Part shown: piece by piece, positions 1-45,976 of the stretch
Layout: every line of letters begins with the position of its first letter
How positions within the stretch are numbered: position 1 is the stretch's first letter
Position numbers and translations under genes: made by a program
Source: Candidatus Nanopelagicaceae bacterium
GTDB lineage: Bacteria; Actinomycetota; Actinomycetes; Nanopelagicales; Nanopelagicaceae
Reading direction: 5' to 3'
Assembly (NCBI GenBank): GCA_947454735.1
Contig: CANGLK010000008.1
Location: 1-45,976, forward strand
DNA: 45,976 nt
The notes under the pieces: generated by a model
Told to the model about the DNA's origin: nothing
Databases searched by the model: none
The model's input: the letters and a program-made list of their open reading frames with translations, nothing else

Positions 1-6
1 AACGTC

Positions 7-1170
7 TTAGTGCAGGGCTCGCGCTACTCGATCAATCGCCTCTGTAATGATTTCAGGCGAGGTAGCAAAGTTAAGACGTACATAATCTGAGAACTTCTCA
101 CCAAATCGGACACCTGGGACGAAGGCAACCTTTGCATGTTCGACAAGGTGGGCGGCGCAGTCTGTTCCGATCGAATAGGCGCTGAAATCAATCCAGGAGA
201 GATATGAGCAGTGCGGCATGTGGGTCTTCGCCTTCGGAAGTTTCTCTTCTACAAGCGAGGAAACGAGTTTGCGATTGAAATCTAACTGCACCATCAGCTG
301 ATCAAGCCATGGCTCGCCATCTTTAAATGCGCTGACCGTTGCGAAAGCTCCCAAGAGTGAGGCGCGATAGTGAGTTGCAGGAGCGATCGCATTGAGCCGC
401 TCATGCATGGCAGCGTTCTCGGTAACAATAATTGCGCACTTCAGGCCGGCAATATTCCAACCCTTACTCGCAGCTGTAACAGTGATTCCAACTTCACGAG
501 CTTTATCTCCTAATGAAAGGAATGGAGTAAAGGTCTGTTCGGCAAAGGTGAGTGGAGAGTGGATCTCATCGCTAATGATGATGACCTTGTTCTCATCAGC
601 AAGTTGCACCAGTCTCTCCAGCTCTGCCTTTGTATAGACGCGACCGAGTGGATTGTGTGGGTTACAGATCAGGTGAACCTTGATTCCTGATTTATATGCT
701 GCTTCGATTCCCGGCCAATCTAAGAGCCATGGTGAACCGTTGATCTCTTCATCAGATCGAGAAAGTGGTACATCAACAATTTCAAGATGTGTTTCATTAG
801 CCCAGGTAAAGAAATTTGGATAGACCGGTGAGTTGATCATGATCTTGTCGCCATATTGAGTGATCACTCGAAGGGTCTCTACGATTCCAACGCCAACATC
901 TGCTGCAATACGGATCTGTGTGGGATCGGGTTTCCAGCCAAATCGTCTCTCGGCAAATCCAGCGAAGGCCTCCCCCATCTCAGGGATTGCACCGAGATAG
1001 CCGAGATCTGAATTATCGACCATCTCTTTGAGTGCGCGACGAATCGGCTCTGCGACTGGGAAGTCCATCTCAGCAACAGGTAGCGGGAGTACATCGCTAG
1101 GGAATGCGCGCCACTTCTCGGATTTATGTTTTTGAAGTTCAGATAAAGGCACGAGGTGAAAATCGCTCAT
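7..1170 (-). CDS. PatB/MalY-type PLP aminotransferase (probable cystathionine beta-lyase)
   Basis: This is a fold-type I PLP enzyme of 387 residues. The PatB/MalY subgroup mostly acts as cystathionine beta-lyase or cysteine desulfhydrase, in methionine biosynthesis or sulfur recycling. Visible marks are the early SDVLPLPVAEMDFP motif, NPHNPLGRVY (substrate-side Asn), ISDEIHSPL (PLP-ring Asp) and ASKGWNIAGLK with the Schiff-base Lys. An upstream in-frame start would overlap the divergent glycosylase gene. The ATG at 1168-1170 (MSDFHLVPL) fits the family and leaves a 35-base divergent gap. A hexamer AATACT lies 7 bases before it, a weak leaderless promoter match. The exact substrate cannot be read from sequence. 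Confidence 0.85.
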   Translation of the reverse strand: MSDFHLVPLSELQKHKSEKWRAFPSDVLPLPVAEMDFPVAEPIRRALKEMVDNSDLGYLGAIPEMGEAFAGFAERRFGWKPDPTQIRIAADVGVGIVETLRVITQYGDKIMINSPVYPNFFTWANETHLEIVDVPLSRSDEEINGSPWLLDWPGIEAAYKSGIKVHLICNPHNPLGRVYTKAELERLVQLADENKVIIISDEIHSPLTFAEQTFTPFLSLGDKAREVGITVTAASKGWNIAGLKCAIIVTENAAMHERLNAIAPATHYRASLLGAFATVSAFKDGEPWLDQLMVQLDFNRKLVSSLVEEKLPKAKTHMPHCSYLSWIDFSAYSIGTDCAAHLVEHAKVAFVPGVRFGEKFSDYVRLNFATSPEIITEAIDRVARALH

Positions 1171-1205
1171 GAAGTGAAGTATTGCACTCCTGTCAATGAA
1201 ACTCC

Positions 1206-1847
1206 ATGATTGCCCCTGTGCCAATAACTCCGATTACCGAACGCCAGATGAAGAAAGTGATCTCTGAAATATCTTCTCGTGATAAGAAATTTGCACGAGT
1301 AATCGAGTCTCACCCCCTCTGCACAATCGGCCGCAATCCAAAGCCAGTCACTCACTTTGAATCATTAGTTGAATCGGTGATCTCGCAACAATTGGCAGTA
1401 AAGGCGGCTGACACCATATTTCTTCGTGTAAAGAATGCGGCAGGTGGTCGAATTACTCCTTCAAGAATCGCAACGCTCGATGAAGCAACGATGCGTGAGG
1501 CTGGCGTTTCAGGCGCAAAGCATCGGACTATTCAAGGGCTTGCGAGCGCCGCACTTGAGAAGCAGATAAATTTCAATAGATTGCATGAAGTCGAAAGCGA
1601 TGAGGAGATCTTCAATCAACTTACAGCCCTCTGGGGAATTGGACCTTGGACTGTAGATATGTTCATGATGCATCAATTGGGACGACTCAATATCTGGCCA
1701 ACTGGAGATCTTGGTGTCCGTCGAGGATGGGAGAAGATTTACTCGTTGAGCGAAGAAATTTCTCCGAAGGAGCTGGAGATAAAGGGTGAGAAGTTTCGTC
1801 CCTACCGTAGCGTTGTAGCTTGGTATTGCTGGCGAGCTTGGGGCTAA
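1206..1847 (+). CDS. DNA-3-methyladenine glycosylase, AlkA/HhH-GPD family
   Basis: This base-excision repair glycosylase (213 residues) removes alkylated purines. The helix-hairpin-helix is LWGIGPWTVDMFMM at residues 142-155, and the catalytic Asp is D168 in WPTGDLGVRRG, the standard HhH-GPD arrangement. It lacks the N-terminal AlkA subdomain of the E. coli enzyme, as many short bacterial homologues do. The start could also be Met15 at 1248, and neither start has a clear Shine-Dalgarno. The stop codon overlaps the convergent msrA stop by four bases (CTAA). Confidence 0.85.
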   Translation: MIAPVPITPITERQMKKVISEISSRDKKFARVIESHPLCTIGRNPKPVTHFESLVESVISQQLAVKAADTIFLRVKNAAGGRITPSRIATLDEATMREAGVSGAKHRTIQGLASAALEKQINFNRLHEVESDEEIFNQLTALWGIGPWTVDMFMMHQLGRLNIWPTGDLGVRRGWEKIYSLSEEISPKELEIKGEKFRPYRSVVAWYCWRAWG

Positions 1848-2371
1848 CTCTGAGGGAATCTCACCCCTGTACTTGAATGACAGTCGTAACCATTTGGATT
1901 CTTCTCTAGATAACGCTGGTGATATTCCTCGGCGGGATAGAAGACCACACCCTCTGCACTAAGGATTTCTGTACAGATTGCACCGATGCCTTCACTGTCG
2001 AGTGCGCTCTGATAAGCATCTCGCGTTGCATGTGCAACTTCACCTTGATTAGGAGTGGTGAAGTAGATAGAACTTCGATATTGGGTTCCGATATCTCCAC
2101 CTTGCTGATTGAGAGATGTCGGATCGTGCATCACCCAGAACTCTTCACAGAGGCGCGCATATGAAATCTCATTCTCGTTAAAAATCACTTCAACCATCTC
2201 AGCGTGAAGTGTCTTTCCGGTGCAGACTTCTTCATACGTTGGATTTGCTGTAATTCCACCCATGTAACCAACTCGCGTTGAAATTACACCTGGCATATTC
2301 CAGAATCGTCGCTCGGCTCCCCAGAAACAACCGGTGGCAAAGTAGGCAGTGGCAGATTTGATGTCGCTCAT
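1844..2371 (-). CDS. msrA: peptide-methionine (S)-S-oxide reductase MsrA
   Basis: MsrA reduces methionine-S-sulfoxide in proteins in the cytosol, using thioredoxin or a similar donor. The 175-residue protein carries the signature GCFWGAE with catalytic C15, followed by GVISTRVGYMGG and the YRSSIYF region, all at family positions. The start ATG is preceded by TAGGTT at 8 bases and no Shine-Dalgarno. The gene is divergent from tRNA-Arg, only 22 bases away. Its 3' end overlaps the convergent glycosylase by four bases. Confidence 0.95.
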   Translation of the reverse strand: MSDIKSATAYFATGCFWGAERRFWNMPGVISTRVGYMGGITANPTYEEVCTGKTLHAEMVEVIFNENEISYARLCEEFWVMHDPTSLNQQGGDIGTQYRSSIYFTTPNQGEVAHATRDAYQSALDSEGIGAICTEILSAEGVVFYPAEEYHQRYLEKNPNGYDCHSSTGVRFPQS

Positions 2372-2379
2372 AGTCGGAT

Positions 2380-2385
2380 AACCTA
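2380..2385 (-). promoter_or_regulatory. predicted -10 element for leaderless msrA mRNA
   Basis: TAGGTT on the minus strand lies 8 bases before the msrA ATG with no Shine-Dalgarno between. It fits the actinobacterial TANNNT -10 motif, with a spacing slightly longer than the usual 6-7. Confidence 0.4.
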
Positions 2386-2393
2386 CTCTCTGC

Positions 2394-2465
2394 GCCCCCG
2401 TAGCTCAGGGGATAGAGCACTGCCCTCCGGAGGCAGGTGCACAGGTTCGAATCCTGTCGGGGGCA
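2394..2465 (+). tRNA. tRNA-Arg (anticodon CCG)
   Basis: This is a complete cloverleaf of 72 bases. The acceptor stem is GCCCCCG/CGGGGGC, the D stem GCTC/GAGC, the anticodon stem CTGCC/GGCAG with loop CTCCGGA (anticodon CCG, reads CGG), and the T arm ACAGG-TTCGAAT-CCTGT. The discriminator is A. CCA is not encoded, because CTT follows. Confidence 0.97.
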
Positions 2466-2481
2466 CTTGATTGTTCGGCGC

Positions 2482-2513
2482 GAGGTAAATCACCTCATAT
2501 CTCAATCTTTTTT
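2482..2513 (+). terminator. possible weak terminator after tRNA-Arg
   Basis: A 5-bp stem GAGGT (2482-2486)/ACCTC (2492-2496) is followed, after 11 bases, by a run of six T (2508-2513). The stem is short and the T run is distant, so this is only a candidate end for the tRNA transcript. Confidence 0.25.
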
Positions 2514-2577
2514 CCCGTACATCCTTGTTTAACTCCCCCACAACAGGGAGAATTGCCAACTCACACTTCGTGAGAAT

Positions 2578-2600
2578 TACCGTTTGCCGCTGTAAAGGAG
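2578..2600 (+). promoter_or_regulatory. whiB1 -10 candidate and Shine-Dalgarno
   Basis: TACCGT at 2578-2583 is a TANNNT-type -10 candidate. AAAGGAG at 2594-2600 sits 7 bases before the whiB1 ATG, so a leader of roughly 18 bases with a real Shine-Dalgarno is predicted. A hairpin-forming CTCAC/GTGAG repeat (2560-2574) lies just upstream of the -10. Confidence 0.45.
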
Positions 2601-2607
2601 CTTCCCC

Positions 2608-2877
2608 ATGGATTGGAGACATCAATCTGCCTGCCGTGACGAAGATCCTGAGCTCTTCTTCCCTGTAGGTAATACAGGACCTGCAATCACTCAGATCGAA
2701 GAGGCGAAGAAGGTCTGCAATCGATGCATCGTCAAGGATGCTTGCCTGGCATGGGCTCTCGAATCTGGCCAGGATGCCGGAGTCTGGGGTGGTCTCTCAG
2801 AAGATGAGCGCCGCGCCCTCAAGCGCCGTGCTGCACGTAACCGTGCCCGTCTCATGGATAACGGTCTTACCAACTAA
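2608..2877 (+). CDS. whiB1: WhiB1-type iron-sulfur transcription factor
   Basis: WhiB1 is a small [4Fe-4S] regulator that binds the primary sigma factor and responds to nitric oxide in mycobacteria. The 89-residue protein has the four cluster cysteines (C9, C37, C40, C46), the GVWGG turn and a basic C-terminal tail (RRALKRRAARNRAR). The opening MDWRH.ACRDEDPELFFPVGN is close to the mycobacterial WhiB1 sequence I remember. It lies tail-to-tail with pdtaS, as whiB1 (Rv3219) and pdtaS (Rv3220c) do in Mycobacterium tuberculosis. A strong Shine-Dalgarno precedes it, unlike most transcription-unit heads here. Confidence 0.93.
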   Translation: MDWRHQSACRDEDPELFFPVGNTGPAITQIEEAKKVCNRCIVKDACLAWALESGQDAGVWGGLSEDERRALKRRAARNRARLMDNGLTN

Positions 2878-2887
2878 ATTCTCGGTT

Positions 2888-4360
2888 TTAATGAATCGGA
2901 AATTTTAGAACTGCTCGCGTCTCTTCCTGATTGGATTCAAGTACCAAAGTTCCGCGCAACTCATTCTCCGTCAATGTGCGAACAATTTGAAGTCCAAGGT
3001 TAGATGATGTTGCAAGGCTAAAGCCTTCAGGTAATCCCACTCCATCATCGGAAATCATGACTGTAACAGATTTATCTCTACGTTCGATTGTAATGTCGAG
3101 CTTACTTCCTTCACTTTCAAGCCCATGCTCAAGCGCATTGTAAATTAGTTCAGTAATGACCAAAGCTAGCGGTGTTGCAATGCGCGATTCGAGAGCACCG
3201 AGAGATCCCGCACGCGAGATCTTGAGTTCGCTCATACGTGGCGTTAGTTCAAGAGCATGATTAACCAATCGATCCAAGACATCGTCAAATGCAACAGATG
3301 AATCCGAGCTACTTGAAAGTGTTTCGTGCACAAGGGCAATCGATGCAATACGTCGAACAGCTTCGTTGAGAGCTTGGCTTGCCCCTGGATCATCAATACG
3401 ACGAGCTTGTAGTCGCAAGAGTGCAGATACCGTTTGAAGATTATTCTTTACGCGGTGGTGAATCTCGCGAATAGTTGCATCTTTGGTAACGAGTTCACGC
3501 TCACGACGTCGCAGCTCGGTCACATTGTTGAGCAAGACAATTGCCCCAATGCGATCTTGTCCCGCGATAATCGGCAATACGATCAGATCAATTACACCGC
3601 CGACATTCTCAACTTCTACGCGACGAAGTGAACGCCCACTCAAGCTAGTTATTAGCGCCTCTTCACGTGCATCTGACTTCTCGCGCGAAACTGTCTCTGC
3701 GATCTCACCTAACGAATAACCTTCAAGTTCGTTGGTCCAACCCATTCGGCTAAATGCTGATCGCGCATTAGGGCTGGCGTAACTCACAGTTCCGTTGACA
3801 TCTATGCGAACCAAACCATCACCGACGCGAGGAGTTGGATCAAAGAGGGTTCCCGCATTGCGATAGGGAAAGTTTCCCTCCGCAACCATTCTGTATAGCT
3901 CATGTGCAATCTCTCGATAATTGAGTTCGAGTCGAGATGGCTGGCGCATCAACTCTGAGTTGCGGTGGCGAGAGATAACTGCGATTACCTTCTCCCCCAT
4001 GATGACGGGAATGGTTTCTTCCTTAACCATCACATCGCCCAACATCTGTGGCTCTGTATTTCGAACAATCTCTCCATCGGATAAAGCTTGATCAATATAG
4101 AAGCGATCTCCCCACGCGATCTCATCTCCGATGACATCATTTGCAAAGACCGTTGCAGCAGTTGTAGGGCGAATATGTGCAACTGCTATGTAACCGGTTG
4201 GCCAACTCGCGTCATCTCTTCGAAGTGGAATCCAGAGAATGAGGTCGGCAAATGAAAGATCTGAAAGCAATTGCCAGTCAGCTACGAGCTCGCGAAGTTT
4301 GTGAATCTCCTCCGCCGAGGAAGGCGTTCTACCTTCAACATACTCTTCAATCGAAGCCAT
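2888..4360 (-). CDS. pdtaS: PdtaS-type sensor histidine kinase
   Basis: This is a soluble histidine kinase of the HisKA_2/HWE-like class (490 residues). PdtaS phosphorylates the antiterminator PdtaR, which is not in this window. Domain order is a GAF-like sensor with the marker WQLLSDLSFADL (about residues 25-150), PAS (about 180-285), the dimerisation/phosphoacceptor segment REIHHRVKNNLQTVSALLRL with tandem His at 301-302, and an HATPase domain with N-box ELIYNALEHG and G-box DDGVGLP. The His position nearly equals that of mycobacterial PdtaS. There is no membrane segment. I chose ATG 4360 over an upstream in-frame start because it sits 5 bases after the DUF6912 stop and avoids overlap, which implies co-translation. 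Confidence 0.93.
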   Translation of the reverse strand: MASIEEYVEGRTPSSAEEIHKLRELVADWQLLSDLSFADLILWIPLRRDDASWPTGYIAVAHIRPTTAATVFANDVIGDEIAWGDRFYIDQALSDGEIVRNTEPQMLGDVMVKEETIPVIMGEKVIAVISRHRNSELMRQPSRLELNYREIAHELYRMVAEGNFPYRNAGTLFDPTPRVGDGLVRIDVNGTVSYASPNARSAFSRMGWTNELEGYSLGEIAETVSREKSDAREEALITSLSGRSLRRVEVENVGGVIDLIVLPIIAGQDRIGAIVLLNNVTELRRRERELVTKDATIREIHHRVKNNLQTVSALLRLQARRIDDPGASQALNEAVRRIASIALVHETLSSSSDSSVAFDDVLDRLVNHALELTPRMSELKISRAGSLGALESRIATPLALVITELIYNALEHGLESEGSKLDITIERRDKSVTVMISDDGVGLPEGFSLATSSNLGLQIVRTLTENELRGTLVLESNQEETRAVLKFPIH

Positions 4361-4365
4361 GGTGG

Positions 4366-4758
4366 TTACCGATTCAACCAATCCCCAACGCTGAGCTGCG
4401 CCTCTTGTGGAGCAAACCATGTGAGGTCATCTGCATCTTCTCCCACGAGGAAAAGAGCTTCAACAGAGTTCCACTGAAGTGGCATAACGACTTCTGCACT
4501 GATCTCATCAAAGGCGCCAAGAATCTCTTCAGGAACCTCAAGGGCAATTACAAGTGCGGCGCCGGATTGGTCATCTAAGAACTCAATTGCATCTTCTGCG
4601 GCAAGGAGTGAGAGGGAGTATTCAATCTCTTCCTCATCCATCTCGGGATGGGTTCCGCTGTAAATAGGCGTTGGTGCATACACCTCTGAAATGTCGATTG
4701 TTCCGCTCTGGAGAAACTCTTGGAGTTCATCGGCAGTCGTACCAAAGTAAACGCGCAT
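4366..4758 (-). CDS. DUF6912 family protein
   Basis: This is a small acidic cytosolic protein of 130 residues starting MRVYFGTT, matching my memory of an uncharacterised actinobacterial family (DUF6912). No catalytic motif, signal peptide or membrane segment is visible. It lies between the CpaE-like ATPase (32-base gap) and pdtaS (5-base gap), so it is probably co-transcribed with both. Function is unknown. The position suggests a link to the kinase or the ATPase, but nothing in the sequence shows which. Confidence 0.75.
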   Translation of the reverse strand: MRVYFGTTADELQEFLQSGTIDISEVYAPTPIYSGTHPEMDEEEIEYSLSLLAAEDAIEFLDDQSGAALVIALEVPEEILGAFDEISAEVVMPLQWNSVEALFLVGEDADDLTWFAPQEAQLSVGDWLNR

Positions 4759-4790
4759 GTAGAAAGAATATCGTTATTACCCACCTGCGA

Positions 4791-5819
4791 TTACTCTTGA
4801 AAATGCCCTTCCTTTACAAATTGGGTAATCTCGCGATTAATTGCGCTCCGAGGAGCGCACCTCTGGAGGGTAGATCCTCGTTCCAATGCGGCTCTTGCCG
4901 CCTTATGATCGTGAGAGATTGTTACGACGTTGGTGGAGAAGGTCTCAGAAGTATTGGTTTCCAGCTCGATTCGATCTCGACGGCTCATTGCTAAATCTAA
5001 AGTGATTGCTATATCGATCTTGAGCGCCGAAGCAATATCCCTCAAGCTCGTCACCGCTCGCCCCGCTCTTTCAATACTCCTTTGAAAGTTTCTAGTAGTG
5101 AGAACGATTTGACCTTGAGAATGAAGTATCCATTGAAAAATTCGATCACCGATTCGAGCACCCATCATCGTTAGGTTGTTTGAAGGCCCGAGATCAATGA
5201 CGATGAAATCAAATTTCTCCGCAATTGCTGCCAAATGGAGAAGTTGGGTCACTTCCGAGATTTCAAGGAGAGATAGATTAGGAGTAAATTCTCTTGCCTG
5301 GCTTCGGATATCGTGGATTTCAAAGTGCTCTGCGATTGCCGGTGAGATTACATTCGCATCAACGAGCAAAACCTTCTTGCCTACAATAGAGATTTGATCT
5401 GCCGCGTTGAGTGCAAGTGTTGTTGTGCCGACTCCCCCCTGCGTAGAAGCAAATGCGATCACCTTTGATTGGGTCGCAGGAATTAGAATTTTCGCTGACG
5501 AGGCTTCTCTACTGTGGTTTCTTAATAGTTCGCCTAATTCAAAATCACTCTGTGGCGCTGTAACGCCTTCCTTTCCAAGGGGGTGGGTACGTCCACGCAG
5601 AAGAATCGTGCCTTCGAAATTGACCTTTTCAACGGATACAAAGTCATCCGAAAGGAGGAGCACGGCGCCGTTGAATCGCTCCAGATTTTCAGCGAGAAGA
5701 TCTGGAGACGTTGCGCGGTAAACCACTTTCCAGCCTGAGCGAATAAGTGATGCAGCGATCGCCCCCTCTTGCTCCATATCCTTGATTGCAGTTATTGCGA
5801 GCAATTCATCTTTAGCCAC
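4791..5819 (-). CDS. CpaE/TadZ-like ParA-superfamily ATPase with degenerate P-loop
   Basis: This protein has a receiver-like N-terminal region (about 1-110) and a SIMIBI/MinD-type domain (about 115-342). The family (CpaE, TadZ, Ssd) localises pilus or septum machinery at the inner membrane. The P-loop reads STQGGVGTTTLALN, so the ParA signature Lys is Q and the Walker A Lys is T. Later blocks remain: LLVDANVISPAI, and FIVIDLGPSNN in place of Walker B/switch II. I chose GTG 5819 (342 residues, 8-base overlap with the SAF gene); a TTG at 5828 is also in frame. No pilus genes (CpaF/TadA, pilin) occur in the window. ATP hydrolysis is doubtful. Confidence 0.78.
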   Translation of the reverse strand: MAKDELLAITAIKDMEQEGAIAASLIRSGWKVVYRATSPDLLAENLERFNGAVLLLSDDFVSVEKVNFEGTILLRGRTHPLGKEGVTAPQSDFELGELLRNHSREASSAKILIPATQSKVIAFASTQGGVGTTTLALNAADQISIVGKKVLLVDANVISPAIAEHFEIHDIRSQAREFTPNLSLLEISEVTQLLHLAAIAEKFDFIVIDLGPSNNLTMMGARIGDRIFQWILHSQGQIVLTTRNFQRSIERAGRAVTSLRDIASALKIDIAITLDLAMSRRDRIELETNTSETFSTNVVTISHDHKAARAALERGSTLQRCAPRSAINREITQFVKEGHFQE

Positions 5820-6414
5820 GACTTGCAACCACTACTAATCGACCGCTCGAGGTGGCGGCAAGAATCGCAGGAACATCATCTCTGTGAACCGTGATCGTCA
5901 GGGCGAGATCACCGCCAAAGTTTGCACCTTTCTGAGAAATTTCTTTTATGAAGACTCCACTCATTACTCGCAATGGCTCAGGAACAACCTCTCCATTGCG
6001 AGCATCAAATACTTGATAGAGCGAGACTATCTCTCCCACATAGCTCGTGGCTGGCAAGTCAGCAGCCCTGACTGCAATTGAAAGGCTCTCCGTATCCAGC
6101 TCTTCACCGCTCTTGCTGAGATCTGCGACGTTAAGGAGTGATCCAGCCGAAAGGTTCCTCACAGTGATGGAACCGATGGGATTAATCGATGAAGAGAGAT
6201 AACCCTGCGCTCCTCGTCCAAGGGTGACCTTTACAAGCGAGATATCAGATGAGGCAATCTGAACCCCTCGAGGTAATGGGTGCTTTAGAACCCAAAATTT
6301 ATCTCCTGTTGAAGAGATATATGCAATCAGCAGTGAGGCGATGATTGATGTGAGGAAGAGCGCGCCTGCAACGAGAAGGCGCGAGTGTGATTTCTTTTCG
6401 ACGTGTGAATTCAT
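5812..6414 (-). CDS. SAF-domain (CpaB/RcpC-like) membrane-anchored protein
   Basis: This 200-residue protein has a short basic N-terminus, one membrane segment (about residues 12-32, LVAGALFLTSIIASLLIAYI) and an outside SAF domain with FWVLKHPLPRGVQIASSDI and ITVRNLSAGSLLNVADL. CpaB-type SAF proteins normally help Flp/Tad pilus assembly, but stand-alone SAF plus CpaE-like pairs occur in actinobacteria. ATG 6414 is chosen because TACCGT lies exactly 6 bases upstream, the leaderless layout seen across the window. An in-frame TTG at 6447 with a GGAG upstream is the alternative. It heads the operon SAF, CpaE-like, DUF6912, pdtaS. Confidence 0.78.
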   Translation of the reverse strand: MNSHVEKKSHSRLLVAGALFLTSIIASLLIAYISSTGDKFWVLKHPLPRGVQIASSDISLVKVTLGRGAQGYLSSSINPIGSITVRNLSAGSLLNVADLSKSGEELDTESLSIAVRAADLPATSYVGEIVSLYQVFDARNGEVVPEPLRVMSGVFIKEISQKGANFGGDLALTITVHRDDVPAILAATSSGRLVVVASRG

Positions 6415-6420
6415 AGCGGC

Positions 6421-6426
6421 ACGGTA
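6421..6426 (-). promoter_or_regulatory. predicted -10 element for leaderless SAF-gene mRNA
   Basis: TACCGT lies 6 bases before ATG 6414, with no Shine-Dalgarno. It supports the ATG over the upstream TTG as the start. Confidence 0.5.
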
Positions 6427-6535
6427 ACGAGCGCGAAAGATGCACAATGCAGTTCTCCACAGTCATACCAATGGATGAGGAAAGTTCATTCATAGCTCGG
6501 ATGTCGACCCCAGTAATTTCAGCAAATCTTCCGCC

Positions 6536-7042
6536 ATGTCAATCATGGAAGAGAAGCGAAGCCTTCACCTTATTTCAAGCAATACACCTCAAGAGCTTTG
6601 GGGCCATCCCACTCTCGATCTCTTTGATCTCACAGTCGAGCAGCGAGCTCCACAAGAAGCGCTCCTCTATCGCTCTCCATCACTCTTCGGTGAACCTTTT
6701 GAAGATGATGATCGACCATTACCAACTTCTGCATCAGAGTTACCTGAGATTTCTCAATGGACGATGAGTTTTGCAATCAACCTTCTTGAGATCATTGCGG
6801 GGCGACGACAGCCATCGCAATTAGCTACCCGTTGCCACTATGTCATCTTCCGCCAATTGCTGCCGATGGTCGGCTGCGAGAAGGAGGTTGGACGGATACG
6901 CAAGATTCACCAGGATCAACCACTCGATGGAATATGTGAATCTGTGATTACGGTGCGCTTTGGCGAACGTCTGCGCGCACTAGTAATACGAACTGAGGGC
7001 GTTGATGGCCGATGGCTCTGCACGGCGCTGCGTTTGATGTGA
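6536..7042 (+). CDS. Rv3235-like family protein
   Basis: This is a 168-residue protein with a Pro/Asp-rich, poorly structured first half and a conserved C-terminal domain (about 78-168: FAINLLEIIAGRRQPSQL, then VRFGERLRALVIRTEGVDGRW). That pattern matches the actinobacterial Rv3235-like family, usually found beside secA. Its function is unknown. It converges on secA with two bases between stop codons, and an inverted repeat spans both 3' ends. Only a weak hexamer (AAATCT, 6 bases before ATG) is visible as promoter. Confidence 0.75.
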   Translation: MSIMEEKRSLHLISSNTPQELWGHPTLDLFDLTVEQRAPQEALLYRSPSLFGEPFEDDDRPLPTSASELPEISQWTMSFAINLLEIIAGRRQPSQLATRCHYVIFRQLLPMVGCEKEVGRIRKIHQDQPLDGICESVITVRFGERLRALVIRTEGVDGRWLCTALRLM

Positions 7043-7066
7043 AGTTAAGCGGCGCCGTGGCAGCGC
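7021..7066. terminator. possible bidirectional 3' structure between Rv3235-like gene and secA
   Basis: CACGGCGC (7021-7028) pairs with GCGCCGTG (7052-7059). Alternatively GCGCTGC (7025-7031) pairs with GCAGCGC (7060-7066). The two stems exclude each other and both span the convergent stop codons. There is no T run, so intrinsic termination is unproven. Confidence 0.35.
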
Positions 7067-9717
7067 TTGAACTTCTTACCTGAACCGCATGGGCATGGGC
7101 TGTTACGAGATACATCACCTGTTGTGACAACGCCATTCTCATCTGCAGCTGTGTACTGCAGCGGAACTGATTGAGCAGGCTTGCTCTCAAGACCCTTAGC
7201 TTGAATCTGTGATCCATCGCCTTCAATTGTGACTTCAACATTAAAGACCAAGCTTGCAAGCTCTTCCTTAATTGCATCCATCATCGCTGAGAAGAGTTCG
7301 TAGCCTTCACGCTGATATTCAACGAGCGGATCGCGCTGCGCCATAGCACGTAGCCCAATTCCCTCTTGGAGGTAATCCATCTCGTAGAGGTGTTCACGCC
7401 AGCGACGATCGAGCACTGAAAGGAGAACCTTGCGCTCTAGTTCGCGGAGAACATCTGTTCCGAGATTAGCTTCGCGCTCTGCATAGGCTTTGCGGGCATC
7501 TTCGAGAATCTTCTCTTCCAAGAAATCTGCATCGAGAGCAGCTGCTCCGCCAATCTCTGCGAGCAACTGCTCTGATGTAAAGGAGATTGGATAGACAAGC
7601 TTGAGAGCTGTCCAGAGATCTGCGAGGTTCCAATCTTCGCTAAAGCCCTCTGCCGTCGCTGCGCGAACATATGCAGAGATTGTCTCGGCTACGAAATCCT
7701 GAACCTGCGAGCCAATATCTTTTCCTTCAAGGACAAGGCGACGCTCGCTATAGATAACGAGGCGTTGGCGATTCATAACATCGTCATACTTCAAAACATT
7801 CTTACGGATCTCAAAGTTCTGAGCTTCAACCTGTGTCTGAGCAGAACGGATTGCGTTAGAGACCATCTTGGATTCGATTGGTTCATCCTCTGGCAGACCT
7901 GCTGCAAGGAGGAATCGCTCAACGAGCGCAGAGTTAAAGCGACGCATAAGTTCATCTTGAAGTGAGAGGTAGAAACGTGACTCTCCTGGATCACCTTGGC
8001 GACCAGATCGTCCACGGAGCTGGTTATCAATTCGACGTGATTCGTGGCGCTCAGTTCCGAGAACATAGAGACCACCGAGACCAATTACCTCTTCGTGATC
8101 CTTCTCAACTGCCGCCTTCTGCTTTGCAATCTCTGCAGGCCATGCCACTTCGTACTCTGTTGCATTATCTACTGGTGAGAGACCGCGACGTTGCAGTTCG
8201 AAGTCAGCCATAAACTCTGGATTACCACCGAGCATAATGTCGGTTCCGCGACCTGCCATATTGGTAGCAACTGTTACTGCGCCCTTCACACCTGCGCGTG
8301 CAACGATTGAAGCTTCACGTTCATGGTGCTTTGCATTGAGAACTTCGTGAGGAACTCCGGCCTTCTTAAGGAGCGCAGAGAGTTCTTCTGACTTCTCAAC
8401 CGAGACAGTACCTACGAGAACCGGCTGGCCTTTGCGGTGGCGCTCTGCGATATCGCGAACTACAGCGTGGAACTTTCCAAGCTCTGACTTGTAGACGAGG
8501 TCAGCCTGGTCAATACGCTGCATTCCGCGGTTGGTAGGAATTGGTACAACGCCAAGTTTGTAGATCTGATGGAATTCAGATGCCTCTGTCATTGCAGTAC
8601 CTGTCATACCTGAGATCTTCTCGTAGAGGCGGAAGTAGTTCTGCAAAGTAATCGTTGCAAGGGTCTGGTTCTCATCCTTGATTTCAATGCGTTCTTTCGC
8701 CTCAAGCGCCTGGTGGAGACCTTCGCTATAGCGACGTCCAGCCAACATACGACCTGTGTGCTCATCCACGATTAATAGCTCGCCATTCATGACGACATAA
8801 TCCTTATCGCGCTTAAAGAGTTCTTTCGCGCGAACAGCATTGTTGAGATAGCCGATGAGAGTTGTATTTGCTGCCTCGTAGAGATTCTCAATCTCAAGGA
8901 GCTGCTCAACCTTTGTAACACCATCTTCAAGAATTCCGATGGTCTTTTTCTTCTCATCTACTTCGTAATGTTCATCTCGATTAAGCTTCGTTGCAATATT
9001 TGCAAACTCGACATACCACTTCGTTGCCTTATCGGCTGGCCCGCTGATAATCAAAGGCGTACGTGCCTCATCAATCAAAATTGAGTCAACTTCATCGACT
9101 ACGGCAAAGAAATGTTCGCGCTGTACGCAGTCGTCGAGCGACCATGCCATATTGTCGCGAAGGTAATCAAAGCCAAATTCATTATTTGTTCCATAAGTAA
9201 TATCCGATGCATATGCTGCGCGGCGCTCTGCTGGAGTCATGCTGTTGAGAATGACGCCAACTGAGAGACCGAGGAAGCGATGGATGCGACCCATCCACTC
9301 GCTATCGCGCTCTGCGAGGTAATCGTTAACAGTTACAACGTGCACGCCTTTTCCTGCGAGGGCATTGAGATAAGAAGGCAGAGTTGCAACGAGAGTCTTA
9401 CCTTCACCGGTACGCATTTCAGCAATATTTCCAAGATGGAGCGCAGCTCCACCCATCAACTGAACATCGTAATGGCGCTGACCGAGGGTGCGCTTTGCAG
9501 CTTCGCGAACTACTGCGAATGCTTCAGGAAGAATGTCATCGAGGGTCTCGCCTGCTGTGAGGCGCTTCTTAAACTCATCTGTCTTTGCGCGGAGCGCATC
9601 ATCGCTGAGCGGTGAGATTGAACCCTCAAAGCTGTTTACCTTATCGACAATCTTGCCGAGATCGCGAAGGATCTTGCCTTCGCCAGCACGCATGATTCGA
9701 TCTAAAAGCTTTGACAT
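7045..9717 (-). CDS. secA: preprotein translocase ATPase SecA (SecA1 type)
   Basis: SecA is the motor that drives secretory proteins through SecYEG. At 890 residues it is full length. Visible motifs are Walker [14 protein letters not shown], the DEAD-like box [21 protein letters not shown], the SAT-type motif [42 protein letters not shown] and the C-terminal zinc finger [14 protein letters not shown], which contacts SecB or phospholipid. It is the last gene of the ahcY-mtrA-mtrB-comF-secA run, 25 bases after comF. GAAAGG upstream of ATG is a modest Shine-Dalgarno. The hpf gene that often separates secA and comF in actinobacteria is absent. Confidence 0.98.
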
Positions 9718-9742
9718 GGAGGAACCTTTCGCAACGAGGGCT

Positions 9743-10390
9743 TTATCTTAGTGGCTGGGCCAGAGCGGCCGTTACGGCCCCAATCACCTGAATTCCCGCA
9801 TATCTCAAGGCGCGAGCCGCCTCAATGAGGGTCGCACCTGTCGTTACTAGGTCATCAACCAGAACTGCATTTCCATACAGTCCAACTTCCATTTCTACAA
9901 CAAAGGCACCCTCGAGATTATTCCGTCGCCCTTGGAGATCCAGGCCGCTCTGATCTCTCACCCGTCTGCCGTGAAGGAGCGGTGATTGAAGCGGAATTCT
10001 GAATTTCTCCGAAGCTGGACCTGCCATCTCTTTAATGAATTCGCGTCCTCGCAATCTTGTTGCGCTCTTGCGCGAAGGAATAGGAATCAAATAATCCACC
10101 CATTCTTCTCTCAGGAGATTTTCGAGTGAGTGCGTTATGGCGCTTGAAATTAATACATCTGCCCTTTCGAGATGATTCTCTTTAGCAGCAAGGATTACCT
10201 TTTGAGCAATAGGTGAATAAAGAACGCTTGAGGTCACTCGTAAAGATTCTTTACCTCTTCCAATATGAGTGATGTAGATATGAGGGTTCCATCCTCGTCT
10301 GCATTTCGAGCAGAGGGATAAACCAAGAGCGCTACAAGAGATGCAACGCGATGGAAAGAGAAGTTCGTTAAGAGATTGAATGAATTCCAC
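9743..10390 (-). CDS. comF: ComF family phosphoribosyltransferase-like protein
   Basis: This is a 215-residue ComF/GntX-type protein. A zinc-ribbon-like CxxC pair (C16, C19, C27, C30) is followed by a type I PRTase fold with the PRPP loop [20 protein letters not shown] near the C-terminus. ComF homologues assist DNA uptake in competent bacteria, but their reaction is not established. It begins with GTG at 10390; no other start exists in the short open stretch upstream. It follows mtrB by 31 bases. In mycobacteria lpqB lies between mtrB and comF; here there is no room for it. Confidence 0.88.
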
Positions 10391-10421
10391 CGAAGTATCT
10401 TTGCGGTAGATAGCTACTCGA

Positions 10422-11990
10422 TTACTGGTAGAAAACTTCCTCGTGGAAATCTTCTGGCGTTGGTTTGATGGGACGGCTCAGAATAGCTTCGCCTGCATTT
10501 CGTGGCAGGGTAAGTACAAAGTGCGCACCTTTGCCAGGACGTCCCCATGCATCGAGCTCGCCATTGTGAAGACGGGCATCTTCTAGTGCAATTGAGAGAC
10601 CCAACCCTGTTCCGCCTCGGACACGGGCGCGAGATGGATCAGCCCGCCAGAAACGATCGAATACTCGGATGAGTGAAGATTCATCGAGACCGGTACCAAA
10701 GTCACGAACACCGACAGCTACCTCTGTATCAGTCGACTTAATCTGAATTTCAATGGGAGTGCCATCGCAATGATCGAGAGCATTAGACAACAAATTACGC
10801 ATAATGCGCTCAACGCGACGCATATCTGCCTTGACGGTCACAACAGAGTTATCAGACTTTGTCGATACCCCTGATGTCTTCTCATCGGTATCAACACCAA
10901 GGTCATGCACAGATCGTTTAATGAGGGCAATCAAATCAAATTCAACAGGTTCAAGAACGGCGACTTCTGCATCAAAACGGCTCACTTCGAGGAGGTCTTC
11001 AAGCAAGCGCTCAAACCTATCGAGCTGCGCCACGAGCAACTCAGCGCTTCGTGCAACCGGAGCCTCGAAAGTGGTGCGGTGGTTATAGATAACCTCTGAT
11101 GCCATTCGAAGAGTTGTCAGTGGGGTACGAAGTTCATGAGAGACATCAGAGACAAATCGCTGTTGCACTCGAGAGAGATTCTCAAGACGAGAAATCTGCT
11201 GCTCAATAGAGGCAGCCATATCATTAAACGAAATGGCGAGTGTCGCTAATTCATCCTTAGAGGAGATGGGAAGGCGAAGATCAAATTCACCTTGAGTAAA
11301 TTGCTTGGCCACCGATGCTGCTTCACGTACCGGCCTTACAACTTGTCGAACCACAAGCCAAGTAATCAAGGCGATAAGAAAGATCAGGGCAAAGCCCGTT
11401 ACAAAGAGGGAATTTTGAATAAGTTGAATCGTGGATCCTTGGCTCGCTAGCGAGAAAACCACATACATCTCATATCGACCTGCGCCAGGAATGTTGATTC
11501 GGTTTCCAACAAAGAGAGAGTCGATGCTGGCGCTTGCTGAATATTGAAGTCGACCGTATTCGTATTGGAGAGTTGAATCTTTAAGAATTCTATTTCTCAC
11601 ACCGGAAGGAATGGATTCACTCAGAGCGTTATTTGAGGCCATCTCATATGAAACTTTAGAAGTTTTTGTAGTTGGAGTCTTTACAATCAATACCTCGCGA
11701 GGCTGCTCTTTAATTCCTTGAGTGGTTCCATCGACAACGATTTCTGCAAGGATTTTCTTTCGTTCTTCGACCGTGTTCCCCTGAGAAATTAGGAGCTGAT
11801 ATTGGGCATTAAAGAAAGCTAGACGGGCTTCCGCAAGGGATGAGTTGAGGTTGGTAGAGCGAATTCCATCTGAAAGTCGTGAGTAGAGAGCAGATCCGGT
11901 AAGCCAGACAACACCTAGAGAGAGCAGGACTGTTGATGTAACAACCTTTGCGCCCAGCGAACGTTGAAAGGCAAGACGGAGTCTTGTCAT
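10422..11990 (-). CDS. mtrB: sensor histidine kinase MtrB
   Basis: MtrB is the membrane sensor of the MtrAB system controlling cell division and wall metabolism in actinobacteria. The 522-residue protein has TM1 at about 16-36, an extracytoplasmic domain to about 190, TM2 at about 192-214, HAMP (about 215-269), HisKA with FVSDVSHELRTPLTTL (phospho-His H285) and HATPase with the N-box NLLSNALDHC and GTGLGLSIALED. ATG 11990 starts one base after the mtrA stop (TAGAATG), so translation is coupled. The usual partner lipoprotein gene lpqB is missing downstream. Confidence 0.95.
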   Translation of the reverse strand: MTRLRLAFQRSLGAKVVTSTVLLSLGVVWLTGSALYSRLSDGIRSTNLNSSLAEARLAFFNAQYQLLISQGNTVEERKKILAEIVVDGTTQGIKEQPREVLIVKTPTTKTSKVSYEMASNNALSESIPSGVRNRILKDSTLQYEYGRLQYSASASIDSLFVGNRINIPGAGRYEMYVVFSLASQGSTIQLIQNSLFVTGFALIFLIALITWLVVRQVVRPVREAASVAKQFTQGEFDLRLPISSKDELATLAISFNDMAASIEQQISRLENLSRVQQRFVSDVSHELRTPLTTLRMASEVIYNHRTTFEAPVARSAELLVAQLDRFERLLEDLLEVSRFDAEVAVLEPVEFDLIALIKRSVHDLGVDTDEKTSGVSTKSDNSVVTVKADMRRVERIMRNLLSNALDHCDGTPIEIQIKSTDTEVAVGVRDFGTGLDESSLIRVFDRFWRADPSRARVRGGTGLGLSIALEDARLHNGELDAWGRPGKGAHFVLTLPRNAGEAILSRPIKPTPEDFHEEVFYQ

Positions 11991-11991
11991 T

Positions 11992-12672
11992 CTAAGAAGC
12001 GCCGCCTGCCTTATATCCAACACCGCGCACTGTCATCACGATCTCTGGATGTTCTGGGTCATGTTCAATCTTTGAACGAAGACGTTGCACGTGCACATTA
12101 ACAAGGCGAGTATCGGTTGAGTGGCGATATCCCCACACCTCACTGAGAAGTGCATCGCGCGTAAAGACTCGACCTGGATCTTTCGCAAGTGCAACCAGGA
12201 GATCGAACTCCAAACGGGTCAAGGTAATTGCCTTTGCTCCTCGTTGAACTACATGTGCAGTCACATCAATCGTGAGATCGCCGATTGTAAGAATTCCCGT
12301 GACATCGGCATTTGTGCGACGAAGTCGGGTACGAATTCGCGCGATTAACTCTGCCTCATCGCGGAAAGGCTTCTGCATGTAATCATCTGCGCCAGCTTCG
12401 AGCCCTCGAACAATGTCGAGGGTCTCGCCCTTTGCGCTTAACATCACGATCGGCACAACTGATTCTTGACGAATCAGCGTACAGACCTCGATGCCATCTA
12501 ACCCTGGAAGCATCACATCGAGGAGAACGAGGTCTGGAGGATTATTTCTAAATGCCTCAAGTGCCTCGTCTCCGCGATTGACGAGATCTACATCAAAACC
12601 TGAACTTGTTAAGACAATTCCAAGCATTTCAGCAAGATCTAGATCGTCATCGACGACCAGGATTCGTGCCAT
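11992..12672 (-). CDS. mtrA: response regulator MtrA
   Basis: This is an OmpR/PhoB-type regulator of 226 residues. The receiver domain has acidic pocket D8-D9, phosphoacceptor D52 (LVLLDVMLPGLDG) and K101 (MQKPF). The winged-helix DNA-binding domain ends with TRLVNVHVQRLRSKIE and VRGVGYKAG. In mycobacteria and streptomycetes MtrA controls dnaA, rpf/wall hydrolase and division genes. Its ATG directly follows the ahcY stop with no intervening base, and mtrB follows one base after its stop, so ahcY, mtrA and mtrB probably share an mRNA. Confidence 0.96.
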   Translation of the reverse strand: MARILVVDDDLDLAEMLGIVLTSSGFDVDLVNRGDEALEAFRNNPPDLVLLDVMLPGLDGIEVCTLIRQESVVPIVMLSAKGETLDIVRGLEAGADDYMQKPFRDEAELIARIRTRLRRTNADVTGILTIGDLTIDVTAHVVQRGAKAITLTRLEFDLLVALAKDPGRVFTRDALLSEVWGYRHSTDTRLVNVHVQRLRSKIEHDPEHPEIVMTVRGVGYKAGGAS

Positions 12673-13950
<1,278 letters not shown>

Positions 13951-14066
13951 TTATATCTCCCTAGATAGGCTGTAAAGAGAGCTTCATGAATTGATTAGCT
14001 CTTCTATTTTTCGCTTGACCTTCGGCGTAGGGCTCTACTGTGCTGATCGGCTATGGGCATAGATTA
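13951..14066 (-). promoter_or_regulatory. ahcY leader region with candidate -10 and hairpin
   Basis: On the minus strand TAATCT (14061-14066) is a -10 candidate, predicting a leader of about 100 bases. The leader holds a possible hairpin AGAGCT/AGCTCT (13978-13983 and 13997-14002, 13-base loop) and a small GTAG/CTAC hairpin (14027-14038). The Shine-Dalgarno GGGAG follows. I do not recognise a known SAM or SAH riboswitch core in it. Confidence 0.35.
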
Positions 14067-14098
14067 CTAGCCAGAAGCTGGAAAGGCAGAATTAGAGG

Positions 14099-15451
14099 TT
14101 AGGCGCGTATGGTGTTGAGAACTGAATCACGGATGGATTCCATCTCCCGTGCGGTCGTAGCCTCAACGTTGAGTCGAAGGAGAGGCTCAGTATTTGAGGC
14201 GCGAAGATTGAACCACCAGCTCTCGCCGTTAACCGTTAATCCATCGAGGTGGTCGAGTTCAACGCCAGCTAGCGCGCCATAGTGTTCTTCAATCTTCTTT
14301 GTCGATGCAGCTGCATCAGAGACCGTTGAATTGATCTCACCGCTAGAGATGTAACGATTAAAAGGCGCGAGCAGTTGAGATAGCCGAACGTCGCTCTCCC
14401 CTAACGCTGCGATTGCATGGAGCGCTGCAAGCATTCCAGAATCTGCCCGCCAGAAATCGCGGAAGTAGAAGTGACCTGAATGTTCGCCACCGAAAACGGC
14501 GCCAGTCTCTGCCATCAACTTCTTGATGTAAGAGTGACCGACACGAGAGCGCACGGATGTACCGCCATTTTCTTCGACGACCTCGCGCACTGATTTCGAT
14601 GAGATGAGGTTGTAAATAATCGTTGATCCTGGGTACTTTGCGAGTTCGCGAGTGGCAATCAGACCTGTGAGAGCAGATGGGTTAACGAGCTCACCTTTCT
14701 CATCCACCAAGAAGCAGCGATCTGCATCGCCATCAAATGCCAATCCGATATCAGCTTTATGCTTCTTAACAGCTGCTTGAAGATCGCGAAGATTTTCTGG
14801 GTCGATTGGATTTGCCTCGTGGTTAGGGAAAGTTCCATCGAGTTCGTAATACATCTCGATGACCTCGGCGTTAAGACGAGCGAAAACTGCAGGCGCAGTA
14901 TGGCCTGCCATTCCATTTCCGGCATCAATCACAATCTTGAGTGGACGAATTGATGTAAGGCTGACGAGATTAAGGAGATGCGTTACATAATCATCAAGCA
15001 TCTCTTTGCGACGTTCAACGCCCACTTGGCTCAATGGAATTGGCGATCCCTCATTTACAAATTTTTCAATGGTGAGTAAGCCAGATTCTTTTCCGATTGG
15101 ACGTGCACCGCTAAGGCACATCTTGATTCCGTTATAAGCAGCTGGGTTATGGCTCGCTGTAAACATGGCGCCGGGGAGATTGAGCTTTCCGGCTGCGAAG
15201 TAGAGCATGTCGGTAGAGGCGAGTCCAATTCGAAAGACGTCGAGTCCTTGCGATGTCACGCCAGCGCTAAATGCATCTGCAAGTTCGGGAGATGATGGGC
15301 GCATATCTTCACCAATAACAACTGTGCCAGGTTCGCGCTCTGCTTTGAGAAATCTTGCGAAGGCGGCACCTGTCGCAAATGTAAATTCTGGAGTGATCTC
15401 GTCGCCGACAAGTCCACGAATGTCATATGCCTTAAAGATTGCTGCGCTCAT
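14099..15451 (-). CDS. manB: phosphomannomutase/phosphoglucomutase
   Basis: This alpha-D-phosphohexomutase (450 residues) interconverts mannose-6-P and mannose-1-P (or glucose phosphates), feeding GDP-mannose synthesis together with manC at 20.7 kb. Motifs are the phosphoserine loop TASHNPAAYNG (S100), metal loop FDGDADR (D240, D242, D244), sugar loop GGEHSGHF (about 321-328) and phosphate loop RASNTEP (from R417). Gene order manB-DUF3499 matches M. tuberculosis Rv3257c-Rv3258c. TACTAT 6 bases before ATG indicates its own leaderless promoter, although DUF3499 ends only 24 bases upstream. Confidence 0.93.
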   Translation of the reverse strand: MSAAIFKAYDIRGLVGDEITPEFTFATGAAFARFLKAEREPGTVVIGEDMRPSSPELADAFSAGVTSQGLDVFRIGLASTDMLYFAAGKLNLPGAMFTASHNPAAYNGIKMCLSGARPIGKESGLLTIEKFVNEGSPIPLSQVGVERRKEMLDDYVTHLLNLVSLTSIRPLKIVIDAGNGMAGHTAPAVFARLNAEVIEMYYELDGTFPNHEANPIDPENLRDLQAAVKKHKADIGLAFDGDADRCFLVDEKGELVNPSALTGLIATRELAKYPGSTIIYNLISSKSVREVVEENGGTSVRSRVGHSYIKKLMAETGAVFGGEHSGHFYFRDFWRADSGMLAALHAIAALGESDVRLSQLLAPFNRYISSGEINSTVSDAAASTKKIEEHYGALAGVELDHLDGLTVNGESWWFNLRASNTEPLLRLNVEATTAREMESIRDSVLNTIRA

Positions 15452-15457
15452 GCCCTA

Positions 15458-15463
15458 ATAGTA
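15458..15463 (-). promoter_or_regulatory. predicted -10 element for leaderless manB mRNA
   Basis: TACTAT, close to the TATAAT consensus, lies exactly 6 bases before the manB ATG, with no Shine-Dalgarno. Confidence 0.5.
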
Positions 15464-15475
15464 AGAGGTTTATCG

Positions 15476-15838
15476 TTAGGAAGGAACTGCGCGCAAATGT
15501 CCGCGGCGACCGACCTGAGCAACTTGCGCCGCAGATGTAGGAAGCACCTGTTCTTGATGGCTTCGTGCTACTTCGCGAACAGCATCTGCAATCGCCATCA
15601 AATCGTCTTCGCTGGGACCTGGGCCTTCACCATTTGAAATCTGGCGCTCAACGCTCCATCCATTTGGAACGGTAAGTCGTGAGGCATGGCGTTCGCAAAG
15701 ATCGTATGCATGCGGTTCTGAGAATGTTGCAATCTGGCCTAGAACTGCACGGGATTCAGCATAAATGTAGGTAAGAGTCATCGTTGCAGCTGCTCTGCAA
15801 CTCACACGTGAACAGGAGCGACCTGATACCGAACTCAT
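15476..15838 (-). CDS. DUF3499 family zinc-ribbon-like protein
   Basis: This 120-residue protein matches the actinobacterial DUF3499 family (Rv3258c-like). Its conserved core is CSRVSC, then ATMTLTYIYAESRAVLG, then EPHAYDLCERHASRLTVPNGW. The cysteines and His could hold a zinc ion (CxxxxC plus CxxH). The C-terminal 40 residues look disordered. No enzymatic role is known to me. It sits between the envelope genes DUF5719 (32 bases upstream) and manB (24 bases downstream), an order kept in other actinobacteria, and has its own candidate -10. Confidence 0.88.
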   Translation of the reverse strand: MSSVSGRSCSRVSCRAAATMTLTYIYAESRAVLGQIATFSEPHAYDLCERHASRLTVPNGWSVERQISNGEGPGPSEDDLMAIADAVREVARSHQEQVLPTSAAQVAQVGRRGHLRAVPS

Positions 15839-15845
15839 GGATGAA

Positions 15846-15851
15846 AGATTA
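15846..15851 (-). promoter_or_regulatory. predicted -10 element for leaderless DUF3499 mRNA
   Basis: TAATCT lies 7 bases before the ATG at 15838. No Shine-Dalgarno is present. Confidence 0.5.
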
Positions 15852-15870
15852 GTGGGAGAAGGCGGTGAAG

Positions 15871-17169
15871 TTAGGGAATCAACACTCTGATATTTGAACG
15901 AGGTATCGAAGTTCGGGTCAAAGTGCTTCCGATAACAAGTGGCGCATAACCAAATCCGCTCTTCGATGTGATGAGGGCGGCGCCATATGTCTGATCCGAG
16001 CGCTTGGTAATAGTGAATGAGCGAATTCGATCAGAGAGTTGATAGGTGGCAATATCCGAACCTCTTAAGGAGATGCTTCGCTTCTTGCCTTGGATGGAGG
16101 TGAGATCAATATTCACCTCGATCTTATCGCCGGAAAAGATAAGGAGTGGAGCTAAGCCAGTAACGGCAAAGGTTCCCTTCTCCAATTGAGGCGCAGGCGT
16201 GCTCCAAAGGAAGTCAGATTTACCGAGGGAATTTGTCTTGGTGAAGACAGATGCAACAAATGGGCGTTCAGAACTGATACGTAGTGCGAATTTTCCAGAT
16301 TCCATAATGACATCGAGGGGAAGATCGATAACTTTCCCGGCAGGAATCATCATCCCGTCAATACCGGATGGAGAGAAGGTTCCATCTGTGGATCTAATCT
16401 CAACATTTATCTGCGCGCCAACATCACCTGGAATAAGGATGCGAAGCGTGTGAGGCAGTGAGCTCTTCTTACCGGTCTGCTGGGGGATTGCAGGAATTAC
16501 TAAATTCTTAGCGGGGTTCTCTTGAGAATTTACAGTGTCACCACCGAGAGCCTGCAGGCCACGCCCTCTCTCATCTGTAAGAAATGCATTAACGCGACCG
16601 GTTTGTGGAAGCACGTGTATCGCTAGAGAGTGAGATCCTGGTGCAAGCGTTGCGAGTTGAATAGATGTAAAGGAGTTCGCTTTCACTGCAAAGAGCTGAT
16701 CAGCCTGAGCGCCATTCTCTGTAAATACTGTTACCGCAATAAGTGCTTTACCAAGGCCGCTATTAACTAAAGTTAAAGTTCCCTTTGAAGTCACATCGGC
16801 AGTAGCGCCGACAAACCATTGAGAGGTCACTGGCGCAAGACAGGTAGCGCCGCCAGCCCACTCACCTGTACGGGCTTGCCACATCAACGGAGTGACAGAT
16901 TGCGCATCGATCACCGTCGCCTGAGAGCTTCCGGCATATCCACGAGATCGAGCATCCTTAAATGCCATCGTTGAAGTACCGGTCTTGCGAATCTGCATAC
17001 TTGGTGAAGTAAGCGAGATGAGAGAACTCTGGCCAACTTGATTTGGTGGGCAAACAACAGCTGGATAACTCTCAGAATATCGATTGCTCTTCGTTGTAAT
17101 ACTGATGACATTGGTAAAGAGAGCGACTGCAACAAATGCAACAAGGAGTTGAAGTGCGCGAATCTTCAT
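15871..17169 (-). CDS. DUF5719 family secreted or anchored protein
   Basis: This is a 432-residue protein with an N-terminal signal or anchor (about residues 7-24, LQLLVAFVAVALFTNVI) and an otherwise extracytoplasmic, beta-rich, Ser/Thr-rich sequence. A conserved early AVVCPP segment agrees with DUF5719, a family commonly paired with a GT2 glycosyltransferase in actinobacteria. The start overlaps the stop of that glycosyltransferase by one base (TAATG), so the two are translated together and probably cooperate at the membrane. Function is unknown. I see no catalytic motif. Confidence 0.78.
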   Translation of the reverse strand: MKIRALQLLVAFVAVALFTNVISITTKSNRYSESYPAVVCPPNQVGQSSLISLTSPSMQIRKTGTSTMAFKDARSRGYAGSSQATVIDAQSVTPLMWQARTGEWAGGATCLAPVTSQWFVGATADVTSKGTLTLVNSGLGKALIAVTVFTENGAQADQLFAVKANSFTSIQLATLAPGSHSLAIHVLPQTGRVNAFLTDERGRGLQALGGDTVNSQENPAKNLVIPAIPQQTGKKSSLPHTLRILIPGDVGAQINVEIRSTDGTFSPSGIDGMMIPAGKVIDLPLDVIMESGKFALRISSERPFVASVFTKTNSLGKSDFLWSTPAPQLEKGTFAVTGLAPLLIFSGDKIEVNIDLTSIQGKKRSISLRGSDIATYQLSDRIRSFTITKRSDQTYGAALITSKSGFGYAPLVIGSTLTRTSIPRSNIRVLIP

Positions 17170-20100
17170 TACGAGACCTCACTATCTGAAAGTTCGCGAC
17201 GCGTACGCCCAGCAGGAAGTGCCATAACAATTGAAGTAACCAAAGCAATCAGGAAGAGCGAGAGCCAGGCGCGACGACTCGTTCCATCATGAAGAAATAC
17301 GACTTCCCCGCTCTTAAAGACCTTAAATTCTGGGAGGCCGTACTCGCTCTTGGAACGTTCGAGGCGAACACCATCAGCAAGTGCTTGCCAGCCCCGACTG
17401 TAACTCTCGGTAAGTGTGATTGTGCCAGGACCAGGTGAAGTTACTGCCCCAAGTGCGATGGGAAGGACGGTGCTCTTTCCTGAGAAGTCAGAATAGATTG
17501 CCCGTCCTGTTGGTTGGTTTACCTTCCAGACAATGCCTGCATCTGTCGAAGATGCACGATTAAATCCACCGAGGCCATCAATTGTTTGAATTAACTCTTG
17601 CTGCGTGGGGCTCTTAACAAAAATGTACTTAATTCCATATGCCGCAAAGATCTTGGAGCTTCCTACTCCAGTGTTATCAATCAAGCCCTCAACGGCTTTG
17701 GTGATCAATGGAGTATTTTCAATAGCAACATCTGGCTGACCAAGTGTGATCTCTCCCCCGCGAGCAATGTAATAAGCGAGAGCTCCATGCTGACTATCTT
17801 CTACGCCACGGATCACGAGCGTCTTTGCATCTTCTTCAACTGCGAGAAATGCCGGAAGGACAGAATCTGAATGCCGTTGTACCGGAGATGCTGCTCCGGC
17901 AGAGAAGACCCATACTGAAGAAGTCACGCTATAGAAGGCGCTAATGAGGATTACTGAGGCAACTGCAATATGTTGATAGTTAAAGTGCGAACTCTCTAGG
18001 CGACTACGAACATCATCGAACATGATCACTGAAGCGGTCACCGCTAGAACGGTAGCAATTGAGATGAAAGCTCCAGAGTAAACGTAATCACGGTTTGAGG
18101 TGCCATTTCCTGAAACTTGAAGGGCAGCAAGCAGTGCACCTGTCAGCAAGATGCCGATTCCGTATGTGGCATAGGTTCTAGCTCGCGCAGTTGAGAAATA
18201 TGTAACGATCAGCAGGAGTGTGATGGGGCTGATAGACCACCATGGAAGAGATCCTGCGCCACCTGGATTTGCGAGCAATGCAATGTTTCCGCCACCGCCA
18301 GCTTGCATGATTCCAATTTCAACTAAGAGGCGTGATGGGTGCACGATAAAAGTTAAAGAAGTGGGAAGAGCGAGAATGATGGGAGTAAAGAGAACGATTG
18401 CTCTGCGTGCAAGTCTCCGAAGAAAGAGCGGGTCGCGATAATTTCTTGCTGCGGCAATGTAATCAACGGCTATGAAATAGAGAGAGCCAGCAATCAAGAG
18501 TATGAGGAGCGCTGGGTTGAAAGTCTCTACAACCCAGAAAAAGAGTGAAATCGCATAGAGATTTCTAATCGAACGGTTTTCAATTTCTCGCCACTGCCCA
18601 AAAGTGGAGAGAAGTATCGGGAGAAGAATGATGAGCACAGCCACACCGAGGTGGCCGCCATTAATTGCCGAGATTGAAATGGGCGACATCGCGTAGAGCA
18701 GAGCGGCTGCGGCAGTCAAGATGGGACTTGATGTGTGCTTACTTACATATCGCTGTGAGCTCCAGAGCGCCAAGAAAGGTGCGGCGATGAAGAAGAGTGA
18801 GATGAAAGCGGAAACGTTTCCAAATGTGATGAGCGACCCAATCCCGACAAAGAGAATCCATGCGGGGGCGGCAATATTGGAGCCCATTCCTACTTCATGC
18901 CAGCTCTCTACAAAGAATTTCCAGATATCCGATGTTCCTGATGGTGAGACCGCAAGTGCGCCGCCGGAGATTGAGCCCCAACGATGGCGAGTCCATCCAA
19001 AAGTGACCACGAGCAAAAATGTGCTCGCGATAACGAGCGGACGAGTAAAGAAAATTCTCCATGAGTTCGTTGAACTAGGTGCAAGGATTTCTTCATCCTC
19101 ATTGATATCAAGTTCACTAAAGGAGGGAAGTGCTTCGATATTTTCTTCGGGGAAGATTCGTGTGCGGAAATCTTCAAGAATATTGTTGACTCCACCTCGA
19201 ATCTGCGTCCAGCGCGATGGAATAAATTTCGCGACGATTCCAGAGGTGACTAGACGTTGACTCTTACGAATTTTTCTTGCATTGAGTAATTCACCTGGGT
19301 GAATGAGTAAGGTTGCAATTGCGAGAATTTCATCCGAAGCATATCCAGGTAGCTTTGCGAAGAGATAGCCAATAGATCGCACAAATGAGCCACCTAGAAG
19401 TTGAAGAATAAGTAATGGCAATTTCCACCACGATGAATTTGCAAGTAGAACATAGGCAGCGTTTCGTCGATCAAGGAGAAGTGGTCGATGAAGCGGGGCT
19501 CCCGCAATATCGATGCCACGTCGCTCGGATGATGCCGCTTGTGCATGGAATCCGATAGCTGAGGTCACAACTAATACGGAGTGGCCGGCGGCATGTACGC
19601 GCCAACCGAAATCAACATCATCTCGGAAGAGTTCGAGATTGCTATCAAAGCCGCCGAGCTCTTCAAAGACATCGCGACGGATCAGCGCACCTGCAGTGCT
19701 GACAGATAAGACCTCGCGATTTTCATCGTGTTGCCCTTGGTCATATTCATTCGCTTCAAGCCCTGTCCAGCGAGAACCATTTGTCGCAATACTGATTCCA
19801 ACTTCAAGGAGATGCGTGCGGTCATGCCAACCCAACAACTTTGGACCAGCCATCACAATATTTGGGCGATCTGCAATTGCACTTGTCAGCTCTTCGAGCG
19901 CGCGTGGATCGAGAGCGCAATCGTCGTGAAGAATCCAGAGCCACTCATCACTTCCTGAAATGGCTGGCGGCAGTTGAGAGATTCCATATTGAATTGCTGC
20001 GCCAAAAGATGTTGCGCGATCTAAGGTCACTGTGGGGATGCGAGCGCCCTTTAATAACTTTGCTGATGAATCAAGAGATCCCGTATCAATTGCAAGGATT

Positions 20101-20204
20101 TGATCTGCACCTCTGCTCTGAGAGGTGATTGACGCTACGACCTCTGGCAGCCATGCGGCGCCATCGTGCACAACGAGAAGTGCGGTGACGCGAGGGGTGC
20201 TCAT
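17169..20204 (-). CDS. GT2 glycosyltransferase fused to a large multi-pass membrane domain
   Basis: This is the second largest protein here (1011 residues). Residues 1 to about 260 are a GT-A family 2 domain: ALLVVHDGAAWLPEVVASI, a DxD-like HDDCALD near residue 93, GALIRRDVFEELGGFD, and RDDVDFGWR as acceptor-side acid. A membrane-anchoring linker follows, then about a dozen hydrophobic segments from roughly residue 390 to 770, an outside domain and a final TM near 980-1000. This suggests sugar transfer coupled to lipid-carrier chemistry or export for surface glycans. Donor and acceptor cannot be read. TAAGGT 6 bases before ATG gives a leaderless start. Downstream DUF5719 is coupled by TAATG. 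Confidence 0.85.
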   Translation of the reverse strand: MSTPRVTALLVVHDGAAWLPEVVASITSQSRGADQILAIDTGSLDSSAKLLKGARIPTVTLDRATSFGAAIQYGISQLPPAISGSDEWLWILHDDCALDPRALEELTSAIADRPNIVMAGPKLLGWHDRTHLLEVGISIATNGSRWTGLEANEYDQGQHDENREVLSVSTAGALIRRDVFEELGGFDSNLELFRDDVDFGWRVHAAGHSVLVVTSAIGFHAQAASSERRGIDIAGAPLHRPLLLDRRNAAYVLLANSSWWKLPLLILQLLGGSFVRSIGYLFAKLPGYASDEILAIATLLIHPGELLNARKIRKSQRLVTSGIVAKFIPSRWTQIRGGVNNILEDFRTRIFPEENIEALPSFSELDINEDEEILAPSSTNSWRIFFTRPLVIASTFLLVVTFGWTRHRWGSISGGALAVSPSGTSDIWKFFVESWHEVGMGSNIAAPAWILFVGIGSLITFGNVSAFISLFFIAAPFLALWSSQRYVSKHTSSPILTAAAALLYAMSPISISAINGGHLGVAVLIILLPILLSTFGQWREIENRSIRNLYAISLFFWVVETFNPALLILLIAGSLYFIAVDYIAAARNYRDPLFLRRLARRAIVLFTPIILALPTSLTFIVHPSRLLVEIGIMQAGGGGNIALLANPGGAGSLPWWSISPITLLLIVTYFSTARARTYATYGIGILLTGALLAALQVSGNGTSNRDYVYSGAFISIATVLAVTASVIMFDDVRSRLESSHFNYQHIAVASVILISAFYSVTSSVWVFSAGAASPVQRHSDSVLPAFLAVEEDAKTLVIRGVEDSQHGALAYYIARGGEITLGQPDVAIENTPLITKAVEGLIDNTGVGSSKIFAAYGIKYIFVKSPTQQELIQTIDGLGGFNRASSTDAGIVWKVNQPTGRAIYSDFSGKSTVLPIALGAVTSPGPGTITLTESYSRGWQALADGVRLERSKSEYGLPEFKVFKSGEVVFLHDGTSRRAWLSLFLIALVTSIVMALPAGRTRRELSDSEVS

Positions 20205-20210
20205 GGAATT

Positions 20211-20216
20211 ACCTTA
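20211..20216 (-). promoter_or_regulatory. predicted -10 element for leaderless GT2-membrane gene mRNA
   Basis: TAAGGT lies 6 bases before ATG 20204, in the 44-base gap after the whiB2 stop. No Shine-Dalgarno is present. Confidence 0.5.
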
Positions 20217-20248
20217 ACTTTTCGAGAGTCGAAAAGTTAGTGGCGCCT

Positions 20249-20554
20249 TTAAGCGCGACGCTTCAAACGACGACGTTCGCGCTCTGAGAGGCCGCCCCAG
20301 ATGCCAAAGCGCTCATCGTGAGCGAGGGCATATTCAAGGCACTCCTGGCGGACATCGCATGATTGGCAGACGCGCTTTGCCTCGCGTGTTGAGCCACCCT
20401 TCTCAGGGAAGAAAGCTTCTGGGTCGGTCTGGGCGCAGAGTGAGCGCTCCTGCCATGAGAGCTCCATATTCTCGCCATTTGCGAGTTGGATAGTTGGTCC
20501 AGCAGTGGGGGCTGATGGCTTGCCAGTCGAGAAACCTTCTGGGCGGATCGGCAT
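20249..20554 (-). CDS. whiB2: WhiB2/WhmD-type iron-sulfur regulator
   Basis: This 101-residue WhiB protein has cluster cysteines in SLCAQTD, CQSC and ECLEYAL, the GIWGG turn and a basic tail RERRRLKRRA. WhiB2 (WhmD in mycobacteria, WhiB in Streptomyces) governs septation and division. The neighbourhood (DUF3499, manB, manC) matches the mycobacterial whiB2 locus. An N-terminal extension of about 40 residues precedes the core. ATG 20554 is chosen over an upstream ATG at 20587 because AAGGAG sits 9 bases before it. A consensus-like promoter with palindromic elements precedes the gene. Confidence 0.92.
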   Translation of the reverse strand: MPIRPEGFSTGKPSAPTAGPTIQLANGENMELSWQERSLCAQTDPEAFFPEKGGSTREAKRVCQSCDVRQECLEYALAHDERFGIWGGLSERERRRLKRRA

Positions 20555-20563
20555 ATGTCGAAT

Positions 20564-20569
20564 CTCCTT
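20564..20569 (-). promoter_or_regulatory. whiB2 Shine-Dalgarno (decides the start)
   Basis: AAGGAG on the minus strand lies 9 bases before ATG 20554, which excludes the in-frame ATG at 20587 that would place this sequence inside the coding region. Confidence 0.75.
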
Positions 20570-20583
20570 GCAGACCTTAGGGC

Positions 20584-20603
20584 GCAATTCTGAAGTGAAT
20601 TGC
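20584..20603 (-). repeat. inverted repeat in the whiB2 leader
   Basis: GCAATTC-6 bases-GAATTGC (20584-20590 and 20597-20603) is a perfect 7-bp inverted repeat, 15 bases upstream of the Shine-Dalgarno within the predicted leader. It could form an mRNA hairpin or serve as an operator. Confidence 0.55.
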
Positions 20604-20619
20604 TGCGCTCTAGGAGTGA

Positions 20620-20648
20620 ATTACACCCATGTAATCCCTATAAGTCAA
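20620..20648 (-). promoter_or_regulatory. whiB2 promoter (TTGACT-17-TGTAAT)
   Basis: The -35 TTGACT (20643-20648) and -10 TGTAAT (20620-20625) are separated by 17 bases, near consensus for the housekeeping sigma factor. Predicted transcription starts near 20613, giving a leader of about 60 bases. Confidence 0.75.
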
Positions 20649-20659
20649 CCCCGGGGTTG
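20646..20659. repeat. 14-bp palindrome overlapping the whiB2 -35 box
   Basis: CAACCCCGGGGTTG is a perfect 14-bp palindrome covering part of the -35 hexamer, the expected position for a repressor or a class II activator. The binding protein is unknown. Confidence 0.6.
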
Positions 20660-20694
20660 TCAGAAGAATGGTCAGAGAGGTGAGAAAAATCGCT

Positions 20695-21666
20695 TTAGGG
20701 CAGGTTTATAGGCTCAGAAATGGTGCTGGATAAGTAATGGCGCGATTGAACCGTCCCAGCCTTGATTGTGGTCTTATGGAAGATGAAGCATTGCGAGAGG
20801 CGGGCACCATCTTCAATCGTTACCTCATCACCAATGATGCAATCATCAATCACGACATTGGCGCCGACTCGAACCTTGCTGCCAAGTGAGCTCTTGCCGG
20901 AAATAACTGCGGATGCATCTATCTCGCACCCTGGCATCGCATGGAATTCGCCTTCGATGAGATCGCGCGAGCCTTTAAAGAGAGCGGCAGGTGTGCCCAC
21001 ATCGAGCCAATAAGCCTGCTCTTTATAACCAAATACGGGGCGACCGCTTGCAACGAGAGCGGGAAAAGTTTCGCGTTCAATGCTGACGACTTCACCCAAC
21101 GGAATTCGTTGCAGAACACTTGGGTGGAATACATAGCAACCAGCATTGATGGAGTTGGTAACAGGGTTTTCCATCTTTTCGAGAAATGCAGTGACTCGAC
21201 CGTCGTCATCGGTAGGCACGCAACCAAATGCGCGTGCATCTTCTACCTCTATCAGGTGAAGAGTTGCATCTGCGGATTTAGATTGATGATAGGTAATTTG
21301 ATCTGCAATGGAATGGCGGCTTAAGACATCGCCATTAAAGATAACAATGGGCTCATCGCCAAGGCTTTCAAGATCGAGCAACTGTGCAGCATTGCGGATG
21401 GCGCCTCCTGTGCCGAGAGGTTCCTTCTCAACTGCATAGAGAATTTTCATTCCCCACTTTGAACCATCTCCAAAGTAGGGAGTAAAGACCTCTGAAAGAT
21501 ATGAGGTTGCGAGAACGAGGGTGTGAATTCCTGCACGCTTTGCTGCAAGCAGCTGATGTTCTGTAACGGGAAGACCTGCAACGGGCAACATCGGTTTTGG
21601 TGATTCAGATGTAAGAGGTTTTAAACGAGTTCCAAAACCACCAACGAGCAAGATTCCAACAGCCAT
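20695..21666 (-). CDS. manC: mannose-1-phosphate guanylyltransferase-type nucleotidyltransferase
   Basis: This 323-residue sugar-nucleotide pyrophosphorylase has the N-terminal motif LLVGGFGTRLKPLTSESPKP (G9 to K24), the metal and substrate motif FNGDVL, and a C-terminal left-handed beta-helix of hexapeptide repeats (about 240-310). Gene context resembles M. tuberculosis Rv3264c, the GDP-mannose pyrophosphorylase in the whiB2 region. GTP and mannose-1-P as substrates are inferred from context; a glucose-1-P thymidylyl- or uridylyltransferase cannot be excluded. It starts two bases after the dapC stop, so fdxA, dapC and manC form one unit. Confidence 0.85.
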   Translation of the reverse strand: MAVGILLVGGFGTRLKPLTSESPKPMLPVAGLPVTEHQLLAAKRAGIHTLVLATSYLSEVFTPYFGDGSKWGMKILYAVEKEPLGTGGAIRNAAQLLDLESLGDEPIVIFNGDVLSRHSIADQITYHQSKSADATLHLIEVEDARAFGCVPTDDDGRVTAFLEKMENPVTNSINAGCYVFHPSVLQRIPLGEVVSIERETFPALVASGRPVFGYKEQAYWLDVGTPAALFKGSRDLIEGEFHAMPGCEIDASAVISGKSSLGSKVRVGANVVIDDCIIGDEVTIEDGARLSQCFIFHKTTIKAGTVQSRHYLSSTISEPINLP

Positions 21667-21668
21667 TA

Positions 21669-22763
21669 CTATCCCTTTACCGCTTCGCCGTCAGTGCAAT
21701 GCGAATATGCGGTAATTCTCTGAGCTGCTTCATTAATTTGTTCGTCTGTCGCTGTCATGGCAATACGAATATGGGTCGAGTCGCCGTAGAACGAGCCAGG
21801 TGTTGCCAAGATTCCAATCCTTGCAAGCCACTCGACTGACTTCCAGCAATCTTCATTACGTGTAGCCCAGAGGTAGAGACCAGCATCAGAAAAATCTATT
21901 GAGAAACCTGCTTCAGTGAGTGCGGGGATAAAGGTTGCCTTACGTGCGTTGTAGCGATCGCGTTGCTCTGCAACATGGGTGCTATCTGCCAGCGCTGCAA
22001 TCATCGCCTTCTGCACAGGAAGCGAGACCATCATTCCTGCATGTTTGCGAACTTCAAGGATTTCAGCAATGAGCTTCGGATCGCCAACGACAAATGCTGC
22101 GCGGTATCCAGCTAAGTTAGAGCGCTTTGAAAGTGAATGGACGGCGAGAATATTTCGATTATCGCCATCTGTGTAATTTAAGATAGATGTTGGTGTTACT
22201 GAATTTCCAAATTCAAGGTAACACTCATCTGAAACAACAACTCCCCCGCTCTTACGGGACCAATCAATTGCTGCACGGTATTCAGATTCAGAATGAACTC
22301 GTCCTGTTGGATTTGATGGCGAGTTAACCCAAGCAAGATCAGCTTGGGGCCACTGCGCCGCATCAATATCAACGGGGGTCGCCTCTGCCTTTGCAATCAT
22401 CGCTCCCACTAAGTAAGTCGGATATGCAACCGCTGGATAGAGAACTGATTGCGATGTGAGAAAAGTTGGAAGCCATGCAACAAACTCTTTTGAACCAATG
22501 AGTGGCAAGACTCCGAACTCACCAGTTGCTCCTAAATTCTTCTTCGCCCATTCGGTAATCGATGCTCGAAGTTCTGGAGTTCCCATTGTGACTGGATAGC
22601 TCGGAGAGTTAGATGCGTTGCGAAGTGCCTCTTGAATAAATTCCGGGGTCGGATCTACTGGGGTTCCAACAGAGAGATCAATAATTCCTGCTGGATGTTC
22701 TTTCGCAGTTGCGCCAAATGGAGCGAGCGCATCCCACGGGAAATCAGGAAGTTTGTGGCCCAA
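21669..22763 (-). CDS. dapC: succinyldiaminopimelate transaminase DapC
   Basis: DapC is a PLP aminotransferase of the succinylase branch of lysine/DAP synthesis, making N-succinyl-LL-DAP. The 364-residue protein has the family start LPDFPWDALAP, DLSVGTPVDPTPEF, NSPSNPTGR (N151), SDECYLEF (D179) and HSLSKRSNLAGYR with the Schiff-base K213. The only usable start is TTG 22763, 20 bases inside fdxA, because a stop lies three codons upstream and conserved sequence begins at once. fdxA-dapC is also adjacent in mycobacteria (Rv1177-Rv1178). dapD at 39.8 kb supplies the preceding step. Confidence 0.92.
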   Translation of the reverse strand: MGHKLPDFPWDALAPFGATAKEHPAGIIDLSVGTPVDPTPEFIQEALRNASNSPSYPVTMGTPELRASITEWAKKNLGATGEFGVLPLIGSKEFVAWLPTFLTSQSVLYPAVAYPTYLVGAMIAKAEATPVDIDAAQWPQADLAWVNSPSNPTGRVHSESEYRAAIDWSRKSGGVVVSDECYLEFGNSVTPTSILNYTDGDNRNILAVHSLSKRSNLAGYRAAFVVGDPKLIAEILEVRKHAGMMVSLPVQKAMIAALADSTHVAEQRDRYNARKATFIPALTEAGFSIDFSDAGLYLWATRNEDCWKSVEWLARIGILATPGSFYGDSTHIRIAMTATDEQINEAAQRITAYSHCTDGEAVKG

Positions 22764-23064
22764 GAGCGCTTACATCAGGGTGATCAGTATTTGTCTGGCC
22801 CACCTTTGATGCTCCGCCAGGTGAACCCAGCTCAACGAAGAATTCTGTATTGACCTTCTTGTAATCCGACCACTGTCCTGGAACATCATCTTCGTAGTAG
22901 ATAGCTTCTACTGGACATACTGGCTCGCAAGCTCCGCAATCCACGCACTCATCTGGCTGGATGTAGAGCATGCGTGAACCTTCATAGATGCAATCCACTG
23001 GGCACTCTTCGCGACAAGACTTATCTTTCACGTCGACGCAAGGCTGGGCAATCACATAGGTCAC
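22744..23064 (-). CDS. fdxA: 7Fe ferredoxin (3Fe-4S/4Fe-4S)
   Basis: This is a 106-residue electron carrier. By analogy with Azotobacter FdI, C9, C17 and C50 would hold the 3Fe-4S cluster and C21, C40, C43 and C46 the 4Fe-4S cluster; C25 is extra but also present in the mycobacterial protein as I remember it. The C-terminal LGSPGGASKVGQT is typical of actinobacterial FdxA/FdxC. The GTG at 23062-23064 is the start because AAAGGAGG lies 6 bases upstream; an earlier in-frame start would place that site within coding. It heads fdxA-dapC-manC and is divergent from cysS. Confidence 0.95.
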   Translation of the reverse strand: MTYVIAQPCVDVKDKSCREECPVDCIYEGSRMLYIQPDECVDCGACEPVCPVEAIYYEDDVPGQWSDYKKVNTEFFVELGSPGGASKVGQTNTDHPDVSALGPQTS

Positions 23065-23070
23065 GGTGGG

Positions 23071-23104
23071 CCTCCTTTGAAGGGTTGAGCAGGCGGTAAT
23101 TCTA
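23071..23104 (-). promoter_or_regulatory. fdxA promoter -10 and strong Shine-Dalgarno
   Basis: TAGAAT (23099-23104, minus strand) is a good -10 candidate. The Shine-Dalgarno AAAGGAGG (23071-23078) is 6 bases before the GTG start. The predicted leader is about 30 bases. Confidence 0.6.
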
Positions 23105-23154
23105 ACCATGCAGAACCGGTTATTGCTGAATATGCCAAGTTACAGATTGATGAA

Positions 23155-23160
23155 TAACCT
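23155..23160 (+). promoter_or_regulatory. predicted -10 element for leaderless cysS mRNA
   Basis: TAACCT lies 6 bases before ATG 23167. It supports the long, extended form of CysS as the real product. Confidence 0.5.
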
Positions 23161-23166
23161 TGGGCC

Positions 23167-24744
23167 ATGAGTTTCGAAGGTGAGATATCGGCATCGCTCG
23201 GTAAACGCGTATCCATCCGCCTCCGTGATGGCGAGAGCTTTCGAGACTTACTTGGTGTTTTACAGAATGAGACGACAGTCATACGTCGCGATGGCTCAGC
23301 AGCAACTTTCGATTCAAGGGATATCGCATACTTCCGAGTAGTGCCGGTCTTCACGAGAGGAAATCACCAATTGGGTGTTCTCCAGCTCTATGAAACTGCA
23401 TCGCGCAAGCTTGAGAAGATCAGTGGCGAGCAGATTCGCATCTATGCCTGCGGTCCAACCGTCTATCGCGATTCCCATATCGGAAATATGCGCACCTTCT
23501 TACTTACCGACCTCATCCGACGTGCGCTCGCTCTCAATGGCATTGAAGCGATCACAGTTTCAAATATCACCGACGTCGGACATATGTCTGAGAATCTCGA
23601 TGGATCCGATAGCGGAGATAAGGTTCTTGAAGAAGCGGCGCGCGAAGCAATCACTCCCCTCATGATTGCGCGACGCTATGAAGATAAGTATCGCTCTGAT
23701 TTAGCTGCTCTCAATATTCTCTCCGCCGATTTCTATCCGCGTGCGAGCGAGAACATTGATCTGATTATCCAATCAATTGAGAAGTTAATAGAGAGCGGCT
23801 TCGCCTATATCGGAAGTGATGGAAATATTTACTTCGATGCAAAGAGCGTGAGCGATTACGGATATATCAGTGGAAATAAATTAGAATCTCTTAAACCGGG
23901 CCATCGATATGAATATGTTGGAGATGGCGGGAAGAGATTTCACGCCGACTGGGCGCTCTGGAAATTAGCGGGTAAGCGCAGTGAAATGATTTGGGATTCA
24001 CCATGGGGCGCAGGTTTTCCAGGGTGGCATATTGAGTGCAGTGCGATGTCACTCAACCTTGTAGGAGACCAAGTAGATATTCACGTTGGTGGAATAGACC
24101 TTCGATTCCCTCACCATGAAGATGAGAGAGCACAGACAAATGCCCTCGCTGGCAAAGAGGTTGTGAAGAATTGGATCCATGGCGAGCATCTCCTCTTTGA
24201 AGGAAAGAAGATGGCTAAGAGCTCTGGCAATGTCATTCTCATCTCGGACCTCGTTGAGCGTGGACTCGATCCACTTGCGCTCCGTCTTGCACTTCTTGAA
24301 AATCGCTATCGTGCTCAAATCGATATGACCTGGCAGGCGCTCAGCGCTGCAGATGCGACGCTATGGAGATGGCGCTCGGCGCTTACTTCATGGGGAGATA
24401 GCAGCGAAGTTAAATTCGATGAAGAAATCCATGCGCACTTTATGAATGACCTCGATACTTCTAAAGCTATCTTGCGCCTGCGGGCAATTGAGAAAGATGC
24501 CGCTATCGGTGAACAAGATAAGCGAGCGATATTTCTCTATGCAGATCAGCTCTTGGCTCTCGATCTCGATAGAAAAGTTGTTAATGAGATCAGCGTTGAA
24601 GCTCAACAGTTGCTTGCAGAACGCGCGGCAGCTCGCGCAGCAGGAAACTGGGCAGAGAGTGATCGCTTGCGTGATCTTCTCGCAACGCTAAAGATTGAAG
24701 TGAGAGATAGTAAAGATGGGCAGAGTTGGGAAGTAATTCGCTAA
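23167..24744 (+). CDS. cysS: cysteinyl-tRNA synthetase with N-terminal SH3-like domain
   Basis: CysRS charges tRNA-Cys. Residues from about 72 to 525 are a full-length synthetase: zinc ligands C95 (CGPTVY), C291 (ECSAMS), H316 and E320 (HHEDE), HIGH-type HIGN at 104-107, KMSKS-type KMAKS at 348-352, and a C-terminal DALR/anticodon region. MshC, the mycothiol paralogue, is shorter and is excluded. Residues 1 to about 62 are extra: LGKRVSIRLRDG, LLGVLQNETTVIRRDG and FRVVP resemble the N-terminal SH3-like domain of actinobacterial GNAT acetyltransferases. A leaderless -10 at 6 bases supports ATG 23167. The stop overlaps the convergent DUF6113 stop by four bases. Confidence 0.92.
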   Translation: MSFEGEISASLGKRVSIRLRDGESFRDLLGVLQNETTVIRRDGSAATFDSRDIAYFRVVPVFTRGNHQLGVLQLYETASRKLEKISGEQIRIYACGPTVYRDSHIGNMRTFLLTDLIRRALALNGIEAITVSNITDVGHMSENLDGSDSGDKVLEEAAREAITPLMIARRYEDKYRSDLAALNILSADFYPRASENIDLIIQSIEKLIESGFAYIGSDGNIYFDAKSVSDYGYISGNKLESLKPGHRYEYVGDGGKRFHADWALWKLAGKRSEMIWDSPWGAGFPGWHIECSAMSLNLVGDQVDIHVGGIDLRFPHHEDERAQTNALAGKEVVKNWIHGEHLLFEGKKMAKSSGNVILISDLVERGLDPLALRLALLENRYRAQIDMTWQALSAADATLWRWRSALTSWGDSSEVKFDEEIHAHFMNDLDTSKAILRLRAIEKDAAIGEQDKRAIFLYADQLLALDLDRKVVNEISVEAQQLLAERAAARAAGNWAESDRLRDLLATLKIEVRDSKDGQSWEVIR

Positions 24745-25052
24745 CTTCGTGCAGCAACAGCTGCAAGCGTTACAAGAGTTCCCAGTAAGAGAAGCGTTGA
24801 ACCCACACCATCGCCTTGAACGAGAAGTTCTTGGCCTGTACCGAATGTTGAAGCGCGAATAACAATTGCAAACCAACCGAGCGCTGCGCCCCACTTGTAG
24901 AAACGCTTTCCATATCTTCGACCGATGCTCCAGATTGAAAGATATGTAATCACTAGCGATGCGATTACTCCTACAGGCGGAATGCTCTGGTGAAGCAGAA
25001 TTGCAACTACACCTGTCGCTGCACCGTAGATGAGGGCGAGTAGGAAAGGCAT
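24741..25052 (-). CDS. DUF6113 family membrane protein
   Basis: This is a 103-residue protein with about three to four hydrophobic segments (residues 4-22, 26-44, 52-68, 82-100). It directly follows mshB with no intervening base, the position of the small membrane protein after mshB in many actinobacteria (Rv1171-like). It is probably co-translated with mshB. Function is unknown; no transport motif is visible. Confidence 0.78.
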   Translation of the reverse strand: MPFLLALIYGAATGVVAILLHQSIPPVGVIASLVITYLSIWSIGRRYGKRFYKWGAALGWFAIVIRASTFGTGQELLVQGDGVGSTLLLLGTLVTLAAVAARS

Positions 25053-25919
25053 TTAGAGCGAGATTCCAGAGAATAAATCGGTTTCGCGACCTTGGCTATC
25101 GAAAGGCTCTGACTTTTCACCCTTAATTAAGGTGTAGTACTCATTGCCCCAGACTTGAAGACCGAGATTATTAGAGAGAGCAAAGAAGGGGCCATCTAGA
25201 GATATTTGTGTCGCATGCGCCCGCATTGCCGCCATCTTCTCTTCTACATAGCCATTGCCATCGATATGGGCGGTAACAAAAGAATCATCCTTGGCAAAGG
25301 GAAGATCTTCCGCCTTATCTGCGCCGAAGAAATCTGAGCCGAGCTCTTTCATCGAATCGATACCTTGTTGAATCACAGAACGTGGCATCACATTCCAATA
25401 GATCTTCTCAATATTCCATGATGATTTATCTGAGGCGGCCATGGCGACGCGATGAGCTTGAATATGATCAGGATGACCATAGCCACCGAATTCGTCATAT
25501 GTAATCAAGATATGCGGCTTCACCTCTTCAATAACCGAGACGAGATACTCAGTCGCAACATCAAAATCTGCCTTCCAGAAGTTATCTGCGCGCTCATTAG
25601 GCTCTGTCCCCATCATTCCGCTATCGCGGAATTGAGTGTGTGGCGCGCCAAGGAATCGATGGTCGGTGATTCCAAGCGCCTTCATCGCCTCTGCAAGTTC
25701 AAGAATGCGATGCTCTCCTAAAAGATCATCATGAGTTGCAGCTTTATGAGAGTGCTCTTCAACTAGAACTTCACCCTCTTCACCACGAGTACATGTCACC
25801 AGAGTCACCTGAGCACCTAGTGCGGCATACATCGCCATGGTCGCGCCATTGTTGATCGTTTCATCATCAGGGTGCGCATGTACCAAGAGGAGTCGGAAGC
25901 CCTTATATGTATCTCTCAT
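25053..25919 (-). CDS. mshB: MshB, N-acetyl-glucosaminyl-inositol deacetylase of mycothiol synthesis
   Basis: This LmbE-family zinc deacetylase of 288 residues removes the acetyl group from GlcNAc-Ins in mycothiol synthesis. Zinc ligands are H16 and D19 in VHAHPDDE and H152 in GYGHPDHIQAH; the neighbouring D18 is the general base. FRDSGMMGTEPN favours MshB over the amidase Mca, whose motif differs. It lies 15 bases after moeZ, with a GGGGG stretch before ATG as possible Shine-Dalgarno. It indicates that this organism makes mycothiol or a relative. mshA, mshC and mshD are not in the window. Confidence 0.92.
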   Translation of the reverse strand: MRDTYKGFRLLLVHAHPDDETINNGATMAMYAALGAQVTLVTCTRGEEGEVLVEEHSHKAATHDDLLGEHRILELAEAMKALGITDHRFLGAPHTQFRDSGMMGTEPNERADNFWKADFDVATEYLVSVIEEVKPHILITYDEFGGYGHPDHIQAHRVAMAASDKSSWNIEKIYWNVMPRSVIQQGIDSMKELGSDFFGADKAEDLPFAKDDSFVTAHIDGNGYVEEKMAAMRAHATQISLDGPFFALSNNLGLQVWGNEYYTLIKGEKSEPFDSQGRETDLFSGISL

Positions 25920-25934
25920 AAGTAAAAGTGCCCC

Positions 25935-27116
25935 CTAGTAAACAGGAAGAGATTTATCGATCTGCTTTGCCCATGCAATGACACCGCCTGCAACGTGAGA
26001 AGCATCAGCAAATCCAGCGTTCTTCAATATTGCTAGACACTCAGCAGAACGAACTCCACCCTTGCAGTGCAAGATAATTGGTTTATCTTGTGGAAGCGTT
26101 GCTAGAACGCTTCCATCGATAAAGCCTTGCTTTGGAATCAAGTGAGCACCAGGGATTTGAACAATCTCGTATTCACTTGGTTCGCGAACGTCGATGAGGT
26201 AGAAATCTTCTTTCTGATCCATCTTTGACTTGAGCTCTTGAACTGTGATTGTCGAACCAGTACTTGCCTCTTGTGCTGCATCAGATAGCACTCCGCAGAA
26301 TGCCTCGTAATCAGGTAAAAGAGCAGTCTGTCGTGGGTTCTCAGAACAGATTGGGCAGTTGGGATCCTTACGAATCTTCACCTTACGGAAATTCATCTCG
26401 AGAGCGTCATAGATCATCAGTGAACCGATCAATGAATCGCCGACACCGGTAATGACCTTGATCGCTTCCGTAGTCTGAATCGAACCGATTGTTGCGCAGA
26501 GAACTCCGAGGACTCCACCTTCAGCGCAGCTTGGAACCATTCCTGGAGGTGGTGGTTCTGGATAGAGGCAGCGATAGCAAGGGCCGTACTCGGCCCAGAA
26601 GACTGATGCCTGTCCATCGAAACGGTAGATGGAACCCCATACATAAGGCTTCTTCAGAAGTACACATGCGTCATTGACGAGGTAACGTGTTGCAAAGTTA
26701 TCAGTGCCATCGACGATGATGTCGTACTGCGCAAAAATTTCTAGAACGTTTGAATTATCGAGACGTGTCTCGTGAGTGATCACCTTGACGTAAGGATTGA
26801 TTTCGGCAATCTTCTCCCGAGCTGACTCTGCCTTGCTCTTTCCGATATCAGATTGGCCGTGAATGATTTGGCGCTGGAGATTAGATTCATCGACAGTATC
26901 GAACTCGACTATGCCAAGAGTGCCGATTCCAGCTGCAGCTAAGTACATGAGGGCAGGCGACCCGAGTCCGCCCGCGCCGACGCAGAGAACCTTTGCATTC
27001 ATCATTCGCTGCTGACCAGCCATTGCAACATCAGGGATGATCAAGTGGCGGCTATAGCGGCGCACTTCATCAACGGTGAGTGCAGGACCTGGTGTTACAA
27101 GCGGCGGGGTCTTCAT
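25935..27116 (-). CDS. moeZ: MoeZ-type adenylyltransferase/sulfurtransferase
   Basis: This is a two-domain protein of 393 residues. The E1-like domain (about 15-275) has the ATP loop VLCVGAGGLGSPA and zinc cysteines C180, C183, C254 and C257. A C-terminal rhodanese domain (about 288-390) has active-site C351 in HCKGGVRS. It adenylates and sulfurylates small sulfur carriers for molybdopterin, thiamine or cysteine routes. Met at 27116 fits the family start. It is divergent from the TetR gene, as Rv3206c and Rv3208 are arranged in M. tuberculosis. A weak hexamer, CAGAAT, lies 6 bases before ATG. Confidence 0.93.
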   Translation of the reverse strand: MKTPPLVTPGPALTVDEVRRYSRHLIIPDVAMAGQQRMMNAKVLCVGAGGLGSPALMYLAAAGIGTLGIVEFDTVDESNLQRQIIHGQSDIGKSKAESAREKIAEINPYVKVITHETRLDNSNVLEIFAQYDIIVDGTDNFATRYLVNDACVLLKKPYVWGSIYRFDGQASVFWAEYGPCYRCLYPEPPPPGMVPSCAEGGVLGVLCATIGSIQTTEAIKVITGVGDSLIGSLMIYDALEMNFRKVKIRKDPNCPICSENPRQTALLPDYEAFCGVLSDAAQEASTGSTITVQELKSKMDQKEDFYLIDVREPSEYEIVQIPGAHLIPKQGFIDGSVLATLPQDKPIILHCKGGVRSAECLAILKNAGFADASHVAGGVIAWAKQIDKSLPVY

Positions 27117-27169
27117 GAGGCGATTCTGCCGTACTACCCACGCCCTCGCCAATTGGCATCTCCTACCAG

Positions 27170-27175
27170 TACGAT
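27170..27175 (+). promoter_or_regulatory. predicted -10 element for leaderless tetR mRNA
   Basis: TACGAT lies 7 bases before ATG 27183, with no Shine-Dalgarno. It selects this Met over in-frame starts that run into moeZ. Confidence 0.5.
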
Positions 27176-27182
27176 TCGCGCA

Positions 27183-27809
27183 ATGAGTACAACAGATGCA
27201 AACGGTTCGCGAGATAAAGCGCGACTTCCTCGCGATGAACGTCGCGCAATTCTCTTAAGTGCAGCGCTAGAAGTCTTCACCGCTGCCGGCTACCACTCTG
27301 CTGCGATGGATGAAATTGCAGATCGCGCGAGTGTCAGCAAGCCAGTTCTCTATCAGCACTTCCCATCAAAGCTTGATCTCTATCTCGCTGTTCTTGATCT
27401 TCATATCGACTCATTGGTCTATGAGATTCAAAGAGCTATCTCATCAACTCCTGATAATGCTCAGCGCGTGCATGCAACTATCGATGCCTATTTTAGTTTT
27501 ATTGAAAATGAAGGCGAAGCATTCCGACTCCTCTTCGAAAGTGATATGAGCGTTGAGCCGCAGGTCAGCGAAAGACTTAATCGCATGACATATGACTGTG
27601 CCGCTGCAGTAAGTGGAGTAATTTCAAATGACACGGGACTTCCAAAAGAGGCAGCGATGCTCCTCGGTATCGGACTGATTGGGTACACACAGGTAACTGC
27701 GCGCCATTGGCTTGAGCGCGATAGCAAGCTCACGCGTCAACAGGCGATGGATCTCGTTGAGAACCTCATGTGGCGTGGAATCTCTGGATTTCCCCGCACT
27801 GAGCTCTAG
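27183..27809 (+). CDS. TetR family transcriptional regulator
   Basis: This is a 208-residue regulator. The N-terminal helix-turn-helix (about residues 18-62) contains AALEVFTAAGYHSAAMDEIA and SVSKPVLYQHFPSKLDLYLA. The ligand domain follows, with SDMSVEPQVSERL and IGLIGYTQVTARHWL. Context with moeZ, DUF3107 and the DEAD-box helicase equals the Rv3208 neighbourhood of M. tuberculosis. The ligand is unknown. The earlier in-frame Met at 27045 lies within moeZ and is rejected. Confidence 0.92.
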   Translation: MSTTDANGSRDKARLPRDERRAILLSAALEVFTAAGYHSAAMDEIADRASVSKPVLYQHFPSKLDLYLAVLDLHIDSLVYEIQRAISSTPDNAQRVHATIDAYFSFIENEGEAFRLLFESDMSVEPQVSERLNRMTYDCAAAVSGVISNDTGLPKEAAMLLGIGLIGYTQVTARHWLERDSKLTRQQAMDLVENLMWRGISGFPRTEL

Positions 27810-27813
27810 CCAA

Positions 27814-27819
27814 TAAGAT
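27814..27819 (+). promoter_or_regulatory. predicted -10 element for leaderless DUF3107 mRNA
   Basis: TAAGAT lies 6 bases before ATG 27826, in the 16-base gap after the tetR stop. DUF3107 and the helicase may therefore be transcribed independently of the regulator. Confidence 0.45.
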
Positions 27820-27825
27820 AGGTAC

Positions 27826-28077
27826 ATGAGCACCAAGAAGAACGAAAAATCATCTCAGGTACGAATCGCAGTGACAGATGTTTCTAGCGAACTCTCCTTT
27901 GAGTGCCCCTCAACACCGGCCGAGATTAAGAGCGCAGTAACTGCCGCTCTCTCTGCAAATACTCCTCTTATCTTGACCGACATCCGTGGCCACGAAATTG
28001 TGGTTCCTGCGGCAAAGATTGGCTACATCGAAATCGGTGAGCCGGTCGAACGTCGCGTCGGTTTCGGCGTTAACTAA
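27826..28077 (+). CDS. DUF3107 family protein
   Basis: This is an 83-residue protein of the actinobacterial DUF3107 family (TB9.4/Rv3208A-like). The recognisable core is VRIAVTDVSSELSFE, then LTDIRGHEIVVPAAKIGYIEI and a C-terminal RRVGFGV. It is probably a small cytosolic all-beta/alpha protein with no known reaction. It sits between tetR and the helicase; the helicase GTG follows its stop codon with no gap, so the two are translationally coupled. Confidence 0.9.
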   Translation: MSTKKNEKSSQVRIAVTDVSSELSFECPSTPAEIKSAVTAALSANTPLILTDIRGHEIVVPAAKIGYIEIGEPVERRVGFGVN

Positions 28078-29439
28078 GTGAGTATTACCTTCGCAGAGCT
28101 TCCTCTCCGTAAAGAGACTATTGAAGCGCTCCACCAACACGGATTCACCGCACCTTTTGCAATTCAAGAGATGGTTCTACCGATTGCCCTTGCTGATGGC
28201 GATGTCATCGGTCAGGCAAAGACTGGAACAGGTAAGACTCTTGCATTTGGCGTTCCTGTCATCGAACGCGTCATTGCACCTAACGATGTCGAATGGGTTG
28301 CACTTGAGGCGAAGGGTGCACCGCAAGTTTTGATTGTTGTTCCTACTCGCGAACTCTGCGTTCAGGTCACAAAAGATATTGAAGAGCTCTCACTTAACCG
28401 CGGTATCCGCACCCTTGCTGTTTATGGCGGTCGCGCATTTGAGCCACAGATTGAAGCCCTTGAAAATGGCGTGGAAATTGTTGTCGGAACGCCTGGGCGA
28501 CTCCTTGATCTCTATCGCCAAGGAAAGCTTAAGCTCGGCAAAGTTACTCGCGTCGTTCTCGATGAGGCAGATGAGATGCTCGACCTCGGATTCCTTCCTG
28601 ATGTTGAGAAGATCTTCTCTTCAACACCTGCGCGCCAGCAGACGATGTTGTTCTCAGCAACAATGCCTGGCGACATCATCGCTCTCGCTCGCAAATTTAT
28701 GAATCAGCCAGTACATATTCGTACCCAAGATTCACAGGATGAAGGTCGCGTTGTAGCTCGTATCGAGCAACACGTCTTCCGTGCGCACGCTCTCGATAAG
28801 ATCGAAATGCTTGCTCGCATCTTGCAAGCTGATGGTCGCGGACCAACAATTGTTTTCTGTCGCACAAAGCGCACAGCTCAGAAGACTGCAGATGATCTAA
28901 TGGAGCGCGGATTCCGTGCAGCTTCAATTCATGGTGATTTAGGGCAGAGCGCGCGTGAAAAGGCGCTCAATGACTTCAAATCAAATAAGCGCGATGTCCT
29001 AATCGCAACCGATGTTGCAGCACGCGGAATCGATGTCGACGGCATCACTCACGTCATTAACTATCAATGTCCAGAAGATGAGAAGACTTATGTTCACCGC
29101 ATCGGTCGTACTGCTCGTGCAGGCGCTGATGGCATCGCGGTTACCTTCGTTGATTGGGATGAGCTCGCACGTTGGAAGATGATTGACACAGCTCTCGAGC
29201 TCGGTCTTCCAGAGCCGCTAGAGACTTACTCTTCATCTGATCACTTCTTCGAATCAATGCACATCCCCCGCGACTCATCTGGTCGTATGGTTGCAGCGAA
29301 GAAGGCTGAGCCTGTTGCAAAGTCTGAGAAGCCTGCACGTAAATCAGCACCGGCTGAGAAAGCTCCACGCGAGAAAGCTCCACGCGAGAAGAGCGAGCGT
29401 GTACGTACGCGCACAAAGCGCATTGCACCTACTGATTAA
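28078..29439 (+). CDS. rhlE: DEAD-box RNA helicase (RhlE-like)
   Basis: This is a 453-residue ATP-dependent RNA helicase. Motifs in order: Q-motif region FTAPFAIQEMVLP, Walker A QAKTGTGKT, Ia PTRELCVQ, Ib TPGRLLDL, DEAD in VLDEADEMLDLGF, SAT in LFSATMPGD, motif V ATDVAARGIDVDGI and motif VI HRIGRTARAG. The tail after about residue 405 is Lys/Arg/Ala/Pro-rich with two exact copies of EKAPR, a likely RNA-binding extension. It begins with GTG directly after the DUF3107 stop. The stop overlaps the convergent marC stop by four bases (TTAA). Confidence 0.93.
   Translation: MSITFAELPLRKETIEALHQHGFTAPFAIQEMVLPIALADGDVIGQAKTGTGKTLAFGVPVIERVIAPNDVEWVALEAKGAPQVLIVVPTRELCVQVTKDIEELSLNRGIRTLAVYGGRAFEPQIEALENGVEIVVGTPGRLLDLYRQGKLKLGKVTRVVLDEADEMLDLGFLPDVEKIFSSTPARQQTMLFSATMPGDIIALARKFMNQPVHIRTQDSQDEGRVVARIEQHVFRAHALDKIEMLARILQADGRGPTIVFCRTKRTAQKTADDLMERGFRAASIHGDLGQSAREKALNDFKSNKRDVLIATDVAARGIDVDGITHVINYQCPEDEKTYVHRIGRTARAGADGIAVTFVDWDELARWKMIDTALELGLPEPLETYSSSDHFFESMHIPRDSSGRMVAAKKAEPVAKSEKPARKSAPAEKAPREKAPREKSERVRTRTKRIAPTD
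29356..29390 (+). repeat. 15-bp tandem repeat in the helicase tail
   Basis: GAGAAAGCTCCACGC occurs twice in tandem (29356-29370, 29371-29385), followed by a partial third GAGAA. It encodes EKAPR EKAPR EK. Copy number could vary by slippage. Confidence 0.9.
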
Positions 29440-30044
29440 TTTGCAGATAAGACTTTAATTGCATCTGCAAGCATCTGTACTGCAATCGCAGCAAGTAAGA
29501 GGCCTGCAATACGTGCAAGAAGCGTGACGCCGGATTCCTTAATCAACTTCAAGACATGAGTCGACGTCATCAAAACGAGTCCAATAATTAAGTGCACTGC
29601 AATGATTGCAACTACTAAACCGCTGATGCGCTCTGGAGTACTTGCCTGCTTCACGAAGATCATCGTTGCAACGATTGCACCAGGTCCAGCCAAGAGCGGT
29701 GTTCCGAGTGGAACCATTCCGATATTGGTTCCTTCACTTGCTACTTCACTGCCTTTGCCGGTGAGAAGTTCGAGGGATACATAGAGAAGTAAGAGTCCAC
29801 CTGCCGCCTGAAGCGCTTCGATGGAAACGTTCATGTAATCAAGGATGAATCTTCCGAAGATCGCAAACGTTGCAATGACAAAGAGTGATACGCCTGCAGC
29901 CTGCCACGCTAGTCGAGTACGTTCACGTTGGCTCTTATCAGATACGAGTGCGAGAAAAATTGGTGTTGCTCCAGGTGGATCAAAGATCACCAAGAGAGTG
30001 ACAAAGGATTGCACCGCAAATGTGAGTGCGCTTACTGACTTCAT
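29436..30044 (-). CDS. MarC/YhgN family membrane protein
   Basis: This is a 202-residue inner-membrane protein with about six TM segments. The early motif VIFDPPGATPIFLAL and the central VPLGTPLLAGPGAIVAT are MarC/YhgN (UPF0056) hallmarks. Its transport or other activity is not established; the old link to antibiotic resistance in E. coli was withdrawn. Its start overlaps the PHP gene stop by four bases (ATGA), so it is the last gene of an EamA-PHP-MarC operon. Confidence 0.9.
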   Translation of the reverse strand: MKSVSALTFAVQSFVTLLVIFDPPGATPIFLALVSDKSQRERTRLAWQAAGVSLFVIATFAIFGRFILDYMNVSIEALQAAGGLLLLYVSLELLTGKGSEVASEGTNIGMVPLGTPLLAGPGAIVATMIFVKQASTPERISGLVVAIIAVHLIIGLVLMTSTHVLKLIKESGVTLLARIAGLLLAAIAVQMLADAIKVLSAN

Positions 30045-30886
30045 CGAGAGACAACCCTTCGTTGATCTGCCATGGATTCAAGGCGTTCCCATTGTGCCTG
30101 AGTAGTGGTGTTCTCACCAAGTTTGTTGAGTTTTCCTGTGCCGTGGTAATCACTTGATCCCGTGATTACAAGGTTGAGTTCATCTGCAATTGCAATGAGT
30201 TGAGCGCGTTCATCTTCGCTCTGATCACGATGGAAGACTTCAATTCCGTTGAGACCTGCTTCAACGAGGGATTGGAATGAGCCTGCGCTCAATACTTGTC
30301 CACGGCGAGAGGCAAATGGATGAGCAATTACTGCGACTCCCCCTGCGGCTCGAATAGCGCGAATTGAATCTTCAGGAGTGGGCGCAAAGTGCGATACATA
30401 GAAAGGTGAATCGTTATGCAATAGATCGGTAAATGCTTCATCACGGCTCTTCACAATCTTTCTTGCAACAAGCGCATCTGCAAGATGGGGGCGTCCGACA
30501 GTTGCGCCTTGAGGCGTTGAGGCATGTACATCTTCGAGAGTGATCTCGTATCCCGCGCTTTGAAGATTCTCAATCATCTTCTTCATACGTGGGATTCGGG
30601 TATCTCGTGAATCAGAGAGCAACTGCTGAAGTGGTTGATTTTCGCCATCGAAGAGGAGTCCGAGCATATGAACGCTCACGCCATCTTCTGTAAGACAAGA
30701 AACTTCAGCACCGAGGGCTAGCTGAAGTTCGCCATGGAGTGCGGCACTTGCCTCACTCCATCCTGAGGTGGAGTCATGATCTGCAATTCCTAGAACGGTA
30801 ATTCCTGACGATGCCGCTTTCTTTACGAGCGCCAATGGAGAATCAGTTCCGTCGCTATAAGTGGTGTGTGTATGGAGATCAATCAT
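30041..30886 (-). CDS. PHP-domain phosphoesterase (YciV/TrpH-like)
   Basis: This 281-residue metal-dependent phosphoesterase of the PHP superfamily has the HxH motif DLHTHTTYSDG, ADHDSTSG, GAEVSC, VGRPHLADAL, VIAHPFA and SSDYHGTGK, which together build the trinuclear metal site. Homologues act on 3',5'-nucleoside bisphosphates or on RNA 5' ends. The substrate here cannot be told from sequence. It overlaps both neighbours by four bases (ATGA at each side), a tightly coupled three-gene operon. Confidence 0.9.
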   Translation of the reverse strand: MIDLHTHTTYSDGTDSPLALVKKAASSGITVLGIADHDSTSGWSEASAALHGELQLALGAEVSCLTEDGVSVHMLGLLFDGENQPLQQLLSDSRDTRIPRMKKMIENLQSAGYEITLEDVHASTPQGATVGRPHLADALVARKIVKSRDEAFTDLLHNDSPFYVSHFAPTPEDSIRAIRAAGGVAVIAHPFASRRGQVLSAGSFQSLVEAGLNGIEVFHRDQSEDERAQLIAIADELNLVITGSSDYHGTGKLNKLGENTTTQAQWERLESMADQRRVVSR

Positions 30887-31812
30887 TCATTTACCTGTGC
30901 CTCTACCTCGCCTTTATTGGGACGTGTGCGCAAGACGACCATGGTGCAGCCACCGAGAATCAGTGCAACTCCAGGAATAATCAAACCCGACGGCTGATTT
31001 CCAATAGTAAAAATCTTTGCCAGGATTGCGGCAACAGGAACTTCAAAGAAGACTATGAGCGAAACAACTGCCGGCGAAACTCGCTTTAATACCGAGTTAA
31101 ACATCGAGTGTCCCAATATCTGTGCCCCAGCAATTAACCCCAAGAGAATCCACCATTCGTGCGCGGTAAATCCCACAATTTGATAACCGCCAATGATTGC
31201 AATGGGCAGCGCAGTGAGGGCACAGATTGCGTAACAGATTGATGTGTAGCTCGTGGTCTCAAGAGTCTCTTGTGCCTTAGATCCACACATCACATAGAGA
31301 GCTGCAAGGGCTGCAGAGATGATTGCTGCGAGATCTCCCAAGAATGATCGACGGTCGAGAGAGAAATCGATTCCAGAGATAAGAAGTACGCCAAGAAAGC
31401 TGATTGCCATACCGAGCCATGCCTTCGATGGAATATGGCCGCCTGTGACCTTGATGAAGATGCTTGCGAATATCGGTTGCAAAGCGACAAGTGCAGTGCC
31501 GGCAGCAACGCTAGTCATTCGCATCGCCAGAAAGAATCCAATGAAGTGCAAGGCCAGAAGAACTCCAGCAGCGATTGACCACTTCGCTCCGCGGCGATCA
31601 AGTGAATGTTTCATTGCAAAGGGCGCTGTTGCAATTGCTCCACCGAGGTTGCGCCAGAAGATCAGAGTCGGAATTGGCATGGTACTCAAGGCGATAAGTG
31701 GCCCAGATGAGCCAATTCCAAGGATTCCGACCCCTAATCTCACGAGATCTGATTTACCTGGCATATCTGTTATCGCGGTATTCACGCCTGATTGCCCGGA
31801 AGTGGAAGCCAT
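30883..31812 (-). CDS. EamA/DMT-family transporter
   Basis: This is a 309-residue permease with ten predicted TM helices in two EamA halves (about 27-155 and 165-295) and a short cytosolic N-terminus. The family exports amino acids, metabolites or nucleobases; the substrate is not predictable. A leaderless -10 (TAGGTT, 6 bases before ATG) makes it the head of the EamA-PHP-MarC operon, divergent from the MgtE-like gene 29 bases away. Confidence 0.88.
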   Translation of the reverse strand: MASTSGQSGVNTAITDMPGKSDLVRLGVGILGIGSSGPLIALSTMPIPTLIFWRNLGGAIATAPFAMKHSLDRRGAKWSIAAGVLLALHFIGFFLAMRMTSVAAGTALVALQPIFASIFIKVTGGHIPSKAWLGMAISFLGVLLISGIDFSLDRRSFLGDLAAIISAALAALYVMCGSKAQETLETTSYTSICYAICALTALPIAIIGGYQIVGFTAHEWWILLGLIAGAQILGHSMFNSVLKRVSPAVVSLIVFFEVPVAAILAKIFTIGNQPSGLIIPGVALILGGCTMVVLRTRPNKGEVEAQVNE

Positions 31813-31818
31813 GACTCA

Positions 31819-31835
31819 AACCTAGCCGATACCCT
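31819..31835. promoter_or_regulatory. back-to-back -10 elements for EamA and MgtE-like genes
   Basis: TAGGTT (31819-31824, minus strand) lies 6 bases before the EamA ATG. TACCCT (31830-31835, plus strand) lies 6 bases before the MgtE-like ATG. The two leaderless promoters share a 29-base intergenic gap. Confidence 0.5.
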
Positions 31836-31841
31836 TGCCTC

Positions 31842-33143
31842 ATGAGCGGAAATGGAATGAATCGAGTCTTCCTCGCCCGCCTTGCAGGTACTGCTGTTTT
31901 CGACCCTAACGGTGATCCAGTTGGCAAGGTGCGCGATGCTGTCGCGACCCTTCGTTCTAATAACCAGCCTCCTCGCATCTTGGGTCTCGTCGTTGAAGTG
32001 CCACTTCGTCGTCGCGTCTTTGTTCCGATTACACGTGTAACTTCCATCGAATCCGGTGCAGTTGTTATCACCGGACTTCTCAATATGCGCCGATTTGAAA
32101 CTCGTGCAGGCGAAATTCTCGTTCTTGGAGATTTACTTGATCGATCAATCACACTTGTCGAAAGTGGCGAATCCGTTGTTGTTGAAGATATGGGAATGGA
32201 TCTCTCGCGTAACGGTGATTGGCTCATCACCAAAGTTCACATTATGCGCAAGGGCAGTGGCCTTCGTCGCAAGGGTGCAACGTCAACCGTTGCATGGGAT
32301 GAGCTCACCGGATTTTCATCGCACGAACCAAATCAAGGTGCTACCAATCTTCTAGCAACTCTCAGCACACTTCGCGCTGCCGACCTTGCAACTGTAATTC
32401 AAGATCTCTCTCCTAAGCGTCGCGTAGAAGTTGCACGCGCGCTCGATGATGAACGTCTTGCAGATGTGATTGAAGAGATGGATGAGCAAGAGCGCGTTGC
32501 GCTCTTGGCCGAACTTGAAGGTGAGCGCGCAGCAGATGTCCTAGAAGAGATGGACCCTGATGATGCTGCCGACTTACTCCGTGAAATCGGTGAAGAGCGC
32601 GCACAAGAGCTGATTGAGTTGATGGATCCAGAAGATGCTGAAGATGTACTGCGTCTGATGACATATGAGGATTACTCAGCAGGTGGAATGATGACAACCG
32701 AGCCAATCGTGATGTCAGCTGATTACTCAGTTGCAGATGCCCTTGCTGCAGTGCGTAAGAGCGAGCTCTCACCTGCCCTTGCTTCACAGGTATTTATCTG
32801 CCGCCAACCGCTTGAGACTCCAACAGGTCGTTTCATCGGCATGGTTCACTACCAGCGCTTACTCCGCGAACCGCCTTCAACATTGCTCGGCTCGATTGTC
32901 GATACAAATACGCAAGGCGTTAATCCAGATGCAACGTTGCATGAAGTTGCTTCATACTTAGCTAGCTATAACTTGCTATCGCTACCTGTTATCGATGCAA
33001 ATGATCGCTTATTAGGTGCAGTAACGGTCGATGACGTACTCGACCACTTGCTCCCTGAGAACTGGCGCCATGATCACCGCGACTCTGCGGCGACTACAGC
33101 AGCACTTGAGAATATTGATACAAGCTTTGACGAGGAGGTGTAA
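31842..33143 (+). CDS. MgtE N-domain plus CBS-pair protein without a channel
   Basis: This is a 433-residue soluble protein. Residues about 6-75 are PRC-barrel-like (GTAVFDPNGDPVGKVRDAVA). Residues about 170-285 are the MgtE N-domain helical superhelix with repeats such as ADVIEEMDEQERVALLAELE and ADVLEEMDPDDAADLLREI. A CBS pair follows (about 285-410, YSAGGMMTTEPIVM). The MgtE membrane channel is absent, as in the actinobacterial Rv1232c-type proteins. It may sense Mg2+ through acidic residues. DUF1003, a membrane protein, follows after two bases and may be its partner. Confidence 0.88.
   Translation: MSGNGMNRVFLARLAGTAVFDPNGDPVGKVRDAVATLRSNNQPPRILGLVVEVPLRRRVFVPITRVTSIESGAVVITGLLNMRRFETRAGEILVLGDLLDRSITLVESGESVVVEDMGMDLSRNGDWLITKVHIMRKGSGLRRKGATSTVAWDELTGFSSHEPNQGATNLLATLSTLRAADLATVIQDLSPKRRVEVARALDDERLADVIEEMDEQERVALLAELEGERAADVLEEMDPDDAADLLREIGEERAQELIELMDPEDAEDVLRLMTYEDYSAGGMMTTEPIVMSADYSVADALAAVRKSELSPALASQVFICRQPLETPTGRFIGMVHYQRLLREPPSTLLGSIVDTNTQGVNPDATLHEVASYLASYNLLSLPVIDANDRLLGAVTVDDVLDHLLPENWRHDHRDSAATTAALENIDTSFDEEV
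33132..33140 (+). promoter_or_regulatory. strong Shine-Dalgarno for DUF1003 inside the MgtE-like gene
   Basis: GAGGAGGTG lies 5 bases before ATG 33146 and also encodes the last residues of the upstream protein. It is one of the best ribosome-binding sites in the window and marks an internal operon gene. Confidence 0.8.
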
Positions 33144-33145
33144 CG

Positions 33146-33640
33146 ATGGCACGCAATAATGGATTAGATACTCCACGCGAGACTCGGCGTTCACTTCGCG
33201 CAAATTACGATCCAGAGGCGTTCGGTCGTCTCTCTGAGCGTTTCGCTCGTTTCTTAGGAACTGCGCGCTTCTTGGTCTACATGACAGTCTTTGTTCTTGT
33301 ATGGGTTCTCTGGAATACGCTCGCACCTGAGCGCCTTCATTGGGATAGTTACCCATTTATCTTCCTGACATTGATCCTCTCTTTGCAAGCTTCTTACGCA
33401 GCTCCATTGATTTTGCTTGCACAGAATCGACAGGCTGACCGTGATCGCATTGCTCTCAATGAAGATCGCGCGCGCGGTGATCGCAATATCGCAGATACTG
33501 AATACCTCACCCGCGAACTTGCGAGCCTACGTATCGCACTCGGCGAAGTATCAACGCGTGATTATGTACGTAGCGAATTACAAGATGTTGCAAAAGAGAT
33601 TATTGAAGAGTTACGCAAGCCCGAGTCGGACACCAAGTAA
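33146..33640 (+). CDS. DUF1003 family membrane protein
   Basis: This 164-residue protein has two TM segments (about 42-60 and 69-93) after a basic N-terminus, and a charged C-terminal helix. FLVYMTVFVLVWVLWN and YPFIFLTLILSLQASYAAPLI are typical of DUF1003. QNRQADRDR follows TM2, then DIADTEYLTRE-like coiled coil. The pairing with an MgtE-N/CBS protein is conserved in actinobacteria and suggests divalent-cation transport or sensing. Its last 30 bases overlap the convergent mrp gene. Confidence 0.9.
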   Translation: MARNNGLDTPRETRRSLRANYDPEAFGRLSERFARFLGTARFLVYMTVFVLVWVLWNTLAPERLHWDSYPFIFLTLILSLQASYAAPLILLAQNRQADRDRIALNEDRARGDRNIADTEYLTRELASLRIALGEVSTRDYVRSELQDVAKEIIEELRKPESDTK

Positions 33641-34729
33641 CGATCCCTGACGGATTACCAACTTCTCAACAATTGCATTAATTGCCTTTGCGCTCTCGCT
33701 CTCTGGTGCGCTGACAACTACTGGTGCGCCTTGATCTCCACCTTCGCGAAGATCAACGTTAAATGGAACTTTGCCCATCAAGGGAACATCGCCACCGACG
33801 AGAGTGGTCAATCTACGTGAAGTCTCTTCTCCCCCGCCTGTACCGAAGAGGGCCATCTCTTCCCCGCATTTGGAGCAGGAAACTGCAGACATATTTTCAA
33901 TGACGCCGATAACGCGCTGATGAATCTGGTGTGCGATTCGTCCTGCACGTTCTGCAACTTCAGCGGCAGCAACTTGTGGAGTCGTAATAACAACTATCTC
34001 TGATGTAGGAATCAATTGGCCGAGTGAGATTGCAAGGTCACCGGTTCCTGGTGGTAGATCGATGTAGAGGATGTCGAGATCGCCCCAGTAAGCATCAGAG
34101 AGGAGCTGTTCTAGAACACGGTGCAAGAGCGGACCGCGATAGGCAATCGCATCAGAGCGCTCAGGCTTAAACATCTCCATTGAAACAACTTTGACTCCAT
34201 ATGCTTCAAGAGGAATAAACATCTGATCAATAGCAGTGGGACGCTGTCCCATAAGGCCCATGAGGCGTGGAATCGAATGTCCGTAGACATCTGCATCGAG
34301 GATTCCGACGCGAAGGCCTTTCTGGGCCGATGCGACGGCGAGGTTTGCAGTCAGAGATGACTTACCAACTCCACCCTTACCTGATGCAACTCCGATGACT
34401 CGAGTCAGTGAATCTTTCTGAGCAAATGAGATAAATGCTTCACGGCCGTTACGAAGGAGCTTCTTGATATTTGCTCGCTGCTCTTCATTCATCACGCCAA
34501 AGTTAATTACTACCTCTGAAACACCAGCGACGGTGAGCGCCGCCTTCTCGATATCGGTCTTGAGGCGATCGCGCATTGGACAACCAGAGATAGTCAGAAG
34601 AATTGTGAGATTTACAGTCGAACCGCTCTGCTCGATAGATTCAACCATTCCGAGTTCGGTAATGGAACGGTGAAGCTCTGGGTCATTGACCTTTGAGAGT
34701 GCTTCGAAGAGGGCTGCTGTCTCGCTCAT
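33611..34729 (-). CDS. mrp: Mrp/ApbC family Fe-S cluster carrier ATPase
   Basis: This 372-residue protein has an N-terminal MIP18/DUF59 domain (about 1-85, with GCPMRDRL) and a deviant Walker A ASGKGGVGKSSLT with both lysines (K118, K123), followed by LYIDLPPGTGD and the cluster-binding CSKC (C285, C288). It carries Fe-S clusters to target enzymes in the cytosol. It starts four bases inside tatB (ATGA). The last 10 codons (GSLLGVRLGLA) overlap the convergent DUF1003 end. It closes the pepA-OMT-htrA-tatB-mrp run. Confidence 0.95.
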   Translation of the reverse strand: MSETAALFEALSKVNDPELHRSITELGMVESIEQSGSTVNLTILLTISGCPMRDRLKTDIEKAALTVAGVSEVVINFGVMNEEQRANIKKLLRNGREAFISFAQKDSLTRVIGVASGKGGVGKSSLTANLAVASAQKGLRVGILDADVYGHSIPRLMGLMGQRPTAIDQMFIPLEAYGVKVVSMEMFKPERSDAIAYRGPLLHRVLEQLLSDAYWGDLDILYIDLPPGTGDLAISLGQLIPTSEIVVITTPQVAAAEVAERAGRIAHQIHQRVIGVIENMSAVSCSKCGEEMALFGTGGGEETSRRLTTLVGGDVPLMGKVPFNVDLREGGDQGAPVVVSAPESESAKAINAIVEKLVIRQGSLLGVRLGLA

Positions 34730-35031
34730 AGAAGATCGGGATCGATCTTGCTCTCAGGGCGAACCTTTGGCTTTGCTGGTCCCTCATCAAGTGCTGCATC
34801 AATCTGCTTCTTTACAAATGTCTTTGGATTGAGATCGGCAGGCTTGAGATCTTCAAAGCCAGGGCCGAGATTCTCTTTCAACTCATTTGTTGCGGTAGTT
34901 GCAAGGCCACGTAGCTTCTTCACAATCTTCGCAGCTTCAACTGCAAATTGAGGCAACTTATCTGGCCCAACAAGGACCATTGCCAAGATTGCAAGACCAA
35001 GAATCTCGCCTGCACCGAAGTCGAAGAACAT
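34726..35031 (-). CDS. tatB: Sec-independent protein translocase TatB
   Basis: This is a 101-residue Tat component. One N-terminal membrane helix with the hinge Gly-Pro (ILGLAILAMVLVGPDKLPQF, about 10-29) is followed by an amphipathic helix and a charged tail. Placement between htrA and mrp matches the mycobacterial tatB neighbourhood (Rv1223-Rv1224-Rv1229c), which favours TatB over TatA. It overlaps mrp by four bases and follows htrA by 17 bases. Confidence 0.9.
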   Translation of the reverse strand: MFFDFGAGEILGLAILAMVLVGPDKLPQFAVEAAKIVKKLRGLATTATNELKENLGPGFEDLKPADLNPKTFVKKQIDAALDEGPAKPKVRPESKIDPDLL

Positions 35032-35048
35032 AGAGGAACCTTATCGTT

Positions 35049-36164
35049 CTACTTGCCGGCTGTCAGGATAAGAGTTGCCTGATAATTCTTGCTATTTCGC
35101 GTGTACTTCACGAGAACTGAATCTCCCACATCGTGTGAACGCACAGCGACGATGAGTTCTTCAGGGCTTGTGATTGCACGGCCATCAAATTCATAGATGA
35201 GATCTCCTGGCTTAAGTCCTGCCTTTGCAGCCGGGCCTCCCGCCATGACTGCGACACCCTTAGATGAGATGAGCGCACCTTTCCCAGTCACTGACATATC
35301 TACCGAGACGCCAATGATTGGGTATGTTGCTTTACCATTCTTAATTAATTGATCTGCAGTTTTGCGAGCCTGATTAATTGGAATTGCAAAACCAAGTCCG
35401 ATAGATCCAGTTTGCGAGCCAAGGGCCGATCCAAGGGTTGCAATTGCAGAGTTAACGCCAATTACTGCACCAGTTGCATCAACGAGCGGGCCGCCTGAAT
35501 TTCCTGGATTGATTGCGGCATCAGTCTGAAGCGCATTGATAAATGAGTTGTCAGTTGCAGATTCTCCAGCGGTAACTGCACGATCTTTTGCGCTGATGAT
35601 TCCAAGTGTGACAGTGCCTTGAAGTCCAAGCGGTGAACCGATTGCTAATACTGAATCTCCTACAGCCACCTTCTCGCTATCTCCAAATTGAAGTGCGGGA
35701 AGAGAATGGTTTGAGACTCGCAAGACTGCAAGGTCGTAAGAGGTATCGCGACCAACAACTGTTGCATCATAAGAAGTTCCATCTTGAAGTCGTACCGTGA
35801 TGCTTCCACCGCTTGTCACTGCAGATGCGATCACGTGGTTATTTGTGAGGATATATCCGTCGCTTGAGATGACGAAGCCAGAACCTGTTGCTCCCCCATC
35901 GGCATCTTTAGCTTCAATCGATACAACTGAAGGGAGAACACGCTTTGCAATTCCTGCGACAGAGTCTGCAGGACGTTCGATTACGGAATTTGATTTAACG
36001 AGCTTGGTTGAATATCCAAAGAGAGATCCGCTTGATGAAGCGCCAAAGGCTCCACCAATAACTCCGACAACGAGGGCGAGAACGATTGCTGTTCGAAGTG
36101 AAATCGACTTACTCGTTGATGATGGTGCGCTCCACCATGGACCCTGTGCGCCAAAGTTGCTCAT
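35049..36164 (-). CDS. htrA: HtrA/DegP-like membrane-anchored serine protease with PDZ
   Basis: This is a 371-residue envelope protease. A TM anchor (about 25-42) precedes a trypsin-like domain with triad H110 (LTNNHVIA), D144 (SYDLAVLR) and S223 (INPGNSGGPL), then a PDZ domain (about 285-371). The N-terminus before the anchor is short; the large cytosolic region of mycobacterial HtrA is missing. It degrades or refolds damaged exported proteins. In mycobacteria sigE and rseA lie just upstream; here the O-methyltransferase is adjacent, with a 12-base gap. Confidence 0.93.
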   Translation of the reverse strand: MSNFGAQGPWWSAPSSTSKSISLRTAIVLALVVGVIGGAFGASSSGSLFGYSTKLVKSNSVIERPADSVAGIAKRVLPSVVSIEAKDADGGATGSGFVISSDGYILTNNHVIASAVTSGGSITVRLQDGTSYDATVVGRDTSYDLAVLRVSNHSLPALQFGDSEKVAVGDSVLAIGSPLGLQGTVTLGIISAKDRAVTAGESATDNSFINALQTDAAINPGNSGGPLVDATGAVIGVNSAIATLGSALGSQTGSIGLGFAIPINQARKTADQLIKNGKATYPIIGVSVDMSVTGKGALISSKGVAVMAGGPAAKAGLKPGDLIYEFDGRAITSPEELIVAVRSHDVGDSVLVKYTRNSKNYQATLILTAGK

Positions 36165-36176
36165 ACGAGTAGTTTC

Positions 36177-36803
36177 CTACAACTTGGTGGCGAGTAACAA
36201 ACCATCGCCGACGGGGATAAGCGCAGTTGCCCAATTCTCTAAGTCAGCTTTCAGCGTCTTCCCAGCTTCTCGAAGCGCGATTGTCTTTGGATCGCGCTGA
36301 GCAGGATCTGAAACCTTGCTGCCTCCAAAAAAGTTATCGATGACGAAGACGCCGCCACTGCGAAGTATGCGTTGAGCCTCTGCAATGGCGTAGATCAAAT
36401 CTTCCGGATTATGGCGATAGACAACTAAGTCATATGCGCGATCGGTGAGCTTTGTCATCACCTCCATCACTGGATTGGTGATTAAGCGAAAACGTGATGG
36501 CGCAATCTCAGCTTCAGTCAGAGCCAACTTTGCAATCGAGCTATGTTCCATCTCATCATCGATTGATGTAAGAGTTCCGGATTTCAACATTCCATCAAGG
36601 AGCCAGAGAGATCCAACACCAGAACCGGTGCCCACTTCTACAACAGATTGTGCTTTCAGGAGCTGTGCGAGAAATGCGAGATATGCACCTGCGCCCTGCG
36701 TGAGATCGGTGGTGCCAATTTCTACGCCACGAGCTCGAGCTGCGAGCTTGATCGCATCCTCAGCAATAAAGCCCTCTGCATAGGAGTGCGGATCAGTAAT
36801 CAT
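36177..36803 (-). CDS. O-methyltransferase (class I, SAM-dependent)
   Basis: This 208-residue member of the O-methyltransferase family 3 (Rv1220c-like) has the SAM motif VVEVGTGSGVGSLWLL, the acidic TSIDDEMEH and the post-core VIDNFFGGS. Such enzymes methylate catechol-type or unknown small molecules with divalent metal. ATG 36803 overlaps the pepA stop by four bases (ATGA); an in-frame start at 36821 would overlap further and is less likely. The natural substrate is unknown. Confidence 0.9.
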   Translation of the reverse strand: MITDPHSYAEGFIAEDAIKLAARARGVEIGTTDLTQGAGAYLAFLAQLLKAQSVVEVGTGSGVGSLWLLDGMLKSGTLTSIDDEMEHSSIAKLALTEAEIAPSRFRLITNPVMEVMTKLTDRAYDLVVYRHNPEDLIYAIAEAQRILRSGGVFVIDNFFGGSKVSDPAQRDPKTIALREAGKTLKADLENWATALIPVGDGLLLATKL

Positions 36804-38197
36804 GAGAGCGACAATATCCAATCAACGAGCAAACGGACGCCATATCCGGTTCCACCCTTTGGATTTTCTCCAGAATCTGACTCTGAACGAGCTGTTCCCG
36901 CAATATCAAGGTGAACCCACTTACGGTCACCAACGAAATGCTCGAGGTAGAGTGCAGCGGTAACAGATCCCGCTGAGTAATCATGCTTATCTGCTGCATG
37001 ATTGAGATCTGCGACATCGCTATCGAGTGAATCTACATAATCATCGACGAGCGGCATATGCCAGACCCGCTCACCTGAAGCTTCGCCGACCGCGCTGAGC
37101 TGAGCTGCCAACTTATTGTCGCGGGTATACATCGCTGCAAATTGGCGACCGAGGCCGAGAGTGGCGGCGCCTGTAAGAGTTGCGATATCTACGAGGTAAT
37201 CAGGGTCGAGATTTTGATCTGCATAAGCCAAGCCATCTGCGAGAACTAATCGCCCTTCGGCATCGGTATTGATAATTTCAACTGTTGTTCCGCCATATTG
37301 AGTGATGATGTCAGATGGTCGTTGCGAAGTACCTGAGAGTGCATTCTCTGCACACATCATAAGAACGGTAACGCGGATATTTGGCTGAAGATCTGCAATG
37401 GCAGAAATTGCACCGAGAGCTGCAGCAGATCCTGCCATGTCGCTCTTCATTGGGGCCATCATGTCGTAAGGGCGCTTGAGTGAAACTCCACCAGTGTCGT
37501 AAGTAATTCCTTTTCCAACAATCACCACATGAGGAAGCGCATGAGCGCCCTTCACCTTTGACTTTGCAATCTTCTTAGGGATGTAAGAGATCTCTATAAA
37601 ACGAGGACCAGGATTTGGTGAAGACATTCCTACTGCGACAAGCCCACCGAATGGCGCGAGCGCCTTACCTTCAAGAACCTTGATAGCCAGACCTTTGCTA
37701 TCTGCAATCTTCTTTGCCTCTTGCGCCATCCACAGTGGAGTCTTGATGTTTGAAGGTGTGTGAATTAAGTCGCGAGTTGCAACGAGCGCTTGTGCCATTG
37801 CATCAGCTTCTGCGAGAGCGCCAATTTCATTGGTTGCGATTGAGAAAGTTGGAATCTCAGCAGGAGTTGATGTCTTGAGATTCCATATATAGGCGCCAAG
37901 AACCATTGAGATTGCATGGGCTTTTACTTCAGCCTTCTTAGTTGGAAGAAGTGAGATGAGATTAAGAGCTTTGCCACGGACTTTGCGCCCTAGCGCTGCA
38001 CCCGCTGCTCGAAAATCTTTCAGCGATTGATCGCCCAGCCCTACAAGGTAGAGGCGATCCATCTCAGTATCGGCGTGAAGAACTGGAATCTCAAAGAGCT
38101 CGCCAGCTTTAGCTGTTGGAGAGAAGAATGAAACTTCATCGAGAAGGTTGATTTCAAAAAGTTTCTCAATTGAAGAAATAAGTGAGGCCTTACCCAC
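36800..38197 (-). CDS. pepA: leucyl aminopeptidase (M17), start codon uncertain
   Basis: PepA removes N-terminal residues in the cytosol and usually forms a hexamer. Counted from GTG 38197 (465 residues), the metal and catalytic residues are K229 and D234 (VGKGITYDTGG), K241, D253 (MKSDMAG), D312 and E314 (NTDAEGRLVLADGL) and R316. The GTG start removes the first beta strand of the N-domain. About 32 codons upstream in frame encode LLGGDLLALGFIKSAEGEIS, which resembles the missing strand, but there is no ATG, GTG or TTG before the stop at 38351. An ATT at 38291-38293 is the best candidate for the true start. The 3' end overlaps the O-methyltransferase by four bases. Confidence 0.9.
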   Translation of the reverse strand: MGKASLISSIEKLFEINLLDEVSFFSPTAKAGELFEIPVLHADTEMDRLYLVGLGDQSLKDFRAAGAALGRKVRGKALNLISLLPTKKAEVKAHAISMVLGAYIWNLKTSTPAEIPTFSIATNEIGALAEADAMAQALVATRDLIHTPSNIKTPLWMAQEAKKIADSKGLAIKVLEGKALAPFGGLVAVGMSSPNPGPRFIEISYIPKKIAKSKVKGAHALPHVVIVGKGITYDTGGVSLKRPYDMMAPMKSDMAGSAAALGAISAIADLQPNIRVTVLMMCAENALSGTSQRPSDIITQYGGTTVEIINTDAEGRLVLADGLAYADQNLDPDYLVDIATLTGAATLGLGRQFAAMYTRDNKLAAQLSAVGEASGERVWHMPLVDDYVDSLDSDVADLNHAADKHDYSAGSVTAALYLEHFVGDRKWVHLDIAGTARSESDSGENPKGGTGYGVRLLVDWILSLS

Positions 38198-38304
38198 AAA
38201 TGAGATCTCACCCTCTGCGCTCTTGATAAAACCAAGTGCGAGGAGATCGCCGCCGAGAAGTGAGTCGAGATCTGGGCTGACTGAGTGGAGAATTTCTTTA
38301 GGCC

Positions 38305-38484
38305 TTACTTCTTGATAAGGGCTACAGCGGCTTCGAGAGCTGCGCTGAGGTTATTGGCTTCCTGAGGATTGAGCTCAACTACGAGGCGTCCTCCGCCTTC
38401 GAGTGGAATTCGCATAACGAGGGAACGTGCTTCCTTCGTTACTTCCATTGGGCCATCACCAGTGCGGGGTTTCATTGCTGCCAT
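38305..38484 (-). CDS. DUF3117 family small protein
   Basis: This is a 59-residue protein reading MAAMKPRTGDGPMEVTKEAR, then SLVMRIPLEGGGRLVVELNP and a C-terminal helix ending in ALIKK. It is nearly identical in pattern to DUF3117 (Rv1211-like), found across actinobacteria at 55-60 residues. Likely a small beta-strand/helix fold; function is unknown. pepA follows closely. GATACT lies 5 bases before ATG and could be a leaderless -10, though the spacing is short and T1 is missing. Confidence 0.93.
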   Translation of the reverse strand: MAAMKPRTGDGPMEVTKEARSLVMRIPLEGGGRLVVELNPQEANNLSAALEAAVALIKK

Positions 38485-38537
38485 GGGATAAGTATCCCGT
38501 ATCGAACCCCTCTTATGGAAATCGGGATTGAGCGGAG

Positions 38538-38729
38538 TTAGAGCCCTAAATGTGCGCTAATTCGTCGCTTTCCGGATTCAATGACCACGATGACTGCACG
38601 TTCAGGAACGGCGAGAAGTGCAGCGATATCCCCCGAGCTCTTGCCCCGTAGGTAGTGAAGAGTCAGGATGATCCGTTCTTCCTCAGGCAGAGAGGAGAGC
38701 ATCTCTGCAATCGTCTGAGGGGAGCTCAT
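38538..38729 (-). CDS. sigma-70 region-4-like HTH protein (no region 2)
   Basis: This is a 63-residue protein consisting only of a sigma region 4-like fold: MLSSLPEEERIILTLHYLRG, then KSSGDIAALLAVPERAVIVV and a basic end ESGKRRISAHL. It has no region 2, so it cannot bind a -10 element or replace a sigma factor by itself; it may bind DNA, RNA polymerase or an anti-sigma. It follows SRPBCC by 11 bases and precedes DUF3117. It may be a sigE remnant, given that sigE is missing from the htrA locus. No Shine-Dalgarno is visible. Confidence 0.75.
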   Translation of the reverse strand: MSSPQTIAEMLSSLPEEERIILTLHYLRGKSSGDIAALLAVPERAVIVVIESGKRRISAHLGL

Positions 38730-38740
38730 AGGGATAGAGG

Positions 38741-39190
38741 TTACTCCAGTAGACGAGCAAATCGGGAGAGAGAAATCTTCACCCCGAGCCAGAGAAAGGG
38801 CTTAACCACGATAAAGAGCGGGCGCGGTGCGATGACCTCTTCTGACCAGTGAAAGGTAGTGTGGTTGTTATCGAGTGCAACAACTTCAAATGTGCCCGAG
38901 CCCTTAAGGATTTTGCCGTAGTGAATGACATCGCAGCGATGAGGCGGCTCCCATCGGGTGACCTCCATCAAATCGAGAAGTCCAAGAAATTTAAAACGCG
39001 GATAGAGGCGATAGAGCGGACCAGTAAATGCTTCAATCTTTACGCCGACGCCCTCAGATATTTCGCTAGTACGAGCCACTGTTGTCTGCAACATCCATTC
39101 GCCTTGGCTCTCCCAATCAGCGATAGAGCTCCAGACTTTTTGCGCTGGCGCCTTGATCAGAGTTGAGATTGCGATGTGGTTGCTATGCAC
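38741..39190 (-). CDS. SRPBCC superfamily (polyketide cyclase/START-like) protein
   Basis: This 149-residue protein has the fold pattern of SRPBCC lipid- or polyketide-binding proteins: HIAISTLIKAPAQKVWSSIA near the N-terminus, TRWEPPHRCDV in the middle, and a long C-terminal helix FLWLGVKISLSRFARLL. The ligand is unknown. Start is GTG 39190, overlapping the LOG stop by 8 bases; an upstream TTG at 39223 would extend into LOG. It is co-transcribed with LOG and the sigma-4-like gene. Confidence 0.8.
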   Translation of the reverse strand: MHSNHIAISTLIKAPAQKVWSSIADWESQGEWMLQTTVARTSEISEGVGVKIEAFTGPLYRLYPRFKFLGLLDLMEVTRWEPPHRCDVIHYGKILKGSGTFEVVALDNNHTTFHWSEEVIAPRPLFIVVKPFLWLGVKISLSRFARLLE

Positions 39191-39725
39191 TGTGGCTCTT
39201 AATAAATTCGAGAGTCTCTTCAACAGAAGTTGCCCAGAGAACTAAATCGCGCATTCCGGGTTTTACAAAAGATTGATCTTCAAGTTCGATTACAAGTTCA
39301 TGAAGTTTCTTATATACGCCGAATGGATCGAGAATGACAATCGGCTTGTTATGGAATCCAAGGTAGCGACCGACCCAAATCTCAATCAGCTCTTCTAAGG
39401 TGCCAAGTCCACCAGGAAGTGCGATAAATGCATCCGCTAACTCTTCAATCTTCGCCTTACGTGTTCGCATGGTGTCTACAACAACAAGCTCATCGCTATC
39501 GTGATCTGCAAACTCAATGTCGACCAACTTCTGCGGAATGATTCCAATTGTCTTGCCGCCCTTGCTGCGTGCACCTCGAGAGATTGCCCCCATTGAGGAG
39601 ATATGTCCTCCTCCGGAGACGAGCTCTGCCCCTGATTCAGCAATCGCAGCACCAAGTTCAAATGAGAGATCGATGAACTTAGGATCGATTGTGGGTGATG
39701 ATGAGCAGTACACGGCGATTCGCAT
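39183..39725 (-). CDS. LOG family protein (TIGR00730, cytokinin-riboside phosphoribohydrolase-like)
   Basis: This 180-residue Rossmann-fold protein has the LOG signature [14 protein letters not shown] and [18 protein letters not shown], with [12 protein letters not shown] early. LOG enzymes release adenine or cytokinin bases from nucleotide monophosphates; in actinobacteria (Rv1205) the enzyme makes cytokinin-type adenines. ATG 39725 has TATCCT 7 bases upstream within a palindrome shared with dapD. It heads LOG-SRPBCC-sigma-4-like. Confidence 0.9.
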
Positions 39726-39729
39726 ATAC

Positions 39730-39760
39730 AGAAGGATAGGGCTTCAACGACTATCCTTCT
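39730..39760. promoter_or_regulatory. palindromic divergent promoter of LOG and dapD
   Basis: AGAAGGATAG (39730-39739) and CTATCCTTCT (39751-39760) form a perfect 10-bp inverted repeat with an 11-base spacer. Each arm contains TATCCT reading outward, and each hexamer is exactly 7 bases from its ATG (39725 on minus, 39765 on plus). Both genes should be leaderless. Confidence 0.65.
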
Positions 39761-39764
39761 TCCC

Positions 39765-40682
39765 ATGTCATCACTTGCGCACGGTCATGGAATTGCAACT
39801 CTCGCTGGATCAACAGTGTTGGATGTCTGGTTTCCAGCTCCAGCGCTAGGAGCACTTGCCGGTTCACCTGATGCCTCACTCTCTGCGCTTGCCGTAGCAG
39901 ATGCTGATCGTGGCGTTGCTCGTGAAGTGGTCTCTATCGAGATTGACCTGACACAGGCTCCTGCAGATGCCAAGGATGCATATCTTCGACTACATCTTCT
40001 TTCTCATCGTTTAGTTAAGCCACATGGTCAATCACTCGATGGAATCTTTGGTCTGCTCTCAAACGTTGTCTGGACTTCAGTAGGTCCTTGTGCAGTAGAA
40101 GGTTTTGAACTTACTCGTGCGCGCCTCAAGGCGAAGTATGGAAACGTAACCGTTTACAGCGTCGATAAGTTCCCACGTATGGTGGATTACGTCATCCCAT
40201 CAGGCGTCCGTATTGCAGATGCAGATCGCGTACGACTTGGTGCGCACCTTGCATCAGGCACAACAATCATGCATGAAGGTTTTGTTAACTTTAATGCCGG
40301 AACTCTTGGCGCATCAATGGTTGAGGGTCGCATCTCTGCAGGAGTTGTTGTTGGAGATGGCACAGATGTCGGTGGCGGTGCATCGATCATGGGAACGCTC
40401 AGCGGTGGAGGAAAAGAAGTAATCTCTATCGGCGAGAAGTGCCTGCTCGGCGCAAACTCTGGACTTGGGATCTCTCTTGGAGATAACTGTGTCATTGAAG
40501 CCGGTACTTACATCACAGCTGCAGCGAAGATAACTCTTCCCGATGGCGAAGTTGTTAAGGCAGGCACGCTCTCAGGTGCAAATGATCTTCTCTTCCGTCG
40601 CAATTCATTAACTGGCGGACTCGAAGCTGTCATGCGCACAGGTACATGGGGCGGGCTTAACTCATTACTGCACGCTAACTAA
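39765..40682 (+). CDS. dapD: tetrahydrodipicolinate N-succinyltransferase DapD
   Basis: DapD succinylates tetrahydrodipicolinate in lysine/DAP synthesis and feeds DapC (21.7 kb). The 305-residue protein is the actinobacterial form: an N-terminal domain with [20 protein letters not shown] and a left-handed beta-helix with [52 protein letters not shown] and [21 protein letters not shown] leaderless -10 (TATCCT) precedes it within a palindrome. The last 8 bases overlap the convergent SpoIID-like gene. Confidence 0.95.
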
Positions 40683-41856
40683 CTGGCGTAAACCACGGTG
40701 AAGGTAACTTCACTCGACTTCTAAATGTATCTCCGCGCAAGATCTTTGAAACTCCATCTATTGACGTTCCCTTTATCCAGGTAACTGCACCTGCACTATT
40801 TCGGGAAAGAATCTCAATAGATGTGACATTGGGCAGAACGAAAGCTGCGGCGACCAATTGCTGAGACGTTGAAGCCTTCCATGAAGCAAAGCGCGGATTG
40901 AGTTTCATATCCACACTTGCAGTATCAGAGACAGATTGTGTGTAACTCGTGAATCCTCCCCATGCATCTGCAGTCGTCTGTGTTGCGCCACCGGAGGATG
41001 AGAAGAAGTAAGCCTGGATTGGTTTTCCGCCACTAAGAATTGCCAAGCCGGTCGATGAATCAACTACCGTGCGAAGAACTGCTGCGCGCCATAGCTGGCC
41101 AATCTTCGCCTCTGATTCTTTTGTGAAACCTACAAAGTTTTGATCTGCAATATGCGCATAGAGATGGCAGTCGCATGAAGCCTTAATTGAGTCCATCTTT
41201 GAAAGGGCATAACTTCGAGATGCAATGGTCTGTGCCTCTAGAACTGCAGAGGGCCAATTAGATGCTATCTCGCTAATTCCAAGCAAGTACTCATCATGAA
41301 GGGCCAATGAAGTTGTTACTTCAAGAGCTCCTTTAACGACTTTGATTTGAATAAGGCCGTATCTCAATCGCTCTGTTGTTCCGGATTCAGAGACGGTGAC
41401 CACAGGTACGGCTCCCCCGCTCCATCGGAGAGTGAGAAGGCTTGAATTAAAACCTTGAATTGTCTTGAGATCAGGCGAGATAGCAAGAGTGAGTTTCTTG
41501 TTATTAGCAATTGTTGCTAGTTGGATATCGCCTGAAAATAGTTGAAGTGAGGTCCCTGCAGAAGTTGTAGAGAAAGTTACCGTCTTGAGCGCATGACCAA
41601 CATTGACTCGGATTGTTGCGGTATCGATTACGGGAAGTACATCTACATTCTTGTAGTAGTACTTCAGAATTGCTGTTGCGCTTTCGCCAGCTGTTGCTCG
41701 CGCTTTCGCGCCAATCTGGCTCATTCCAACGCCATGGCCATATCCAGCGCCAGTAAAGTTAAAGGTTGCAGGGACTTCGACGCCTTCTGCGGGTGAAATC
41801 AAAGTCAGCGCAAGTGCTGCGCTGAGGAGCGGAAGAAACTTCTTAAACGTCCTCAT
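40675..41856 (-). CDS. SpoIID/LytB-domain secreted protein
   Basis: This is a 393-residue secreted protein with a signal peptide (about 4-24, [20 protein letters not shown]). The SpoIID motif block [17 protein letters not shown] and ILKYYYKN lies near the N-terminus (about 38-70), and the core [28 protein letters not shown] and [18 protein letters not shown] follows later. This is the permuted arrangement known from actinobacteria. SpoIID proteins cut or activate cutting of peptidoglycan glycan strands. ATG 41856 overlaps the ABC ATPase stop by 14 bases, so it belongs to the exporter operon. Confidence 0.85.
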
Positions 41857-42649
41857 CAGAGGATGCGCTCTTTCCGACATTCATAAACTTCTGATATTCA
41901 GCAATCACATCAGCGGGCTTACCGCGCGCCATTAATGTGCCCTTATTGAGCCAGATCACTTCATTACAGAGATCTTCAATTGTGGCAAGTGCGTGGCTGA
42001 CGAGAATCAGTGCGCGATCTGCAGTGCGAAGCTCTTTCATACGATTGAGTGACTTCTCTTTAAATTTTGCATCTCCAGTACTGAGCGCTTCATCAACAAT
42101 CAAAATATCTGGCTCGACAATTGCAGCTACAGAGAATGCAAGGCGTGCATACATGCCCGATGAGTATGTGCGCATAGGCGCATCAATCGCCTCTCCCAAT
42201 TCGGAGAAAGCTGCGATTGCCTCAAATTTCTCATCAATTTCAGCGCGAGACATACCTGCCGCAAGACCGCCGAGATAGACGTTTTCGCGTCCCGTCATTG
42301 ATGGATTGAATCCGACACCGAGTGCGAGAAGTGTTGAGACGCTTCCATACACTTCGATGCGCCCCTTTGTTGGTGGAACGATTCCTGAAATGACGCGCAT
42401 GAGTGATGATTTGCCGGCACCGTTGGAACCGATGATTCCAAGAACTGTTCCATAGTGGACATCGAGAGTGACTCCATTGAGCGCTTGAACGGTGCGAGTG
42501 TGCTTCTTACCGCGACCGAGCGACTTCAAACGTGCTTTGAGAGTTGGCTTCTTATCAATCGAAGTTGTGTAGGTCAGCCCAAGATCTTGAACCGATACGG
42601 CGATAGCGCCTCGAGAATGGTCGTGGTTAAAGTCGGACAGCGAAATCAC
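41843..42649 (-). CDS. Wzt-like polysaccharide ABC exporter ATPase
   Basis: This 268-residue ABC protein has Walker A GIIGSNGAGKSSLMRVI, ABC signature YSSGMYARLAFS, Walker B DILIVDEALSTGD and H-loop LVSHALATIEDL. The combination is typical of O-antigen/teichoic-acid exporters (Wzt, TagH, Rv3781). It ends soon after the nucleotide-binding domain, so there is no C-terminal glycan-binding domain. I chose GTG 42649 (23-base overlap with the permease); an in-frame TTG at 42682 is possible. It pairs with the upstream permease. Confidence 0.88.
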   Translation of the reverse strand: MISLSDFNHDHSRGAIAVSVQDLGLTYTTSIDKKPTLKARLKSLGRGKKHTRTVQALNGVTLDVHYGTVLGIIGSNGAGKSSLMRVISGIVPPTKGRIEVYGSVSTLLALGVGFNPSMTGRENVYLGGLAAGMSRAEIDEKFEAIAAFSELGEAIDAPMRTYSSGMYARLAFSVAAIVEPDILIVDEALSTGDAKFKEKSLNRMKELRTADRALILVSHALATIEDLCNEVIWLNKGTLMARGKPADVIAEYQKFMNVGKSASSDEDV

Positions 42650-43454
42650 GCTCCCTCGATAGGAAGAAGTATGTGCCGACAATAAAAATTGTCAGAGCAA
42701 AGAATGAAGCGTGAAGAAGAGCGCGGGGATGTGGCGCTTGCGCATGAACCATCACACGTGACCATGAATCCAGAAGATAGAAGATTGGATTCACAATCTC
42801 ATATCGCTTGATATGAGATGAAATCTTTGATGCTTCATAGAGAATCGGTGATAAGTAGAGAAGTGAGCGCGTTAAGTAAGGCAGCATGCTTGAAATATCG
42901 CGGAAGTAAACGTTGATACATGAAATCAAGATTGCCATTCCGAGCGCCATGACAACTGCGATAAAGAGAACTGGAATAGCCCAGAGCATCTGCAAAGAGA
43001 AAGGTAGGCCGAGAATTGCATGAATTGCTAACGCTACGACGAGTGTGGGCAAGAATCTAAAGATTGCGACCACCACTGCAGATATCGGCAACATGATGCG
43101 CGGGAATGAAGTGTTGAGAATTAAACGCTGGCCAGAGGTAATTGCCTTTACGCCCCCGGTCAAACTATTTGCAATCAAATAGAAGAGGAAGAGCGTCGCG
43201 GTGAGATGTCCAAAGCGAGTTGAATCGCTAGTTCCACCAATGACGTAGATCAAGAGGAAGTAAACGCCTGAAAGGAGAAGGGGGTTGAGCACCAACCAGA
43301 GCTGACCAAAGAGAGAACCGAAGTTCTGCTCGCGAAGCTCAGAGCGTGCGAATTCAGAGATAAAAGCTCGGCGATGCCAGAGCGAGCGCATATATGCGCG
43401 CATAGGAGGTAGGCCAGCCTTAAAAGGCACATATACAACTTGCGGCTGACTCAT
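42627..43454 (-). CDS. Wzm-like polysaccharide ABC exporter permease
   Basis: This is a 275-residue ABC-2 permease (Wzm, TagG, Rv3783 type) with six TM segments and the amphipathic entry FGSLFGQLWLVLNPLLLSGV. Other family features are SFPRIMLPISAVVVAIF and FRDISSMLPYLTRSLLYLSP. It exports a lipid-linked polysaccharide with the downstream ATPase. TAATCT 7 bases before ATG makes it the leaderless head of the permease-ATPase-SpoIID operon. Confidence 0.9.
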   Translation of the reverse strand: MSQPQVVYVPFKAGLPPMRAYMRSLWHRRAFISEFARSELREQNFGSLFGQLWLVLNPLLLSGVYFLLIYVIGGTSDSTRFGHLTATLFLFYLIANSLTGGVKAITSGQRLILNTSFPRIMLPISAVVVAIFRFLPTLVVALAIHAILGLPFSLQMLWAIPVLFIAVVMALGMAILISCINVYFRDISSMLPYLTRSLLYLSPILYEASKISSHIKRYEIVNPIFYLLDSWSRVMVHAQAPHPRALLHASFFALTIFIVGTYFFLSRERDFAVRL

Positions 43455-43461
43455 ACGGGGA

Positions 43462-43467
43462 AGATTA
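43462..43467 (-). promoter_or_regulatory. predicted -10 element for leaderless permease mRNA
   Basis: TAATCT lies 7 bases before ATG 43454. There is no Shine-Dalgarno. Confidence 0.5.
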
Positions 43468-43481
43468 CCTCAGTATCCCTA

Positions 43482-44486
43482 TTAATCAGATGAAGGGACG
43501 ATGCTCTTGGGCGAGGTAATAAAGCCTGCTCCCCATGCAAAGTGCATCGTTGGGATGACAGCTAATAAGTAGATGTACTGCGCGAGAGATTGAGCGATAA
43601 CAATAGAAGCCCCCGCAACGAAGAGAAGATAGATGACGGCAGGGATAAAGAAGATTGAATTGATGAATGCTCCGAGGAGAATTGAGACGAGGAAACCAGC
43701 GAGCGCGACAGGCGGGGCGAGATAGCGATAGTTAATGGTGCCCTTATGTCGACGAGATACAACTCGGCGCCAACGTCCATATTCAAAGTACTGCTTGGCA
43801 AGGGCCGTAACTGATGATCGTGGGCGATATGTGACTTCAAGTCGTGGGTCGAAGTAAATCGTTCCGCCTTTGGCACGCAATCTAAAGTTGAGCTCCCAAT
43901 CTTGTGCGCGAGTAAATCTCTCATCGAATCCACCGATTTCAAGAAGTGCATCTTTGACGAAGACACCGAGATAAACGGTATCGACCTCACCTGCCTCACC
44001 ACCTGTATGAAAACGAGATGCACCGACGCCAAGTGGACTGCGCATCGCACCAGCAACTGCTCGCTCAAATGGACTCTGACCCACAGCGGCCATAAGTCCG
44101 CCCACATTTACGGCACCTGTCGCTCTAAGTAATTCGACTGCTATAGAGATGTAGTTTTGAGGAATCTGCGCATGTCCATCAACTCGAACGATAACTGCGC
44201 CACTTGCTGCGCTAAGTGCGAGATTGAGTCCTGCCGCAGTTCGACCCGATGGATTGTCGACAACAATTACTCGAGTATCTTCACGATGAAGTTGATCTGC
44301 AATCTCGTGAGTGCGATCTTTTGAAGGTCCGACTGCGAGAACAATCTCGAATGAACCTTGGTAATCCTGAGAAAGGATTGAGAGCACTGCATCGCGGAGA
44401 TAGAGCTCTTCATTGAGAATTGGAAGGATCACAGAGACTGCGGGCAGCGGTGAGCCACTTAACTGGTGATTGTTCTGTGTCGCCAT
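43482..44486 (-). CDS. GT2 glycosyltransferase (ExoA-like) with membrane tail
   Basis: This is a 334-residue inverting GT-A enzyme. The N-terminal domain (about 15-245) shows VSVILPILNEELYLRDAVLS, IVVDNPSGRTAAGLN, VRVDGHA as DxD, and FTRAQDWELNFRLRAKGG with the ED-type acid. The last 80 residues contain two to three TM segments. Similar proteins (ExoA-like) extend exopolysaccharides at the inner face of the membrane. The sugar is unknown. It is divergent from the LCP gene with a 36-base gap. No strong -10 sits at the usual spacing; TAGCGT is 9 bases away. Confidence 0.88.
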   Translation of the reverse strand: MATQNNHQLSGSPLPAVSVILPILNEELYLRDAVLSILSQDYQGSFEIVLAVGPSKDRTHEIADQLHREDTRVIVVDNPSGRTAAGLNLALSAASGAVIVRVDGHAQIPQNYISIAVELLRATGAVNVGGLMAAVGQSPFERAVAGAMRSPLGVGASRFHTGGEAGEVDTVYLGVFVKDALLEIGGFDERFTRAQDWELNFRLRAKGGTIYFDPRLEVTYRPRSSVTALAKQYFEYGRWRRVVSRRHKGTINYRYLAPPVALAGFLVSILLGAFINSIFFIPAVIYLLFVAGASIVIAQSLAQYIYLLAVIPTMHFAWGAGFITSPKSIVPSSD

Positions 44487-44510
44487 AACCCCACAACGCT
44501 ATCGTTCAAG

Positions 44511-44516
44511 TACCCT
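44511..44516 (+). promoter_or_regulatory. predicted -10 element for leaderless LCP mRNA
   Basis: TACCCT lies 6 bases before GTG 44523. This decides the GTG start over the upstream in-frame ATG at 44466, which lies within the GT2 gene. Confidence 0.5.
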
Positions 44517-44522
44517 GCGCAT

Positions 44523-45638
44523 GTGAAATCAACTCGCGCAATTCGAATTATTACATCAATCTCATTGGGTGTTGTAGCCCTCTCTGCCATCACATGGCTT
44601 GGGCTTGGCCAGATTAGCGGCCAGATTTCGCGCATCGATGTCTTTGCTGGATTAAATAATCGCCCTGAGAAGGTGAACTCTGCTCTGAACTACCTCGTTG
44701 TGGGTTCTGATAACCGCGAAGGACTGACTAAAGAACAGTTGAAGAAGTTGCGCGTAGGTGGCGTCAAAGTTGCAGCAGGTGGTCGCTCTGACACCATGCT
44801 CTTGGTCCATATTTCAAAGAATCGCGACTCTGCATTTATCGTCTCACTCCCCCGCGACACTCTCGTAACTATTCCTGCACATACAAGCCAAGATGGAAAG
44901 TCACAGATTCCAGCGCGTGCAGGAAAGCTCAACGCTGCATTCGCTTTCGGTGGCGCGCCACTTCTTATCCAGACAATCGAAGGCATGACTCAGCTCAAGA
45001 TTGATCACTACGTTGAAGTGAGCTTCGCTGGATTCGTTGGTGTTGTAGATGCTCTGGGTGGAATTCAAGTCTGTTCTAACGTTGCCATCAATGATCCTAA
45101 GAGCCACTTAGTTATGGATGCAGGAACTCATACTCTTGATGGTGTTGAGTCTCTCAAGTATGTCCGCACACGTGATTTCGATGGTCGTGGAGATATTGGT
45201 CGAATGGAGCGTCAGCAGAAATTTGTATCTGCAGTAATTCGTAAAGCAACCTCTTCTGGAACGCTGCTCAACCCTATTAAGTTGGCAAATTTCTTTCAGG
45301 CAACGATCTCGACAGTGAAGATGGATGCCAGCGTCAATAAGAACGACCTTCTCACGCTTGCGAAGCAGATGCGAAATCTCTCATCTGGAAATGTGCGCAC
45401 CTTGACCGTTCCACTCTCCGATCCCAATGGCAGATATCCTGGACTTGGTTCGGTGGTGATTTGGGATTCAACGCTCGCCCCTGAACTTTGGAACCGTATA
45501 AAGAATGACACCGCACTGGTTGATACCGTGATTTCACCTAAGTCATCTGCATCACCAAAGGCCTCACAGACAGCGTCTACTGTAGATAAATTTAAGACAC
45601 ATACTGCGGCAGAGAATCCATGCGGAGCAAATAAATAA
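44523..45638 (+). CDS. LytR-CpsA-Psr (LCP) family wall glycopolymer ligase
   Basis: This 371-residue protein has one N-terminal TM (about 5-29) and an extracellular LCP domain. LCP enzymes attach lipid-linked polysaccharide to peptidoglycan or to other wall polymers. Visible motifs are YLVVGSDNRE, GGRSDTMLLVH, FIVSLPRDTLV, KLNAAFAFGGAP and the Arg/Asp-rich YVRTRDFDGRGDIGRMERQQ. It has no C-terminal LytR_C domain; the tail is Ser/Ala-rich. Start is GTG 44523. Adjacent exporter, GT2 and UDP-sugar dehydrogenase genes form a surface-glycan locus. Confidence 0.92.
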   Translation: MKSTRAIRIITSISLGVVALSAITWLGLGQISGQISRIDVFAGLNNRPEKVNSALNYLVVGSDNREGLTKEQLKKLRVGGVKVAAGGRSDTMLLVHISKNRDSAFIVSLPRDTLVTIPAHTSQDGKSQIPARAGKLNAAFAFGGAPLLIQTIEGMTQLKIDHYVEVSFAGFVGVVDALGGIQVCSNVAINDPKSHLVMDAGTHTLDGVESLKYVRTRDFDGRGDIGRMERQQKFVSAVIRKATSSGTLLNPIKLANFFQATISTVKMDASVNKNDLLTLAKQMRNLSSGNVRTLTVPLSDPNGRYPGLGSVVIWDSTLAPELWNRIKNDTALVDTVISPKSSASPKASQTASTVDKFKTHTAAENPCGANK

Positions 45639-45649
45639 CGACTCTGCAA

Positions 45650-45655
45650 TAGACT
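45650..45655 (+). promoter_or_regulatory. predicted -10 element for leaderless ugd mRNA
   Basis: TAGACT lies 7 bases before ATG 45663, favouring this start over the in-frame ATG at 45657. Confidence 0.4.
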
Positions 45656-45662
45656 CATGGGC

Positions 45663-45976
45663 ATGAAGTTAAAGCTCTCAGTCATCGGTTGCGGCTACCT
45701 AGGCGCAACACACGCTGCATGTATGTCATCTCTCGGATTCGATGTTGTTGGTATCGATACCGATCCACAGAAGGTGGAGCTCCTCCAAAAAGGTGAGCTT
45801 CCTTTCTACGAACCAGGTCTCGATACCTTGCTCGCAGAAGAGATGAAGACAGGTCGCCTCTCATTCACTACTGATTTCTCTGCGGTTGCAGATGCTGATG
45901 TTCACTTCATCTGCGTCGGAACACCACAGAGCAAAGATGGACTTGCCGCAGACCTGACATATGTAAAGGGTTCAGT
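45663..45976 (+). CDS. UDP-glucose/UDP-sugar 6-dehydrogenase, N-terminal part (cut by window end)
   Basis: About 104 residues are visible. The Rossmann motif VIGCGYLGATHAACMSSLGF, VVGIDTDPQKVELL, the conserved PFYEPGLD and FICVGTPQ identify the UDP-glucose/GDP-mannose dehydrogenase family; EPGLD favours UDP-glucose dehydrogenase (Ugd). It would make UDP-glucuronate for surface glycans. The catalytic Cys and C-terminal domain lie beyond the window. ATG 45657 is an alternative in-frame start. Confidence 0.85.
   Translation, partial: MKLKLSVIGCGYLGATHAACMSSLGFDVVGIDTDPQKVELLQKGELPFYEPGLDTLLAEEMKTGRLSFTTDFSAVADADVHFICVGTPQSKDGLAADLTYVKGS

Follow-up and report, generated by a model that had tools for sequence, protein, structure and literature searches.

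Within a 45,976-nucleotide stretch of a Candidatus Nanopelagicaceae genome (GCA_947454735.1, contig CANGLK010000008.1, positions 1 to 45,976; hereafter the window), many start codons are preceded by a closely spaced TANNNT hexamer, which raises the question of whether these genes are transcribed from the start codon itself and translated without a 5' leader. The original prediction had placed TANNNT 6 or 7 bases before the start of 14 named genes and 8 bases before that of msrA, and every one of these boxes was confirmed (Table 1). We addressed the question in 446 kb of the 1.4-Mb acI-type (Planktophila-like) MAG, keeping 443 of its 459 genes there: genes running off the stretch at their 5' end were left out before counting, as were 'edge' genes in the head counts. 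Putative transcript heads were divergent genes or genes behind a same-strand gap >20. Starts were assigned motif-blind, as either the longest-ORF or the best-coding start, with the motif playing no part in the choice. Window gene identities are from Pfam.

Table 1. TANNNT boxes upstream of start codons in the window
Gene	Start codon	Box	Box position	Strand	Bases before start	Remark
msrA	ATG 2371	TAGGTT	2380..2385	-	8	model 0.41, weakest of set
DUF6912	ATG 4758	TATTCT	4765..4770	-	6	absent from original prediction
SAF-domain gene	ATG 6414	TACCGT	6421..6426	-	6	ORF opens at TTG 6447
manB	ATG 15451	TACTAT	15458..15463	-	6	
DUF3499	ATG 15838	TAATCT	15846..15851	-	7	model only 0.44
large GT2	ATG 20204	TAAGGT	20211..20216	-	6	
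cysS	ATG 23167	TAACCT	23155..23160	+	6	
tetR	ATG 27183	TACGAT	27170..27175	+	7	
DUF3107	ATG 27826	TAAGAT	27814..27819	+	6	16 bases behind tetR
EamA	ATG 31812	TAGGTT	31819..31824	-	6	
MgtE-like	ATG 31842	TACCCT	31830..31835	+	6	
TatB-like	ATG 35031	TAAGGT	35038..35043	-	6	absent from original prediction
O-methyltransferase	ATG 36803	TATTGT	36811..36816	-	7	within upstream gene, doubtful; absent from original prediction
small ORF	38729	TANNNT			8	absent from original prediction
LOG-type	ATG 39725	TATCCT	39733..39738	-	7	
dapD	ATG 39765	TATCCT	39752..39757	+	7	
ABC-2 permease	ATG 43454	TAATCT	43462..43467	-	7	
GT2	ATG 44486	TAGCGT	44496..44501	-	9	outside main peak; absent from original prediction
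LCP	GTG 44523	TACCCT	44511..44516	+	6	
ugd	ATG 45663	TAGACT	45650..45655	+	7	

By our head rule the window holds 28 heads, where about 25 unit heads had been estimated; 16 are leaderless calls, five are Shine-Dalgarno (SD) calls and seven are neither, and DUF3107, so close behind tetR, fails the rule. Ten of the 28 match at 6 or 7 with longest-ORF starts and nine with best-coding starts (binomial p ~1.5e-10 and ~4e-9, respectively, at 0.021 per head), compared with 0.46 expected from an offset control made on best-coding starts. The matches are, as had been claimed, far above chance, although the assumed chance rate of 1 in 64 per position does not hold, the measured background being ~1 in 100. 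SD leaders, predicted for whiB1, whiB2, fdxA and ahcY only, were called at the whiB gene at 2608, whiB2, fdxA and ahcY, but also, weakly, at 10099, where the start codon is doubtful. The ABC-2 permease has a GAGG, but immediately 5' of its -10 box.

The peak expected for the whole genome and its relatives was indeed found. With motif-blind longest-ORF starts, 88 of the 443 genes in the 446 kb carry TANNNT at 6 or 7 (~9 expected), 66 of them at 6 and 22 at 7, while the offsets from 15 to 39 average ~4.5 genes each. The usual geometry of a -10 box relative to +1 is -12 to -7. The hexamers are very probably -10 boxes of this kind, of sigma-A type, that put the transcription start on the start codon and give leaderless mRNAs; leaderless initiation from a -10 box is strongly supported by the genome-wide position of the motif, by its conservation where testable and by the absence of SD sequences. 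The housekeeping (sigma-A type) RNA polymerase would start transcription at the first nucleotide of the start codon or about a base away from it, and the resulting mRNA, having no 5' leader, would be translated from its 5'-terminal AUG or GUG, as experimentally shown in mycobacteria.

If the boxes were promoters whose transcripts began several bases further upstream, or at multiple positions, the mRNAs would instead carry short leaders of 1-10 bases. The co-occurrence of spacings 6 and 7 and some instances of 8 and 9 could be read in this way, as could a second peak of 16 longest-ORF matches at 9 among the 443 genes of this genome. However, we treat that peak as chance, since a set of 80 named acI loci does not show it (3/5/16 matches at divergent, gap and operon positions vs backgrounds of 13.1/6.4/17.2), and the spacing with the highest peak, 6, is the one expected if the box spans -12 to -7 and the start codon holds +1, which leaves short leaders very little probability.

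At divergent heads the strict (TANNNT) excess in this genome is 0.50 (95% bootstrap 0.41-0.59), rising to 0.63 with the looser NANNNT; over all genes the strict excess is 0.23. A mixture model (leaderless, SD or neither) classifies as leaderless 0.52 of 110 divergent heads, a value that depends on the strict count because the model was seeded with TANNNT, compared with 0.15 of the 200 genes that lie behind same-strand gaps ≤20; at same-strand gaps >60 it is SD that prevails (0.53 vs 0.18 leaderless). Over 227 putative heads (three classes summed), 42% are leaderless, 34% SD and 24% neither. Approximately half of the divergent heads and 40% of the putative heads would accordingly be leaderless, the remainder having SD leaders or no recognised signal. 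To call leaderless transcription the default at unit heads, as originally proposed, is too strong, given about half of the divergent heads and a smaller share of all putative heads.

Could TANNNT instead be a translation-initiation or AT-rich unpairing signal, such as an S1 or standby site, on leadered mRNAs? A U-rich bias near -10 in phyla such as Actinobacteria may, it has been proposed, mark RPS1 sites (PMC5397173), but the signal observed here is a spaced T-A-N-N-N-T at 6-7 with no U-rich tract, and it is weak at genes inside operons, although these need translation signals too. Nor is the box accompanied by SD: in good agreement with the predicted lack of SD at boxed genes, SD-like words were not enriched among 200 leaderless calls from three acI genomes (33, vs 28 in a decoy stretch). 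We therefore give a translation signal very little probability. No 16S was found in the MAG for an anti-SD check. In the same three genomes no -35 motif was seen in 200 leaderless genes, and C is favoured directly before the start codon in the leaderless set. That the excess is an artefact of motif-chosen starts or of the preceding gene's TAA or TAG stop codon is practically negligible: although 8 of the 67 leaderless calls at same-strand genes take their TA from the upstream stop codon, motif-blind starts yield the same peak, the signal is strongest in divergent heads, whose upstream neighbour is on the other strand, and the same script finds no excess at the divergent heads of E. coli (0.01).

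Broken down by start codon, the signal in the three acI genomes resides in ATG (184 observed vs 21.9 expected) and GTG (29 vs 9.8), with no enrichment at TTG (6 vs 10.2), a pattern that agrees with M. smegmatis reporter work (PMC4633059). Since TTG is not enriched with SD either (15 seen, 21.7 expected), this result does not separate a leaderless from an SD mechanism, and we dropped it as proof of leaderless translation. The corresponding E. coli count is not quite flat (ATG 11, 6.1 expected; GTG 1, 2.2 expected; TTG 7, 2.5 expected).

The orthologue counts cover window genes for which the fetched loci contained at least 6 orthologues; 25 window genes are listed. Of the ten leaderless window genes with orthologues at hand, seven keep the box in 63-94%, while the flanking sequence drifts: tetR (56/60, any plausible start codon counted), DUF3107 (46/49), DUF3499 (27/30), TatB-like (22/26), EamA (42/52), MgtE-like (32/41) and manB (20/32, at 6-7). 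Three do not: the box is poorly kept in the large GT2 (13/40), present in only 2/14 orthologues of the O-methyltransferase, and mixed in cysS (18/77), because the N-terminus varies. In genes without a leaderless call the box is mostly missing (whiB2 0/37, the aminotransferase 0/70, ahcY 0/13) or rare (the NTP transferase 1/52, fdxA 4/69), but some orthologues of the PIG-L gene (15/69), the PHP gene (10/55) and the protease (5/14) do have a box. The leaderless state is concordant across 32 orthologue families (247.97 vs 104.5 +/- 1.6 in 2,000 shuffles, with relatedness uncontrolled). For testable genes, the leaderless set appears to be largely conserved among relatives. The start codons that the rule had been used to correct, those of the SAF gene, tetR, LCP and ugd, all fit the sequence, with orthologue support for tetR only.

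Several of the boxes face each other across very short gaps: the divergent starts of EamA and the MgtE-like gene are 29 bp apart (31813-31841), those of the LOG-type gene and dapD 39 bp (39726-39764), and those of GT2 and LCP 36 bp (44487-44522). Since box and spacer need only ~12 bp, a stretch of 15-45 bp can serve both genes of a divergent pair. In M. tuberculosis closely juxtaposed divergent promoters are called common in a figure legend (PMC3898074), whereas in acI it is both start codons that lie 15-45 bp apart, in 13 leaderless pairs out of 100 in the three genomes, vs 1 of 227 elsewhere. Gaps at divergent heads in the three genomes have a median of 60 for leaderless (n=107) and 134 for SD (n=52) calls (p 8e-8); measured from motif-blind starts, they are 54 with and 107 without a strict box (p 0.001). 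Switching of orthologues to SD as the gap grows was unsupported (15 mixed families, Wilcoxon p 0.50). Tentatively, and with the balance somewhat against it, acI may have among the highest leaderless head shares of any bacterial lineage (at least 60% of divergent heads, imperfect boxes counted), with two-way promoters of 15-45 bp in which each -35 region falls within the opposite gene, such that leaderless initiation helps to keep these small genomes compact.

In most freshwater lakes the acI group is reported to be the most abundant one, and its members to be hard to cultivate (PMC5301498). If about half of its divergent heads are leaderless, sequence alone would suffice to correct gene-start annotation in its genomes, expression constructs designed for acI should not depend only on SD leaders, and the group could serve as a natural test case for the idea that compact genomes favour leaderless promoters. 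For 5'-end sequencing, our counts amount to a ready-made prediction.

The strict divergent-head excess is similar in other acI sequences (0.46 in G013, 0.54 in G014 and 0.40 in the 80 named acI loci pooled). In ten other actinobacterial genomes it ranges from 0.01 to 0.31, with the high-GC ones probably undercounted: as our simple gene caller finds few genes at high GC (112 in 186 kb for G034), we reject these low values as true rates and take them as lower bounds. In the literature searched we found no report of leaderless starts in acI, and the available parts of Zheng 2011 (PMC3160421) and of a 2025 study of -10 motifs (PMC12340547) do not name the lineage. By RNA-seq, 26% of M. tuberculosis genes with a primary TSS (PMC3898074) and 33% (707/2,147) of C. 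glutamicum mRNAs, all with AUG or GUG (PMC3890552), are leaderless, whereas the acI figures of ~50% of divergent and 42% of putative heads are sequence-based and, relative to C. glutamicum, count heads differently. A share above that of mycobacteria, as originally suggested, is plausible but uncalibrated, and the all-gene excess approximately equals the ~20% of genes computed to be leaderless in Actinobacteria (PMC3160421).

The architecture itself is familiar. TA-led genes of Actinobacteria and of Deinococcus-Thermus, where they make up ~40% of genes, share TANNNT ~12 bp upstream (PMC3160421, PMC12340547), and C. glutamicum has the same TAnnnT box. M. tuberculosis and M. smegmatis share with acI the TANNNT -10 box with no conserved -35, the C common before the transcription start, the 5' ATG or GTG and conservation across species (PMC3898074, PMC4633059). 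Leaderless starts are thus known in other actinobacteria, and in acI they look unusually frequent at transcript heads.

The window is one contig of a metagenome-assembled genome (1.4 Mb in 75 contigs, GC about 49%). The TANNNT hexamer (box) that was originally observed to end 6 or 7 bases before the start codons of putatively leaderless genes is not a peculiarity of the window. We sampled 446 kb, about a third of the genome, comprising the window and 20 further stretches, and a simple codon-based caller made for this analysis returned 459 genes, 443 of them usable. With longest-ORF starts, the box lies at 6 bases in 66 genes and at 7 bases in 22, against a background at offsets 15–39 of 1.02% per position, or about 4.5 genes; the predicted genome-wide positional peak is thus present in the sampled third. 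With the same longest-ORF starts (window plus stretches L005–L024), 16 of the 443 genes have the box 9 bases before the start, a small peak seen in this genome only and not in its relatives' loci.

Within the window, all 14 boxes originally listed at 6 or 7 bases are present, as is that of msrA at 8, and further boxes precede DUF6912, the TatB-like gene, the O-methyltransferase, a small ORF and, with spacing 9, a GT2 gene. Counting as heads those genes that are divergent from their upstream neighbour or follow it on the same strand after a gap of >20, the 28 heads divide into 16 putatively leaderless, five with a Shine-Dalgarno (SD) sequence and seven with neither. With model-refined starts, 14/28 heads have the strict box in the 6- or 7-base slot; the figure is 10/28 with longest-ORF starts and 9/28 with best-coding starts (expected 0.46).

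A mixture model seeded with TANNNT and AGGAGG classed 0.52 of divergent heads (n = 110) as leaderless, 0.25 as SD and 0.23 as neither; the corresponding fractions were 0.47, 0.31 and 0.22 for same-strand gaps of 21–60 (n = 55), 0.18, 0.53 and 0.29 for gaps >60 (n = 62), and 0.15, 0.41 and 0.44 for gaps ≤20 (n = 200). Among divergent heads the leaderless share is 0.70 at gaps of 25–45 bp (26 heads) and 0.28 at 150–300 bp (22 heads). Over the divergent heads and the two same-strand classes with gaps >20 (227 putative heads in all), 42% are classed as leaderless, 34% as SD and 24% as neither, and therefore leaderless transcription as a "default" is a fair description of close divergent heads, but not of heads overall.

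Close divergent starts can carry strict boxes on both sides. Such tight pairs, with starts 15–45 bp apart, make up 8/55 divergent pairs in this genome (one, with only 16 bp, is doubtful), and 2/24 and 3/21 in two further acI genomes, G013 and G014. They also account for 15/195 in 80 relatives' loci around cysS, where several pairs are probably one locus sampled in different relatives, as the same gap lengths recur. From the geometry, the -35 region of a tight pair would lie in the opposite gene. Elsewhere we counted 1/227 over ten other Actinomycetota genomes and 0/21 in E. coli, although the count is not independent evidence, since a higher frequency of leaderless genes, shorter spacers and the poorer performance of the gene caller at high GC all contribute to it.

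Window features, with positions in the window unless a locus is named
Feature	Position	Remark
Tight pair (model call)	31812/31842	divergent
Tight pair (model call)	39725/39765	divergent
Tight pair (model call)	44486/44523	divergent; spacing 9 on one side
tetR box	27170-27175	
Conserved stretch upstream of DUF3499	15871-15879	
CysS N-terminal stretch	23167-23370	
Small ORF with box	38729	
GNAT protein upstream of cysS	L048 9968-10942	324 aa

The relatives' loci are the best 80 CysS matches among genome records (52–66% protein identity to the window CysS). Their titles include Candidatus Planktophila, Candidatus Nanopelagicaceae bacterium, an acI bin and the complete genomes IMCC25003 and IMCC19121, among others, from which we infer that our genome belongs to the acI freshwater actinobacteria; some titles, e.g. 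Bifidobacterium breve, look doubtful. No 16S rRNA appeared in search results for the assembly at the threshold used.

Because these loci surround cysS, the conservation test covers the part of the window that runs from ahcY up to and including the O-methyltransferase (25 genes with ≥6 orthologues). Any plausible start codon of an orthologue was accepted, which raises the chance level to a few per cent. Seven of the ten putatively leaderless genes among these keep TANNNT at 6–7 in most orthologues: tetR (56/60), DUF3107 (46/49), DUF3499 (27/30), TatB-like (22/26), EamA (42/52), MgtE-like (32/41) and manB (20/32). The large GT2 (13/40), cysS (18/77) and the O-methyltransferase (2/14) keep it poorly. 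Counts for genes not classed as leaderless range from none in the aminotransferase (0/70), whiB2 (0/37) and ahcY (0/13) to 15/69 in the PIG-L gene, 10/55 in the PHP gene and 5/14 in the protease. In start-aligned orthologues the T, A and T of the box stand out while their neighbours drift, in rows selected for these three bases. Some MgtE-like orthologues, with the box further upstream and GGGAGG ahead of the start, have apparently switched to an SD leader; a general rule linking such switches with gap length was not supported.

The 50 tetR rows with spacing 7 share the consensus box TAcgAT, which is more fixed than those of other families and may overlap an operator; the gene product resembles FasR (NCBIfam NF053731, 244 bits, below the cut-off of 330). 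DUF3499 has a second conserved stretch 33–41 bases upstream of its start (consensus about AATCCC-AA, 20 rows, spacing 7). It overlaps the stop codon of DUF5719, the gene upstream, and may represent no more than that gene's end. In the window CysS, the first ~68 residues precede the family match, which begins at residue 72. The relatives' loci hold 62 matches to this stretch: 22 are fused, in ORFs >430 aa, 18 belong to ORFs of 200–430 aa and the other 22 to short ORFs. The one inspected, of intermediate length, is a GNAT protein with an Rv0428c_C match immediately upstream of cysS. It looks as though the acetyltransferase part was lost and its N-terminal domain fused to CysS.

To compare levels, we computed with one script the strict excess at divergent heads, i.e. 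the share with TANNNT at 6 or 7 above background. It is 0.50 [0.41–0.59] in our genome, 0.46 in G013, 0.54 in G014 and 0.40 in the relatives' loci. Other families of the class give 0.30 (G028), 0.23 (G027), 0.15 (G026), 0.07 (G036), 0.02 (G034) and 0.01 (G035), and other classes of the phylum 0.31 (G055), 0.10 (G066), 0.08 (G050) and 0.05 (G045); the intervals of G028 [0.16–0.44] and G055 [0.16–0.47] overlap that of our genome, and values for high-GC genomes are probably lower bounds. E. coli gives 0.01 [-0.09, 0.14].

Leaderless genes are already well known in Actinobacteria at large; in the open-access literature, with most subscription journals outside the search, we found no paper linking them with Nanopelagicales, Planktophila or acI Actinobacteria, and broader queries listed no title that combines both topics. 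The acI signal sits on ATG and GTG starts, in line with reporter work in M. smegmatis (PMC4633059); the TTG comparison is uninformative. C ahead of the start codon, T behind the box and the lack of any -35 motif in the acI leaderless set resemble mycobacterial sigma-A promoters (PMC3898074). The original prediction also placed the leaderless share above that of mycobacteria: 0.50 of divergent heads does exceed the RNA-seq figures published for M. tuberculosis (26%; PMC3898074) and C. glutamicum (33%; PMC3890552), but the measures differ, ours being derived from sequence. Over all genes the excess is 0.23, similar to the ~20% of all genes in Actinobacteria given by Zheng 2011 (PMC3160421).
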